A stretch of DNA of 64,000 bases from Tribonema minus (taxonomy: Eukaryota > Sar > Xanthophyceae > Tribonematales > Tribonemataceae). Location: NCBI GenBank assembly GCA_017506865.1, contig JAFCMP010000235.1:62001-126000 (forward strand), in the 5' to 3' direction. Under the pieces are notes generated by a model, which searched no databases, had not been told where the DNA came from, and worked only from the letters and a program-made list of their open reading frames with translations. The translations under genes and the position numbers were made by a program. Positions 1-64,000 of the stretch are shown here, in pieces (position 1 is the first letter of the stretch; every line of letters begins with the position of its first letter).

Positions 1-214
1 TGCAATTGCAAGAACTTATTGAGCTTGCTACCAGAGCCTACACCGCAAGGCACAAGCCTCAAAGCGTCTCACAACTAATTACCATGATGAATGACAACGC
101 CACGTGCCACATGACATTATTTGTGCTGCGCTACTTCCGCCAAACAGTTACTGTGCTACTGCAGCGACTAACATTGCCGTGCACCACATGCGCTGCCGCC
201 GCCGCCGCTGCCAG

Positions 215-506
215 GTGCGACCCCTACACGCCCGGCGCGTACTACGCGCTCATGGTGAGCTCTGGCGCCAACTCGGACGGTTCCGCAGCGTTCATCGACC
301 AGGCGTCCTGCGAGCACGGCGCCTTCTCCTATGCGTCCGACGGCACGACCCTGCAGTGGACGTTTGCCCTTGCCGATCCCGACTTTTCCACGACGTGCCA
401 GGCGCTGCCCAGCGAGGCGTTCGCGGCGCCGGCCACCGCGTCGCGCATCGCGCGCGTTCCCGACGCGGTGTCCTTGGGAATGTTCTGCGGCCTCAACTAC
501 TACTAG
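215..506 (+). CDS. C-terminal exon of an unrecognised Cys-containing protein, copy A
   Basis: Terminal exon opened by a CAG acceptor at 212-214, after a GCC-rich tract, and closed by a stop at 504-506. It reads CDPYTPGAYYALMVSSG, then a Cys-Glu-His-Gly segment, LQWTFALADPDF and a C-terminal FCGLNYY. The four cysteines, aromatic residues and lack of membrane segments suggest a small folded, possibly extracellular domain; that is inference. The same exon occurs in opposite orientation at 2751-3042 with the same length (292 nt) and phase and about 80% similar protein, so the frame is under constraint. The upstream exon is not visible before the window start. I do not recognise the family. Confidence 0.6.
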
Positions 507-2739
507 GAACTTCAAGCGGAGCGTCGGAGCGTGTGGCGAGTGTGAGTGCGTTTAGCAGCCTAGTAGTAGAGGAGGTTGATTTGCTTTGTAAGCAGCGACT
601 GTACCATGAACTCAGCGACGAGGGTGCGTAATTCCTCAGGCTGCTGCTGCCAGGCGATGCAGCCCTGGCGATGGCTGGTCGGGGAGTGTCGTGAGCGCGC
701 GATGATCTGCTGGCGGAAGTGTCGCCCGCAGTTTTCAAAGCATGTCTTGAAACCCTCAACTTGTATGCGCCAAACGGCATGCATATGTCCTTTACAGGTA
801 ATGACCACTCCTGATGTACAGAGACTGTGGATGGCTTCCTGCTTTGTCGCTGCGCAGTTGTGCTTTCAAATTGCTGCTTTTGCTTGGCCACGCGCGCTCG
901 TGATAAGTGCGGCAGTGCGCGCGCTAGTCACGACATGAAAACTGTTGCACTTGCCATGTCGACAAACCGTGTGTCAGGCTCCAACGGCACACGCAGTCGC
1001 CGTGACTGAAACTTCAGACGTGCAGGCTGTCCGGCACATGTGCACTGTAGCATGCCCGCTTGCCGGCGTTGCAGTCGCTCTCACATTGTGAGCATGTTAG
1101 CATCAGCACTTAGATACTCTGGGAGCTACAGCCGCAAACAACCCTCGCACGGCATGGACCTTGCACTGGTTGTGGTGAAGCCCTGAGCCCACCAAGAATG
1201 CAGCCTGAGTGAATGCGCTTGCGTATGGCCATTCAGATGTCGGAGCGCAGTGCGTGAGGTGAATGGATGCAAAGTGTACTTTGTGTGAATTCACGCCAAG
1301 GGCGCGGAAACGACCCGGTGATTCGTCCTTCAATCTGCGGCACAATGAACCATAATGATTGGCGCCACGTGTCAGCATCAGTCGTTGTGCACCATCATGT
1401 GCTACACCAAGCGCTGGCGCCACTTACTTGTGCAGTTGCGACAATTACCCGTCAGCAGACACAAGTTGAGGTGCCTCAATGTTTTGAAGAGCATTTACAT
1501 TCACAAGCAAACACGCAGTGCCTGCCAGTGCTGTGGCACAGTTGCGTAACCGCTGTAATTGTCACTGCCAGCAGTCTGCAGTACTCAGTCTGCTGTACGT
1601 ATGGACTTGTATTTATAAAGGCCCAAGGGAGGCCGGGTTGCCTATGCAATCGAAAAGCTTGCGTCAACGCAGCAGCCTAGTCTGCGCTGTGTACCCCAAC
1701 CAGCACGCACAATCGTGATGTATGTAGTAACTTATTTATTAGTATTGTAAGTATGCTCCAACATGATGTGTTTTGCATGCCCGAAGTTTACATGCCTGAT
1801 CAGGGTACACACTAGCTCATGATATGATATCCGCTACATAGTGGTGCGATAGTCAGCCAGATGTCTGCATGCTTGCTGGTGTGCCTTATGCAGGTGCATC
1901 GCATGCATCTGCTGCTTGTTATAGTATAATCACTGGTACAGGACACTGTGTGTGAGTACACTCTCTGTATGCGCAGGCAGTTACACGGGCACATGTGGTG
2001 GGGTGCTCATACGCTGGTCAAATGCATCACGACAGGAACCGCATGTCCCTCAAAGCGCGTCACTGGGTTTCTGATGGTGGCGACATCTACACCGGTTCTC
2101 AAGCCGTGACTTGCATGCTCACTGCCACGCACCCGCAGCGCTACATGCATGGCTGCTGCGTGGCTGAGCTGAGCAAAAACGCAAAGCAGCAGTGCACAGC
2201 GGATAGGCATCAAGCCAGGAGCGCCCACCAGCTCGAGCGACGTCCAAAAATTGTCCATTACTGTTGAGGAGTGAGATCATGATCTTACATTGCGCGCGGT
2301 CGTTTCACGGATCAAACTTCAAGTCCCTAGGGCGACGCCGTCCGGCCGGCGCGTTGCGCGCGTACGACACTCGCCCCTCGACGAATTTTCACCATCGCTG
2401 AGCGCTGCACCGCCTTCCTGCCAGCAGCAAGAGCTTCTGCGCACATTGTCGCAGATGTCGTACTACGGTAAAATGGTTGTCGGGGGACGCCAGCCGCTCA
2501 GGCTCACGCGCCGTGCTGCCGTAAACACGAACGGCAGGCCGCGGTGTCCCCCCCTAGCACCGTCCGCACAAGGCGTCCGTCGCGCGCTGCAACCCTGCTC
2601 CGCCGACGCCGTCAGCACGCTACTTCACTGAGCAGCGCTGCTCCCGTCAGTAGAAGCAGTAGAAGTTGAGGCTGCAAGCGTTCCGGAGCGCCGATGCCGT
2701 CAGCTCCACATTCTTGCCGAGAAGCGCCGCTGCTGCTGT
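507..2739. other. Intergenic stretch, no supported gene
   Basis: Between two convergent terminal exons. The frames are short and overlapping with no splice pattern or family motif. Nothing else seen apart from the partial 3'-end copy near 2650. Confidence 0.4.
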
Positions 2740-2750
2740 TCCAACTACTT

Positions 2751-3711
2751 CTAGTAGAAGTTGAGGCCGCAGAATGTTCCCGAGGAGACGGCGTCGGGAA
2801 CGCGCGCAATCTGCACCGCGGTCGTTGCCGTCCCGAACGCCTCGCTCGGCAGCGCCTGGCACGTCGTCGCGAAGTCCGGGTCCGCGAGCGCGAACGTCCA
2901 CTGCAGCGTCGCGCCGTCGGCCGCGTAGGAGAAGGCGCCGTGCTCGCAGGAGGGCGTGTCAAGGAACGCGCCGGAACCGTCCGCGTTGCCGCCGCTGCTC
3001 ACGAAGAGCGCGTAGTACGCGCCGGGCGTGTAGGGGTCGCACCTGGCGGCGGCGGCGGCGGCGGCGCAGCGGGTGCAAAATGAGCTTTTGTGATCAAGAT
3101 GAGAGCGAGGAAAGCGGCAGCGGCGGCGGCGGCAGTGGCGGCGGCAGCGGCGGTGGCGGTGGCGGCGGCGGAGGCAGCGGCGGTGGTGGCAGCGGCGGCG
3201 GCGGCAGCAGTCGGCGGCGGCGGCGGCGCGGATGCAGCATGAGCATCTGCCGTCAAGTTGAGGGCGGGGAAAGGAGGTCGTCGAGGGTATTCATAACTGT
3301 AAGCGATTATGGTTATGGAGGGACAAAGGGAGGCCTGATGGCCGGTACCGCACCAAGGTCCTAGTCTGCAAAGGGGTTGGTACAGTGACGCCCCGGAGTG
3401 GCAGATCTTGCTCACCCCGACTCCGCTGCGGCTACATGCATCGTGTGACAAAACGCAAGTGCACTCAGAGCTCACGTGTGGTAGATGTAGAAGCCGGAGG
3501 CGGAGGGCTGGTCAGCGTTCTGGAACGTGAAGTGCCCGCTTGAGCTCATGTACCCTGTGCCAAATCCGTCTGTGGCGAATGCGCCAAAGCTCGGGGGGGG
3601 CGCGCCTCCCTGCGGAAGCGATCGAGAGTTGCATGGCAGCAATGGCACGGGCGGGGAGGAGGGGGGGGGCGGGTTGTCACGTGCTTGCTCTGCCACAGCA
3701 GCGGCGGTCAC
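2751..3711 (-). CDS. Two-exon C-terminal part of the same unrecognised protein, copy B
   Basis: Exon 3042-2751 is the inverted paralogue of the 215-506 exon (CDPYTPGAYYALFVSSG to FCGLNFY, stop at 2751). The exon before it ends at 3476 with donor GTGAGC in phase 2, matching the phase-1-nucleotide start at 3042, so the join gives FYIYHT-CDPYTPG. This upstream exon contains FGTGYMSSSGHFTFQNA and is preceded by a Pro-rich stretch; its start is uncertain, and one candidate acceptor is the CAG just before GGAPPPSFGAF. The intron holds a long GGC-triplet tract at 3100-3230. A partial copy of the 3' end lies at about 2650-2690. Function unknown. Confidence 0.55.
3100..3235. repeat. GGC-triplet tract inside intron
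   Basis: Over 100 bp of near-pure GGC/GGT/AGC triplets, coding Gly/Ser on + and Ala/Pro on -. It lies between the two exons of the 2751-3711 minus-strand gene and is likely slippage-prone. Confidence 0.7.
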
Positions 3712-6000
3712 TGGCGGTAGTTGATGAATGCGCTAGCACTATGCCCCCCTGTTACAGTGCAGCGATACGGTGCGCCATCGCTCGCAGCGCTGGCGCGCGG
3801 TGCATCTGACAATGTTGAAGTTACCTACTTCACTCCATGTGCGCTGACGCACAGCCATTGAGCGGGCATGCACTTTGCTGCGGGTGGCGCACAGTGACTC
3901 GCCAGCCACGTGCTGCGATATTGAAGTGGATTATGCAACAGACAACTTGAAAGGTTGGGGTTGTCACACCGTGCTGATGCGCAGCCGTTGAGTGGGGAGC
4001 CATCATGATGATTGGCGCAGCCAGAACCGCACCAGCCGTGAGCTATGAGCTCACAGCAGACAAGTATTCGTGTAGGGCTGTCGAACTACTGAGTCTGAAG
4101 CTCAGCCCGATCTGCATGGCGAGCATATCGCAGCACTGCGACCAGGCGGGCAGGAAACTGCTGAGGCGTGCTGCCACTACAGAAAAAAATACATAACGCG
4201 CGCATGATTGCGCCGCGAAATCGAATGCTTGCCCCTCCATGCGCCAGCCACTGTGTACTCTGTGTACTCTGTGTACTTCCACTTGAGGGGTGCTTCTGAT
4301 CAATCCACGCGCACGCAAAGTAGAGGCCGAGAAAAATGATGCAACGGTTACTGCAATTGCTTTTAAGGAGTTCCTTATGATGTTTCAAGCCATGCCTTTA
4401 TTGCAGAAGCACACAACCCTCAACAACCAGCCATCGTGTACGTCGGTGCAGCACCAGCACTGAAGCTGGTCTAGTGCCGTGCACATTGAGTTGTTGTGTA
4501 CGAGTTGACCGCAGACACTCACATGAACAATTCGTATCTTGTGATACCTTTTATCGATTCAAGTTCATTAATAGATCTGGTGCTGCAGCTTGCAATCACC
4601 GCCTGGTATCGGGTAAGCCGGTGCTGAAAGAAGAAAGCACATCTGCCACTTTTACTACTGCTATTACTACTGCCACTATCACTGCTGCTATTACTACTAT
4701 GTACGGTACTACTCAACTACTCTTACTGCTACTACTGCTGCAACTCTGGTCTCGAATCAAAATGCTGCAAACAAAATCATGGTTTTGGGTGCTAGAAAGT
4801 ATTGTACCAGTACATGCATTGCCAGAGAGGGAGTCTGCTATGCACTGATGCAGTGAACATGTTAAGTCGCACTTTAGCCTACAATGCATGCTCCTGCTGC
4901 AGGCCATTGCAACCTGGGGCGCTGTCTTTGCAAGGGGGGGGGGGGGGGGGATCTCTTGCGAAAATTGAACAGGCTGTATGCTTGAACTGCAGATCCTTCT
5001 GGGGGTTTCAAAATTGTGGTCAAAGTGGCAGATGGAGCCGTCAAGACAGTCCATACATTTATAATGAACCACATTCCGAATATCTCACAGTCACTTACCA
5101 CAATGGTTGAATCACCACAATCTGAGCCGTGTTTTCCATACGCCACAGCTGCAAGCGTCGCCAGAGCCAGCCTATACATCATCGTCCGAAGAAACCTGCA
5201 GCATTCCGGGCGATGCCGTGGTTCACGTTGTGATGCTGACGCGATCAGTCCTCGCTGTGGGGTCAGTCCCCTCCCGTCCTCGCATCAACAGCCTGCACAA
5301 AATCCACTGTGTGAGCTTGGCTATCACACACCCTTACTTCTTGCACGCCGTGCACGTTGAGGAGGTGAAGCAGGCATTCTGTTGGCGCGCAGCCTGGCGG
5401 CTTGCTGGATTTCTAGGACGAACTTGCTAGATGTCTCTAAGATGCGCGGATCTTGCAGCGTCTACATACCTGTGTGATGGTTGAGTCGAGACAAGTGAAC
5501 CAGGACGCTGGCGCGGTAGGAAATGATGCAGGAGTGCAGAAGACCTGAGGAGAAGTGTGTTGGATCCGGACTACCGTTCGAAGTAAAGCCGCCGCCCCAA
5601 AATCCAAGAAAAAGCACGAGCGCTGGCGCTTAGCGAGCCGCGCGTCGGCCAGCAGCAGAACCTGCAAGTACAAGGTCAGCACTCAACGCGGGGGCTGTGT
5701 GGCTGTGTGTGCTATGGGCCCCGATGGCCATGCGTGCGTTCACAACTTCACCTTCAACTTCAGGAACACCTGGGATCGCGACACTGACTGGTGAAATCGC
5801 GACAGTAACCGCCGAGACAGAGCCAGACGAATTGAATTTCCTCGTGTTTTTGCAGCAATAACGTAAACGCAGTTGATGATCAGGCGCTGCTCACGAAAAT
5901 CGCCATGCATATGATTGATGCTACCAGCCTGTCCGCACAAGCACCTCGAGAGACCAAGAGGGTGAGCTTCGGCGCCAGCAGTAACCCCCCCCCCGACATG
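3712..6000. other. Stretch with one possible upstream exon only
   Basis: No clear gene. A basic frame at about 5583-5673 (contains KSKKKHERWRLASR, ending before a GTCAGC donor) could be an early exon of the RBR gene that follows, but no phase link could be shown. A run of about 15 G lies at 4936-4951. A TACT/GCTA-rich short repeat lies at about 4655-4740. Confidence 0.3.
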
Positions 6001-6019
6001 ATTCACAGTTGCGCGACAG

Positions 6020-9000
6020 CTGTGGACCACAAACGAAAGAGCCTTACAGACGCGGCTGCTGCTGCAGGTGCTGCAGTAGCAGCACCAGCAGTAACAGGAT
6101 CCGCCGTCGGCAAGCGTCGCAGGTCATCGGACTTCAAGGCGGCCGGAGGCAGCAATAAGCTATCGCGGATCATACACAGGACGCAGAGCGGCATGCCTGT
6201 GAGTATGTTGTGCACAGCACTCGCTTGGTTTGTACAAGGCGATCGTGAATGCAGCCAGGTGCTTGCTTAAGTCAAGGACTCCAGGCATCAAGCTGTTTCG
6301 TCGAGAGCTTCGGGAACGTGGTGTTGAGCGTCATGCTGTCTCGTGATGATCCACCAGCAAGTGCATCGTTATCAGGCAGAACACGGTGTCATGGGTAAGC
6401 TACACAAAACAGGATACAACCACAATGACCCTTCACCTCCGTGGGAGAGCAATCGCTGCTTATAATGATGTGCACGCGATTGTGTGTCTGTTGCATTTCT
6501 CAGGGTGTGGTGTGGTTCATTACAGGCCATGGCGCCTCTAATGCCCTCATCAGTCTGTGTGCGAGATCATCCTTTGAGGCCTTTCTGAGCGCCATTTGTG
6601 CCCGACTTTTAGTACGCTCGCTTGCAGTGCCTGTCTTGCCGCTGCTCTCCCGCTCCCACGCCAGCAAACTTCAACAGCGACGCACAAGGACACATCACAT
6701 GATATCACAGCACACAACACGGTGGTATAACCACACCTTGTCACCTAGAACTCTACTATCTTCTGATTTGTTTCCATAGCTTCAGTCCAAGCTCTGTTGA
6801 TGTCCTCCGGTTGTGCATCCGCCCCCCGATTGACCATCCCACCCCCCTCCTTCCCTCCTGTCCAGGTCTGCCGCGAGTGCGACGCGCCGCTGGGCCACTG
6901 CGTGCACGTGCACGACGGGCTCACTGTGAGTGCTGAGCACTGCTGACCCGAAAAAAAAAACACGTGCCTGATGCTAGATCGGACAGAGGTAGCCGTTGTC
7001 AAGGGCCTGCTGGCACTCTCGCGCCGTGTGCATGGCGTTCAAACCAGATGGTGCCGCATGCAGCAGCGACTTGCAGGCACATGGGCTTTAACTGTTGCCT
7101 GCACTGGCATAGCAGACGGGTGGCGCTTTCGCCTCCAGAATGAAGTCCACCACGGGCATCTCATCAGCACTGTGCGGCCTCGGTGGTGGCAAATGCATGC
7201 CTGAGAGCACTCCGCCGATCCCTGCACCCTATGCCTGGCATATAAAACACTTCGTTGAGCGCTGACTTGGTTTGAAGTATGGTTGAAGTAGGGCTCAGTA
7301 CCCCGCGCAATCATCGTGTTGGCTCAGTAGTGCACCCGCAAAAAGTTGCAGCTCTCACGGGGCGGCATTGACTCAACAAGTCGTGGTCTGACCATGTGCG
7401 AATTGAGTGTGTTGATCACTGGCCGTACCCGGCTGCGCCACCGCAGCACAAGGGCAAGAAGCGCAAGCTATCAGGCGGCAAGGACAGCGGCGCGCTGCGG
7501 CATGCTAACACAAAGCCTCAGTCAAAACCTGGCGGCGACAGCAGCAGTAGCAGCACTGGCGGCGGCGGCAGCGGCGAAGGCGGCGACGATGGCAGCGGAT
7601 GCGGCGACGGCGGTGGCGGTGACTGCAGCGGCACTTCAGGCGGCGGTGCTGAGCACTGCAGTGAGACCGATGAGTCTGGCGACGCTGCGACGCTGCTGGC
7701 GCAGCTGGCGTGCATCGATCACAGCAACACCAAGGTCGGTTCTGGCAAATTTGCATAATGGGCCGATGTCACTCTGCACTGCATGCGACGGTTTCATGCT
7801 GCTGCAGGTGTCCGTTCCCACCGCGTTAGCAACATGTAATCTCTTTGATCCTTTCTGTCGGCCTTCATCAACAGCCAGGGATGTACGCACGATGCGAAAT
7901 CATCAAATAACTTAATCGTACCTGCAGCCCATCTATGAAGCCAAGTTCAGGGGATCCGCGAGCTGAGCGCTGCCTTCAGCTACCGTCTCGTGCTTGGAAC
8001 GCTGGAGAGTATCAAGAAAAGCAGCACGATCATCTGAGAGCAGCGTCAGCGTGTCAGCACGCGCGCGTTCGCTGCGCCCGCGCACAACAGACGGTCACGC
8101 GCGCTCACATCACCGACACGCGCCGAAGATCGCTCCGAGAGCATATGCCGTGACAGATGCATACATACCCCATGTAGGCCGCGTATTTACCCCATCTCCC
8201 CCCATGTTCACCCCCTCCGCAGCCGTGCCTGAGCTGCTGGTCGGTGGAGCCCACGGCGGTGCTGTTCACGTGCGACGCGGCGGCGGCATGTGCGCGGCTC
8301 GGTGCCGCGCGGCGGTGGTCCCGCGACCCGCACCAGGGCTCAGGTGCCGCTGGCAGCGGCGGCAGCGGCAGCGGCAGCGGCAGCGGCAGCAGCGGCGGCG
8401 GCAGCGGCGATGGCGGCAGCAGCAGCGGCGGAGACGGCGGCGGAGGCGGCTGCGCTGGCCCCATGATGGCTTCAGCGGCAGTGGCGGCGGCAGCAGCGGC
8501 AGAAGGCCCAGCAGAAGCAGAAGCAGTGGCAGCAGCGGCGGCGGCAGCGGCGGCGGCAGCAGCGGCGGCGGCGGCAGCGGCGGTGTCGGCAGCGGCTCAG
8601 GCGCAGCACGGCGATCATGTGCTGCCACCGCCGCACGCCATGTGCCTGACGTGCTTTGGCATGTACGCGTCCGGGCGCGTTCGGTGAGCGATGCTGCTGC
8701 AGCTCTGTTCCTGTACATACCTACCTAGTTCACTGATCCAGGTGCCGCGGAGGGCTGCGCTGCGCTGCAGCAGCGAGACACGCAGGCGCCGTAACCTTGC
8801 GCGCCACAACGCTGGCCTGTGGTCATTCAGACGGGGGATGCATGCCAGGCATGTGATGTGTGACGCGTTGTGAGATGTGTTTGGCTGGCGATGCCGCTTG
8901 AGCAAGTGAGTCAGGCCTGCATGGCCGCGTCAATATCTGTGCGTTGATGCATACGTTCCACTTTTAAGGTCATGGCTGCGACAGCGCCATAAGGTGTCCG

Positions 9001-12000
9001 GCATTTGAGACTGCGCAGCACTGCTGCTCCCGCCGCCGCCGCTGCCGCCGCCGCGGCCGTTGCCGCCGTTGCCGCCGCTGCTGCTGCCGGTGACGCTCCA
9101 GCCCTGGCAATGCAACAGACTGCCACACGGACCGGTTTATGTATCACCATCACCGCCCGATGCCTGCCACGCACTGCCCTGCCTGCAGGGAGAACAAGCT
9201 GTTCAGGAGCCGCGAGCTCGGGGCATACACCATCAAGTGAGTGGACAGTCCTTTCTCTCAACTTCAAGCCTTACCTCGACCCCAAACCTCACAAACGAGG
9301 TTGCACGCGCCGCTCCCATGCACTTCGTACACTTGCAGTAGCAATGCTTGAAGTAATGCGTAGCCGCCCTACCCTTCAACACGCGACCCATGGTGTGACC
9401 CCAGGCATTGTCGATGCAAGATGGAGTGTCGTGCACATTGTATGCGGCCAGGAACTGCTGAACTGAGACGCTTGCAATGCCCCCCTCTCATCCCCCCTCC
9501 CCCCCACCATGACCTGTTCCATGGCAATGGCCCACACCTGACTCACTTCGGAACTACGGGAGAATATCAGTTTGCAGTGCCCCCTCCCTCTTCACCTGTC
9601 CCGTGGCAGTAGCCCACATATACAGATATGAATTACTTGAGAATGCAAGTTGGGGGCTTCAACACGTTCAGTCAAGCATCAAGGTTCCGGAGGCCATCAC
9701 TGAATACAAAAACTCCAAATCATCAAAATCATGTGCTGGCAAAGTAACACCCCCCTTTGTGCTGCCCCTGCCCCCCCCCCCCCCCCCTTGTCAGCTGCCC
9801 CATGGGCTGCGCCCGCAGCTCGCTGCCGCCGGAGGCCTTTGAGCTCCTGGGCGCGGCGCTCGTGACGCAGTACCGCAGGTTCACGGCGCTAGACCTCGCG
9901 CAGGTGAGCAGGCCTCTATTCCTTCAAGTTGAAGTTGTGTGAGGCGTATTGTACTTCAGGACCGCAGGTTCACGACGCTGGACCTCGTGCAGGTGAGCGG
10001 GGGGACCCCCAAAAGTGACCTCAAGTTAAAGTTGTGTGAGGCGTGCCGTACTTCACAGCTCGCGCAGGTGAGCGGGCCCCCCAGGATTTGTTTGAGTTGG
10101 AGTTGTGTAAGGCGTACCGTACTTCAGTACCGCAGGTTCACGGTGCTGGACTTCGCGAAGGTGAGCGGGTACTTCAAGCTGAAGTTGTTTGAAAGGCGTG
10201 CCGTACTTCGCACCTCGCGCAGGTGAGCGGGCCCACCGGAGACCACCCCCCCCCTTCACTTCAAGTTGAAGTTGTGTGAGGCGTGCAGTATTTCAGTACT
10301 GCAGGTTCACAGCGCTGGACCTCGCGCAGGTGAGCGGGGGCCCCGAGACCCTCTGTCACTTCAAGCTGAAGTTGTGTTTGGAAACAGCGGTCGCTGCACT
10401 GCTGCTGCCGGCGTCCATGGGCAGCGCTCTTCAGGCGGAGGCAGTACATGAATATGCAATTTGCTGAAAGATGTAGTTCCAATTATAGTGACACGTAGGC
10501 AGCCGTGGCACAATCGCGATGGAGTGTCGCTGCTGTGCGCGAGTCGCACTGGTCTGACTCAGCTATGTGTTCGTTTTGCCCTTGTCAGTAAAGTAGGAGG
10601 TTACGACAACTAAAACCATGTCCACACGCGGCTTGCTCCTCTGCCGCTGCACAGCGCAGCGTGCTGCGCTGCTTCCTCTAGTATACCACGCCATCTAATG
10701 TGTATACGTATGCGGCGTGCTCCCCTGCTACTGACCTGTGCAGGACATGCACGTGCTGTGGTGCCCGTCCTGCGGCCAGGGCGTGCTGCCGGACCTGCCA
10801 GATGCACAGGTGACTCACTCTATGACTCGAGTACTCGTGCAGCATGAGTTGCTTGCTGGCCCGCCGGTTCCTCCGTCCTCAGAGCGCGCGGCGCACGCTC
10901 CAGTTCAGTGACTCGCTCTATGACGAGTACTCATGCAGCATGAGTCACTTGCTGGCGTGCCGGTTCCTCAGCCCTCAGAGCGCGAAGCGCACGCCCTGGT
11001 CAAGTGACTCACTCTGTCTCGAGTACTCATACAGCATGAGTCACTTGCTGGCCCGCCGGCTCTTCAGTGCTGAGAGCGCGCGGCGCACACCCCGGTTCAG
11101 TGACTCACTCTATGACTCGAGTACTCATGTAGCAGGAGTCAAGCCGCTCGCTACCGTGATCTCTTTCTGAAAGAAGAAAGCAGCACTTGTACGCACAGCA
11201 CCACATGGGGGCCAGAACCCGATCACCGCTGACTGCTCAGCATGGATGCACTTGACCTAGCGCCGCGTAGCCGGTCTCTGACACGCGTCTTGCAATGGCG
11301 CACCGCCGCGGACACCACCTGAGCACTGAAGACTGCTCGGCGCATGCTCAACTGACGCACAAAAAATACATACACCACTGCCTTTGCGCGCTCACACAGG
11401 CTGAGGGCGACGGCGACGCCGCTACCGCCGCCGCCGCCGCTGCCGCCGCTGCCGCCGCCGCTGCCGCCGCCGCTGCCGCCGCCGGCGGGCCCGGCGCGCC
11501 GCACATCGTGGAGTGCCTCGCGTGCGCGCAGCCCATCTGCACTGGCTGCTGCAGGTGCGGTGGCTGCAATTCGACACCTTGCTCGCTAATGCTGCGTAGG
11601 GGTAACGTCGCATCGGGAGTCGGAGTCGGAGTCTGACGCCGCTGAGCGATGAGGGTGGTTGCATGTGCAGTACCTGTCAAGACGGGCGGGGGGGGGGGGG
11701 GGGGGGGAGGCTGCGGCGCGAGTACGGCTTGATGTGCTCATGCCACGCCGCATGCGCTGATGCTGGGTAGGGGTAATGTCGCTTCGGAGTCGGAGTGGGA
11801 GTCTGCCGCCGCTATGCAACGAGCGGGTGGTTACATGATGGCAACGTGCCTGTGAAAACGGGGGGCGGGCTGCAATGGGAGCACGGCTCAATGTGCTCAC
11901 ACTATGTGCTGCAGAGTGCACGGTGTTCTTGAGCCTGCGCTGCGCGGCTGCATGCCTGTGTGTTGTAACAACCCACCCCCACTGGAGACAGATGTGATAG

Positions 12001-15000
12001 CAAGTGCTGCACGGCGCATTTGAAATTGCTAACATGGGCACAAAGCGCGGGTGCTGCGACGCAGATTGTCCCCTCCCCCCCCCAACCAATTGTACGTCTG
12101 ACCCGATGAAGTTTCAACATTGCAACTGACCATGAGCCTGTTGCGCACACACGCGCCTGCGCAGGTGCCACGGCTCAGACACGACCTGCGACGAGGCTGA
12201 GGAGGCGTCGTCGAGGGCCACGCCGGGCGACGGCAGCGCTCAGGTGCGGATCTTCAAGTTGAAGTGGCAGAAACTGAGCTGCGTGCGTGGCACTGTATGC
12301 GAGGTTGGACCTGCCTGCAGGCGTGCTGCGCTCAAAGGCGCAACAGTTTGTGTACACGAGTTCTGGTTTTTCTGTTTAGACTTGCTCGCATACCGGCCCT
12401 ACAGTATGCATGCGCTGTCGGAGGCGTGGCCGTAAAACGGTGTAGCAAAACCCCCGTCGGCATGCTCGCACTGAGAGTGAACTTCACCTGTCGGCAATTC
12501 GCGCTCTGTAGCCCTCTCTCTTGCGCTACGGTGCGCCGAGTCACCCCATCCCAGCCCCCATCCCCAGCGCTCGGGTTACAGACTGCTGCACCGCCAGCGG
12601 AAGTCCAGGGGGGATGTGCTTGCGCACCGCCATCAGCTGAACTCGTGATGGAATGTCATACTTCAAGTAGGCTGGACTGGGCCCGGCAGGTCGACGTGTA
12701 ACATTCATGCAACGATACAGCGCCCAGCAGCGAATCCTCCCGCCTTCAACCTGAAGGGCTGAAGAGAAGAGAAGCAGAATTCCATCCGCTCTCGGCTGAC
12801 CCCCCCCCACCCCCCTCCCCCACGCCCTTGTCCTCATAGCTCATCAAGGAGTCAACCAGGCCGTGCCCGCGCTGCAACGTGCCGATCTTCAAGGTGCGTC
12901 GCTCAGTGACTGCTCTACGCTGCTTGCAAGATACCGCTCTCTGAAGGGGATGATTGTGTGTGTGTGGCTCGCAATATGTGCCCCTGCCGTTGGCCTTCGG
13001 TATCGCACGCGCTGCTGCATCTGGTGAACGTGTGAGGAGACTGCGCTGTGATGGAGCCGGCAGGGCCTAGACACTAAAGCATCGTCACGCGCACGATCAT
13101 GGGGCGCGCACGCACCCTTGTGATTCAACCAGATTTCAACGCAGCTGCGGGCACTGTACCCATCCCCGTGCCTGCCGAACAAACATGCTGCGTTGCGCGC
13201 AAGAGCTGGTGTCCATGCACGCACAACGCGCTACAGACGCTGCGCCGCTTCACCTGTTGCCACGGACTCCTGCAAGACAGCGGGCGGCAAAACTTCAGCA
13301 CGTGCGCTGCTGAGGCTGTGCTCGATAACCTCAAGTTGCTCACCGCCCATCATCGCCATCGTCGCTGATGTTGCTGATAGTGCTCCTGTGTTGCCTACCA
13401 GATACGGGGCTCTGCTCGCGCTACGTGCCCTCGTATTGTTGGCCTGTGCCAGACAGCAAGTGATGGCACCACGCTGCTGCTTCCCTCAGTCTCTCCGCAA
13501 GAACTTCACAATCTATTTCATACGTGCGTTCCCCCTCTGAAGGACGGCGGCTGCAATCACGTGACGTGGCCGCGCTGCAGATGCTGCGCCGCTTCGCCTG
13601 CCGCCACGGATTTCGGAGGGCACCAAATTCAACACGTGCGCTGCTGCCGCTGCTCAATAACCTCGAGCTGCTCATCGCCCCATCGTCGCCGTCGTCGCTG
13701 ATGCTCATCGCCCCATCGTCGCCATCGTCGCTGGTGTTGCGCCCTCTGCAGGACGGCGGCTGCCATCACGTGACGTGCCCGCGCTGCACGCAAGACACCA
13801 ACATCAATACAATTGCTGCTGAGCTGCCGCTGCTTGACAACCTCAAGTTGCTCATCGCTCACCATCATTGCTGATGTTGCGCCCTCTGCAGGACGGCGGC
13901 TGCAATCACGTGACGTGCCCGCGCTGCACGTTCCAGTTCTGCTGGCTGCACCGCACGGAGTGGGTGGTCGGCGGGGCGTGTCAAAAGGCAAGTTGACGTG
14001 ACTCTCCTGTCCTGCTCTCCTTGCAACTCTGCGCCGTGGCGGCTCAGCCACTGACATCTGATCGAGCTGCCTGTAAACTACTGTAGTGCCTGCTGCAACA
14101 TGCTACAGTATCTCTGTGCAAGCTCCGTCAGATCAGATCGTCTAGCAGCATTCCAAGGGGAATGGTTGTGAGGGATGTGCTGCGTCACTTGTGCTGGTGG
14201 CGCAAATGGCCACTCGATGATTTCACACGCAGATGCTCAGGTCACGCGCCGCACTGCAGCGCACAAATGCCTCGTCTCGGTGGCCATCCCGCGCGTGGCA
14301 CCACACATGCAGTTGAACGCAACGGCGGCGGTTATTCACGCACCGCTGTAGCACATGTGCATGCAGACCGTCGAGGGTTTCTCCTGATGCGTACATGCGC
14401 CTGGCAGGACGACGCGCCCACTCGCTTCATGCCTAACGCCACCATATGGCGCCGCCGCCTTTGTCACACGCAACCAATCCTCGCACACTGTGGCACATAT
14501 GTTCATACGCTGCGCAGGCCGCTGCGGAATTTCCGCACTGCGGCAGGCGCATACCTCGCAATGGCAGAGCACCGCCTCCGCCTCACCACCTGCGACCAAT
14601 CCTCGCACACACATACTTGTACATGTATATGCGCATGCCGCACGGGTCGCAGCGGCACCGCCGAATCACCGCAGGCTGTATTCCACGCAGCGGCAGAGCA
14701 GCGTCGGCAGCAGCACGGCGACGCACGCGCGCCTGGGCGCACGCGCTGCCGCTGCCGCGCGATTCGCGGCAGCCGCCGTCTGCTCCCTCATCAACATATG
14801 ACAGACATATCAGTTTAGAAAGAAAAAAATGACACTGCGCCTGAGCCGTGCGGCAGCGCAGCGACTCCGTGCGGCGCTGCGCAGAGCGCCTGGCCCAGGC
14901 GCAGGTTTTGACATGACGCATGCGGCGCAGCGAGGGCAGAGAGCCTCTGAGCGCTGCTGCCGTGCACGGTGTCAGTGCTCAGCGCTGCCTCCCCCCCCTC

Positions 15001-15104
15001 CCCTCCCCCTCTTTGCTGCGCAGGACCACTGGAGCAGCGACCCGGTGCGCAACGCGGCGTTCAACGCGAAGCGCGTCATCGGCGGCTACTGCGCGGTCAT
15101 GTGA
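6020..15104 (+). CDS. Parkin-like RBR (RING1-IBR-RING2) E3 ubiquitin-protein ligase
   Basis: Exons: ~6020-6198, 6866-6925, 7447-7734, 8223-8683, 9189-9236, 9795-9903, 10744-10809, 11400-11554, 12165-12243, 12840-12893, 13892-13987, 15024-15104 (stop). From 6866 they total 1,497 nt in one frame (498 aa). RBR ligases take ubiquitin from an E2 onto a RING2 cysteine and pass it to substrate. RING1: CLSC, FTC, HAMCLTCF and CPMGC. IBR: WCPSC, VECLAC, PICTGC and CHGSDTTC. RING2: PCPRC, DGGCNHVTCPRC, FCWLH and ACQKDHW. The Cys-x3-His-Trp ending and the wording around RING1 are closest to parkin. The catalytic Cys is in DGGC, with His at +2. RING1 is interrupted by about 100 low-complexity residues and the IBR by a poly-Ala run. 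The last intron uses a GC donor (13988). The N-terminus is basic and repeat-rich; no ubiquitin-like domain was found, so the 5' end is uncertain. Confidence 0.82.
9904..10380 (+). repeat. Downstream array of exon-end plus donor copies (RBR exon 9795-9903)
   Basis: The last ~35 nt of the exon (tail encoding YRRFTALDLAQ) with its GTGAGC donor recur near 9960-9995, 10132-10165 and 10300-10335, with shorter versions near 10060 and 10208. Each is preceded by a CTTCAAGTTGAAGTTGTGTG-like motif. Units are about 85-90 bp or double that. Only the first copy is attached to the full exon. Confidence 0.8.
10810..11140 (+). repeat. Tandem ~96-bp intron repeat
   Basis: About 3.5 copies beginning right at the donor of exon 10744-10809. 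Units share TGACTCACTCTATGACTCGA, a GTACTCATGCAGCATGAG segment and a GAGCGCGCGGCGCAC segment. Copy starts are near 10810, 10908, 11004 and 11098. It looks like a duplicated donor-proximal segment. Confidence 0.75.
11555..11880 (+). repeat. Two-copy ~175-bp intron repeat
   Basis: Starting at 11585 and 11760, two similar blocks share a GGGTAGGGGTAATGTCGC-like motif, GGAGTCGGAGT, GCCGCTGAGCGATGA and a gggtggttgcatg motif. They lie in the intron after the IBR exon; a long G run (11688-11707) separates them. Confidence 0.6.
13240..13800 (+). repeat. Upstream array of RING2-exon 5' ends
   Basis: The acceptor and first ~40 nt of the catalytic RING2 exon (CTCTGCAG, then GACGGCGGCTGCAATCACGT) appear as truncated copies at about 13540-13580 and 13750-13790 before the complete exon at 13892. 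Copies also share a CGATAACCTCAAGTTGCTCA-like intron motif and a CATCGTCGCTGATGTTGC segment. A more degenerate unit begins near 13240. Confidence 0.8.
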
Positions 15105-17689
15105 TGCGCCGCCATCGCACCGCAATTGCGCCGACTGCGTGAAGTGGCAGCAGTGCTGTGTGCGTGGGAGGGGGAGGTGTGTGTGCGGGGGGAGTTGGCG
15201 CTGCCGGCGGCATGGCGTGCGACCGACATCATATGCTTTGCAGTGTATAGCAAGCCCAGAGAGGGGTAGGGGGTTGGAGTGATCATTGAAGCGCTCATGC
15301 GCCAGCCCTGCGGCGCGAAGGGGCCGTTGAACAGCGCTCGCAGCGCCTGTCGAACAGCGCTCGTCGTGCCTGTCTCTGCGCTGCTGATGCTCTAGAAATG
15401 CATGAAGGGCAGTGGCAGTGTGCGGCAGAATTACATAGCAGAGTGCACAGCCTGTGTGTGGAGCTACGGTCCAAGGCCACAGCCGTCTGACGCATCTCTA
15501 AATGCATATTTACTCAAAGAGAAATGTGGTCAAGCACCGTGGGCATTTGCCATCACAGGTGCGGGGCCTGTGGGGTGATCCAAACGAGCACAGCTCACAA
15601 TCAGGAGAAGAACACATAACGTTGCTGCATTGGGCAATTGCAAATATCACTGTATGACTTTCAATACATGATGGGTGGTGCAAATCCACACGCGTTGCAC
15701 AAGCCCAGCCTTGCGTGCCACTTGAAGTTGAAGTTGCAGTTCCATGGAGACCTCTGCCACTGCGTCCGCACATCTTGCAGGCGGAGTCCCAAGATACCCA
15801 GTAGTCTGACTGTGTCGCTGTGCATCTTAAAAGCTGCAGCGGTTGCACAGGTTAACTTCTTGATCTGGCAGAGAACATGCGAACGGGCTGGGCATCGAGT
15901 TGCTTACAATTTGAGTATTGTCTTGCAATGTCATTCAGGGTTATTCATCGTCAACGAGCATCTGTAGACTCTGGCAGCAAGCTCGACGTCAACCTGCGCT
16001 TTGTTGTGCCATGCGTACGGTAATCAACGAGAATGACACGCTTGCGTCCTCGCGGCAGTCTCACTACAGTGTACCGAGTACACGGCAGACGCCTGTCGCC
16101 TGAGTGCTCTGAAAGTTGCCCGCAGCTCTGAGCGAGACCAGCAGTTGACAGACGGCATGCAGCACCACGACGCCCGTTTTCACTGAAGCTGTCGGACGCT
16201 TCAGCTTTGTATGGCCCCCGCATCATCATAAAACAAAACACACGCATCGCGTGGGGCCGCCGTGGTGTTGTTGCAACATCAACACAGTGTTGCGGTGTCA
16301 GCGGTGCCTATGCTCGAGCAAGCAGTATAAGCGCGGCGTCGCAGGCAAGCATCATACGAAACACGCGGCTCAAGCCCTTGGTAACACCGTTCAGGTGTGC
16401 CGCCTCAGCGTTGCTGCAAGCTGCACCATGTGGGTCTCGATGTTTGCGTATGTTCGGCCGTCAGCTCTCGCACGAGCCTGACGCGCTTTGCATCATCGTG
16501 CGGCGAACACGGGAATCAGTCAGAGCAGCACTCGGCGACAATGCATTGGAGCAGTACTTGACTTACGTGCAAGAAACTGTCGGTGCTCATCATGGACAAA
16601 GGCAAGCGCTGCCACCGAACGGTGCGCGATGCGCTGTCGTACGGCAAAACAGGGCACCAAAAAACCAGCAATTGACCTTGGGCCCGCACACAACATGCGC
16701 GCAGTGGCACACGTATCATATCGGTCGCCACGCTTCATCTGGGAGTGAAGTGTATTGCCTTGGCACCTTAAAACTTCAACTTGAACGTGCTGCCTGGCGA
16801 TGAGCTGGCAGGCCCCTCGAGGCAGCGCTCAGTTGGCAGCCGCACACGAGCGCCCCGAGCCTACTTACTGCACGCCTTCACAAAGCGAGTGGGGATGGAC
16901 ATCTGAGGGTGAAGCAACTGCCACGTGCAAAGCATTTTGAAAAACCTGGGGGTAGTTTTTTACCCTCAACATAAATACTGCTGAGCAAGTTGCTGTCTGG
17001 CATGAGTGTGGCTTCATGACCTACGACTCCGCTGCGGGCCCAGAAAAATGGTGGTTGCCGCGAGCAGAGGCCCGCTTACAAGGATAAAGTCTGAGCGGAG
17101 CGCGTCAGGATCAAACACGCCATGTCTCCGGTTCTTCAATATAAGTAATGAGCTGACTGGCAGGAGTCGGATATGCTATGAGTGACCTGCGCTCATATGT
17201 TTCGCCCTTATGAGAGTGGCGCGCACTTTGTGGGCGGGGGAATTTTCAGGGGGGGGGGGGGGGGGGGGGCTGCCGCAGATTGCGCCCTAGGCACCCCCCC
17301 CATGTCGAACCTCTCTCGAAAACAATAGAAAATGCATGATGAATCCTGTGGCAGCACTCAGCGACATCATCAGCGCTGCGCGGGGCCTGGCATGGCGTGG
17401 CATGGCGTGGCGGCCAGATGCGCATGCGCGGCGTCCCCCGCAGCGCCGCGCCGCCGCCGCCGCCGCCGCCGCTGCGCACGATGGCAGCAGCTGCGCACGA
17501 CGGCAGCAGCGCGTGCGCGGCGCTGATGTAATCGTCGCTCCGAGCGGCGACACGCCTCAGCACTTACGCCATCGCTCAGCAACACGATGGAGCGCTGCTG
17601 CCGAAGGGTGGCGGGGGCAGCAGCAGCTGGCAGCATGCCTCAGCGCCGCGGCGGCGGCCGCGGCAGCGCTCAGAAGCGCGGCTCCGCGT
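15105..17689. other. Intergenic stretch, no supported gene
   Basis: Lies between the 3' ends of the RBR gene (+) and the aquaporin gene (-). Frames are short without splice or family support. A run of about 20 G is at 17250-17269 and a CGCCGC tract at 17450-17480. Confidence 0.4.
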
Positions 17690-20600
17690 TCAGAAGCGCG
17701 GCTCCACGAGCGCCTTGATGTTGAAGCGGTGCTTGTCGGACTCCGCCTTGGGCAGCGTCTGCGGCGGGCGCATGACCAGCTCCCACAGGAGTATCGCGCC
17801 AGCGCCGCCAATCAGCGGCCCGAACCAGAAGATGGCCATGGTGTCCCAGTTGCCGGTGACGAGCGCCGGTCCCCAGGAGCGCGCGGGGTTGATGCTGCAG
17901 CCGTCTGCGCAAGACATTGCACGAGTCATTGTGTGAGTCATTGTGTGAGTCATTGTGTGATGATTCATTAAGCGAGTCATCGTGCAAGTGCGTAAGTCAT
18001 CAAGCAAGAAAGTTGTGCAAGTCACTCAGTGAGTTGTTGTGTGCCTCATTGAGCGATTTACTGTGCAAGTCAGTAGCCGGTGACAAGGGCCGGTCCCCAG
18101 GAGCGCGCGGGGTTGATGCTGCAGCCGTCTGCGCGCGTCGGCGTGTGAGGCGTTGTGCGAGTCGTTGGGTGAGTCATAGTGTGAGTCATTGAGCGAGTCA
18201 CTGCAAGAGAGTGCGTGCGTCATCACGCGAGACGTTGTGCGAGTCATTGGTCGAGTCGTTTTGTGATGATTCATTGAGCGAGTCATTGTCAAGTGCTTGA
18301 GCAGCGAGAACATTGTGCAAGTCAGTCGGCGAACTGTTATGAGAGTGGTTGAACGAGTCACTGTGTGTGCATACCCACAGGAGGGTTCAAGTCATCCTGT
18401 ACGTCCTATTTTGTTGCTGATGAAGAAAAATGTATCGGGCTCAGGAGGTTGTCGCAAATCAGACGATTTTTGAATGCAAATGAGAGTAGCAGACAGCTGT
18501 CAGTCGTTGGTATGTTATCTAGCTCAGCCATAGGGCACCCACCCTTCTGTCCTTTTTGCAGAGAGGGCATGCCATACACACACACACCGTGTGCCCCATG
18601 GGCCTCATGATTGATGTACGGTAGTTGGTATGTTTTCCCGGATTTCGTTGCTAGTTTTGCTGCATTCAGCGTTTTGATCTGAGGCCAACTTTTTGTTGCC
18701 CATGTGTGCACACAATCATACATTCAAATCGATGTAGTCAACGCAGTTCGAAGGGCACGAAACATGAAGTGATAGGACAGAGTCACGCAATGATCCTGCG
18801 TTGCGTACACGCCACTGTCAAAACCGGGGCGCTTCCAACTGTACCAGTGGGTATGCGCACGCCATCTGGTCAGACAATCCGAACCGAACACTGCCGCACA
18901 CCGCGCAGCAACGTCGCACGCACCTATGGGAATCATGACGATGTGGCTGATGAAAACCGTCATTCCAACGACAAACGGCAAGTTGAAGTCCATCTGACGC
19001 GCGGCGAGACACGGGGCGGGGGAGAGGGCAAGAGGGTGTGTGTAGGGGGTATGTACAGGTATGTGGGCATGTAGGGACGGAACAGATGTCCTAGCGATGC
19101 TGCAGCTGTTCGCTGTTTGGCGTGCTTCCGCACGATGGTCACTGCTTGCGTGTCAGCCGCAGGAGTTTATACTGGTGCTGAAGAGGCTCACAGGCGCGAT
19201 CGCGGGGCGACACGTGCCCGTGCCGTGCCGGCAGCGTGAATCGTCAATATCGCAGAGCTCATGGCTGGAGCACCTTGCAGCAAAGTTGATGTTGGTGCTG
19301 AAGAGCTTTATGGGCGCGATCGCAGGGCGACACAACTGCGTGCCGTACCCGCCGTTCAAGTCATCGACACCGCGGAGCTCTTGAACATGGAGCTGTACAG
19401 CCAGCACGCTGTCGAAATCGACCACCAAGTAGCGTACGACCAGCCACATGTCCAGAGACGAGACATATTGGAGACCACAAGTGACAGGGCCTCTGCACGC
19501 GGAACATGCAGACCATGTACTACCGGAGTTTCGAATCGAATGGCACGTTGCGGTGGCCCGCTCGTACAAGACTGACGACAGTCCTCAACAGCAAATTTGA
19601 AGTACGCGCGCGGCGTCATCACTTGAAGTGACGCTCATCTCAGCTAGCGCGGCGCATGAGTCATCCGCACACTGGCAGGGCGCCGCTGAGGCCAAGAACA
19701 CAGGCAGAGCAAGAGCAAGTTGAAGTACACGCACCAGTGTCACCACTTGAAGTGACGCTCACCTTGGTGGGGTACATGAGCGTCCACAGGTCGCTGAGGC
19801 CACAGCAAGCCTGAGCAAGTTCAAGTTGAAGTGCAAAAACACAACATGAAGTGACGCTCACCTTGGTGGGGTACATGAGCGTCCACAGGTCGCCGCTGAG
19901 GCCCACCAGCACCGCAAGGCACAGCAGCATGGTGCACAGGAACTGCACGGCGGCAGCGCGCGGGGGGGGGGGGGCAAATGGGGTGTTGAAGTTATCGGCA
20001 GTTTAGGCGTACAGAGGCCAGGAGCCAGCGAGCGAGGGGCAGGAAGAAAGCCAAGAGCCAGGAACCAGCAATGAGGTAAGCGAGGGGGCAGGCAACAGTT
20101 CCCGTGCTCGCCGCTCACCTCCCTGAATGGCTCACACCCGGCAAAATGAGCATCATCGCTCGCGGTCCACGGGCAGCAGCGCGGATCGTCACCGCAATTG
20201 CACAAACCTCAACACAGCGGCGCGCGACTTCTGTCACTGGGGAGAGCGCCAGGCGCTCGGGGCGGCGCATCACGTTTCATGCACAGACTTCAATCTTGAA
20301 GTGGCAGAGCTCAGCATCCGTCCCATCCGCACCCGCCTCGTCACCTCACCAAAGAAGGTCTGCACTCGCGTCATGTTTAGTGCAGACGTCACAATGTTGA
20401 AGTGGCAGTGCTTAGCCCATGCGCAGCGGCAGCGCTCACCTCGCCGAAGGACGGCTGCGCGTGCGTCACGTTTTACACAAACTGCTGCGGTCACGTTTTA
20501 CACAAACCTCAATGTTGAAGTGGCAGTGCTCAGCCATCTGCGTCAGTGCTCACCTCGCCACAGAACGTCTGCGCGTCCGTCACGTCTCACGCATACTTCA

Positions 20601-23600
20601 ATGTTGAAGTGGCAGCGCTCACCTCGCCAAAGAACGTCTGCGCGTCCGTCACGCCCGTGGAGATGATGTTGACGCCGCCGCTGACCAGGTTGAAGCCGCT
20701 CTCGCCGGCGACGTTCCGCGCAAAGATCGTTCCCAGGGTCGCGCCGAAGCACTGCGGCGACGCGGGGGGGGGGGGGTGACGGCAAGCGCATGGCGGTGTT
20801 ACTTCAACTTGACTTTGAAGTTGAAGCCGCGTCGCCGGCGACGTTCCGCGCGAAGAGCGTTCCCAGGGTCGCGCCGAAGCACTGCAGCGCGGGGGGGGCG
20901 TGACGGCACGTGTGCTTGGGTGTTGCCTCAACTTGGTTTTGCAGCTACGAAAGTGATGGCACAGCGGTGACTTCAGGCTTACGTTGGTCGCTGCTGCTTC
21001 TGGATGCAGCGATGCACTTGAAGTTTTGGGGTACTTCCAGGTGGACGGCGCGCGTGGACGTTGCGTCAACTCGGTTTCGAAAATATGAAAGTGGTGGCAC
21101 AGCGGCAATTTCGGGGCATGCATTTGTCGCGCTGCTTCCGGATGCAGCGATGCAATTGAAGTTGGAGGTACTCAACAGGCGGCGCTTCTGGCAAAGACCG
21201 TGTGAAGCATCGTTCTGGAGCTCTACAGCGTAGAGGAAGGGTTGCAGTGCATGCTATTGAGATGAATGATCAGGGAGCCATGTGTATACTTTGACGTACC
21301 TGGACATAATAAAGCACTAGGTAGGTTGCCGTAAGGCTGGCTGGCAAAGGTCCACGAGCACAAGTCGTTCCAGGCCCCAACCCTGACCCTAACCCTAGAG
21401 ATGCCCGCCACCTGAGCTGCCCTCTGCGTTGGCAGTTACCAACGCTGCTGCTGCTGCCGCACAGGGGATTGGTGCTCGACTTCGACGACCAGCCGTCAAT
21501 AACCCTAACCCTAACCCTAACCCTAACCCTAACCCTAACCCTGTCTGCGAGCAATTGCACATCGGGGGGCACGTAGTGGCGTGGGAAGGAGATGCCCCTG
21601 CAGCGGCTGTCCTGCACCTCGCGCATTGTTGGACGCTACCCCCGTAATCCTTAACCTAAACTCCACCCTGACCTGACCATAGGCCGGACTCTACCTTTGA
21701 GCTGGCCCGAGCACTGCAACCGGGCGCTTAACTCTAACCCTAACCCTAACGCTCACCCTTCAAGTGAGCACTGCTTGGAGCGCTGCTGCGGAGCACTGCT
21801 GTGGGCACAAGTCGCCAGCTCCCCCCTCGCAAACGCACTCTAACGGGCGTGAACCGCTTGCGTACTGCGATCGCACTGTACATGTACTGTGTGTGTAATG
21901 CGCATGAACTGCGACAACTGAGCGCTGCCCCCGGCACCGCATCTCAGCCTCCAGAACAGTAAAGTTGGAGGCGAATCTGCAGTTAAAGCCCCCTGGGTAG
22001 GGGTTCGTCCGGTCAGTTCACTGAAGCCCTTCGCGGAAGAACACGAAACGCCGCCTCCCATAAGCACAGTGCTGCAGCGCACAGTCCCAAACTAGACGCT
22101 CATTCTCCCGCAAGTGTGCCATCCAGGCATACCTTACGCTTGCAATCTCAGTTGCAGTACATGTGCAATTCACGGACTTGTACTCGTGAAGGCTCAGAAG
22201 AGGCCACGTGCCCCGTTTGTGTTCTCAGGGTTCACATCCTACGCATGCACCAGCCTACATGACCTGCAATGTGCACTGCCGAGTGGACCCGTGCAAGAGC
22301 GCGCGCGCCGCCGCTGTTCTCTCTCACCTGAGCGATGATGTAGAGCACGCCCTGCAGCGCGGACATGCGCTTGCCGAGGACGAGCGCGAAGGTGACCGCG
22401 GGGTTGAGGTTGCCGCCGCTGCGCAGCGCTCAGCACACGAAGACACATACTTCAAGTGTGAACATACACTTCAGGTGTGATGTTGGGATGGACAGGGGTG
22501 AGCGGCGGCGCGTTTCATATGTGCAGCCTCCCAGCAGCGGGTAATACTAATATAATTAGATATATATGACGCGTGGGGTTAAGGGTTGCCGCCGCTGTGC
22601 AGCGCTCGGCACAGACAAGGGCATGACCTTCAACTTTAAAGATGGGACAGACAGGCGCGAGCAGTTGCGCGTTTCCCATGTGGCGTCTCGTGCGGAATCC
22701 AGCAGCGGGTACTGCTGATATATAAAGCGCGCTTGGCATGGACTTGTGCTCGCACGCCAGCATCGCTGAAGGTTTCACCGCAGGGTTTGAGCGCACTGCG
22801 GAGAGCCGCTAATCCTGTTCCTAACTTTCACTCTAACCCTAACCCTAACCCTAATCCTACGGCGAGCGCGTACAGTGTAGCAAGAGGGAGTGACCGCTGC
22901 GGAGGCGCGCGCGCGCAATGTGCAAGGGGAGCCAATGCGCGGCATGCAGCGGTATGGTTTAGAGCATCCGCCCCTCGTGAAAACCTCAGAGCACGAAGCT
23001 CCTGCTTCATCTGTGCGCACTGCTCGCGGGTGGGCAGCGAACTTAATGTGCTTATGAACACATGCACACGCCGCGCAGGCATTGAGGAGAGGCAATGCTC
23101 GGCGCAGAGGTACCCGAGCAGTGCACCGGGGGGGGGGTGGGGCGGGGGGGGAGGGGTCCAGCGGGGGCCACGGTCTGTGATGCAAGCTGCACGAGTACAT
23201 GGCAGTGACGCTAGTGTCTGTCGTGAGCCCTCGATGCCACCCTGGTTGTAGTCATACGTACATGCTATGACAACATGACTACTTTGTGAAGTATGTGGTC
23301 CAGGAGACAGCCGAGTGTGACGCGCGCCTGATGCCCGACGTGATGTATACGAGCACAAAGATGGAGAAGCCAAAGACAACGGCGATCATGCGCTCCTTGA
23401 TGCTGCTCTGGTCGTAGTCACACATACATATTGTGACAGCACCATGCTTTGGCCAGTTGACGATACTGCTTTTGAAGTACTTCGGGTATGTCGTCTAGAA
23501 GACAACCGACTGTAACGCGCACCTGATGCCCGACGTGATGTACACCAGCACGGAGATGGAGAAGCCAAAGACACAGGCAATGGTGAGCTCCTTGATGCCG

Positions 23601-24054
23601 CCCTGGTCGTAATCAAACCTACATACCAGTACTACTTTGAAGTACTTCAAGTATGTAGTCTAGGGACAACAATGTAACGCGCGCACCTGATGCCCGACGT
23701 GATATACACCAGCACAAAGATGGAGAAGCCAAAGACACAGGCAATGGTGAGCTCCTTGATGCCGCCCTGGTCGTAATCAAACCTACATACCAGTACTACT
23801 TTGAAGTACTTCAAGTATGTAGTCTAGGCGACAGCCGAATGTAACGCATACCTGATGCCTGACGTGATGTACACAAGAACAAAGATGGAGAAGCCAAAGA
23901 CGAAGGCGATGGTGAGCTCCTTGATGCCGCCCTGGTCGTAGCCGTTAGCGAGGCGCGTCGCGTTGTACGCGATGAGCGTGATGGTCAGGAAGAGGAAGAA
24001 CGTCATGCCGATGGCCTCCGTCGCGACGCCGCGCCACAGCGCCGCGTCGATTTG
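17690..24054 (-). CDS. Aquaporin (major intrinsic protein family channel)
   Basis: Exons in transcript order: 24054-23852, 22418-22328, 20751-20623, 19942-19862, 18993-18924, 17904-17690. All phases match and they total 789 nt (262 residues plus stop). A channel-type membrane protein passing water or small neutral solutes. Exon 1 carries two hydrophobic segments (TEAIGMTFFLFLTITLIAY; IAFVFGFSIFVLVYITSG). Exon 2 has the first half-helix motif SGGNLNPAVTF. Exon 3 is an atypical loop (FGATLGTIFARN, then NIISTGVTDAQTFFGE). Exons 4-5 hold two more membrane spans (FLCTMLLCLAVLVGL; VVGMTVFISHIVMI). Exon 6 has the second motif GCSINPARSWGPAL, whose Arg belongs to the selectivity filter, and the last span IFWFGPLIGGAGAILLW. 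The N-terminal exon with the start codon was not identified and may lie upstream of 24.05 kb, possibly beyond the hAT insertion. Substrate cannot be assigned. Confidence 0.88.
17918..18365. repeat. Degenerate GAGTCATTG tandem repeat with a truncated exon copy
   Basis: The intron before the last aquaporin exon is built from many short GTGAGTCATTGTGTGA-like units. At about 18070-18140 it contains a copy of the first ~60 nt of exon 17904-17690 (segment encoding DGCSINPARSWGPALVTG) with its acceptor. Confidence 0.75.
19140..19400. repeat. Two-copy ~120-bp intron repeat
   Basis: Blocks at about 19170-19262 and 19290-19385 share GGTGCTGAAGAG, GGCGCGATCGC, GGGCGACAC and GCCGTACC/GCCGTGCC segments. 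They lie upstream (in gene sense) of aquaporin exon 18993-18924. Confidence 0.6.
19655..19850 (-). repeat. Exon-end plus donor copies (aquaporin exon 19942-19862)
   Basis: The tail encoding DLWTLMYPTK and its GTGAGC donor recur at about 19760-19800, with a decayed version near 19630-19680. The intervening bases carry a CAAGTTCAAGTTGAAGTG motif. Confidence 0.7.
20330..20618 (-). repeat. Downstream array of exon ends (aquaporin exon 20751-20623)
   Basis: The exon tail encoding GVTDAQTFFGE with its donor is repeated at about 20545-20582, 20437-20472 and 20340-20375. Copies are joined by segments containing CTTCAATGTTGAAGTGGCAG. The complete exon is the upstream-most member in gene sense. Confidence 0.8.
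20825..20905 (-). repeat. Upstream copy of exon 5' end (aquaporin exon 20751-20623)
   Basis: The first ~60 nt of the exon (encoding CFGATLGTIFARNVAG) with its acceptor and the preceding C run are repeated here about 120 bp upstream in gene sense. After the copied stretch it passes into a TTGAAGTTGAAGTC-type sequence. Confidence 0.75.
21370..21545. repeat. Interstitial telomere-type repeat
   Basis: About seven CCCTAA units at 21500-21542, with degenerate copies at 21380-21395, in an aquaporin intron. Confidence 0.85.
22570..22615 (-). repeat. Upstream copy of NPA-exon acceptor
   Basis: The acceptor and first ~20 nt of exon 22418-22328 (TGCGCAG then CGGCGGCAACC) recur with small changes about 190 bp upstream in gene sense, with a shared AGCGCTCAGCACA-like flank. 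Confidence 0.55.
22830..22860. repeat. Interstitial telomere-type repeat
   Basis: Four to five CCCTAA units inside an aquaporin intron. Confidence 0.8.
23325..23800 (-). repeat. Downstream array of exon ends (aquaporin exon 24054-23852)
   Basis: Three copies of the last ~95 nt of the exon (encoding DQGGIKELTIAF to YITSGI) plus donor lie at about 23693-23790, 23522-23615 and 23325-23420, with a fainter remnant at 23230-23255. Period is about 170-195 bp. Units include a TTTGAAGTACTTCAAGTATG motif. Confidence 0.85.
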
Positions 24055-24139
24055 CTGCGGGGGCAGCGCAGGTGGTGGACCATGTGAGCGACTGTCAAGA
24101 TATCAGCCAAAATTGGCCAAAAAAGAGCCAGAAGATGGT

Positions 24140-24560
24140 CAGGAAGTGGAAGAATGTCAAGCCGATGGCCTCCGTCGCGACGCCATGCCACAGCGCCGCG
24201 TCAATTTGCTGCAGGGACAACATTGATGGTTGACTGTGTGTGACTATTGTCGAGATTGTCGGCAAATGTGGCACAAAAATAGGCTTGTCATGTGCGTTAT
24301 GGTCAGAACAAGGAAGAACGTCATGCCGATGGCCTCCGTCGCGATGCCGCGCCACAGCGCTAATTCAAGTGCTGCGGGAGCGGCATGGATTAATGACCGC
24401 GTTAGACAAAGTGTTGACGTTATCATCAACGCTGGCATGAAACGGAGCCAGAAACCAGGAGCCCAATGAGCGTGATGGTCAGAAACAGGAATAATGTCAT
24501 GCCGATGGCCAGGCTGAGATGCCGGACCGTAGCGCCGCGCCAACTTGCTGCACGGCCAAG
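24140..24560 (-). repeat. Upstream array of exon 5' ends (aquaporin exon 24054-23852)
   Basis: Three copies of the acceptor and first ~70 nt (encoding AALWRGVATEAIGMTFF) lie at about 24145-24215, 24305-24375 and 24475-24550, increasingly diverged with distance from the intact exon. Confidence 0.8.
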
Positions 24561-25111
24561 GCACATTCATGTAGCAAGCAGCTGTGCTTGTGTACTTCCG
24601 ATTACATACTTCAAAGTATGTATGGACTTGTATTTACAAAGTATAGTCTATACTCCAGCCTACACGGTGTTGAGCTGCAGACCAAGGACGCTACAAAGTA
24701 GCACATACATGCAGATGATATACACCCGCTCGGGGAGCGAAACACGCTGTATGCTATAGAGTATGTATAGTAGGTACAGCATACGTAGGTACCGCGCCGC
24801 AAGGACCTGGTGCCCAGCCGCAAAGTGACGACTAGTTGTCCGCTTCAATCAACTTCGGCGTAGAGTGCGAACAAGCCCAGTTGATTGTGGCTGTACGTGT
24901 ATACTTAGTGGTTGTACTTGAAGTAGAAGTATGCTTGGGCACTTTCGCGCCCCACGCGACAATTAATGTGTAAGAAGTATACTTAGGCGAAATGCCTGGT
25001 ACATGGGTGGGTGCACACAAGACTGCTTTGCATGTTCACTGTATAGGCATGTGCGTGCACATGTTATATGTATGGACTTCTGAGTACTCAATGTATGCGT
25101 GGAGGCCCACA

Positions 25112-25152
25112 CTTCAACCCTAACCCTAACCCTAACCCTAACCCTAACCCTT
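25112..25152. repeat. Interstitial telomere-type repeat
   Basis: About six CCCTAA units roughly 75 bp upstream of the hAT transposon target site. Confidence 0.85.
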
Positions 25153-25224
25153 CATAAGACGGCTCAAAAACCGCGCCTGTATGTAGGTATGTAGCCAATG
25201 AGCCCAGGGTGCGTCTTGAACATA

Positions 25225-25232
25225 CTCACAGG
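25225..25232. repeat. Left 8-bp target-site duplication
   Basis: CTCACAGG, identical to 28033-28040 across the transposon. Confidence 0.95.
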
Positions 25233-28032
25233 TAGGGTTGGCAACACCGTATTCCGTAGATACACCGTATATCCGTATATACGCCGTATCTACGCCGTAT
25301 GTCAATTTCTGGCGCGCCAAAATTCGTATTTTGCCGTATTTCCTTCTTTCAAGTCACACAGAGCAGTGCAGCATGGCGGATGCCGCCGATCCTGGCCCCG
25401 ACCTGGCCAAGCAGGCCAGAGCATTGTATCAAAAGCGTTGTGATCAAAAGCGCCAAGGTCAGGCGGGCTGGTGGGGGTCATTCAGTGTCGAGCTGGACTC
25501 AGTGAAGCACGAGGTGCGGCTTGTTTGCCTTCGTTGTTCAGCCAAGCTAGGTGCCAGCAACCCTTCGCGCGCAGCAAACGACCATCTTAAGAGCAAGGCA
25601 TGCCTCAGGGCGACTGCTGCCAGTGCAGCAGCTGTTGCTGCTGCCGAAGCAGCAGCCGCTGCTGCTGCTGCTGCTGGCGATGGCGAGGAGGAAGTAGAGG
25701 TGACTGGCACTAAACGCCACCGCGGTGCTGCTGGCATCACACCTTACATGGCTACATCAGGCCAGATAACTCAAGCACGGAACAGCCTTGCCCGCTTCTT
25801 CTACAAGTCCGGGGTGGCGTTCCACCTGATTGAGCAGGAGGACTTGGTTGCAGCATTCGCTGCCCTTGGCGCCGACCTGCCTAACCGCAAAGCCTTGGCC
25901 GGGACAATGCTGAACAAGGAGCACGACCGCGTCAGCCGCGACGTCTGGGAAGCGATCGATGCCTTGCACCTCGTCCAGCTTGCCAGCGATGGGTGGAGGC
26001 GCAAGCATTGCGGAGACGGCACTCCGCTGGTTAACCTTTGCGCACTGTTGCCAAAGGGCGGTTCCTACTTCGTGACAACGGAGCCAGCGCGAGGCGTTTG
26101 CAAGAATGCGGAGTGGATCGAGGAGCTGCACATGCGGTGGGCGAAGAAGGTCACCAGGGGGAACCTGGACAGGCTGCTGGGAATGGTCATGGACAATACC
26201 AAGGTACGTGCTGCTGTAGAAGCTGCTACGGTGTGTGAAAGTTTTTTGCCAGTGCGTCATTTGCATGCAATGACAGCAATATATGCTACAATAAGTCCAG
26301 CAGTGCATGCAATGCAGCATATCATTGTAATAAATCGAATGGAAGCAAGTCAACCAGCTCCCCACGCTTGCGCGCTTATCCAGATGCTCCCTTTCTTCGC
26401 TTGACACGTGGTTAGTAGCACAGCTCACACAGGAATTGATAGTATGCTGGCAAATGCACATGTTGTGGCCATAAAAACTGGAGCAAATCTCGGTACATGC
26501 CTGCAGTGCCTCATGATGTTTTCCATCACCTGCAATAACTTTGCAGGCAAATCGTAAGGCGCTGGACCTGATGAAGCAGAAGCACCCGACTTGGCTGCTT
26601 CTGGGGTGCCAGGCTCACGCACTGGCCCTTCTCATCAAGGATCTACACGGCGAGAAGAATGCGCGATGCGACTGGTCCAAGAAAGCGTACGGCAAAGCGC
26701 TGATGATGTCCAACACCATCAACGGCTCAGAGACCATACACAGCGCCCTGCGTGAGCAGCAGAAGTTCAAGTACGGCAAAGTCAAGGCCGTCCGCTCTCA
26801 CTGCCCCACGCGCTTCGCCATCCTGCACTTCATCTGCTCCGACTTGCTCGACTCCGAGGAGGCCATCAAGCTGATGGTTGGCGACCGCAGCTGGGGTAAA
26901 GTGTCTGAGGGCACCACACATGCGGCAGCGTTTACGACTGCAGCCACAGTAGAGCCAGCACGGGGGCGGGCGGCAGCATACTACTTTTTCGATGAGGCAG
27001 CAGCGCTGAAGAAGCTAGTGCAGCCTGTGTCTGATGCCATTCACCAGGTTGAGAGCGACAAGCCGCTGTTGAGTCAGATGCTGCCGATCTGGAAGCAGCT
27101 GTTGCAGCATGCGGCAGACTTCGATGACCAAATTGACAATGTCGAGCGCTCCCCTGTGCTGCCACTATTTGAGCGGCGCTACAACACTCACTTCGACAAG
27201 TCGTGGCCTGCAGCATATGTGCTTGACCCTGTCTACGCCTATAAGGTTGATGGGGAGTGGTTTCTGCCTTTCAGTAAACTCAGCAGGCTAGAGAGCAAGG
27301 GTGCGCAAGAGTGCTTTCTGGAGCTGGGGGGAGGGGAGCATGCAGAGGCTGTTGAGGCTGAGCTTGTCAAGTTGCAGCTTGCACCCCTTCCCGAGCCCAT
27401 GTGGGCTGCGTTGCCTACGTTGACCAAGCGTACATCGATGCCTAAGGGCAAGGTTGAGCTCGCTGACAGCAGCATGCGCCGCGGCTGGTGGCAGACCTAT
27501 GGTCGCGAGCATTTTCCTCATTTGTCGCGGGTGGCAGTGCGCCTGCTGTCGTTCCACGTGACTGCATGTGCAACCGAGCGCAACTGGTCCCTGTGGGGCA
27601 ATGTGTACCCTAAGTGCCGCAGCAGGCTTGCACTTGAGCGTGGTGAGAAGCTAGTGTTCATTAAAGGCAATGATAAGGCTGCTGAGCGCAAGACAAATGA
27701 GGAAGTCATGCTTACAGTGATGGAGGCGGCGGAGGAAGAGGTTGTCAACATGTAACATGCAGATGGGGGGATGAAGGAGTAGGGCAATATCTACACTAGG
27801 CTAATTACGCACATACATGATGTTATTTTCAAGTGTGTTTGCTTGTATTTATGTTTTACAAGTGTCTGGTTTAGCTGCTTCACTTTTGAAGTTGAAGTTG
27901 AAGTTTAAACGCCTGTACTGGTGATATGCGTTTGTCAGATACGGTTTAGAAATACGTATATACGGAAAATACGGCAAAATACGGTATTTTATCAGTATAT
28001 GGTTTTCAGAAATACGGATTTTGCCAACCCTA
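25233..28032 (+). mobile_element. Complete hAT-superfamily DNA transposon
   Basis: 2,800 bp. The left end is TAGGGTTGGCAACACCGTAT and the right end, reverse-complemented, is TAGGGTTGGCAAAATCCGTA, giving terminal inverted repeats of about 12 perfect bp plus a CCGTAT extension. Both ends have clusters of CCGTAT / ATACGG subterminal motifs (25245-25345 and 27935-28020), a typical place for transposase binding. A perfect 8-bp duplication CTCACAGG flanks it (25225-25232 and 28033-28040), the length expected for hAT. It carries one full-length transposase gene with a single intron. Intact ends, target duplication and coding frame point to recent insertion. Confidence 0.95.
25373..27755 (+). CDS. 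hAT transposase
   Basis: Two exons, 25373-26203 and 26547-27755, joined in phase 0 (AAG before GTACGTG; TTTGCAG before GCAAATCG): 679 aa. It cuts and joins its own element's ends. Residues ~50-75 hold a BED-like zinc finger (LVCLRC then HLKSKAC). A poly-Ala run follows. The central part contains ASDGWRRKHCGDGTPLVNLC and LLGMVMDNTK, typical of the RNase-H-like region around the first acidic residues. Exon 2 begins with LLGCQAHALALLIKDL and ends with the hAT dimerisation region (LLSFHVTACATERNWSLWG, LALERGEKLVFIKGN). The start lies in GCAGCATGG; an upstream in-frame extension runs into the terminal repeat and is not used here. No frameshift is visible, so it may be functional. Confidence 0.93.
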
Positions 28033-28040
28033 CTCACAGG
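28033..28040. repeat. Right 8-bp target-site duplication
   Basis: CTCACAGG, identical to 25225-25232. Confidence 0.95.
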
Positions 28041-29094
28041 TATGCTCAACTACGCATGATACGATGTGTATGTTGGACCACACATGTTATTGCTTGACAT
28101 GATACTCTCGCTCCAAGCATAACTGAAAGCTGATGCCTCGAACTACCTGTATTTCTCATGCAAGGGCGCAGCAATGCGCGCTGATTGCGCAGCAATGCTC
28201 AGCTAAGACGACGGCCGCCGCGCCGCACCGCCGTGCTGCCTGAATGGCCGCTGAGCCATGACGCTCAGCAGCACTCAGCAACGGACATGCGGTCATGCAC
28301 ACTGTTGCACTTCTACTTCGCAGCAGCTTGATTCATGTAGTAGCTGCAAAACAAGTAGTGCAGGTAGTACCGCAGGTGTTAAGGTTCAGTAGACGAGGTT
28401 AGGAAGAGGTTTGGGGTCAGGTGAACCCTATGTATCAGCGTTAACTAACCCTACCCCTGAAGACAGACGCTACGGCGCACACCGGCCCTTGCAGACACGG
28501 CCACTTGTGGATAGCAGAAGGGCCGCACAACGCGAGTCCGTTGCGTTCGAGCGCGCTGCGCCTAATGCAATACATGATGATACATAAATTCATCAAATCA
28601 CAACGCCTACAACTTGCATGGAGCTTCAGCGCGCCGGACAGCAGCTGTGCGGTGCGCCCTGACCCTCACTATCGTAACCGTCACTAACGCCGACCCTGAC
28701 CCTAGCTTACCCCAAACCCCAGGCACGACTGCTGCAGCCAGCAGACATAAGGTCCTGTGGATCTAGAATGCGGTCGCAGCAAACCCTAACCCTTTCCCCT
28801 AACCCTAACTCACACCCTGACCCTAACCCTAAGCACGCAGACAGACACCGCAGCGCCTGCAGACTGCAGCAGATGCGCTCTCTCCTGGTCGAGGCGTGCC
28901 ACAGCACACGTGCTCCCTCCCACCCAACTGCTGCTCTGCAGTGTCGTGCAGGGTGGGGTGAGGGGTTGGTGCCGATGAATAAATCACATGTGCGGTGAGT
29001 CGTCGACTGCGCGCGCGCCTGGTTGCAGCCGGACACTGACATGCGTCGCCGCGATCCACATCCATCTTGGTCGGGGGCGCACCACAGTGCTCGC

Positions 29095-29252
29095 CCTAAC
29101 CCTAAGCCTAACCCTAACCCTAACCCTAATCGTGATGTGTCACAGGCTGACTCACAGCGCGAGTGGAAGTTGCGATGCGCATTGAGGGCGCGCGCGCTGG
29201 CGTGCCCCACCCTAACTCTAACCCTAACCCTAACCCTGATCCCAACCCTAAG
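29095..29252. repeat. Paired interstitial telomere-type repeats
   Basis: CCCTAA units at 29095-29132 and 29216-29250, about 90 bp apart, in the same orientation. Confidence 0.8.
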
Positions 29253-30187
29253 GACTGGAGAAAAGCCACCGCGTGCGCGCCTTGGATCGTGGCGCAGGGG
29301 TGATTCCTACCACAACACCATCTCTGCAAGCTCGCTCGTTCAAGGAAGGAGCCAGGTCCGAACAACAGCGGTGCACAAGAGCCGCGTTCTCTACATGGTA
29401 CTAGCACTTTCATACACACCTGTGAAACTGTAACCCGCAAATGGATCTGAAAACACCAGTGTTTGGGAGATGCAGCCCAAAGTTGAAAATTGCACATGTG
29501 TGCGACGTGCACGATTCAAGTTTGTTGCAAGATTTCACTCATGCCGCAGCTTCTTGCAACAACTGCTCGGTTTTCGTCAGTATGCGCGGCAGTTCCTGAT
29601 TTACATGCTGGATGGGCACAAAGAATGGATCCTGACTGTGAACTGATCTTGTGCACCAAAAGAAGCACTCGCGTCAAGAGACCCACACAGCGAAGTGATT
29701 GGCCCTCACAAAGCTGGCTCTCGTGTAGCAATGTTGCTGCTGTGCATTGCACGCAGACTCGGCTAAGGGAACTGTTTAAACAACGAAAGCTGGTGTAAAT
29801 ATCGCGTGGAGTACATGGAGGCGACCATGGTGCGTCAGGATCCATAAGGATCCAAGATCCAGCTTCAAGTAGGTCACCAGGCTGCAGCTGGCTCCAGCCG
29901 TGCCAGAGCGATGATCTGCCAAGGCCTTCAGCTGCTTGCCGGGCTCATGATGCTGACAGCGCACACCTAGCAACTGGGCATAAGCGGGCCGTGTCTCACA
30001 AAGTGTCCCTTGAGAATGAGAAGATAGCCCCTACATAATCATGATCTCACGCAGGCATCTACATGGAACTGCTAAATGAAGCCGAGCTCGTCAAGGAATG
30101 CGGTCGTTTGTCGTCCTGCAAACAATATGTTGCGGCCGGATGTGATGATGACTGGAACAACATCAACTGTTGTTGTTTTTCAGCGGG

Positions 30188-30272
30188 GTGTGTCTCCAGG
30201 GAGAGGACCTATATTTATGGCTACAGTGCCTGTGTCTCCAGGGAGAGGACCTATATTTATGGCTACAGTGCT
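30188..30272. repeat. Exact two-copy ~41-bp tandem repeat
   Basis: Two nearly perfect units starting with GTGTCTCCAGGGAGAGGACC and ending with TATGGCTACAGTGC, directly adjacent. On the minus strand they lie within the first intron of the gene starting at 30455. Confidence 0.85.
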
Positions 30273-30317
30273 GGTTGAACGAGACATCCAAGCGAGCTAC
30301 GCTGCATACACACTTGC

Positions 30318-30455
30318 CTTCGGCATCAGCACCAGGCCTAGCTGGAATGCTCGCTTGGTGATCGTCTCATCGCCCGACTTCGCCGCCTCCAGATCCTGCA
30401 GCCTCTTCTCAGCTTCCGCGAGCGCATCAATCTCCTTTTGTGCTTCCTGCGCCAT
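30318..30455 (-). CDS. First exon of a small charged helical protein
   Basis: Start codon at 30455-30453 in the context GCAACCATGG. It encodes MAQEAQKEIDALAEAEKRLQ, then DLEAAKSGDETITKRAF and LGLVLMPK, and ends AAG at a GCAAGT donor (a GC-AG intron). 46 codons, strongly helical and probably coiled-coil. Without the donor the frame stops five codons later, which favours splicing. The following exon was not identified. Family unknown. Confidence 0.5.
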
Positions 30456-31327
30456 GGTTGCCTAGCGTGTGCGCTAGATGGCGGTACAGAGTTTACGTCT
30501 GTGTCTTTCTGAGTGAGTGCCACTGCATGTCACGGGGCCTCTCCAATATCTTCACACGAGCTTGTTGAGCTCATGTTCAACTGCCCTCTCGCACAGTCAC
30601 GCACTGGCAGAGACACACCTGCGTCTCAAGTTCAGCGCTCACTCAGGGAACACACACTGGATCGAGACTAAATGTGCGTACTGAAGTATCGTGATAGAGT
30701 CATGCAACGTTCGCGACTGTGGCAGCCACCCCCCCGAGGTTCGGCTGAATTCACAGCATTTTTTTGTGAGATGTGCTATACGTGTCTGACGCGACGCGAA
30801 GCCGGCTGCATGTCGTAGCCAGCACATGTCACATCTGAATCTCTTGCCAGGCACACAAGCACACAGGCTCAAGCAGGATGAGAGAAGCTGAAAAGAGATT
30901 TGGACCATTAATTGATGTTGAACTTGAGGTTCAAGGGATACCATCAGATCCCTTCCTTTTGTGCACCTATGCATAGAACCAAGCGACAACCTTCTACTTG
31001 CAGCGCATCCTTGTATTGAGTGCTGCTCATCTGAGTCCAAACTGGTTTGCGCTTTTTACATTGAGCTGTAAGCTGAGTGTCAGCACACAACACCAGCAAC
31101 CCGCACTGCCGCCTACCTGCCCACGCGCGTAAGCTAAGTGGTGTTCGCCTATGGCGTGCCCCCCCCCCCCGTCCCCTGTTCGCCCGCTGCAGCGCTTGGC
31201 ATGTGCAACCTGCGTATTTGCTGCCTGCCTGATGCACAACAGCAACCTGTTGAACACAACTCATCATCCCCTCGTGCAGTGCCCCGTCGTTAGGCGGACG
31301 CGCAAGCGGCGGCGCGCATCGCAGCAC
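30456..31327. other. Intergenic stretch, no supported gene
   Basis: Separates the 5' end of the small helical-protein gene from the 3' end of the TALE homeobox gene on the same strand. Only short frames. Confidence 0.4.
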
Positions 31328-34300
31328 CTACAGCTGCGCGCCACTGCCACGCCGGCCGGCCCCGCGCGGCGCGGGGAAGAACACTGCTCCGTGACGCTTC
31401 TCAACTGCTGCTGCTGAGCCACTGCTGCTGCTGCGGCCGCCCGCAATGCTGGCGGCAGCGCCGGACACCGCTGCGGCAGCGGCGGCGGGCAGGCACGCGT
31501 TCGTGCCCAGCTTACGCTGCACCAGATTTTTGCGCACGCGCGCGTTGGTGAACCATGTGTTGACCTGCGGCGGCGGCGGCGGCGGCAGCGGCGGCGGCGG
31601 CAGCAAGTGCGGCGGCGCTGCGTCAGCGCGGGACAGCCACGGCAGCAGCCCATGCCAAAACAAAAGAAAAACACAGCTTGCCTAGGGAACAGGGTGTTCA
31701 TGCGCCGGGATGCTTGCTATCCACGCAAGCCGGTGCGATGCGCAGCGTCCGTGAAGGCGATGAGCCAGAACGCTCTGCGAGGATGTGCTGGTTCACGGCA
31801 GCAGCGCCCCCTGCTACGGCTGCTGCGTGAGCCCCTGCACTGCTGGCTGAAGGTTAGGGTTAGGGTTAGCACTGCAAAGGCTGCAGTCAATGTCTTTCGC
31901 AGTGGTGGCTGACGGCATCAGCTGAGGTTCCTCTTACGCTGCTGCCTGTATCTTGAAGTGCTGCAGCGTCCCAACAGATTCTGGCGGTTGCGTCCAGTCT
32001 GCAAGAGAAGTAGCCTACGCTGTTGTGACCCCAGCGAGTCAGTCGTGCCACGGCCGGGTATACTCTGGCACTTGCAGTTCGCTGACACGTGACTCCGCAC
32101 ACGGACGCGAGCGCTGCATTCTCATCGCTGTGACTTGCTACCCTGACTGCAACGTTAACCCTAACTCTAACCCTAATCTAACTCTGACCCTAACGGCCGA
32201 CTTACTTGAATATGCTTGGCTGGCTCACACCACATGCAGCAGTGGCCGCGCTACAGCTTTCTCCCATGTGCAGAGCACCGACACCCCCCGCAAAAGGGCT
32301 GTGATCTAACATCATGTACCGAAACGGCACGCCAACCGCTTGTGTATGCACACCTAAGCAAACGTGATCTCGCAACAACATGTACCCGGCCCCCTCACCC
32401 TCAACACTCTCAAACACACGTGGGCCATCTTTCACAAAATGACCGATAGGTGTTCATTCATGCGATTGCTGTCTGTTGCGAATGCCTGCCACGCGGGAGC
32501 AAGCTGCCGGAAGCCCTGTTCTGTGTTTGCGCACCTGAGCAAACGTCTCGCACGCACAAACGTACGTGCGCCCTGCACCGGGCCCCCTCACTCAGCACCC
32601 GCCAACACACATAAGCCATGTTTAACGCAGCCCCAGAAGCTGTATTATGTGCGTGCGCACCTGAGCAAATGTGATCTCGCACGCAAGTGCCAGTTCCGCC
32701 TTCTCGTCGTGACTGCGCCAGGCACCAGCAGAAGAGACGCACAGTAAGACAACACGCAGTGTATGAGCCTGCAGCCCTCGCAAATTACTGGTGCACAGTC
32801 ACAGAACATGCCACAGATGAGATGAGCAGCATCGACAAATAATTGCGTTGTGCTCTAAAAACTGGCCAGCTACAGTAGTATATATACATGTGGTCGCGGG
32901 TCGCGGCAAATACGCAGCGGATGAGATGATCAGCATCCACAAAGTACTGGGTTTTGCCCTGAAAACGGCCAGTCACAGTAGTAGATGCGGTTGCGGTGCG
33001 CGCGTGTATCAAGACCAGCAGACAGTCATGCATATGCGCTTGTGCATACAGCTGCGCCTGAGTGCAGACGCTCCAGAACAGCCGGTTGCAGCCTGCCCCA
33101 GCAAAAGCAAAAGAGAGCGCACGGAACTTGAAATTGAAGTGCGGGCCCCCAAACTTTAGATCTGAAACGCACCTCGGATACGGGTTGTGCCGGTGCTCGG
33201 AAAGCCAGCCCTCGAGGATCGATGTCGCGCCGCGCGTGAGGCGGTTGCGCGAACCCAGCTTCGTCCTGGCGGCGGCGCGCGCCGCTGAGCCGTGGTGACG
33301 GCGCTTGCTGCTGGTGCCGAGGCTGCAGCGCTCGGCGCCGCCGTAGTCGCTGCCGCCGCTGCTGAGCGGGCTCGGCGGCAGCAGCGCCCACTTGGTGCTG
33401 GTGTCGCGGTGGTGTGAGGGTGGGCGGAAGGGCGATTAGCTGCAGAATATTCATGTTGCGCATCTGGTCGAGCGTGCTGATGAGCTCATTCGCTGTTGCA
33501 CATACACGCAGCCGAATGGTGGACAGAGTCGCCAATGGCGCTGGTGAGGCGGTGGTGCTGTTGGTGCTGGCAGTGGCGGTGCTGCCGCAGACGGCGCTGC
33601 TGCTGGCTGCGCTGCCGCTGCCGCCGCTGCTGCTGCTGTCGCCAGACTCATGCTTCCGTCCGCTGCAAGCGCGGACGATGAGTTCTACTCCACCTCAACA
33701 GCGTAGACTCCAACACAAGTTGGGGTAGCAATATCGGACGCGCCCGTGCCCAATACATACCTGCCCGTGCCGCTCTCCCCAGCCCAGCTGCCAGTCGTTG
33801 TCCGCGCACCCCCGGTGTCCGCATCGCTCATGCCAAAGAGCTTGAAGCCGTCGTCGTATGGTGAGCTGCCGCTGCCGCCGTCGAAGCTGCCGCCGCCGCC
33901 GCCGCCAATTGCAGCGCCGCCGCCGACGCCAGCGCCGCCGCGCAGCGGGCTCGCGCAGCTGCTGCTGGGCGTCGGCGGCAGCGTATCGGCGCCGCCGCCG
34001 CCGCTGCCGTCAAGGGCGCAGATCATGGCGGGGATGTCATCGTCATCCGTCGCGTCCATAGCGTCCGACAGCAGCGTCAGCAGCGCGCTGACGTCGCCGC
34101 CGCCGCTGGCCGCCCAGTAGTCGTCGTTGTCAGTGGAGGCGGCGGCGGCGGCGGAAGCGGAAGCGGCAGCGGCGGCGGCAGCGGCAGCGGCGGCGGCGGC
34201 GGCGTCGCCGGGCGGCGCAGCGGGGGCGGGCGTCAGCTGCGGCGGGTCGCGCGCGGCGGCGGTGCAGCGGGGCAGCAGCGGCGTTACGGTGAGGGCGGAG

Positions 34301-34340
34301 GTGGGTGCGGCGGCGACGCTGCGCCGTTGTGCGCACTTTG
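31328..34340 (-). CDS. TALE-class homeodomain transcription factor
   Basis: Binds DNA as a three-helix homeodomain with the three-residue TALE extension. The homeodomain is split over three exons: ~33415-33173 (SRNRLTRGATSILEGWLSEH then RHNPYP, phase 2 donor), 32712-32661 (SHDEKAELALACEITFAQ) and 31564-31328 (VNTWFTNARVRKNLVQRKLG, then Ala/Ser-rich to the stop). NPYP, Leu-Ala and WFTNAR are TALE signatures. The third helix has Arg-Val-Arg where most TALE proteins have three arginines. Upstream exons are 34340?-33761 (acidic, Gly-rich; DDDIPAMICALDG; phase 2 donor) and 33662-~33450 (Ser/Thr/Ala-rich, then TANELISTLDQMRNM). The join between that exon and the helix-1 exon is unresolved, as is the 5' end. 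KNOX, BELL or another TALE subclass cannot be decided. Confidence 0.85.
31852..31870. repeat. Interstitial telomere-type repeat, opposite orientation
   Basis: Three GGTTAG units, reverse of most other tracts in the window. Partner CCCTAA-type repeats occur at 32157-32195. Confidence 0.7.
32340..32615 (-). repeat. Downstream array of homeodomain exon ends
   Basis: The tail of exon 32712-32661 (encoding EITFAQ) with its GTGCGC donor and ~60 nt of intron is copied at about 32525-32610 and 32343-32410. A shared GGGCCCCCTCACTCAGCAC-like block lies in the intron part. Confidence 0.75.
32810..32990. repeat. Two-copy ~120-bp intron repeat
   Basis: Blocks at 32812-32885 and 32925-32985 share GATGAGATGA, CAGCATC, TGCTCTAAAAAC/GCCCTGAAAACG and GGCCAG plus CACAGTAGTA. 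They are in the intron following the homeodomain helix-1 exon. Confidence 0.6.
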
Positions 34341-34589
34341 GGCGTGCTTCAGCATGCCTGCGGCGCTTTCAATTGGGGGGTGGAAAGTGGTAGTCGGCAT
34401 CATAAGGACCCATCATTGTGTTTTGGGAGGCAGCGCTCGGCGGTCCGCATCGGCGTGGATTTCGGCCGCGAGGGAAGGCGGCGGAGGAAGGCGGCAGGCA
34501 CCAGCAGCACAGACGCCGTTGGCCTGCGTGGCGTGCGGCTGTCTCCTGCGTTACGGCTGAGTGAGTGATTGAGTGAGCAAGTAAGTGAC

Positions 34590-34830
34590 TCACTCGAAAG
34601 CTGTACGTGGCACGTGGGCCGGACCAGCGGGCGCACCAACTTCACGTGCGTGAACGAGGGAGCGCCGCGTACCGCATGGCACCGCGGTGCTGTTCAAGGC
34701 AAGACGATGGGAGCAGGTGCTCCGGCGGACAACGGCAGAAGTGCGGTTCGCAGGTGTCTGGGGGCAGTTGGAGCGTGTCACAAACCGTCACTTACCCTCT
34801 CTGCACGGCTGCACATGCAGTGCACGCATG
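34590..34830 (-). CDS. Possible 3' exon of the unrecognised minus-strand gene
   Basis: A frame reading RGAPSFTHVKLVRPLVRPTC then HVQLSS runs into a GTGAGTC donor near 34588. It could follow exon 35980-35807, but the acceptor and phase are ambiguous. Weak. Confidence 0.2.
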
Positions 34831-34839
34831 AATTGCACG

Positions 34840-35740
34840 GCTGGGATGCAATTGCGGCGCGCATTGCGGCGGCAGCACCAAGTGCTGAGAGCAGCTGCTA
34901 CCTGATAATGGTGGCAGAACAGGTGGCTTGCAGATCTTGCACAACACCATACTCCTCCCGCTGCGCGTACTGACGACACGTGCAACACATAGCTGGGATG
35001 CGATGGCGGCGCACTCGGCGGCGCCTGCACCGCGTACTGAGAGCAACTGCTCTCTGGCTGGCGACGGTACAAGAGCCATTCTGCATAACTTGCGCGCTGT
35101 TGTTTTCGCCGCGCGCATCCACCCGCAGGTGCACGACACACATACACCACCAGTTTTTACGTGCTCACGAGGACGCGACCCGCTGAAGAAGGGGGAGTTG
35201 CTATGGTCAGGGTGCAGATTAGGTCTTAATGTACACGTGATGGTGACCTGAAGGTGTGGGGTCATGCTGGGGGGGATCGAGCTCAATTCAGATCGCCAGG
35301 CTTGCAGAGAGACATATGGAGAAACTTGAGCGAAGCGTCTCTGATCCTATCGGTCTGTGCGCTGACGGCTGCTGGTTCCAACCTCTCCACGACGCTGCCA
35401 AGTCAATACTTCGAAGTATACGGCTCTACTCCCACCCTTCATGTGCCTCTTGCTTGCCCTAGTCGAAATAGATCTCATCAAGATACAGTGGCATGTGTAG
35501 GCAGGATGCAATCACACCAGGACGGTCCATACGTACCTGGGATGCGATGGCGGCGCACTTAGCGGCGGCGGCGCCGAGCAGCTGCGTGAGCGGTCGACGG
35601 CAGAAGGGCAGTTTGCTAGCTCATACTTCCTATATATTTTATACTGTCACAGCATACGTACATGCATACCTGGGATGCAATGGCGGCGCACTTGGCGGCG
35701 GCGGCGCCGAGCAGCTGCGCGAGCTGACGACGGCAGAAGA
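34840..35740 (-). repeat. Downstream array of exon ends (exon 35980-35807)
   Basis: The exon tail encoding AAAAKCAAIASQ and its donor recurs at about 35675-35725, 35545-35595, 34990-35050 and 34845-34905. Spacing grows and identity drops away from the exon. Some units contain a CATACTTCAAGTGCTTTGAAG-like hairpin (35757-35780). Confidence 0.8.
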
Positions 35741-35806
35741 GCCGTTTACATACCTCATACTTCAAGTGCTTTGAAGTATACTGTCACAGCATACGTACAC
35801 ACATAC

Positions 35807-38800
35807 CTGGGATGCAATAGCGGCGCACTTGGCGGCGGCGGCATCGAGCAGCTGCGCGAGCTGGTCGCACAGGCGCGAGCGCACGGCCGCGAGCGCCGCC
35901 GCGCGCACGCGCGCGTCGCCGCGGATGACGTCGAGGCGGCGCCAGCACAGCACCGCCGTGTAGTGCAGTAGCCGCTTTGTCTGCGTGCGCAGAGGAAGGT
36001 GGGCAAACTCAGTGATTCTTCCAAATTTGACACTTGAGTTACAACACTTCAAAGCCGCCAGTGATACTAGAGGCGGCGCCAGCACAGCACGGCGGTGTAG
36101 TGCGGGAGCCGCTTCATCTACGCTCGCGGAAAGAAGGCCAACCGCACTGGAAAGAAGGCCAACCGCACTGCTGGACTTGCGATGCTTCAAGGCTTGATGA
36201 TGTGAAGCGCAACGCTCAGCATCATTGCTGCCCTCGTGGCGCTGGGTGGGAATCTACACCTTCAACTTGTGAACGCCGCCAGATGTGCCTGTGCGTGCAT
36301 TACGTTTTCGCGCAGTGCGCGCCGCCGCCGCGCCCAATACACACCCTGCTTACCCCGCCGCCGCAGGTGTGAATGAACTCGTGAGTGATGCTTGTGGTCA
36401 CGAAGCACGCGCACGCGCATCCAGAGTGTTGTTGTTCGTGTGCATGCGGCGCGCAGGTGCTGCAGCGAGCGATGCGCACAGTATGTGGCAGTTACGTGCT
36501 CGCAGTCATCTGCGCGCTCAACGGCTACGGCAGTTACACTTGCCGGTATACAGCGCACAATGCATTCACCTCTAGCAGCATACGACTGGCGCCGGTCGTC
36601 CGCCGCAATGGTCATCCTGACGTCTTCCGCGTGGTATGGGGCAACAGGCTAGTGAGCAGCAGCTCTCCACAATGTCACCGGTACGTACATAGGCACGAAC
36701 GCACCTGCATGACCACTGTGCGCCACACGCCGCGCTGCAGCTGCTCGGCGACTGCGCCACCCTGCATCACATCACAGCGCACCGCGCCGCTGTCAGTGCA
36801 TGCTACAGACGCTGCGTCGTCAGGATGAGAGCGAGCACATTTGAACTGATCAGGCGCAGAGCGCCCTGGCGCAGTAACATCAACCTCAACGTGGTCACCC
36901 TGCGTGCGCACCACACGAAGTCACACTGCGTCGAGGATTATGCTCAGTATGTGCTGACAAGCGGGACATCTGCCGCCGTCAGGGGTGAAAGCGATTGCAG
37001 CGAACCGAGCGAGCACAGCAGCTTCAACTTCAACTCGTTGACCGCGCCGCCCTGCACGGCGCACGGCACACACACCGCGCCGCATGATGCGTCAGTACCC
37101 ACAGGCGACATGGACTTTGTCACTGTCATGGGCAAGAGCGAGCGCAGCAAATCAGGCGGGGGCACAGAGAGCCTGATTTCAACTTCAACTTCAATGGGGA
37201 TGTCTGCGGTGCGCACGTCCGGCCGTGACGCTCCAGCTGCGGCACGCCGCGCGGACCAGCGCTCGGGGCTGCACGCGCGTGCGCTGCGCGGTCCCGAACG
37301 CCGCTGATGCGTTAGGCCTGGGCCGCCGGTGCACGCGCCGCGTGGACACACGTGTCGGCGCAGCGCGCGCTGGGGCACCGAGTGCAGCAGCCCCGTCCCG
37401 CATAGGGGGGGGGGGGGGGGGGGGGGCAGCAAAACTGGGGCGTCGCTGAGCGCTGCTGCATTTTTCGTGGGCACGTGTGCCGCTGAGCACATGAGCTGGT
37501 TCCAGCGACCGCGTGCGGCGTTGCGGTGGCCATCACGCACGTGAGTTGAAGTTTGGTGGCCACAGCTCAACTTGATCGGCGGTATCGAACTGTTCCAAGG
37601 GATTGCGGGCAGTCGCGGTGACATGTCAAACTTGAAGTTATGCTCACACGCACGCGCACGTCATGACAAACTTGATGTTGCGACCGCGTGCGGCGCTGCG
37701 GTGGCCATCACGCGCACAAGTTGAAGTTTGGTGGCCACAGCGCTCATCTCGATCGGCGGTACCCGAACTGTTCCGAGGGAGAGCGCGTGCGATCGTGACG
37801 GCGCGTCAAATTTGGGGGTACGCTCACACGCATACGCGGCCCGACATGACTGAATCAAACACCAGAATATGAGTGACGTTCATAGCAGTGACAAAAACAG
37901 AGTTGAAGTTGTGCTCACGTCGTCGCTGTGGAGGGCCGCGATGGCGAGCACGAGCCCCTCATGCCTCAGCTTCTCCAGGGCTTGCGCAAGGGCCGCCGCG
38001 TGTTCGTCGCCGGCGCCGCCCCTGCATTTGTGAATTCAGCGCCGCAGAAAAAAGAATTCATGGAATTCAGCGTAGCAGATGGTGATGACAAGCGACCAAT
38101 CGTGATCACAGCACGCCGGTCGCTCTGCCAGCTTCTTTGGTCCACCCGCGCCGGGGCTTAACATTTGTGGCGAATTGTCTGTTATGTTGAATACGCCTTC
38201 ACAGCACACACATCACTGACGTCAGGGACGTGTCGTGGGTGCTGCTGGCGCCGCGCTCTGCATTCACGATTCGACACCCCATGAATGAAGTCACCGTGAC
38301 AATTAATAAAATCATTCATGGCGAATGCACAAGTACATCCTGCCTCGTAGACTGCGTACTTCAAAAGCGCGCCGCGCAGCACCAACCGCTGGTGCTGCCC
38401 CACCGCTCAGCAGCTAAAACACGCGAGCATAAACAACTTTTGGAGCACGGGGGCCGTTCCGCGCTCATCGCCGCCGTTACGTCGACGGTCACGGCAGTTA
38501 CACTTGCCGATGGACACAGACCGCAACGCATTCGCCCCCAGCAGCAGCACCGCAAGTGGCGTCGGGCTTCAGCTGTCGTCAGCTTTGGTGATTGGTCCAG
38601 ACCTCAACACATATCAAATGGTGGCACTGTTTGACTCGTGGCCGATGACTGCAGCAGCGGCGACCACGGTCAGTTGTGGAAGGCCTTCGATCTGACGGCC
38701 AGCCACACCTTGTCACCTAAGTAGAGCTCTACGATCATTTGATCCGTCTTTTCACATCACCAGATGCGCAGTGCGCGAGTCGCGCGCTTCCGCGCAGTCG

Positions 38801-40326
38801 CTCCTGGAACTTTCCGGAACTTTCCGCCGCGCGCACCTGAGCAGCTGGAGCGGGTTGGTGAGCTTGAAGTCGAAGTCGAAGCTGTTGACCTTGTTGTGCT
38901 GGCGCGCCCTGCGCTCGCCGTCCGCCGCCGCCTGCCGCGCCGCGCGACGACAGAGAGCGGCGAAGTTACGGCAAAGCAGCAAAGTTCGAGTGCAGCATGC
39001 GCGCATCGTCAGCGCCGCGTCGACCCCCGCACGTCGCAACGCAAGCAGCTGAGGATTCACGCTGACGTCCCATCAAGAGTATCAAAAATGGAAGGGAAAG
39101 AAAGGTGAAAGCGTACGTCGGTCGTCAATCCCGCCATCAGGCGCTGCAAGCGGCAGCGCTCAGGCCACGGCGTCGCCCGGGCTGCGCTCGCAAGGGTTAG
39201 GGTTAGAGTTCGCGAGCCGCGTCGCGCGTGCTGCTTCGTGGACCGTGGCGCTGCGCTGCCATCACGCGCGCGCACGGTCGCGGAACCCTGCCGGGCGCAC
39301 GAGCTGCGAGCCGCATCGCGGCGTTCTAGCGCGAGTTTCGTGCGCGTTCTCACTGCGAGCGCATGAGGGCTCAGCTGTCAGCATTGCGCGCGCTGCCTGC
39401 GCGAAACGGGTACCGCGCCCCCCTTCTCCTCGCAGCGACACGGCGCTCAACCGCAGTCCTGCTTTCCGGCGCGCCGCGCGGGCGTGCGACGCCGACAGAC
39501 GGCCGAGGCGCCGCCGCATGCGGCAGCGGCATGCACGTAGGTATGCATGTACAGTAGGTACGCAGGTTCCACACGCGGTCATCGTGTCATGCTGAGTCAG
39601 TGCCGTTGCCGTGCGCAACTGCATCAGAGCCGTGGCAGAAGCATTGGCGGCGGCGACGGCGGCGGCGGCGGTGGCGGCGGTGGCGGCAGCGGCGGCGGCA
39701 GCGGCGGCAGCGGCGGCGGCGGCGGCGGCGGTAGCGGCGGCGGCGGCGGTAGCGGCGGCGGCGGCGGCGGCGGCGGCAGCGGCGGCCGCGGCAGCGGCGG
39801 CGGCGGCGGCGACTATGGTGCTGCCGCGTGCCGGGGAATGAAGCAGTGCGGGCACTAGTCAAGACATGAGCGCAGCATCGGGCGCAGCACGTTCGCCGAG
39901 AGGGCTGCTGTGTTGAAGTCAATGTTGAAGTCAATGTTGAAGTCAATGTTTGAAGTTCATGTTGCAGGAGCGTCTTCTACTAACAATTCCTGCTGCCATC
40001 ACCCCCGCTCCGCCGCAGCCGCCGCGCGACGACTCGGTCATCTACCTGCCTACCCATACGCACGACCATAGCCGTTGCCACTGTGCTGAACTGCTCTCAG
40101 TGTGCGCGCGTGTCACGGCGCTGAGGCGCAAAGCCTCTAGAGATCAGCGATTCACCTTGTGTTGCGCCAGGATTTCCGGCACATTGTGCACGAGCTCTGC
40201 CACGATGTCGTCGTATGCCCTTACGCTCTGGCCGCCGTCGGCGCTGCCGCCGTCGCCGCCGTCGTTGTCATCGCCGGTGCACGACGCGGCCGCCTCCAGC
40301 GCGCTCTTTCTCACAGCGGAGGGGTG
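35807..40326 (-). CDS. Unrecognised multi-exon gene (four joined exons)
   Basis: Exons in order: 40326-40156, 39048-38837, 38021-37919, 35980-35807. Phases fit (0, then 2 to 1, then 0, 0). Segment 1: Gly/Asp-rich, then SVRAYDDIVAELVHNVPEIL. Segment 2: basic and Ala/Arg-rich, then VNSFDFDFKLTNPLQLLR. Segment 3: EHAAALAQALEKLRHEGLVL then AIAALHSDD. Segment 4: TKRLLHYTAVLCWRRLDVIR, then Ala-rich with DQLAQLLDAAAAKCAAIASQ. Mostly helical, no membrane segment. Exon 4 loosely resembles the helical region of GINS-type replication proteins, but this is not enough to name it. Missing exons are possible between 37919 and 35980, before 40326 and after 35807. The splice-flanking exon-fragment arrays around exon 4 support its being a real exon. 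Confidence 0.5.
36065..36120 (-). repeat. Upstream copy of exon 5' end (exon 35980-35807)
   Basis: A ~45-nt copy of the first part of the exon (encoding KRLxHYTAVLCWRRL) lies about 110 bp upstream in gene sense, then diverges. Confidence 0.75.
36125..37915. other. Intronic or intergenic stretch with a ~190-bp duplicated block
   Basis: No supported exon. Blocks at about 37500-37665 and 37680-37830 are diverged tandem copies (shared GTTGAAGTTTGGTGGCCACAG, CGATCGGCGGTA and CACACGCA segments). A run of about 23 G is at 37404-37427. Confidence 0.45.
39640..39825. repeat. Long GGC-triplet microsatellite
   Basis: About 180 bp of GGC/AGC/GGT triplets. It sits in the intron between exons 40326-40156 and 39048-38837 of the minus-strand gene. 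Long Ala or Gly frames here are repeat artefacts. Confidence 0.85.
39900..39962. repeat. GTTGAAGTCAAT tandem repeat
   Basis: Four successive TGTTGAAGTCAA-like 12-bp units, a local tandem expansion of the TTGAAGT motif found throughout the introns. Confidence 0.75.
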
Positions 40327-41019
40327 CTGCGGCGGCGCAGGAGCCGACAGAGCTGAGCGTCATTGCCGGTGGGAATGTGCTCATAAAGCGCAGTAGGTTT
40401 TGCAACACGGGCCGTTGTTCATGCAGAAGCAGCTGGGTTTGGCAGAGCTGACTGTCATTGCCAGTGGGAATTTGCTCGTGAAGCACGGTAGGTTTTGCAA
40501 CAAGGGGCGTTGAGTCATTGACCCATGCAATAGCGGCTGGCGGCCATGGCGGCATCGTGGTGTGTGGTGCAGCTGCAGCCTCTTGTCCTGTGATCTACGT
40601 CATTGCAGCCCGCTGAAATATATCCTCCAAAATACGAGATAGTGAGCAGAGAGGGCCTGCTGTTGTTAGCAGGCCTCTTTCAGGCAACTCCTTCACCGCA
40701 GTGCCCATCGATAGCAATCAAACACATGCCCGATTTTCCCAATCTCTCTTGAAGTTGGTCAACTCTGGTTGGGTCAAGGTTGCTGGTCGGCCGGGCCGAC
40801 TTTGGACCTCAATGCAGGAGGAATCACATATTTCAAAGCAGCGCCGAGGATCACCTATGCCAGCGTGTATGATTGCAAAACTGCAAAACTGCAAGCAGCC
40901 TCCCTCCACCCTATCCTCCTTTATTCACAGCACGCACCGATACAAACCGCCGTCCTCTCGGCGCGGGACGCCGCTGACCGCGCTCTGCTATAGTCATTGC
41001 TGACAGGTTCGTTGCTGTA

Positions 41020-41215
41020 GGTGCTGCTGCACGATACCGCAATCAGCGAACACCCTCCTGCGCTGCTTCACTCGAGGTTGTTTGCACAACCCGCACCATG
41101 TGATGTATGGGGTCGAGCACATCATTCCAGCGGATAGCGCGGCTGAGAGCAAGCGGCGGCTATGTAACTCGCACCTCGCCGCGTCTACCAAGCCGCTTGT
41201 CAAGTTACTTGTGAG
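41020..41215 (+). CDS. Possible exon with an HNH-like motif
   Basis: Between a CTGTAG acceptor and a CTTGTGAGC donor lies a Cys-rich frame with GCLHNPHHVMYGVEHIIPAD and KRRLCNSHLAAS. The HIIP ... Leu-Cys-Asn pattern resembles HNH/RRXRR-type nuclease centres. No neighbouring exon was found and no catalytic geometry can be confirmed. It could be a fragment of a mobile element. Confidence 0.25.
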
Positions 41216-42754
41216 CACCAGCAACACGCCCGGGCCAAGCACGAAACACCGTACTCGCGGCCCGCGGGCGCCGCGAATCAGAGCGGCGGCCGTGTCCTCC
41301 TCAAAACAGCTGATGACTCCGCTCTGTGTCAACTGCTGACTGACATGTGCGTGGGTGCATACACACAGAGAGCACAAACACACGGCCGCCGTTGACATTG
41401 ACCGCTGAGCAATGCCATCTTTTGAAGTTGAGGTGAGGGAGTGCGCGTGGTAACTGTCTTGACACACAGCAATAGGTCAGCTAAAGCAAGTCTTGCATAC
41501 AAATGATGCTTTGTGCCACCTGCAGTTGCCGAGGCGGCGCCGGTCACACATTGCTGAGCCCCACAATGTACTCAGTCTAGCAGGAGGGATTAGGCTGATC
41601 CTCATGAACGTTTGGCATAGGGTCAAACCAGTGTGAGCCTCCAGGGGTGCACATACACACCTTCCATTACACAGATCAGGTTAACGTGCTTCAAAGAGCC
41701 TACAATGTTACCAGATGTCCAAAATGCTGCCTATTGTGCCTACCCATGCACACAACGACTCCATGAGCCACCACTATCCAGCCACGGTGTTGCAAGGCAA
41801 TAGAGAGTTGTGCAGTTGACACAGAATTTGGTACAAGCTTTGAACTTCGGGCCATTGGACTGCACTACACACATGCACCTGAGAGTTGAAGCATGTGGCT
41901 GATGATTGCATTCGTATGCATGCACGGTGGTGACGTGCACCATGTGCATTGGTGGCAGAAAAAGAGCACATACTATCTTTAGAAACACCAGCGCACGTGC
42001 GCGATATGACAACGCCGGCAAGCGCAGACACCAACGGCCCAAACCAAGCGCCAGGAGCAAAGAGCATTCTGAAGGTCACGCAGTGCACACAGAACATGGC
42101 TGCAAAGCAAAATGGCCAACAGCAGGGGCACACAGGACACACAAAAGGCGCGCGCGCGCGCCAGAACCAGAACCGTGAGCAACGTGAATATATGACATGC
42201 GTCACCAGCCGGTACATGTAATAACGCGCGCAGCACTGATAATCAGCACATACAATGCTCGCCGTAACGCCTCCCTCGCGCCCAAAACCACCCCCATGAT
42301 CCCCTCCGCCCGGCGAGTTCATAGGAAAAGGCCGTCTATAAATGTATGTCAATGCGAGCTGCGCTGCCCCGTGCCGCGGTGAGCTCTAGCGGATAGCGAA
42401 TGCCGCGGCGCCTTGCGTCTCTATTCAAAATCTGCTGCGCGAACGCGGCAGCGGCGCAGCTGAAAGCGGTGCCCTGGACCCCCCCACCCCCCCCAGAGCG
42501 GGCGGGGTTGAGGGGGGTTCCGAAGCTCGCTGATCGCTGCCCCGCTGCCGACTGAGCTTAACCCTAGACGAGCGGATGTGTGTGAGCGCCGGAGAACTGT
42601 GAAAATGGCAGCCTGCTGACTAAGCACGTATGACAACGGCCACGCAAGACTACCTATTTACACGTAAAGGAAGAAGGCTGCCGGCTGGGGGGGAGGCGGT
42701 CACACGGCGCGCTGCCGCGGAGCGCGGCGGTGGCGGCAGCGGCGGCGCGCGTGA
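41216..42754. other. Intergenic stretch, no supported gene
   Basis: Downstream of the basic nuclear-type gene on the minus strand. Only short frames are present; none shows a splice pattern or motif I trust. Confidence 0.4.
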
Positions 42755-44827
42755 TCATTGCTGAGCGGTGCTGCCGCAGGCGCCGCCGAGCGACGACGCG
42801 GCGGACTCCACGCTGGTCGCCGTGTAGTCGGAGACGCCGCTCGCCGTGTCTTCGTCGCCGGACGAGCCCGCGCTCGACGCCGACAGCGACGTCGGGCGCC
42901 GCCCCTTGGCCGCCGCCGCGAGCGCCTTGAAGCGCTTCGCCTGGCGCAGGTCCTCCGCAAACTGCGGCCGCAGGTGCAGCCTGCCGCCCGTTTCGTCGAC
43001 GTCCTCGTCGTCCGCGGCGACAGCGGTCGCGGGGGGCGGGCACGCGGCAGACGAGGAGACGCGCCGCGCGCGCGCCGCGCCGCTGCCGCCCTCCTCTGCG
43101 CTTGTCGCGCCGCCGTCGCTGGCGCCGCTGTGCTGCTGCTGCCGCCGCTGGTACTGATCAGCTGCCACCGCTGCCGCAGACGCCGGCGTGGGCAGCTCGT
43201 GCCGCAGCGGCGAGCTCGCGGCGACGCACTCGCTGCTGCGCGGCGGTCGGTCGGCGGAGTCGGTCTCGCCGTCCGAGCCGACGCGCGCGCGCTGCTTGAG
43301 GCGGCGGTCGCGGCGCGCCTTGGCCTCCTTCTCGCGGTAGCCGATGGGGTCGGCCTCGCGCAGGCGCCGGCGCGACTCCTGCTTGCGCCGCCGCTGGTTC
43401 GCCTTGCGGCGCTCGTCCTCCGTCATGTCCGCGAGCAGCTGCGCCTGGCCGACGCCCGCCGCCGCTGCTGCCGCCGCCGCCGCCGGCGGCATGTACGCGT
43501 TGGGCACCACCGAGTAGGGGCCCTGCGGCAGGCCCGGCTGCGGGTACGAGGCGCCGTAGAAGAAGCCCGGGGCCGCGCCGCGCATGTAGGCGGGGTTCAT
43601 CGCCGCCGCCGCCGCCACCGCCGCCGCGGCGCCCGGTCCCGGCGACGCAGTGCCGGTCATGGAGACCATGCCGGGGGGGATGCCGAGGCCCGCGAGGTTC
43701 ATGTTCATGCCGAAGAACGGCGGCCCGACCTGCGGCGGCAGCTGCTGGTGCGGCAGCCCGTACATGTGCGCGAGGTGGGGGATGGCGGGGATGCCGGCCG
43801 CGAAGCCCGGCGCCTGGGGGTAGGGCCAGTAGGGGATGGGGGACATGTGCGCCATGGACAGCGGCATGCCGCTGGGCTGCGGGCTGCCCTCCTGCTTTAC
43901 CAGCGCCCCTTGTTTCGGGAACCTGGCGGCCATGGCCTCCCAGCTCATCGCGGGAGGCACCACTAGGGGGGACGCGCTCTTGTCCTGGCTCGTGGTTGAA
44001 CCTGAGGACGAGTCGCTGGAGCTGCCGCTGCCGCAGCTGGCGAGCCTCATGGGGTCCAGCATGGAGCCGCCGCTGGAGCTCTCGTCGTCCTGCTGCCGCC
44101 GCCCGTGCTGCTGCTGCTTGGCGGCGTCCTGCACGGCCTTCTGAAAGGCGGAGTGGAGGTCGTTGAGGTCCTGCTGCTGCTGCTGCAGGGACCGCTCCAT
44201 GTGTATTTGCTGCAGTGATTTGACGGGGCGGCCGCCTAGTGGTGCTGACAGACCCCTTGCGTCCATGGGCATGTAGGGGTAGGGTGGCATCACCACGCCG
44301 CCGGTTACTGCGCTCCACTGCGCCATGTGCTCCGGCTCGGACTCCCACGATGGGGAGGTTCTTGTCTGTTCCATGGACGTTCTGTGAACACGGTTGCTGC
44401 TGGTGTTGGCAACAGCTCTGCCTGGTAGTATTGCCTCAGCGGCACTCGCTGCTCGCGCTGGAGCTCGGTGTATGTGCTTGCCTGCAAGCAAAATCAAGTT
44501 CAGTGCGAAGGTGAGATAAAAAACAGGCACGCACTGTGGTTGCAGTACGATGGTGGGCGGGCTACGTGATGTTTGCTGGGCAGCGCAGACATGGTCATGC
44601 AACAGCCCAGAAGGGGGCCGCCCTCCCCCACAGCAGGCACAGCTAGGCCCGCTGTGTGTCAGTGCCGCCCGATGGGGCAGAAAGGGCTGATGGGCTTGCA
44701 GGGATAGGCGACGGGCCTCACCTAGTGAGGCAGCCTGGTGGATGGTAGTACTTGCGCTGACCGGTGGCGCCCTGCTTGATGTTGTCCTGCTGCTTGCACC
44801 TGAGGTCGGATGTAGTGGGACGAACAT
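42755..44827 (-). CDS. Basic, low-complexity probable nuclear protein
   Basis: Main exon 44481-42755. A first exon 44827-44722, joined in phase 1 across intron 44721-44482 (GTGAGG donor, TTGCAG acceptor), keeps the frame open. An internal start MEQTRTSPSWES at 44381 in a CCATGG context is the alternative, in which case the upstream part is 5' UTR. The protein has a poly-Gln/Asp coiled segment (RSLQQQQQDLNDLHSAFQKA), long Pro/Gly/Met-rich stretches, an Ala run, then a very basic block (DERRKANQRRRKQESRRRLR, EKEAKARRDRRLKQRAR) and an acidic Ser-rich tail. The basic block suggests nucleic-acid binding or nuclear import, but I recognise no zipper or helix-loop-helix. Codon usage is strongly GC-ending. 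A competing frame in exon 1 (MRRQSLPALRRAW) is noted under findings. Confidence 0.65.
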   Translation of the reverse strand: MFVPLHPTSGASSRTTSSRAPPVSASTTIHQAASLGEARRLSLQAHQPFLPHRAALTHSGPSCACCGGGRPPSGLLHDHVCAAQQTSRSPPTIVLQPQCVPVFYLTFALNLILLAGKHIHRAPARAASAAEAILPGRAVANTSSNRVHRTSMEQTRTSPSWESEPEHMAQWSAVTGGVVMPPYPYMPMDARGLSAPLGGRPVKSLQQIHMERSLQQQQQDLNDLHSAFQKAVQDAAKQQQHGRRQQDDESSSGGSMLDPMRLASCGSGSSSDSSSGSTTSQDKSASPLVVPPAMSWEAMAARFPKQGALVKQEGSPQPSGMPLSMAHMSPIPYWPYPQAPGFAAGIPAIPHLAHMYGLPHQQLPPQVGPPFFGMNMNLAGLGIPPGMVSMTGTASPGPGAAAAVAAAAAMNPAYMRGAAPGFFYGASYPQPGLPQGPYSVVPNAYMPPAAAAAAAAAGVGQAQLLADMTEDERRKANQRRRKQESRRRLREADPIGYREKEAKARRDRRLKQRARVGSDGETDSADRPPRSSECVAASSPLRHELPTPASAAAVAADQYQRRQQQHSGASDGGATSAEEGGSGAARARRVSSSAACPPPATAVAADDEDVDETGGRLHLRPQFAEDLRQAKRFKALAAAAKGRRPTSLSASSAGSSGDEDTASGVSDYTATSVESAASSLGGACGSTAQQ

Positions 44828-45657
44828 CCGAGACAGACCAAGCCCTCCTCAGAGCAGGGAGACTCTGACGACGCATTTAACCCTTCTTTACGCAGGGAAC
44901 GAAAAAGACGTCATTCGTGGGTAATTGTTCTTTTGGGACCTCACAAACCCCCCCATCACCCCCCTTTGAGCCGTTTCTGGGCAAAGTACTGAGACGATGT
45001 ATGGTTTCATGTATGTGCATGTGCGTACATGCGTATGTATTCAACAGGTCTCTGCACAGGATCCTGCAGCTCGCTCCTGAACTATGCTCTTGTTGATCAG
45101 CATGTCTACGCCATGGCCCATGCACGCTGCTTTCTCAGTACCCTCAACCTGCTGCCTCTACAGGCTGACTGGCACCCCGTGCAGCAGCAGTCGCGCCGTG
45201 CCGACATCCTCCTACATGCGAGAGACTCCCCGCGCTGTGCCTGGCGTCACCGGCCTGGCCAACGTTCTAGACAGCGCGTTCGCCGGCCTACGTGTTCCAT
45301 TGGTATAGGCGGCTAGCCCGCCTTCCAGAAGCTGCGACTGTGCCCCCCGTCTTTCGAGAACGAGGTGGGTTCAGGTGACGTGTCACATGAGATGTGGGAC
45401 GTCACATGACTGAAGGGGCATGGGGCCTCACGCAAGATAGAGAGATCCTCAGCGTTACAGGTGACCAGGGCGAGGAGAGTGTGAGCGAAAGAAGCCGTTG
45501 CTATTGGCGACATGAGATGTACGACACATGGAAGCGCGCCGCTGCTGCTGCTGCTGATGGTCCAGCGGCGCTGCACCTGTGCACACCAAGCTACGCATCC
45601 ACGCAGTGGCTGCCTGCATGGCGTGTGTGCAAGGGCAGCTCTGCTGACTGCTGCAGG

Positions 45658-45860
45658 ATTTGCCAGCTCAGTTCCCTGCTGAGGTGCTCATTCGCTGTCT
45701 CCGCTACCGGGGCTCCATGGTGGTGGGGGAGCTGCCGGCAGATCGCGCTCACGCGGCGTGCAGAGACTGCCGCAAGTTGTCGTCAACTCATCTGGCACAG
45801 CACAGCAGCAAAACCCTGGGCCATGCGAGTGATCAGTCCATTCTGAAGTTTTGGGACTCA
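45658..45860 (+). CDS. Possible F-box-like exon, left arm copy
   Basis: After a CTGCAG acceptor the frame reads DLPAQFPAEVLIRCLRYRG, then SMVVGELPADRAHAACRDCR. It resembles an F-box opening (Leu-Pro, Glu-Val-Leu, Ile). The right-arm copy (47750-47935, minus) keeps the frame open with a 6-bp in-frame insertion. Other exons were not found, so this may be a gene fragment. Confidence 0.3.
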
Positions 45861-45892
45861 TTGTTTATGATGTGTGCTCTCTGTGGGACGTG

Positions 45893-45984
45893 TATGCGAT
45901 CTGTGATGAGGTCGAGAGCGCAGACGCCAGGAGTGGTTGACACTTTTGCTGCTGTTGCTGTCGGACAGACGCAAGGAGTGACAC

Positions 45985-46017
<33 letters not shown>

Positions 46018-47687
46018 CCGGACATGACTGCGATCTTTGTTGTAGACTCTTTGTTTTGGAGGTACTCAAGTCCAGCAGCTGTCAACAGCGAGCAGAGGAT
46101 TCTGCCACATTCAGGATTGGGTGGCTGCCACCAAGACATCATCAGTCAACAGACAACTCAGTTGGGCACAGTATACTTAGCTGATCTGAGCATGATGCTG
46201 GCAGAGTGCATCATGGCGTACATGTACGCAGCGCATGCTGGGTTGTGTTGCAGCAGCCGTATCAAAGCTCTCTGAGGGCGCAGTGCGGACCAGGTTGCTG
46301 CATAGGATACAAACCTAGGAACACACAATTACCCTTGGGGGCTTTGAAGTACATGAAAGTCAATGAGCGCAACCGATGAATGTCATCACGCGCCATGATG
46401 ACCCTGAGCTTCATGATGCCTTGAAGCTCAAAAGCTTTTATCACGACTCAAAAATGCATGGCGCCATAAACTGTCGATCAGCTCATGAGCAGTTGCGGCA
46501 GCATGCACCATTAGGTACATCACAAAACACCGCGGACAAGGTCAACACCAGCAAGTTTATATGCAGAAGGCGCACGACAATTGCACGAATGCATACATGC
46601 AGTGATGACGCAGTGCACAGGGTGCCAAGAAAGAACTGCTGTAGGCTGCCACAGATGTGTGGAACAGAAATGCTCTGTTGTAACTTCCTACTCTGCCACC
46701 ATTCAGCTGGCACCTTTGATATGTCAACCTTGACGTCGACATGGGCCTTGGTGCTATTTGTCCAGGAGTTATACGGACCGCTGGGCAAGCAGACCAGGCT
46801 CTTTTAGGGAGTTGGCGACGCACTCAGCATGGTGTTGAGGCGGGGGGGGGGGGGGGGGAGCGGATGTTCTGCGCAAGGCTGGTTTAGGTCCTCACCGAAT
46901 ATCAAGCAGCAAGAGACAGGTTGTGCAACATAACTATGCATGTTGGCAGCAGGATGTTCAGCAGCTACATTGACTACTATTGGTGCATGTGCAAAATGTG
47001 ACGCATGATGCCTGTGGCATGGCAATTTCACAAGTGTTTATGTGCTTGCGACAGCTAGTTTTGATGAATTCTGCACTTGTTTTCGTCAAGAGTTCAAATC
47101 TTGATGTGGTAGCAACAAGTTGACAGCTACAACATCAGGATCAACATCAGGCAGTCAACCGCCAGACGACAAGCATTTTTCTAAAGCATGGATGAGGATG
47201 GTTTGAACAATGCGTGGCCATGACTCATTTAAATGTCTTGGTGAGTTCCGGTATCATATGGTGTGCTCCGTTGTAGGCTTGGTGCGCTGTGCTGCCGCGA
47301 TGTGGATTGTCAAGGCTGCAAAAAGCAATGTGGCCAGGTCATGCTCGATGCGCTAAGCGGTAGCAGAGTCATGTTGAAGTAAGCTGGGCATCAGGTGTGC
47401 AAGCATGTTGAACTGGTGGCACTTGGTGACTATCTAAGCTCCGAGTAGGCCTTTACCAGGATGCCAGCACACGACCCAACCACCCAACCACTGCGCGCCG
47501 TGACTAATTGAGTTGCCATCAAGATGGCACTCGCGCGGTTGATAGCACTGGCCGAACCAGATCACAACGGCAAAAAGAGAACAATCCAAAGGGCACACCA
47601 TGCCCGGTGTGGCAGTGCACCTGCGGCCAAACACACCGTGCAAACATTGCACGAGATCTTCCTAAACAGATTGCTGCCCATATGGGT
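45893..47687. other. Spacer of the large inverted repeat
   Basis: Single-copy sequence between the arms. There are no supported genes. A TGCTGT-type repeat is at 45950-46020 and a run of about 16 G at 46842-46858. Confidence 0.45.
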
Positions 47688-47749
47688 CCCACAGAGAGCA
47701 CACAGCATAAACAATGAGTCCCAAACTTCAGCATGGACTGATCACTCGC

Positions 47750-47935
47750 ATGGCCCAGGGTTTTGCTGCTGTGCTGTGCCAGATGAGTTGACGACAACTT
47801 GCGGCAGTCTCTGCACGCCGCGTTTGCGTGAGCGCGATCTGCCGGCAGCTCCCCCACCACCATGGAGCCCCGGTAGCGGAGACAGCGAATGAGCACCTCA
47901 GCAGTCAACTGAGCTGGCAAGTCCTGCAGCAGTCA
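47750..47935 (-). pseudogene. Possible F-box-like exon, right arm copy
   Basis: Inverted counterpart of 45658-45860, reading DLPAQLTAEVLIRCLRYRG, with two extra residues (Asn-Ala) after RAHA. Whether it is expressed is unknown. Confidence 0.25.
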
Positions 47936-48689
47936 GCAGAGCTGCCCTTGCACACACGCCATGCAGGCAGCCACTGCGTGGATGCGTAGCTTGGTGTGCA
48001 CAGGTGCAGCGCTAAACCATCAGTAGCAGCAGCAGCGGCGCGCTTCCATGTGTCGTACATCTCATGTCGCCAATAGCAACGGCTTCTTTCGCTTACACTC
48101 TCCTCGCCCTGGTCACCTGTGACGCTGAGGATCTCTCTATCTTGCGTGAGGCCCCATGCCCCTTCAGTCATGTGACGTCCCACATCTCATGTGACACGTC
48201 ACCTGAACCCACCTCGTTCTCGAAAGACGGGGGGCACAGTCGCAGCTTCTGGAAGGCGGGCTAGCCGCCTAAACCAATGGAACACGTAGGCCGGCGAACG
48301 CGCTGTCTAGAACGTTGGCCAGGCCGGTGACGTCAGGCACAGCACGGGGAGTCTCTCGCATGTAGGAGGATGTCGGCACGGCGCGACTGCTGCCGCACGG
48401 GGTGCCAGTCAGCCTGTAGAGGCAGCAGGTTGAGGGTATTGAGAAAGCAGCGTGCATAGGCCATGGCGTAGACATGCTGATCAACAAGAGCATAGTTCAG
48501 GAGCGAGCTGCAGGATCCTGTGCAGAGACCTGTTGAATACATACGCATGTACGCACATGCACATACATGAAACCATACATCGTCTCAGTACTTTGCCCAG
48601 AAACGGCTCAAAGGGGGGTGATGGGGGGGTTTGTGAGGTCCCAAAAGAACAATTACCCACGAATGACGTCTTTTTCGTTCCCTGCGTAA

Positions 48690-49230
48690 AGAAGGGTTAA
48701 ATGCGTCGTCAGAGTCTCCCTGCTCTGAGGAGGGCTTGGTCTGTCTCGGATGTTCGTCCCACTACATCCGACCTCAGGTGCAAGCAGCAGGACAACATCA
48801 AGCAGGGCGCCACGGGTCAGCGCAAGTACTACCATCCACCAGGCTGCCTCACTAGGTGAGCCCCTTAAGCCTGCTGCCCATCGCCTGCAAGCCCATCAGC
48901 CCTTTCTGCCCCATCGGGCACTGACACACACAGCGGGCTCGCCTCTCGCTCCCAGCTAGCTGTGCCCTCATGTGGGGCAGGGCGGCCCTGCTGGGCCGCT
49001 GCATCACCGTGTCTGGGCTACCAGCGAAGATCACGCAGCTTGCCAGAGCCCGCCCATTATCGTACTGCAACGCGTGTGCCTCTTTCTCACCTTAGCTGCA
49101 CTGATTGAACTTGCCCTTGCGTGCAGGAAGCACGCACCCAGCTCCTCGAGTTCCGTCAAAAGTTTCCCACCAGTCAGATCTGCCGTCCTGTCGTTCAATA
49201 ACAGCAGCGAACGTCCTTTGAAGATCGTGG
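48690..49230 (+). pseudogene. Truncated copy of the 5' end of the basic nuclear-type gene
   Basis: Right-arm equivalent of exon 1, intron 1 and the start of exon 2 of the minus-strand gene at 42755-44827. One base is missing just after the acceptor relative to the left arm (CAGGAAGC versus CAGGCAAGC), which breaks the shared frame, and homology ends near 49230. Confidence 0.55.
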
Positions 49231-49342
49231 CGAACACTTCAAATCGATAGTTGAAGTAGTGTTGGAAGAAGTTGAAGAAGGCAAAACTGGGTCTTTTTAT
49301 TTGTGTTACACGTGTGAGCGTGCCACGGAACAGAAGGACAGT

Positions 49343-50790
49343 ATGGCAGGGCTAGTTAGAGCGTGGCGGCGTATGTTCCCCACGGTCACGGACCTGCTGC
49401 GACCACCTGCTCTGGAGGATTTGCATCTGTACGACATGTCAAAAAAAGCTGCCATCAAGGTGAGCTGTCGTAGTGTCGGAAGTCGTACCTACGGTCGCCC
49501 CTTCCATTTAGCTACAATTTCGTCGCATCGGCTGTACTTTATGCCCGACGCAGTCATGCCTTTCCGTGACAAACGTGTAAACATCAACACCCGACTCCGT
49601 AGTTCTAAGCACCATCTGGCATGAGCTGCGGGGGACATGAGCGGAGCCACGATAAGGTGCTGACAGAGATTCATCACGGCTGTCTTGCATCGAGACTTTG
49701 CAAGCCAGCTGACATTCCTAGAGGCTCAACGGCCCACGTAGTTCAACAATGTTGAGGTGCGTTCTTCAAGATTACTTTAATTTGTCCTACACAAGTACGT
49801 TGAAGTCACATGTGCTGGCTGCGCCTGTACTTTGATTGAAGGTACTACTATTTGATGCTAGCAAAGCTTGTGGAGTGCAGGTTGCTTTTGGTGGCTGCTG
49901 TGGTGACGGCGGAAACTTGTGGTGCTGAAACTTGTGTCGATGAGAATGCGAGCGAACCTGTCCTGTAGAAGTATGTCGTTCACAGCTGCCAATGCTAGAA
50001 GGCAGCCAGCAGGTCACAATTACTTGCTTTTGTTTCCTCCAATATAGGACACGCACATCATTTTGGCCTGCGTGCATGTGGCAGTCCCCTCGTCATGATG
50101 TACGCGAGCATGTGAATGTGAATAAACACATGTGAGTTTATTGGCATGAGCTGAGACAGAATGCACTTTTGCAAAGATGCACAAAGGTGATGCGCAGCAT
50201 CGCCCGTGTGCTGCTCTGCACGCAGCCGTGACGCGGCAGTGGATGCACTCCGCAGCAGCCACGCGGTGCACTGCAGCAGGATCGAAAGCAACATCATGGC
50301 AGCAGTCTTGATGCGGTCTCGCGTACCTTCCCGGCAAACTTTGAACCACTGAAGTATGGCTTATTCAAATCCGAAATGCCGCTCAAAAGTCGTCAAGCCG
50401 CTGCGCTGGCGTGTGACTTTGTCTAGCAGAGCCCTCTGGCAGGCACGGCGGCACCACACGCTACACCGCCAAAGGACCGCCAATGCAATGATGAGCTGAG
50501 CTCTCATTACATGTACATGTAGTTGATCAATTCTTGTTTTCGTGTTGGACCTGAGCATAGTATTGGAACACAGCTGCTCCGCGCACCCCCTCCTGCATCC
50601 CCGCACCCTCGCCTCCGCAAGGGTGGCACACGGCAACGGACGAAGTAGTAAGTCCAACTTTGTGGAAGTTGTGCAAAGCACTGACACGGCCCCCTGTACA
50701 CCCCCCCCTCCACAGGAGTGGTACATGGCGACGGACACGCCAGTAAGTTTAAGTTTTCTGTTGGAAGTTGTGCGACCGCTGACGGCTGCT

Positions 50791-50821
<31 letters not shown>

Positions 50822-53800
50822 GCCCCCCCCCCCCCAGGAGTGGTACACGGCGACGGACAAGCCTGCGGGCGGGCGCAGCGCCTGCACAGTCGACTGGCAC
50901 GACGCGGAGGGCGGTTTCATGCGCTTCTCGGGGACTGTATCGGGCGTGATGGGGCGCACCATGGCGCGCTCCGGCTTCTGCGCAACGCGCTCTCCCAAGG
51001 TGAGGCATGCGTATGTCTGTCTTAACGTGAAATCACGTCGAATCAGCGCGCTTCCCGTACATCGGGAATGTCAAGTATTGTGTACGTCGGGGGTGATGGG
51101 AAGGACCATGGCGCGCTGCGGCTTCTGCGCAACGCGCTCTCCCAAGGTCAGGCCATGTGACATTAAAGTCGTCTTCGCACGATGACGTCGAATCGACGCG
51201 CTCCCGCGCGTCAGGAGTGTCAAGACATGTATACGTCGAGCTACACATGAATACTTCGGAAGCCACACACACGGCCTACTCTAATCCGAACCCTACCCCT
51301 ACTTTGAGGTACCTGCTTGTACCGTACACCATGCATGGTTTGAGCACCGGGGTGCATCTCCCATGCGGTGTCTTGAGGGCAACAAGCGTATTGGGGGGGC
51401 ACCTCGAGCGACGACGCAGCGCACTTTCTGCGCTGCGTGCGCGCTTTCTGCACTGCGCGTGCGCGTCGTCGCTCCTCAATCGCGGCAGGCGGGCGTCGCA
51501 CGCGACAGAAGCAAGTCGCCACAGAGCGTACCTACCTACCCACCGCTTCGTTGATGCAGGCGCTTGCTGCAGATTCCTGTGGTGCATGGAGGCCTGCACC
51601 AACAGCAGAGCCAAGAATGCCTTGATCGTGAAGTTGTCAGTTGACCCTCCTGTGCCCCTCCGCATCTGCTATCGCCAAGTGTCATAGTGCCTGCTTCCGC
51701 GTTATGTGTTGGAAATCTATCTGGCAGTGGAGGCAGGCCTGCGCAGCTGCGCTCGACAAGGGGCGGCTGGGATACTTCACATTTGAAGTACTTCAATCTG
51801 AATCATGAACCCCACTGTGATTTCGAACCGAAGTCGCTTGCACAATGCATCCAGGGGTGTCTGACAACTCCAACTGTACAGAATGCACGCACACGCAGAG
51901 CAGGAAAACACGATCCACAGTGACCCATGCGTCACCGCCTCCTTCACAACAACACTGACCGCGCCTGCCATCACTGCTCAGCAGTGGCAACCGTGTCAAT
52001 CTGAGTACGAGGCCCCCGCGCTCACTGTGCGCATGGACGGGCGCCACAATTTGTTAACGTGGCGCCGCAGAGACGTCCTGTAATACATATACAGCGAAAA
52101 ATCATCAGCATTGACAAGTACTTCTGGTAGCGGCTCTCTGTCATCCACCATCGCCGTCTCCTCCACACTACGCGCTCACCACGCCTGTTGTCACACTGTC
52201 ACTGCTCAGCGGTGGTGCGGCAATGCTTTGACAGAGCACGAGGGCCTCGCGCTCAAGGTGCAATCTTGAAGTCAAGGCACCTACTCTCTTAAAATGAACC
52301 ATGTGATGCAACACAGTCATGTGCATCTGCGCTTGCCCTTGCACCGGCGCTGACACCGCGCCCTGTCGTCACACTGCTCAGCGGTGGCGCGGCATCGACC
52401 TGACAGAGTTCGAGGGCCTCGTGCTCGCGCAAACTTGAACAAGGACAACACCGAGTTTTTCCACATGAAACATTTGATGCAACATAGCAATCTGCATCAA
52501 TGACCTTCTGCATAACAACGCTGTCGTCGCAGTGCTCAGCGGTGGCGCGGCGTCGATCTGACGGAGTACGAGGGCCTCGCGCTCACGGTACAAACTTCAA
52601 GTAAATATACCTACATGTCTTCAAGTGAATCATGTGATGCAACACAGTTTTCTGCGTCAATGACCTTCTTCACAACAATGCTGTCGTCACTCTGTCACTG
52701 CTCAGCGGTGGCGCGGCGTCGACCTGACGGAGTACGAGGGCCTCGCGCTCAAGGTGCGCACGGACGGGCGCCACTACGCCGTCAACATCGAGCCGCAGAC
52801 TTACTTCGACACGGACCTGTACCAGGGATACATCATCGCGCCCGCGGGGCTCTGGACGGTGGTGACGCTCCCTTTCGACGGCCTCATGCACACGTCGCGG
52901 GTGAGCGTCACATATGTTGAAGTAGTTGTTGACGTTGAATGCTCAGGAGCCGTTTGACGGCATCATGCACACGTCGCGGGTGAGCGTCGCATATGTTGAA
53001 GTAGGTGTTGAAGTTGGTACTAGAGAGGGGAGGTGGTGACGCTCCCGTTTGACGGCCTCATGCACACGTCGCGGGTAAGGAAGCGCGCAGCGTCGCACTT
53101 CTTAGTCTAGTTGTTGAAGCCGATAGCTTCGGAAGTCTTCTCTGACTTGACGAGTCTCTCATGCACACGTCGCGGGTGAGAGAGCGCGCAGCGTCACATA
53201 TGTTGAAGTAGTTGTTGAAGTGAATTGCTTGGGGCGGGGGCGGGGGGGGCTGCACCACGACGGCGCTTCCGCGCCCCGGCCTCATGCACACGTCGCGGGT
53301 GAGGAAGCGCGCCACGTCACTTATGTTGAAGTATTTGTTGAACGTCACATATGTTGAAGTATTTGTTGAAGTTTCTTGGGCTTGGGAGAGGGGCCATGGG
53401 CGGTGGTGAAGCGCCCTTTGAATGGCCTCATGCACACGTCGCGGGCGAGAGAGCGTGCAGCGTCACGAATGTCGAAGTACTTGTTGAAGGTGGTGCCATG
53501 GACGGTGGTGACGCTCCCTTTCGATGGCCTCATGCACACGTCGCGGGTGAGAGAGTGCGCAGCATCACATATGTTGCAGTGTTTGTTGAAGGCAGTACTA
53601 GCGCCATGGACAGAGGTGCCGCTCCCGTTCGACGGCCCGATGCGCACGTTGCAGGTGAGAGGCCCCGGCATCAGACTTGTTGAAATAATGGTTGAAGTTG
53701 ATAGCTTCGGAGTAAGACGCTGACAGAGGTGGCGCTCTGTTCAACAGCGTCATGCGCATGTCGCGCGCGACAGGCTGCAGCAGCGAACCGCTGATTCGAG

Positions 53801-55905
53801 TGGATGTTGAAATCAGCACCCCATGCACTCATGGATGTAGATGTTCTCCGTGTTGTCGAGTCTCAATCAACAATCGCAAGTGACAGAGCGTGCGGCGTCA
53901 CACTCGTCGAAGCAAATGATGAACTCAGCCCCTCCAGAGGACGGCGGCGCTGATAGAGGCAACGCTCCATTCAACGACCTCACACGCACATTGCATCGCG
54001 CTTGTTGAAGTAGGCATTGAAGTTGGGGTTGTGGAAGAGTCACGCGCCCTTGACTTGCAGACTCCTCATTCACTTCCGCACCCAGGGTCCGCCTCGCCTT
54101 GTCCTCCTGCAGGCGGGGAGGGCGGGGCCGAATCACGTGCACTCAACTCGCAGACTCATTCACTCACTCACTCACCCAGGGTCCGCCTCCCACGTGCCTT
54201 GGCCACTTGACTTGCAGACTCACTTACTCATTTACTCACCAACTGTCCGCCTCTCTTGTGTCTTCTTGCAAAAAACGGTTGGTTGTGGACGAGTCACGGC
54301 CACTTGACTTGCAGACTCATCTTACTCATTTACTCACTCACTTACTCATTGACTCACCCAGAGTCCGCCTCCTCATGTACACGTGCAGGGGAGGGTGGTG
54401 GACGAGTCACGGCCGCTCGACGCTGTTCACCTATTGTCGCTGGGTTTCTCCATCTTCAAGGAAATAGACAAGGTGAGTGACAGAGTCAGTGAGTAAGCAA
54501 GTGTGTGAGTATGTGAACCAGTGCCGTTTTGCCATCCCCGACCAAGGCGGTGGTGTGATCATGATCACGTGGATGCTACAGGACGACTTTCGCCTAATTT
54601 CTTGACGCAGCTTCGTGGTGACCTGCCCCATACATTCCAAAGCCTTTGCACTGACCACATTCTAACAAGTACATCTGTTTCGGTCAAACCTCGGTCCAGG
54701 TCGTTGACCGATGGGATGAGACCGGACCCATCTGAGCTTTTTCACTCTGAGCCTGTAGGAGTGCGTTGCTGAACCTCAGGGCTGGGGCTAGGGTTAGGAT
54801 CAAGGTTGGGGTGAGGGGTAGCTGAGCGTGCCCAGCGACCTGAACCGCGAGGCGAGTCGTGCTGCACGTAATACCTACATACCCAGTGCCGCGCCTGCTC
54901 GTTTGCGTGCATCTGACGTGCCCCCTCCCTCCGCACGCGCCCCCGCTGCCGCCGCCGTTGCAGGGGCGCGAAGGGCCGTTTCAGCTCGACGTGCAGTGGG
55001 TGCGCGCGCGCCAGAGGGTGGAGAACTCGCGCGCGGGGCGCGAGCGGCTTCAAAGGTGCGCGCCGACGCAGGCCACGTCGGTCGAGCGCTGCTGCCGCAT
55101 TCCATTGTTGCTGCTTCTCCCGTCATCACGTGGTTTTTATCCGCCGCAATCAACACCAGCGCCTGCTGCCACACATGGTTTGCACGAAGCCCTGTTCCTT
55201 ATTCAGCGCTGCATGATAGCGTATTGTGGGCGTGGAGCTAACGCTAACCCTAGCCCTAAGCCGCGCGTCGGCCGAGCCGGCGGCGCGTGGCGCTTGCGGT
55301 CCACCCTCCACTTGTTGAGCACTGCTGCTGTTTCTGGTCCCGCAAAACCTCGTGTTTGCCCAGTGTTGCATGGTCAAGGTTGAGTGTCGACTCAGCACGT
55401 GCTTCGAGAGCCTGTTGCGCAGCAGAAGCGCGCAGCAATAACGGTGCACCGGGCCGGGATGGTACCTTGCAGGAGCTCTTGTGGCCACCACAGTGTTGCA
55501 GCTGGCGCTGCATTTCAACCCCGCAGTAGAATGCAGGCGGTGTTCGGCGGCAAAAAGAATGTCCGAGTCAGCGGCGCAGCGCCCGCGCCGCCGCCGCCGC
55601 AGATATGAGTGCGCCATCGCCGCTTCTGATGGCTGTGCAGCGGCCGGCGATGAATAGCAGATCTGACTGCTCACGATGATGCACGGAGACACAAACTGCA
55701 GTAGCTTGTTGCACAGGCGCCATCCCGCGGCATGGAATGACGCCATCGCTTGGTGCGCTGCCGCTGCCCCCTTGTGCTGCTGCTGCGCAGGGCGAAGCTG
55801 ATAGATCCGCGGTCCCGCACCGCCGAACAAGAGGAGCTCGTAGCGAAGGGCACCACGGTGGTGGATCCGCCCATTGACACTAGTAGAGATCTGCCACGAC
55901 AATGA
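49343..55905 (+). CDS. Complex I intermediate-associated protein 30 (CIA30/NDUFAF1-like)
   Basis: Exons: 49343-49459, 50838-50999, 52706-52900, 54389-54472, 54964-55055, 55791-55905. Total 765 nt, all phases consistent, 254 aa. CIA30-family proteins help assemble respiratory complex I in mitochondria; related plastid and cytosolic versions exist. Exon 1 (MAGLVRAWRRMFPTVTDLLR) is basic and amphipathic, plausible as a targeting sequence. Exon 2 has EWYTATDKPAGGRSAC and GGFMRFSGTVSG, matching the family's N-terminal strand block. Exon 3 has RWRGVDLTEYEGLALKVRTD, then YFDTDLYQGYIIAPAGLWTV and TLPFDGL, the core of the domain. Exon 4: LLSLGFSIFKEIDK. Exon 5: GREGPFQLDVQWV, the usual closing strand. 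Exon 6 is a short polar tail. The first exon is assigned from phase and family length and is the least certain. Confidence 0.88.
50610..50765 (+). repeat. Upstream copies of exon 5' end (CIA30 exon 50838-50999)
   Basis: CAG acceptor plus the first ~30 nt (GAGTGGTACACGGCGACGGA) recur at about 50712-50742 and, more degenerate, 50618-50645. Each is followed by a CAGTAAGTTTAAGTTTTCTG-like or related tail. Confidence 0.75.
50794..50835 (+). promoter_or_regulatory. Poly-C tract directly before a splice acceptor
   Basis: About 40 nearly uninterrupted C directly precede the acceptor of CIA30 exon 50838-50999 and presumably act as its polypyrimidine tract. Similar but shorter runs precede other acceptors in the window. 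Confidence 0.6.
51080..51150 (+). repeat. Downstream copy of exon end (CIA30 exon 50838-50999)
   Basis: The last ~60 nt of the exon (encoding GVMGRTMARSGFCATRSPK) with the donor repeats about 150 bp downstream, with a few substitutions. Confidence 0.8.
51960..52600 (+). repeat. Upstream array of exon 5' ends (CIA30 exon 52706-52900)
   Basis: Four units carry TCACTGCTCAG and the first ~55 nt of the exon (encoding RWRGVDLTEYEGLAL): about 51977-52045, 52199-52255, 52378-52430 and 52534-52590, before the intact exon at 52706. Period is about 155-180 bp. The intron parts of the units also match (for example CATGTGATGCAACACAGT). The farthest copy is the most diverged. Confidence 0.88.
52925..53775 (+). 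repeat. Downstream array of exon ends (CIA30 exon 52706-52900)
   Basis: About eight units carry the exon tail CTCATGCACACGTCGCGG with the GTGAG donor: donors near 52980, 53074, 53176, 53300, 53448, 53548, 53656 (changed) and 53766 (decayed). Period is about 80-150 bp. Several units also keep GTGGTGACGCTCCCTTTCGA just before, and most contain ATATGTTGAAGTAGTTGTTG. Confidence 0.9.
54015..54330 (+). repeat. Upstream array of exon 5' ends (CIA30 exon 54389-54472)
   Basis: Truncated copies of GGTGGTGGACGAGTCACGGC (start of the exon) occur near 54026, 54111, 54190 and 54278. Each is followed by CTTGACTTGCAGACTCA and a run of ACTCACTCATT units. Confidence 0.75.
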
Positions 55906-57372
55906 TGAGTGTTTATATACGCTATTTTTGCCTTTCTTGCCGCTCATGTATGCGCATGACATGGTTCTTGCATGGCAATGTTGGCATTGGGCTCACGGCG
56001 TACTCGCTCGTGCGAATAAGTGCTCAGTGTGCGCGTGCTGCATCCCAGCCGCTATTGCCTTTTCGCAGCATGCGTCGGTTGCGTTTGGTCTGGCTCAAGT
56101 TTATTGCATCACACACGCACCCACCACACCTTGCGTGTCTTGTCAGACAACAGTGCACAACCGAAACAATGCGACCATAAGGCAAATTGCCAATACGTGG
56201 ACTTGCCCCAGGGCAGCATTAGGGTTAGTCATCACCTTGAAGCCAATGTGAGGGAAACGGGGAGACGCATGTTGATATCCTGAGCTCTGAGGCTGAAAGG
56301 CAAAAGCATACACAGCTAGCATGGCCCATCTACCACTGGTGGCAAGCATCCTATCAATGTCAAGGGGACTGCATTGCATGCAAGCTTAAGGATTCATTCG
56401 CACCGCATACACTGGCGATTGAAAGTGAAGCAAAGAGTAGACACCGAAGGGCACTCATACCCCGTAGTGATCAAAACATGCGCGCTGATGGCTCACATTT
56501 GGACTCACACCTCCTAAGCCGGTTTCGGTTGAGAATTGAGCACTGCAACAGGCAGCACGCTGTGCAACCTCCTCTGCATTGACTTCAACAAATATACGAC
56601 GGACCATCACCATCAAGCGCGTGCGTGGCGCCTCTATGCACAGTGACACATGGCACCTACGCAGCTCCTTTCCACTGCACCGCATGCCTACGCTGATGAC
56701 ACAGGCTGCACCTTGCCGCGGCCCTCACGGCGGCTGGCCTGGTCAAGTACATGATCACGCTTGGCATGACATGCCCTCACCCCAGCCTCTACCCCCGCAA
56801 GCTCGTTGCTTCTGTTCCGTGCTCGCTCGCTTCTCCATGCTAAAGGGGCGCATACAGACCACAAGCGTGCGCGCGCGCCTGATGTCGACCGCATCTAGCC
56901 GCAGAGTCCGCTGCCACTGCCACGGGCAGCAGCTGCGCGCGGTTGCCACAACATGCAACACTGGCTGGAAACTTGCTGAGAGGGTTGCGATGCAGGGCGC
57001 GTGTGTGCGCGCGCCAGACGACGCACAGGGCATATCAACAGCCGCAGATGCTGCGGCCGCTGCTGCGCCAGCACCTGCGGCTATGTAGCTGACGCCGAAG
57101 GCGTGCGGCACCTGCTGCTTTGCCAGTGGGGTCATGGGCGCTGTGCAGGCCCAGGCGCTGCCGACACCAGTGCGACGCTGACGCAACGCATCTCACGCTG
57201 ACGCAACGCATCTCAGCACTACCACCTGTATAACCACTGGCACGCGACACACTGTGTACGATGCGCTGCGCTGCACGACACACGCGCTGCGCCACGCAGG
57301 CGCCAAGCGTCGCGCCGCTGACGCCCGACTGCACACATGCGCACCGCCGCCACAAGCCGCCAGGTGGCGGCG
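55906..57372. other. Intergenic stretch, no supported gene
   Basis: Between the convergent 3' ends of the CIA30 gene (+) and the hAT-derived gene (-). A minus-strand frame at 56530-56640 (VMVRRIFVEVNAEEVAQRAA) could be an exon but has no partner. Confidence 0.35.
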
Positions 57373-60300
57373 TCACACGTGCGCCACCGTCAGCGCCATG
57401 TAGACGTCCTCCTGCTGCCGGCCGACCGCGCCGGCAGCGTTGCCTTCGTCGACGGCCATCGCATCGCCGTTTGCGGCAGGCGCAGGCGCCGCCGCGCCCG
57501 CCTGTGCCCAGGGCGTGTTCTCAGAACTGTTATCAGGACCGTTCTCAGCAACGATCAGCGCGTGTGCGACCACCGGAGCGCTGCCACCCTGCAGCGCGGC
57601 GTTTTGAGGCAGCGGCGACGGTGCCTTGGACGCCACAGCCGTCACTGCTGGCGCTGATCGTTGTGGCGGCGCTGCCGCTGCTGCCGCCGCCGCTGCTGCT
57701 GTCACTGCTGCTGCTGCTGTGACTGCTGCTGCTGATGATGGTGCTGCTGCTGATGACTGCGGTGGCGGGCGCAGCGGTGTCGCTGTTGCGGTCGTCGTGA
57801 TGGCGACCTCCACGGGCCCTGTCATCAACATAGCAAGTAGCACGCGTCAAAGCTTTCCGCCACACTAATCCCGAAGTTCTCTTAATGCTCCAGCTGCTTC
57901 AATTGCCCAAGCACCAGCTTTGAAATGTTTGTCTCGATTTTCACAGCAACAGCAGTAACCCCTCCTTGTCATGTGGTTTGTGCATCAGCGTCAAGTTGTT
58001 TTTTCAGGTGTCAGCTCATGCTTGGAGGGACTTTCTTCTGCAGCACCTTCACAGCGCACGATTGACTGAGCTGACGTCGAGGTCAGCCACACTAATCTCA
58101 CAGCTCTCTTGATGCTCCAGCTGCTTGTGAATGGCCTGAGCTGCCTGTGACTGAAAAACTAATCAAAAGATTGCAGAGCTCTAGGTGACAAGGGATGGTT
58201 AGCCGCAAGTGCCTGCCACCAATAACCGTGGTCGCCGCTGCTGCAGTCATTGGCCACGAGTCAAACAGTGCCACCATATCCACAGTAGGCAAAAATACTT
58301 CTGTGTGCAAGATTTTTAGCGTTAATGGCACGAGCGTCCTGTGCATGGCTTGATGATGTGTTTACAGTACACACACCTTCCTTCACCTTCCGTGTCACAA
58401 ACGAGCGTAACGCGGCAGCATGCGCGCCACTCCTTGCTTGGCTCAGACTGGCAAAACTGGACACACACGCGCTGCAACAGAGCACCAGGTGATGGCATCG
58501 CACACGATTGCGGCTGACGAGGCAAACCATACACAACTCGCCTGCACACTTGCATCCCATTACAGTGTCAGTGATGGTCTGGTTCTCTGCTTGCATGCAC
58601 GTGAAGTATGTACGCACCTTCATCTTCCGTGTCACTGTCTGCTGCGTCGAAATCATTATCCAGATCGTCGAATTCGACGATGAACTCCCCTGCCCCCTCG
58701 CGAAGCATGTAGTCTGCGGCATCCTGAGCTGTGAAGGGGCCAAAAGTCGGGCCCGGGCACTGGCCCAGGCGTCGCCGGTTGAACTTGAGGTACAGCCGCG
58801 CCTCGACCTGGAAGTAGCAAGAAGAGACGTTCCATAGGTGCGTGTCTCAGAAATCGCCACTTCATGCATGTTCCTCAGCAGTTGCTACAGCGTTTCAGAA
58901 GCCGCAGCTAAGAAGAAGCAGTGCCGCGCAGGCAACGGCACCTGCCGCTAACCCTAACCCTAACCCTAACCCTAACAACGCTGCGGCAGAAACATCAGCG
59001 CCAGCACGACTAGCGGTGCGCAGGCGGGCGGCGGCGCGTGCTTCGCCTGCGCATTGCCGTTAGGGTTAGGGTTATGGCTCGCGCACATTGCGTCATCCGT
59101 GGAATCACATCAACGTCTAATCGCGCGGGGGGGGGGGGGGGGGGGGCGATGTGACCAGACGCTGACACTGAACTGCTCCGAAACATGTGTGCATGGACCA
59201 ATCATCCGACCCGACGCAGTGTCAATGCAAACACGGACCCGCATACAGCAGCGACCGCGCTGACATCCGCCCCCACCACAATACTCTGACCTGTGCATCG
59301 ACCAATCATCTGATGTATCCCACACGGGAAAAACGGCCTTCACACAGCAGCGGCGGCACCAACAACTATGCACGGACCAATCATCTGATGCATCCTACAC
59401 GGACAAAACGGGCCTGCAGCACACGGCAGCAGCAGCGACAGCGCCCCTATCCGCCGGCGGCGCGCCGCTCGGCGGTGGCGGCGCCGCGGCGGTCGCCTCT
59501 GACACTGAACTACCCTGAAATAATGTCATATACTCCGAAGTATAGTGTACTTCTATATGGCATATGTCCATCATCTGACGCATTTCACATGGACAGAACG
59601 GGCCCGCAGCACACGGCAGCGGTGGCGGAGGCACCGATCTCCGCCGGCGGCGCACCGCGCGGCAGAAGCGGCTGCGCGGACGCCACCTCTGAAACTGAAC
59701 TACCCTGACATTTATGTCACATATGGGAACGAATCAAGAGAGCGTAGAGCTCTAGGTGACAAGGTGTGGTCAGCCGCAAATGCCTTCCACCACTGACCGT
59801 GGTCGCCGCTGCTGCGGCAATCAGCCACGAGTCAAAGAGTGCCACCATATCCACAGTAGTCGAAAGACATCTGCGTGCAAGCTTTTCAGCGTTCAAGGCG
59901 GCACCCACCTCCGCCGCAGGCGCGACGCGCACTGGCGGCGGCTGCGCGGCGGCCGCCTCTGAAAGTGAACTGTCCTGAAATGTATGTCACTTGGGTAGAT
60001 TATATTGTACGTATGTATGACACATGTCCATACGGCCATCTGCATCTGCATTCCACACTGACAAAACTGGGCAGCAGCGGCGGCACCCACCTCCGCCGGC
60101 GGCGCGCCGCGCGGCGGCGGCGGCGCCGCGGCCGCCGCCGCCTCCGCGCAGCGCGCCGCGGCGCCCGCGGCGCACCCCTTGCTGGTGACGCTCGCGCCTA
60201 TCGCGCGCAGCAGCGGCCAGCGCGCCGCCGCCGCGCCCGCAGGGTGCCACCAGAGGTGCGGCGGCGTCGCGGGGTCGCGCGTGATGGCGGCGCCGGCGAA

Positions 60301-63300
60301 CTGCAGGAAGTGCGCCAGCTGCGCCTGAGGGGGGGGTGGTGGGGGGGGGGGGGGTGTGGGGGGGTGGGGGGGGGGTGAGAGGGGGGTTGGGAGGGGGGGG
60401 CAGTTGGGGGGGTGAGAGGGGGAGGTGCGGCGGCGTCGCGGGGTCGCGCGTGATGGCGGCGCCGGCGTACTGCAGGAAGTGCGCCAGCTGCGCCTGGAGA
60501 GGGGGAATTGGAATGTGAGAGGGGGGGTGAGGGGGGGGGGTTGGGGTGGTGAGGGGGCGGGAAGCGCGTCAGCGGCGCCTGAGGGGGTGTGGGGGGGGGT
60601 GAGGGGGCAGGTGGGGTGAGAGAGGGGAGGGGGGTTGGGGGGTGAGAGGGGGCGAGGGATGGTTTGTCATGGCATGTGCGCGTCACGCTGCCAAGTTCTT
60701 CAGAGTAGATGTATCAGTAGTGCGTGCAAGTAGATGAAGGCGCACACAGCATCACGCCTCCAGCGCGCTTGCGTCGTGAGGGGGGCTTCGTTTGCGTGGG
60801 ACTGGCGGCAGCGGCGCCAACGGCCGGCAGGAGCGTCGCCAGAACGCACCTGCGTGCAAATTCAACACTCAGAGCGCTCACTTATGTCAACAAGGTGCTG
60901 TGCGGGCACGTAAAACGGAGCCTAGTCCTAACCCTAACCCTACCCCTAACCCTAAATCTAACCTTGATCGAACCCTCAACCCTCGACCTAACGCTAGCCT
61001 CAATCCCAACCCTGACAGTGCTACTTCAGGGGACGGCAAAGCAACTGCATGTGCAGCGCAGACACACACTGCGCGCGCCGCCCAGCCGCCTCGTGCTGCC
61101 ATGACCCGTACTGCCAAACCCCATGCTTCATCCGCAAGACTGCCCGAGGACACTTCAGCGAACACTACTTCTGTCAGCGAGCGCCGCGACAGGCAGATGC
61201 ACACCTGCAGCACGCTTGCGGCGGCGCTGGCGGCGGCGCTGCTGCCGCCGGGCAGGTCAGCGATCTCGGAGCGGCGCGCCGCGAACGTCTGCGCCTCCTG
61301 AGCGATGCTGACGCCGAAGAACGCGCCCAGCGCCGTGTCGGCGACGGCGTGGTGCACGGGGTCGAGCGCGTACGCCGCCGCATAGAGCGGGTGGTACAGC
61401 TGCGGCGGCGGCAGCAGCAGCGGCAGCGACAGTGCGGACCAGCGGTGAGCGGCGAGGAGGAGGGGAAAGCGGCGGCGGCGTCAGGCGTGAGATGCGTGAT
61501 CAGATTGGGCGTGACGCAGCGCGTTGCCGGCACTGAAGTGCGTGCGCGTATGCCGCCGCGTAGAGCGGGTGGTACAGCTGCGGCGGCGGCGGCGCCGGCA
61601 CGCGTGCGTGCGTCACGGCTCAGAGACAGCGTCAAACGTGTGAGCGCAGTGATGTGGTGCTTGCGCAACACAGGGTCAGGCACTGCGCCAGCCTGTTTGA
61701 GGCGGCAGCGCGGCTGTGGTACAGCTGAGGCGGCAGCGCGGCTGTGGTACAGCTGCGGCGTCGGCGGCAGCGGCAGCGGCGGCGCGGACCAGCGGTGCGC
61801 GGCGAGGGCATGCACGGCGCGCGGTGCCCGGGGGGGGGGAAGCGGCAGCGCCGTCGGGCATGAGACGCGCGATCAGATTCAGCGTGGTGTGGCGCCGTGT
61901 GACGCTGCGCCGCAGCGGAGTCAGAACGTAGGGTCAACCGCCACGCCGCGTACGAGAGAGGACAGCGCGGCAGGCAAACGGCGCAGTCGGCGGCGTCGGC
62001 TGTTTAGTAGTGCGGGCAGAGACGAGATCGGGGTTGCATCCATGTCTCTTGGCAGATCTGAAAAAAACATGTACTGATTAGTTTGTGGCACTGAAAAGCA
62101 GCCAGTCACAGGAGTAGCAGTGGCGGTGCCAATCACAGCAGCGAGCTACAAATTTGCTCCTTTGGACCCCCTTTTCCACACTGTGGCAAGCAACGCTCTC
62201 AAAAGTGCAACAACTGCAAGGACTGTGTGCAAGCACCCTGTAGCCAACACTACAGAAAGTACACCCTGCGCCTGCGCCATGCGCAGAATAACATGTGACT
62301 GCAGCATTAGGCACGTGCAAGCAAACTACGTTTCAGGCAAATGCGGTGCAAAAACACACGCAATCACCCGAGCCGCCGCGCGCTCACCTCGCGCGCGCGC
62401 CGCCGGCACGCCGCCAGCAGCGGCGCAGCCGCCGCCGCCGCCCCCGCCGCGGCGCCCACCGCCGCGCTCATCTCGAGGCACGCCGGCAGCAGCCGGTGCG
62501 CGCGCACGCCGCCGCCGTCGAGCGCCCTGACGAGCCGTGCCACCGGCTCAGCAACGCTCAGGTAGCGGCCGGCGCGCGCCCACCAGGCGTCGGTGAGTGC
62601 GCGCGAGCGCAGCGCACCGGCGGCGGCGGCGTGCGGGCCGGCGGCGGCGGCGGCGGCGGCGGGGGAGGCCAGCGCCGCGGCAACGGCGGGCCGCTGCCGC
62701 ACGAGCTGCAGGACCTGCGGGGGGGGGGGGTGTTCGTGGGGGGTGAGGGGGGGGGGGGGTAGGCACGTGTGCGCTGGGCCGGGATGCCTCGTTGAAGTTG
62801 GCGATTGTGTGACAATACAACCGCAGCGGCGGGGGCAACGAGGATTGTTATCAGGGGGGCGGGGGGGGAAGGGGCAAGTGTAGCCTCTGGACGTGCTCAA
62901 CACCACGCTCTCCCGTGTCAAAGCAACTGTTGGTGCGTCCGCTCTGCGACACGTGAAGTGCCCCATACCGGCCGATGGCAGCATGCCAAAGCTGCAGGAG
63001 ATGCGCGCAGCGCGCTGTGGCGACAATGGCGCTTGCGCACGCCCAAGCGGCGCAGCGCCGCGAGGCATGGCCGGCCCGTGGCGCGACGCAACGCCGCAGC
63101 AGCGCTAAACTGCGCGCTGGCCGGCGCCGCAACGCCTGTGAAGCGGCAGCGGTGTGTCAAGCTGGTTCTCCTGCCGATTCTGAGGCAGCAGCAGCACTCA
63201 TCTTGCCGTGCAGCTGCGCACTCTGATGCACGCATCAGAAATGGCGCAAAGCACGCCGTCCGCTGCTGCGCGCAGCGCTGCTGCGCCGTGGCGGCGCAGC

Positions 63301-63842
63301 GCTGAGAGCGGCAATGCAATTGTCACTAACCCTAGCCCTAGCGCGCAATGCCAACCAGCACATTGCTTAGCTGGCTACCTCGTTGATTCAATGTTGCCAA
63401 GGCGACAATGGGTGCACTTGAAGCTCACCATGACATAGCTGGCGACATATCGGCAGTCCGTCGGCAGCGCGAGAACAGGGCCGCTGCCACCGGACAGCGC
63501 ATCGCCGTCGCCGCCGCCACCGCCGCTGCCGCCGCCGCCGCCGCCACCGCAGCGCGCAACCAGAAAGCGTGTCAAACGCCGCGCATCCGCCGCCGCGGCG
63601 CGCAGCCACGGCGCCGCTGCCTCGAAGTCGTCGAGCAGCGCCGCGATCGCGCGCGCTGCGCACGGCACGGCGCTGACCCACGGGAACTCGTCCTCCAGTG
63701 CGCTGAGCGCTGCTGTGGCGCCGCCGCCGCCGCTGCCGCCGCTACCGCCGCTGCCGCCGGCGGCAGTGGCAGCGTCGACCACGACCACGTGAACGTTGCG
63801 CGAGAGGTGCGGCCGCAGCTGGTCGAGCTGCTGCTGCGCGCT

Positions 63843-63887
<45 letters not shown>

Positions 63888-64000
63888 CGCAGCGCCGCTC
63901 AGCGCGCGCACCATCCACTCGCCGCTGACGGTGGAGAGCGCGACGGCGGCGTGCAGCGCGCCGCCGCGGCGGCCGCCGCGGCCGCGGCAGCCCGCGAGCT
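57373..64000 (-). CDS. hAT-derived DUF659-like protein, intron-rich (5' end beyond window)
   Basis: Exons: 64000-63429 (5' end outside), an unresolved piece within 63428-62715, 62714-62388, 61399-61205, 60324-60091, 58807-58618, 57818-57373 (stop). Joined phases agree. Order of motifs follows hAT transposase-like proteins. VHVVVVDAATA, then FPWVSAVPCAARAIAALLDD and RRLTRFLVAR, match the DUF659 core (conserved Asp; Pro-Cys-Ala-x position). LTDAWWARAGRYLSVAEPVA and LVRALDGGG follow, then LYHPLYAAAYALDP, then PHLWWHPAGAAAARWPLLRA (dimerisation region), then LYLKFNRRRLG. The usual Glu-Arg-Asn-Trp-Ser stretch is replaced by an Ala-rich sequence. The tail has an acidic segment and Ala/Gln runs. With many introns, long Ala/Gly insertions and no terminal repeats seen, it looks like a domesticated host gene rather than an active element. 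Confidence 0.7.
58945..59075. repeat. Inverted pair of interstitial telomere-type repeats
   Basis: CCCTAA units at 58950-58978 and GGGTTA units at 59057-59073, about 80 bp apart in opposite orientation, in an intron of the hAT-derived gene. Confidence 0.8.
59127..59148. repeat. Poly-G run
   Basis: About 20 consecutive G; C-rich on the gene strand, inside an intron of the hAT-derived gene. Confidence 0.9.
59435..59965 (-). repeat. Downstream array of exon ends (exon 60324-60091)
   Basis: The exon tail (encoding Arg-Gly-Ala-Pro-Pro-Ala-Glu after an Ala/Pro run) and its donor region are copied at about 59885-59962, 59620-59692 and 59438-59505. Each is followed by a similar CTCTGAAACTGAACTACCCTGA segment and ACATGGACAAAACGGGC-like flank. 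Confidence 0.75.
60325..60660. repeat. G-rich minisatellite
   Basis: Irregular GGGGGGTGAGAGGGGG-type units fill the intron on both sides of the 60421-60500 exon copy. On the minus (gene) strand this is C-rich and precedes the acceptor of exon 60324-60091. Confidence 0.85.
60421..60500 (-). repeat. Upstream copy of exon 5' end (exon 60324-60091)
   Basis: A nearly perfect ~70-nt copy of the start of the exon (encoding AQLAHFLQ, Phe changed to Tyr, AGAAITRDPATPPH) lies about 170 bp upstream in gene sense. Confidence 0.85.
60925..61020. repeat. Degenerate telomere-type repeat tract
   Basis: About 90 bp of CCCTAA-like units with increasing variation (CCCTAC, CTCTAA, CTCGAC and similar). Confidence 0.65.
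61540..61765 (-). repeat. Upstream array of exon 5' ends (exon 61399-61205)
   Basis: The acceptor and exon start (GCCGCAG then CTGTACCACCCGCTCTA) recur at about 61553-61580, and twice more as shorter forms at 61705-61725 and 61737-61757. The TGCGGACCAGCGGTG flank near 61433 recurs at 61786-61800. Confidence 0.75.

Follow-up and report, generated by a model that had tools for sequence, protein, structure and literature searches.

The window analysed here, 64,000 nucleotides of contig JAFCMP010000235.1 of the xanthophyte alga Tribonema minus, carries on its minus strand an aquaporin gene, confirmed by Pfam as a member of the MIP family, in which exons are bordered by tandem, truncated copies of themselves. 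The features of this gene, in coordinates of the window, are as follows.

23852-24054, minus strand: intact aquaporin exon where two arrays meet (residues 43-113 of the transcript-derived protein P0001, 96%; MIP by Pfam)
24134-24551, minus strand: three acceptor-type truncated copies of exon 23852-24054
23330-23775, minus strand: three donor-type truncated copies of exon 23852-24054
20828-20884, minus strand: acceptor-type copy of aquaporin exon 20623-20751
20266-20653, minus strand: donor-side array of aquaporin exon 20623-20751
19586-19903, minus strand: donor-side array of aquaporin exon 19862-19942
17847-18365, minus strand: array on the acceptor side of aquaporin exon 17708-17904, including a copy at 18076-18129

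The copies around exon 23852-24054 were recognised by both protein and DNA identity, and the protein figure drops outward on either side of the exon. The acceptor-type copies at 24134-24223, 24295-24378 and 24465-24551 have protein identities of 73, 71 and 62% (DNA 84, 84 and 79%), and the donor-type copies at 23689-23775, 23525-23611 and 23330-23416 have protein identities of 97, 93 and 83% (DNA 90, 88 and 85%). The transcript-derived P0001 is 99% identical to the spliced aquaporin model and contains each exon once, and each exon is also present once in P0121, the zeaxanthin epoxidase record of T. minus; both protein records point, though only indirectly, towards regular splicing being undisturbed. 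Further arrays are spread over the window, and the identity of the CIA30 gene among their hosts was confirmed by Pfam.

9868-10377, plus strand: donor-side array of exon 9819-9903 (putative RBR gene of the original prediction)
10807-11141, plus strand: tandem array with a period of about 96, the first unit of which opens, judged by eye, with a probable donor GT
13227-13930, minus strand: arrays flanking exon 13662-13745 (low coding score) on either side
35525-35863, minus strand: donor-side array of exon 35807-35980
36070-36130, minus strand: acceptor-type copy of exon 35807-35980
50940-51238, plus strand: end of CIA30 exon 50838-50999 and a donor-type copy
51928-52799, plus strand: four-copy array on the acceptor side of CIA30 exon 52706-52900
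52846-53711, plus strand: six-copy array on the donor side of CIA30 exon 52706-52900
61363-61593, minus strand: start of exon 61205-61399 and an acceptor-type copy at 61541-61593 (92%), in a gene described as hAT-derived in the original prediction

Six regions had been named as carrying such arrays, and arrays or copies were found in the RBR, aquaporin, 35.8-40.3 kb, CIA30 and hAT-derived regions, but not in the TALE region, where the interval 24.6-34.5 kb yields a single pair scoring at least 50 (32816-32883 and 32920-32986, 81%) beside no confirmable exon. The gene names held for aquaporin and CIA30, whereas the tested TALE and hAT fragments matched no Pfam family.

The survey was extended to ab initio exons with a coding score of at least 8, whose boundaries are those called by the gene finder; at L011:3500 inspection by eye suggests a better donor some 20 nt within the exon as called. 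At a score of at least 50, 95 same-strand copies flanked 41 of 113 exons, as against 0, 1, 0 and 0 matches in four shifted-pairing controls, an excess over chance; one inverted match was found in the same survey. Of these 95 copies, 52 were exon ends lying downstream and 34 were exon starts lying upstream; the others were five whole exons, three interior pieces and one exon end upstream. The five whole copies trace to three truncated copies that the gene finder had mis-called as exons, and the sole wrong-polarity copy and two of the interior copies come from locus L009, which is the GC-rich start of a contig and has long ORFs. After removal of the three mis-called exons and of loci L009, L028, L032 and L033, the predicted arrangement of acceptor copies upstream and donor copies downstream was seen in 86 of 87 copies, the remaining one being interior, and equal numbers of the wrong polarity were not seen. 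The polarity had also been taken as the sign of a special process, but it is uninformative in this respect, because it results whenever a tandem duplication runs from an exon into an intron or the reverse. Truncated edge copies were present at 35 of 84 usable exons (26 donor sides and 22 acceptor sides, with both sides affected in 13), and among the 20 arrays having at least two copies, 16 showed a higher identity in the nearest copy than in the farthest, in agreement with the predicted outward decay. Junction arrays were found on five contigs; the survey is not a random genome sample, because 39 of the 48 sit on contig C235. The observation of truncated exon-edge copies is confirmed.

The position of arrays relative to splice junctions was analysed in 39 curated introns of eight genes, and an array was taken to cross a junction when it extended at least 12 nt past it. 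A protein record supports two of these gene models, and the other six rely on Pfam matches and on general features of the families. Arrays were carried by 31 of the 39 introns, which is not a genome frequency because the genes were hand-picked from loci where arrays had already been seen and the array-free aquaporin paralogues were excluded. A junction was crossed by 33 of 40 arrays, and four of the other seven lay within 10 nt of one, whereas the crossing fraction expected under uniform placement is 0.20. Neutral simulations, which included a selection filter and protected the exons and used the detection applied to the real data, were run under eight settings and gave junction fractions of 0.27-0.47 in seven settings and 0.67 under heavy deletion, the latter with a mean intron of 543 nt against 939 observed; one-sided p values in four of the eight settings ranged from 6e-12 to 0.025. 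The exon part of the junction arrays had a median of 50 nt, exceeded 90 nt in only one of 48 and was shorter than the intron part in 44, whereas simulated exon parts had medians of 68-81, upper quartiles of 100-114 and upper deciles of 112-126. These arrays, found on several contigs, support one part of the predicted interpretation, a general and repeated process of local tandem duplication whose products lie preferentially across splice junctions. When the exons were removed, duplicate coverage had no peak at intron ends (0.25-0.33 across the first 250 nt past donors; 0.18 beside acceptors, climbing to 0.45 at 300 nt), and therefore part of the junction excess may stem from exons acting as the better preserved reference. 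Exon-blind arrays abutted a splice site in 20 of 30 cases against 4.15 by random whole-array placement, a null that is too strict for junction-crossing units. In 22 of the 48 junction arrays the alignment ends within 60 nt of intron despite an identity of 79-98%, and simple tandem duplication predicts such early stops only with fast intronic indel turnover.

The original prediction knew of no described system of this kind, but the 'mirages' of amphioxus are already published (PMC3087553, PMC3902484). The accounts given there describe tandem repeats across exon-intron boundaries, 5' and 3', in Adh3, the globins BflGb6 and BflGb9, TnC and PGBD5, with globin units of 150-160 bp, splicing reported as undisturbed and AG/GT kept in many copies. 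A copy number that is unstable between haplotypes or somatically is a further mark of mirages. The Tribonema repeats likewise span the exon-intron boundary, as in the 33 curated arrays, and affect both donor and acceptor sides. Unlike the amphioxus mirages, they are hosted by a stramenopile alga and not a cephalochordate, and their copies are mostly diverged, with more than a third of the surveyed exons affected. Short intragenic duplications can also include splice sites, as cited in PMC3087553, but those of Tribonema were not seen to give rise to a new intron or exon.

Several other explanations have to be weighed. Ordinary local tandem duplication might fall uniformly along genes, with exonic events purged by selection, intronic and junction events surviving, and the latter seeming commoner through a preserved, undeletable exon reference. 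Local tandem duplicates do cover 13.8% of the sample (with one satellite locus and the loci removed later still counted), a confident exon is absent beside 50 of 103 arrays, and the heavy-deletion simulation and the exon-blind coverage both fit this account; the crossing fraction above seven of the eight simulated settings and the short exon parts, which in 47 of 48 arrays extend no more than 90 nt to the exon-side breakpoint, argue against it, and we regard it as possible yet rather doubtful. It was also suggested that the copied splice sites are selected decoys, which would regulate splicing. Among the junction-spanning copies, 32 of 39 retain GT and 28 of 30 retain AG, and the copied AG bases, identical at 58 of 60, are slightly above the copied exon sequence (765 of 896). 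The copied GT bases, however, are identical at 71 of 78 (0.910), equal to the copied exon (1053 of 1154, 0.912), and changes are about as frequent at codon position 1 as at position 2. Divergence from the exon was 0.066, 0.083 and 0.154 at positions 1, 2 and 3, and aligned intron reached 0.159, the pattern to be expected with freely decaying copies and exons changing mostly at third positions. The copies look neutral, and selected decoys are unsupported because of this codon signature and of GT sites decaying like copied exon; we consider them very improbable.

A remnant of intron gain, in which introns are born by tandem duplication of an exon with a proto-splice site (Rogers 1989, cited in PMC3087553), had been proposed as well. 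Such gain is reported for potato RdRp (PMC4974935) and was put forward as a model from the amphioxus mirages (PMC3087553); the Tribonema arrays resemble it in that duplication occurs around splice-like AG/GT and the copies bear these sites. The aquaporin introns, however, must be older than the arrays, because the paralogues at L025 and L027 have the same intron positions (at tblastn resolution) and lack partial copies; this evidence is from aquaporin, and we judge intron gain extremely improbable. Introners (PMC9860276) are repeated intron sequences dispersed across many genes, and Tribonema introns also contain repeated sequence. An introner-like mobile element inserting at junctions with long target-site duplications might be envisaged. 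The 7-mer ACTTCAA/TTGAAGT occurs 6-60 nt past 14 of 26 array donors but past only 10 of 58 donors without arrays; as the best of 66 frequent 7-mers it has a one-sided p of 0.0009, or about 0.06 corrected. On the other hand, when two exons were searched in the 158 Mb assembly the matches listed were all at their own locus, no unit sequence common to different genes was noticed by eye, and motif sites more than 600 nt away from an exon have a duplicate coverage close to background (0.09 against 0.07), so a mobile element appears quite improbable. The same coverage led us to reject the motif as sole driver. No second haplotype was among the matches listed for these two exons in the one assembly, and no obvious breakpoint microhomology or motif was seen on inspecting the alignments by eye.

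The arrays are quite probably splice-junction minisatellites of the 'mirage' kind, produced by junction-straddling tandem duplication with decaying intron-side units. Judging from the repeat structure, a stretch of typically 140-200 nt across the junction (about 50 nt of exon and 100 nt of intron) would be tandem-duplicated, and the protein would be kept intact when the full exon stays once and the extra units fall on the intron side, a geometry that would place acceptor copies upstream and donor copies downstream. The spliceosome would continue with the exon-proximal site, as indicated in two genes by protein records, and the spare units decay with no detectable protein-level selection, as their divergence shows. 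The exon, maintained by selection, may serve as a lasting template for new units and so leave older copies farther out, which fits the identity gradient of the arrays. Junction-straddling segments appear to be duplicated, or retained, more often than intron-internal ones. It is conceivable, somewhat short of an even chance, that junctions are DNA-level hotspots in which the segment from about -50 to +110 is duplicated more than the neighbouring intron, perhaps aided by the small ACTTCAA/TTGAAGT inverted repeat located a short way into the intron.

The mirage architecture in a distant lineage, and at high density, is new, and the evidence suggests that junctions are duplication-prone, which is also new. 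A structure reported in a few amphioxus genes is thus common in the sampled genes of an unrelated alga, and the Tribonema sample is big enough for asking why duplications gather at exon edges. The arrays lengthen introns and can mislead gene prediction, as happened in this analysis; they also offer spare splice sites, from which later exons or introns could derive. If the hotspot reading is true, gene structure would imprint where mutations occur.

Truncated same-strand copies, 95 in total at a score of at least 50, were found around 41 of 113 internal exons, which had been called by a small self-trained ab initio gene finder and kept at a coding score of at least 8. The search extended 1.5 kb from each exon and covered 314 kb of the 158.18 Mb, 554-contig assembly, i.e., the window (G000:C235:62001-126000) and 250 kb from fetched loci. 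Four shifted-pairing controls gave 0, 1, 0 and 0 matches, and there was one inverted match. In this xanthophyte, the spliced model of a zeaxanthin epoxidase (loci L021 and L022, which precede the window by about 7-18 kb on its contig) was 100% identical to a T. minus protein. The exon end was copied downstream in 52 cases and the exon start upstream in 34; 5 copies were whole exons, which stem from three truncated copies that the gene finder mistook for exons, 3 were interior pieces, and a single copy, in locus L009, had the wrong polarity. Removal of these three exons and of four loci left 84 exons; L009 and L028 were excluded for long bacterial-type ORFs, L032 as a retroelement on our reading, and its neighbour L033, with one exon, without a test. 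The long ORFs of L028 (C400:1-10000), on a contig of 16 kb, overlap one another and by eye resemble glycosyltransferase and amidotransferase genes; the contig is probably bacterial contamination. L009 (C1:1-10000) differs from the other loci in its GC content of 0.71, in having long ORFs on each strand and in its Cys/His-rich repeats, and in L029 (C112:300001-310000) local duplicates cover 69% of a satellite-like stretch.

Donor arrays were present at 26 and acceptor arrays at 22 of the 84 retained exons (either at 35, both at 13; p = 0.0014 for at least 13 by chance), and 86 of their 87 copies reached the junction with exon starts upstream and exon ends downstream, the remaining one being interior. 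The original prediction knew of no described system with this polarity. When one end of a tandem duplication falls within an exon and the other within the neighbouring intron, the full exon remains once and the added unit comes to lie towards the intron. The polarity follows from this geometry and therefore does not discriminate between mechanisms. Arrays were reproduced in five of the six genes first named (RBR, aquaporin, CIA30, hAT-derived and the unrecognised gene at 35.8-40.3 kb), but not in TALE. The load of junction arrays differs strongly between genes: they occurred at 2/2, 2/2, 4/5 and 5/8 confident exons of loci L011, L018, L021 and L024, and were absent from those of L013 (0/2), L020 (0/7), L025 (0/2), L026 (0/3) and L027 (0/2).

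The position of the arrays was analysed in 39 introns defined in eight genes (Pfam: MIP aquaporin, tRNA-synt_1, PC_rep, FAD_binding_3/zeaxanthin epoxidase, ParcG, UPF0029, CIA30 and Kelch), members of which we take to be ValRS, Rpn1 and IMPACT. Among 40 arrays, 20 crossed a donor, 13 an acceptor and 7 neither, 4 of the latter lying within 10 nt of a junction. Uniform unit placement gives a crossing fraction of 0.20, and simulations in which duplication was uniform, exons were protected, decay was neutral, indels and deletions occurred and BLAST detection was as for the real arrays gave 0.265, 0.339, 0.414, 0.295, 0.435, 0.672, 0.287 and 0.469 in eight settings. The one-sided binomial p of 33/40 was 6e-12, 5e-7, 4e-6 and 0.025 against 0.295, 0.435, 0.469 and 0.672, respectively, and the 0.672 setting requires heavy deletion, with simulated introns of 543 nt versus 939 nt observed. 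The exon part of the arrays had a median of 50 nt, exceeded 90 nt in 1/48 and was smaller than the intron part in 44/48 junction arrays; simulated medians were 68-81 nt and upper deciles 112-126 nt. Several results count against targeting: exon-removed duplicate coverage was flat near donors and lowest beside acceptors, coverage around ab initio exons (later-dropped loci included) close to junctions exceeded that at a distance of 600-1000 nt only about 1.5-fold, 50 of 103 arrays had no confident exon alongside, and alignments stopped within 60 nt of intron in 22/48 junction arrays. Targeting of duplication to splice junctions is therefore rated only as likely.

The 7-mer ACTTCAA/TTGAAGT is about 8-fold over-represented in the 314 kb, its density peaks 0-50 nt after donors, and close convergent pairs number 8 versus 0.47 expected, duplicated units included. 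The window also holds an inverted duplicate with a similar reading frame in both arms (CDPYTPGAYYAL...).

Sequence features of the window
9922-9935, ACTTCAA/TTGAAGT example in an intron
20595-20610, ACTTCAA/TTGAAGT example in an intron
53314-53370, ACTTCAA/TTGAAGT example in an intron
180-506 and 2751-3077, arms of the inverted duplicate, 84% identity over 327 nt

The aquaporin gene is the clearest case in the window. The transcript-derived protein P0001 (EukProt TRINITY assembly), 99% identical to the spliced model, aligns with the whole of exon 23852-24054; upstream lie three shorter matches confined to its start (73, 71 and 62%), and downstream three matches that hold only its end (97, 93 and 83%). 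The segment is present once in P0001, an indication that the copies are spliced out. For P0002, a T. minus paralogue, the matches at L025 and L027 place the five introns of the common part as in the window gene at the 1-2 residue resolution of tblastn; truncated copies in an outward series were not seen at these loci, and local-duplicate coverage was 0.00 and 0.01. Judged from the shared positions and the lack of copies, the arrays are thus younger than the introns compared. Two exons searched in the assembly had, among the matches listed, only own-locus ones. For the gene at 17.7-24.1 kb, the only match named Tribonema minus among the 120 listed was P0002 (52%), and the annotation may lack this gene. 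Telomere-like TTAGGG arrays are interspersed in the window (21500-21542, in an aquaporin intron; 25116-25151; 28782-29251; 58948-58976).

The copies change freely, while the exons change mostly at third positions: across the 87 copies, exon and copy differed at 97/1470 first, 123/1478 second and 228/1483 third codon positions, and the aligned intron at 313/1974 positions. Spanning copies kept GT in 32/39 and AG in 28/30; per-base retention of GT (71/78) equals that of copied exon (1053/1154), and that of AG (58/60) is slightly above it (765/896). The nearest copy was more identical than the farthest in 16/20 arrays (p = 0.012).

Judged by the titles and abstract starts of the papers listed, most subscription journals being outside the scope, arrays of this type have not been reported from Tribonema or any other alga. 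Amphioxus mirages are tandem repeats spanning exon-intron boundaries (PMC3087553), and occur also in TnC and PGBD5 according to PMC3902484. Four features define mirages: repeats across an exon-intron boundary, involvement of both boundaries, undisturbed splicing and unstable copy number. The repeats here share the first two, and splicing may likewise be undisturbed, as P0001, which carries the aquaporin segment once, suggests. The arrays of T. minus are real and dense and represent splice-junction minisatellites of a type already described; a duplication bias towards splice junctions is plausible.
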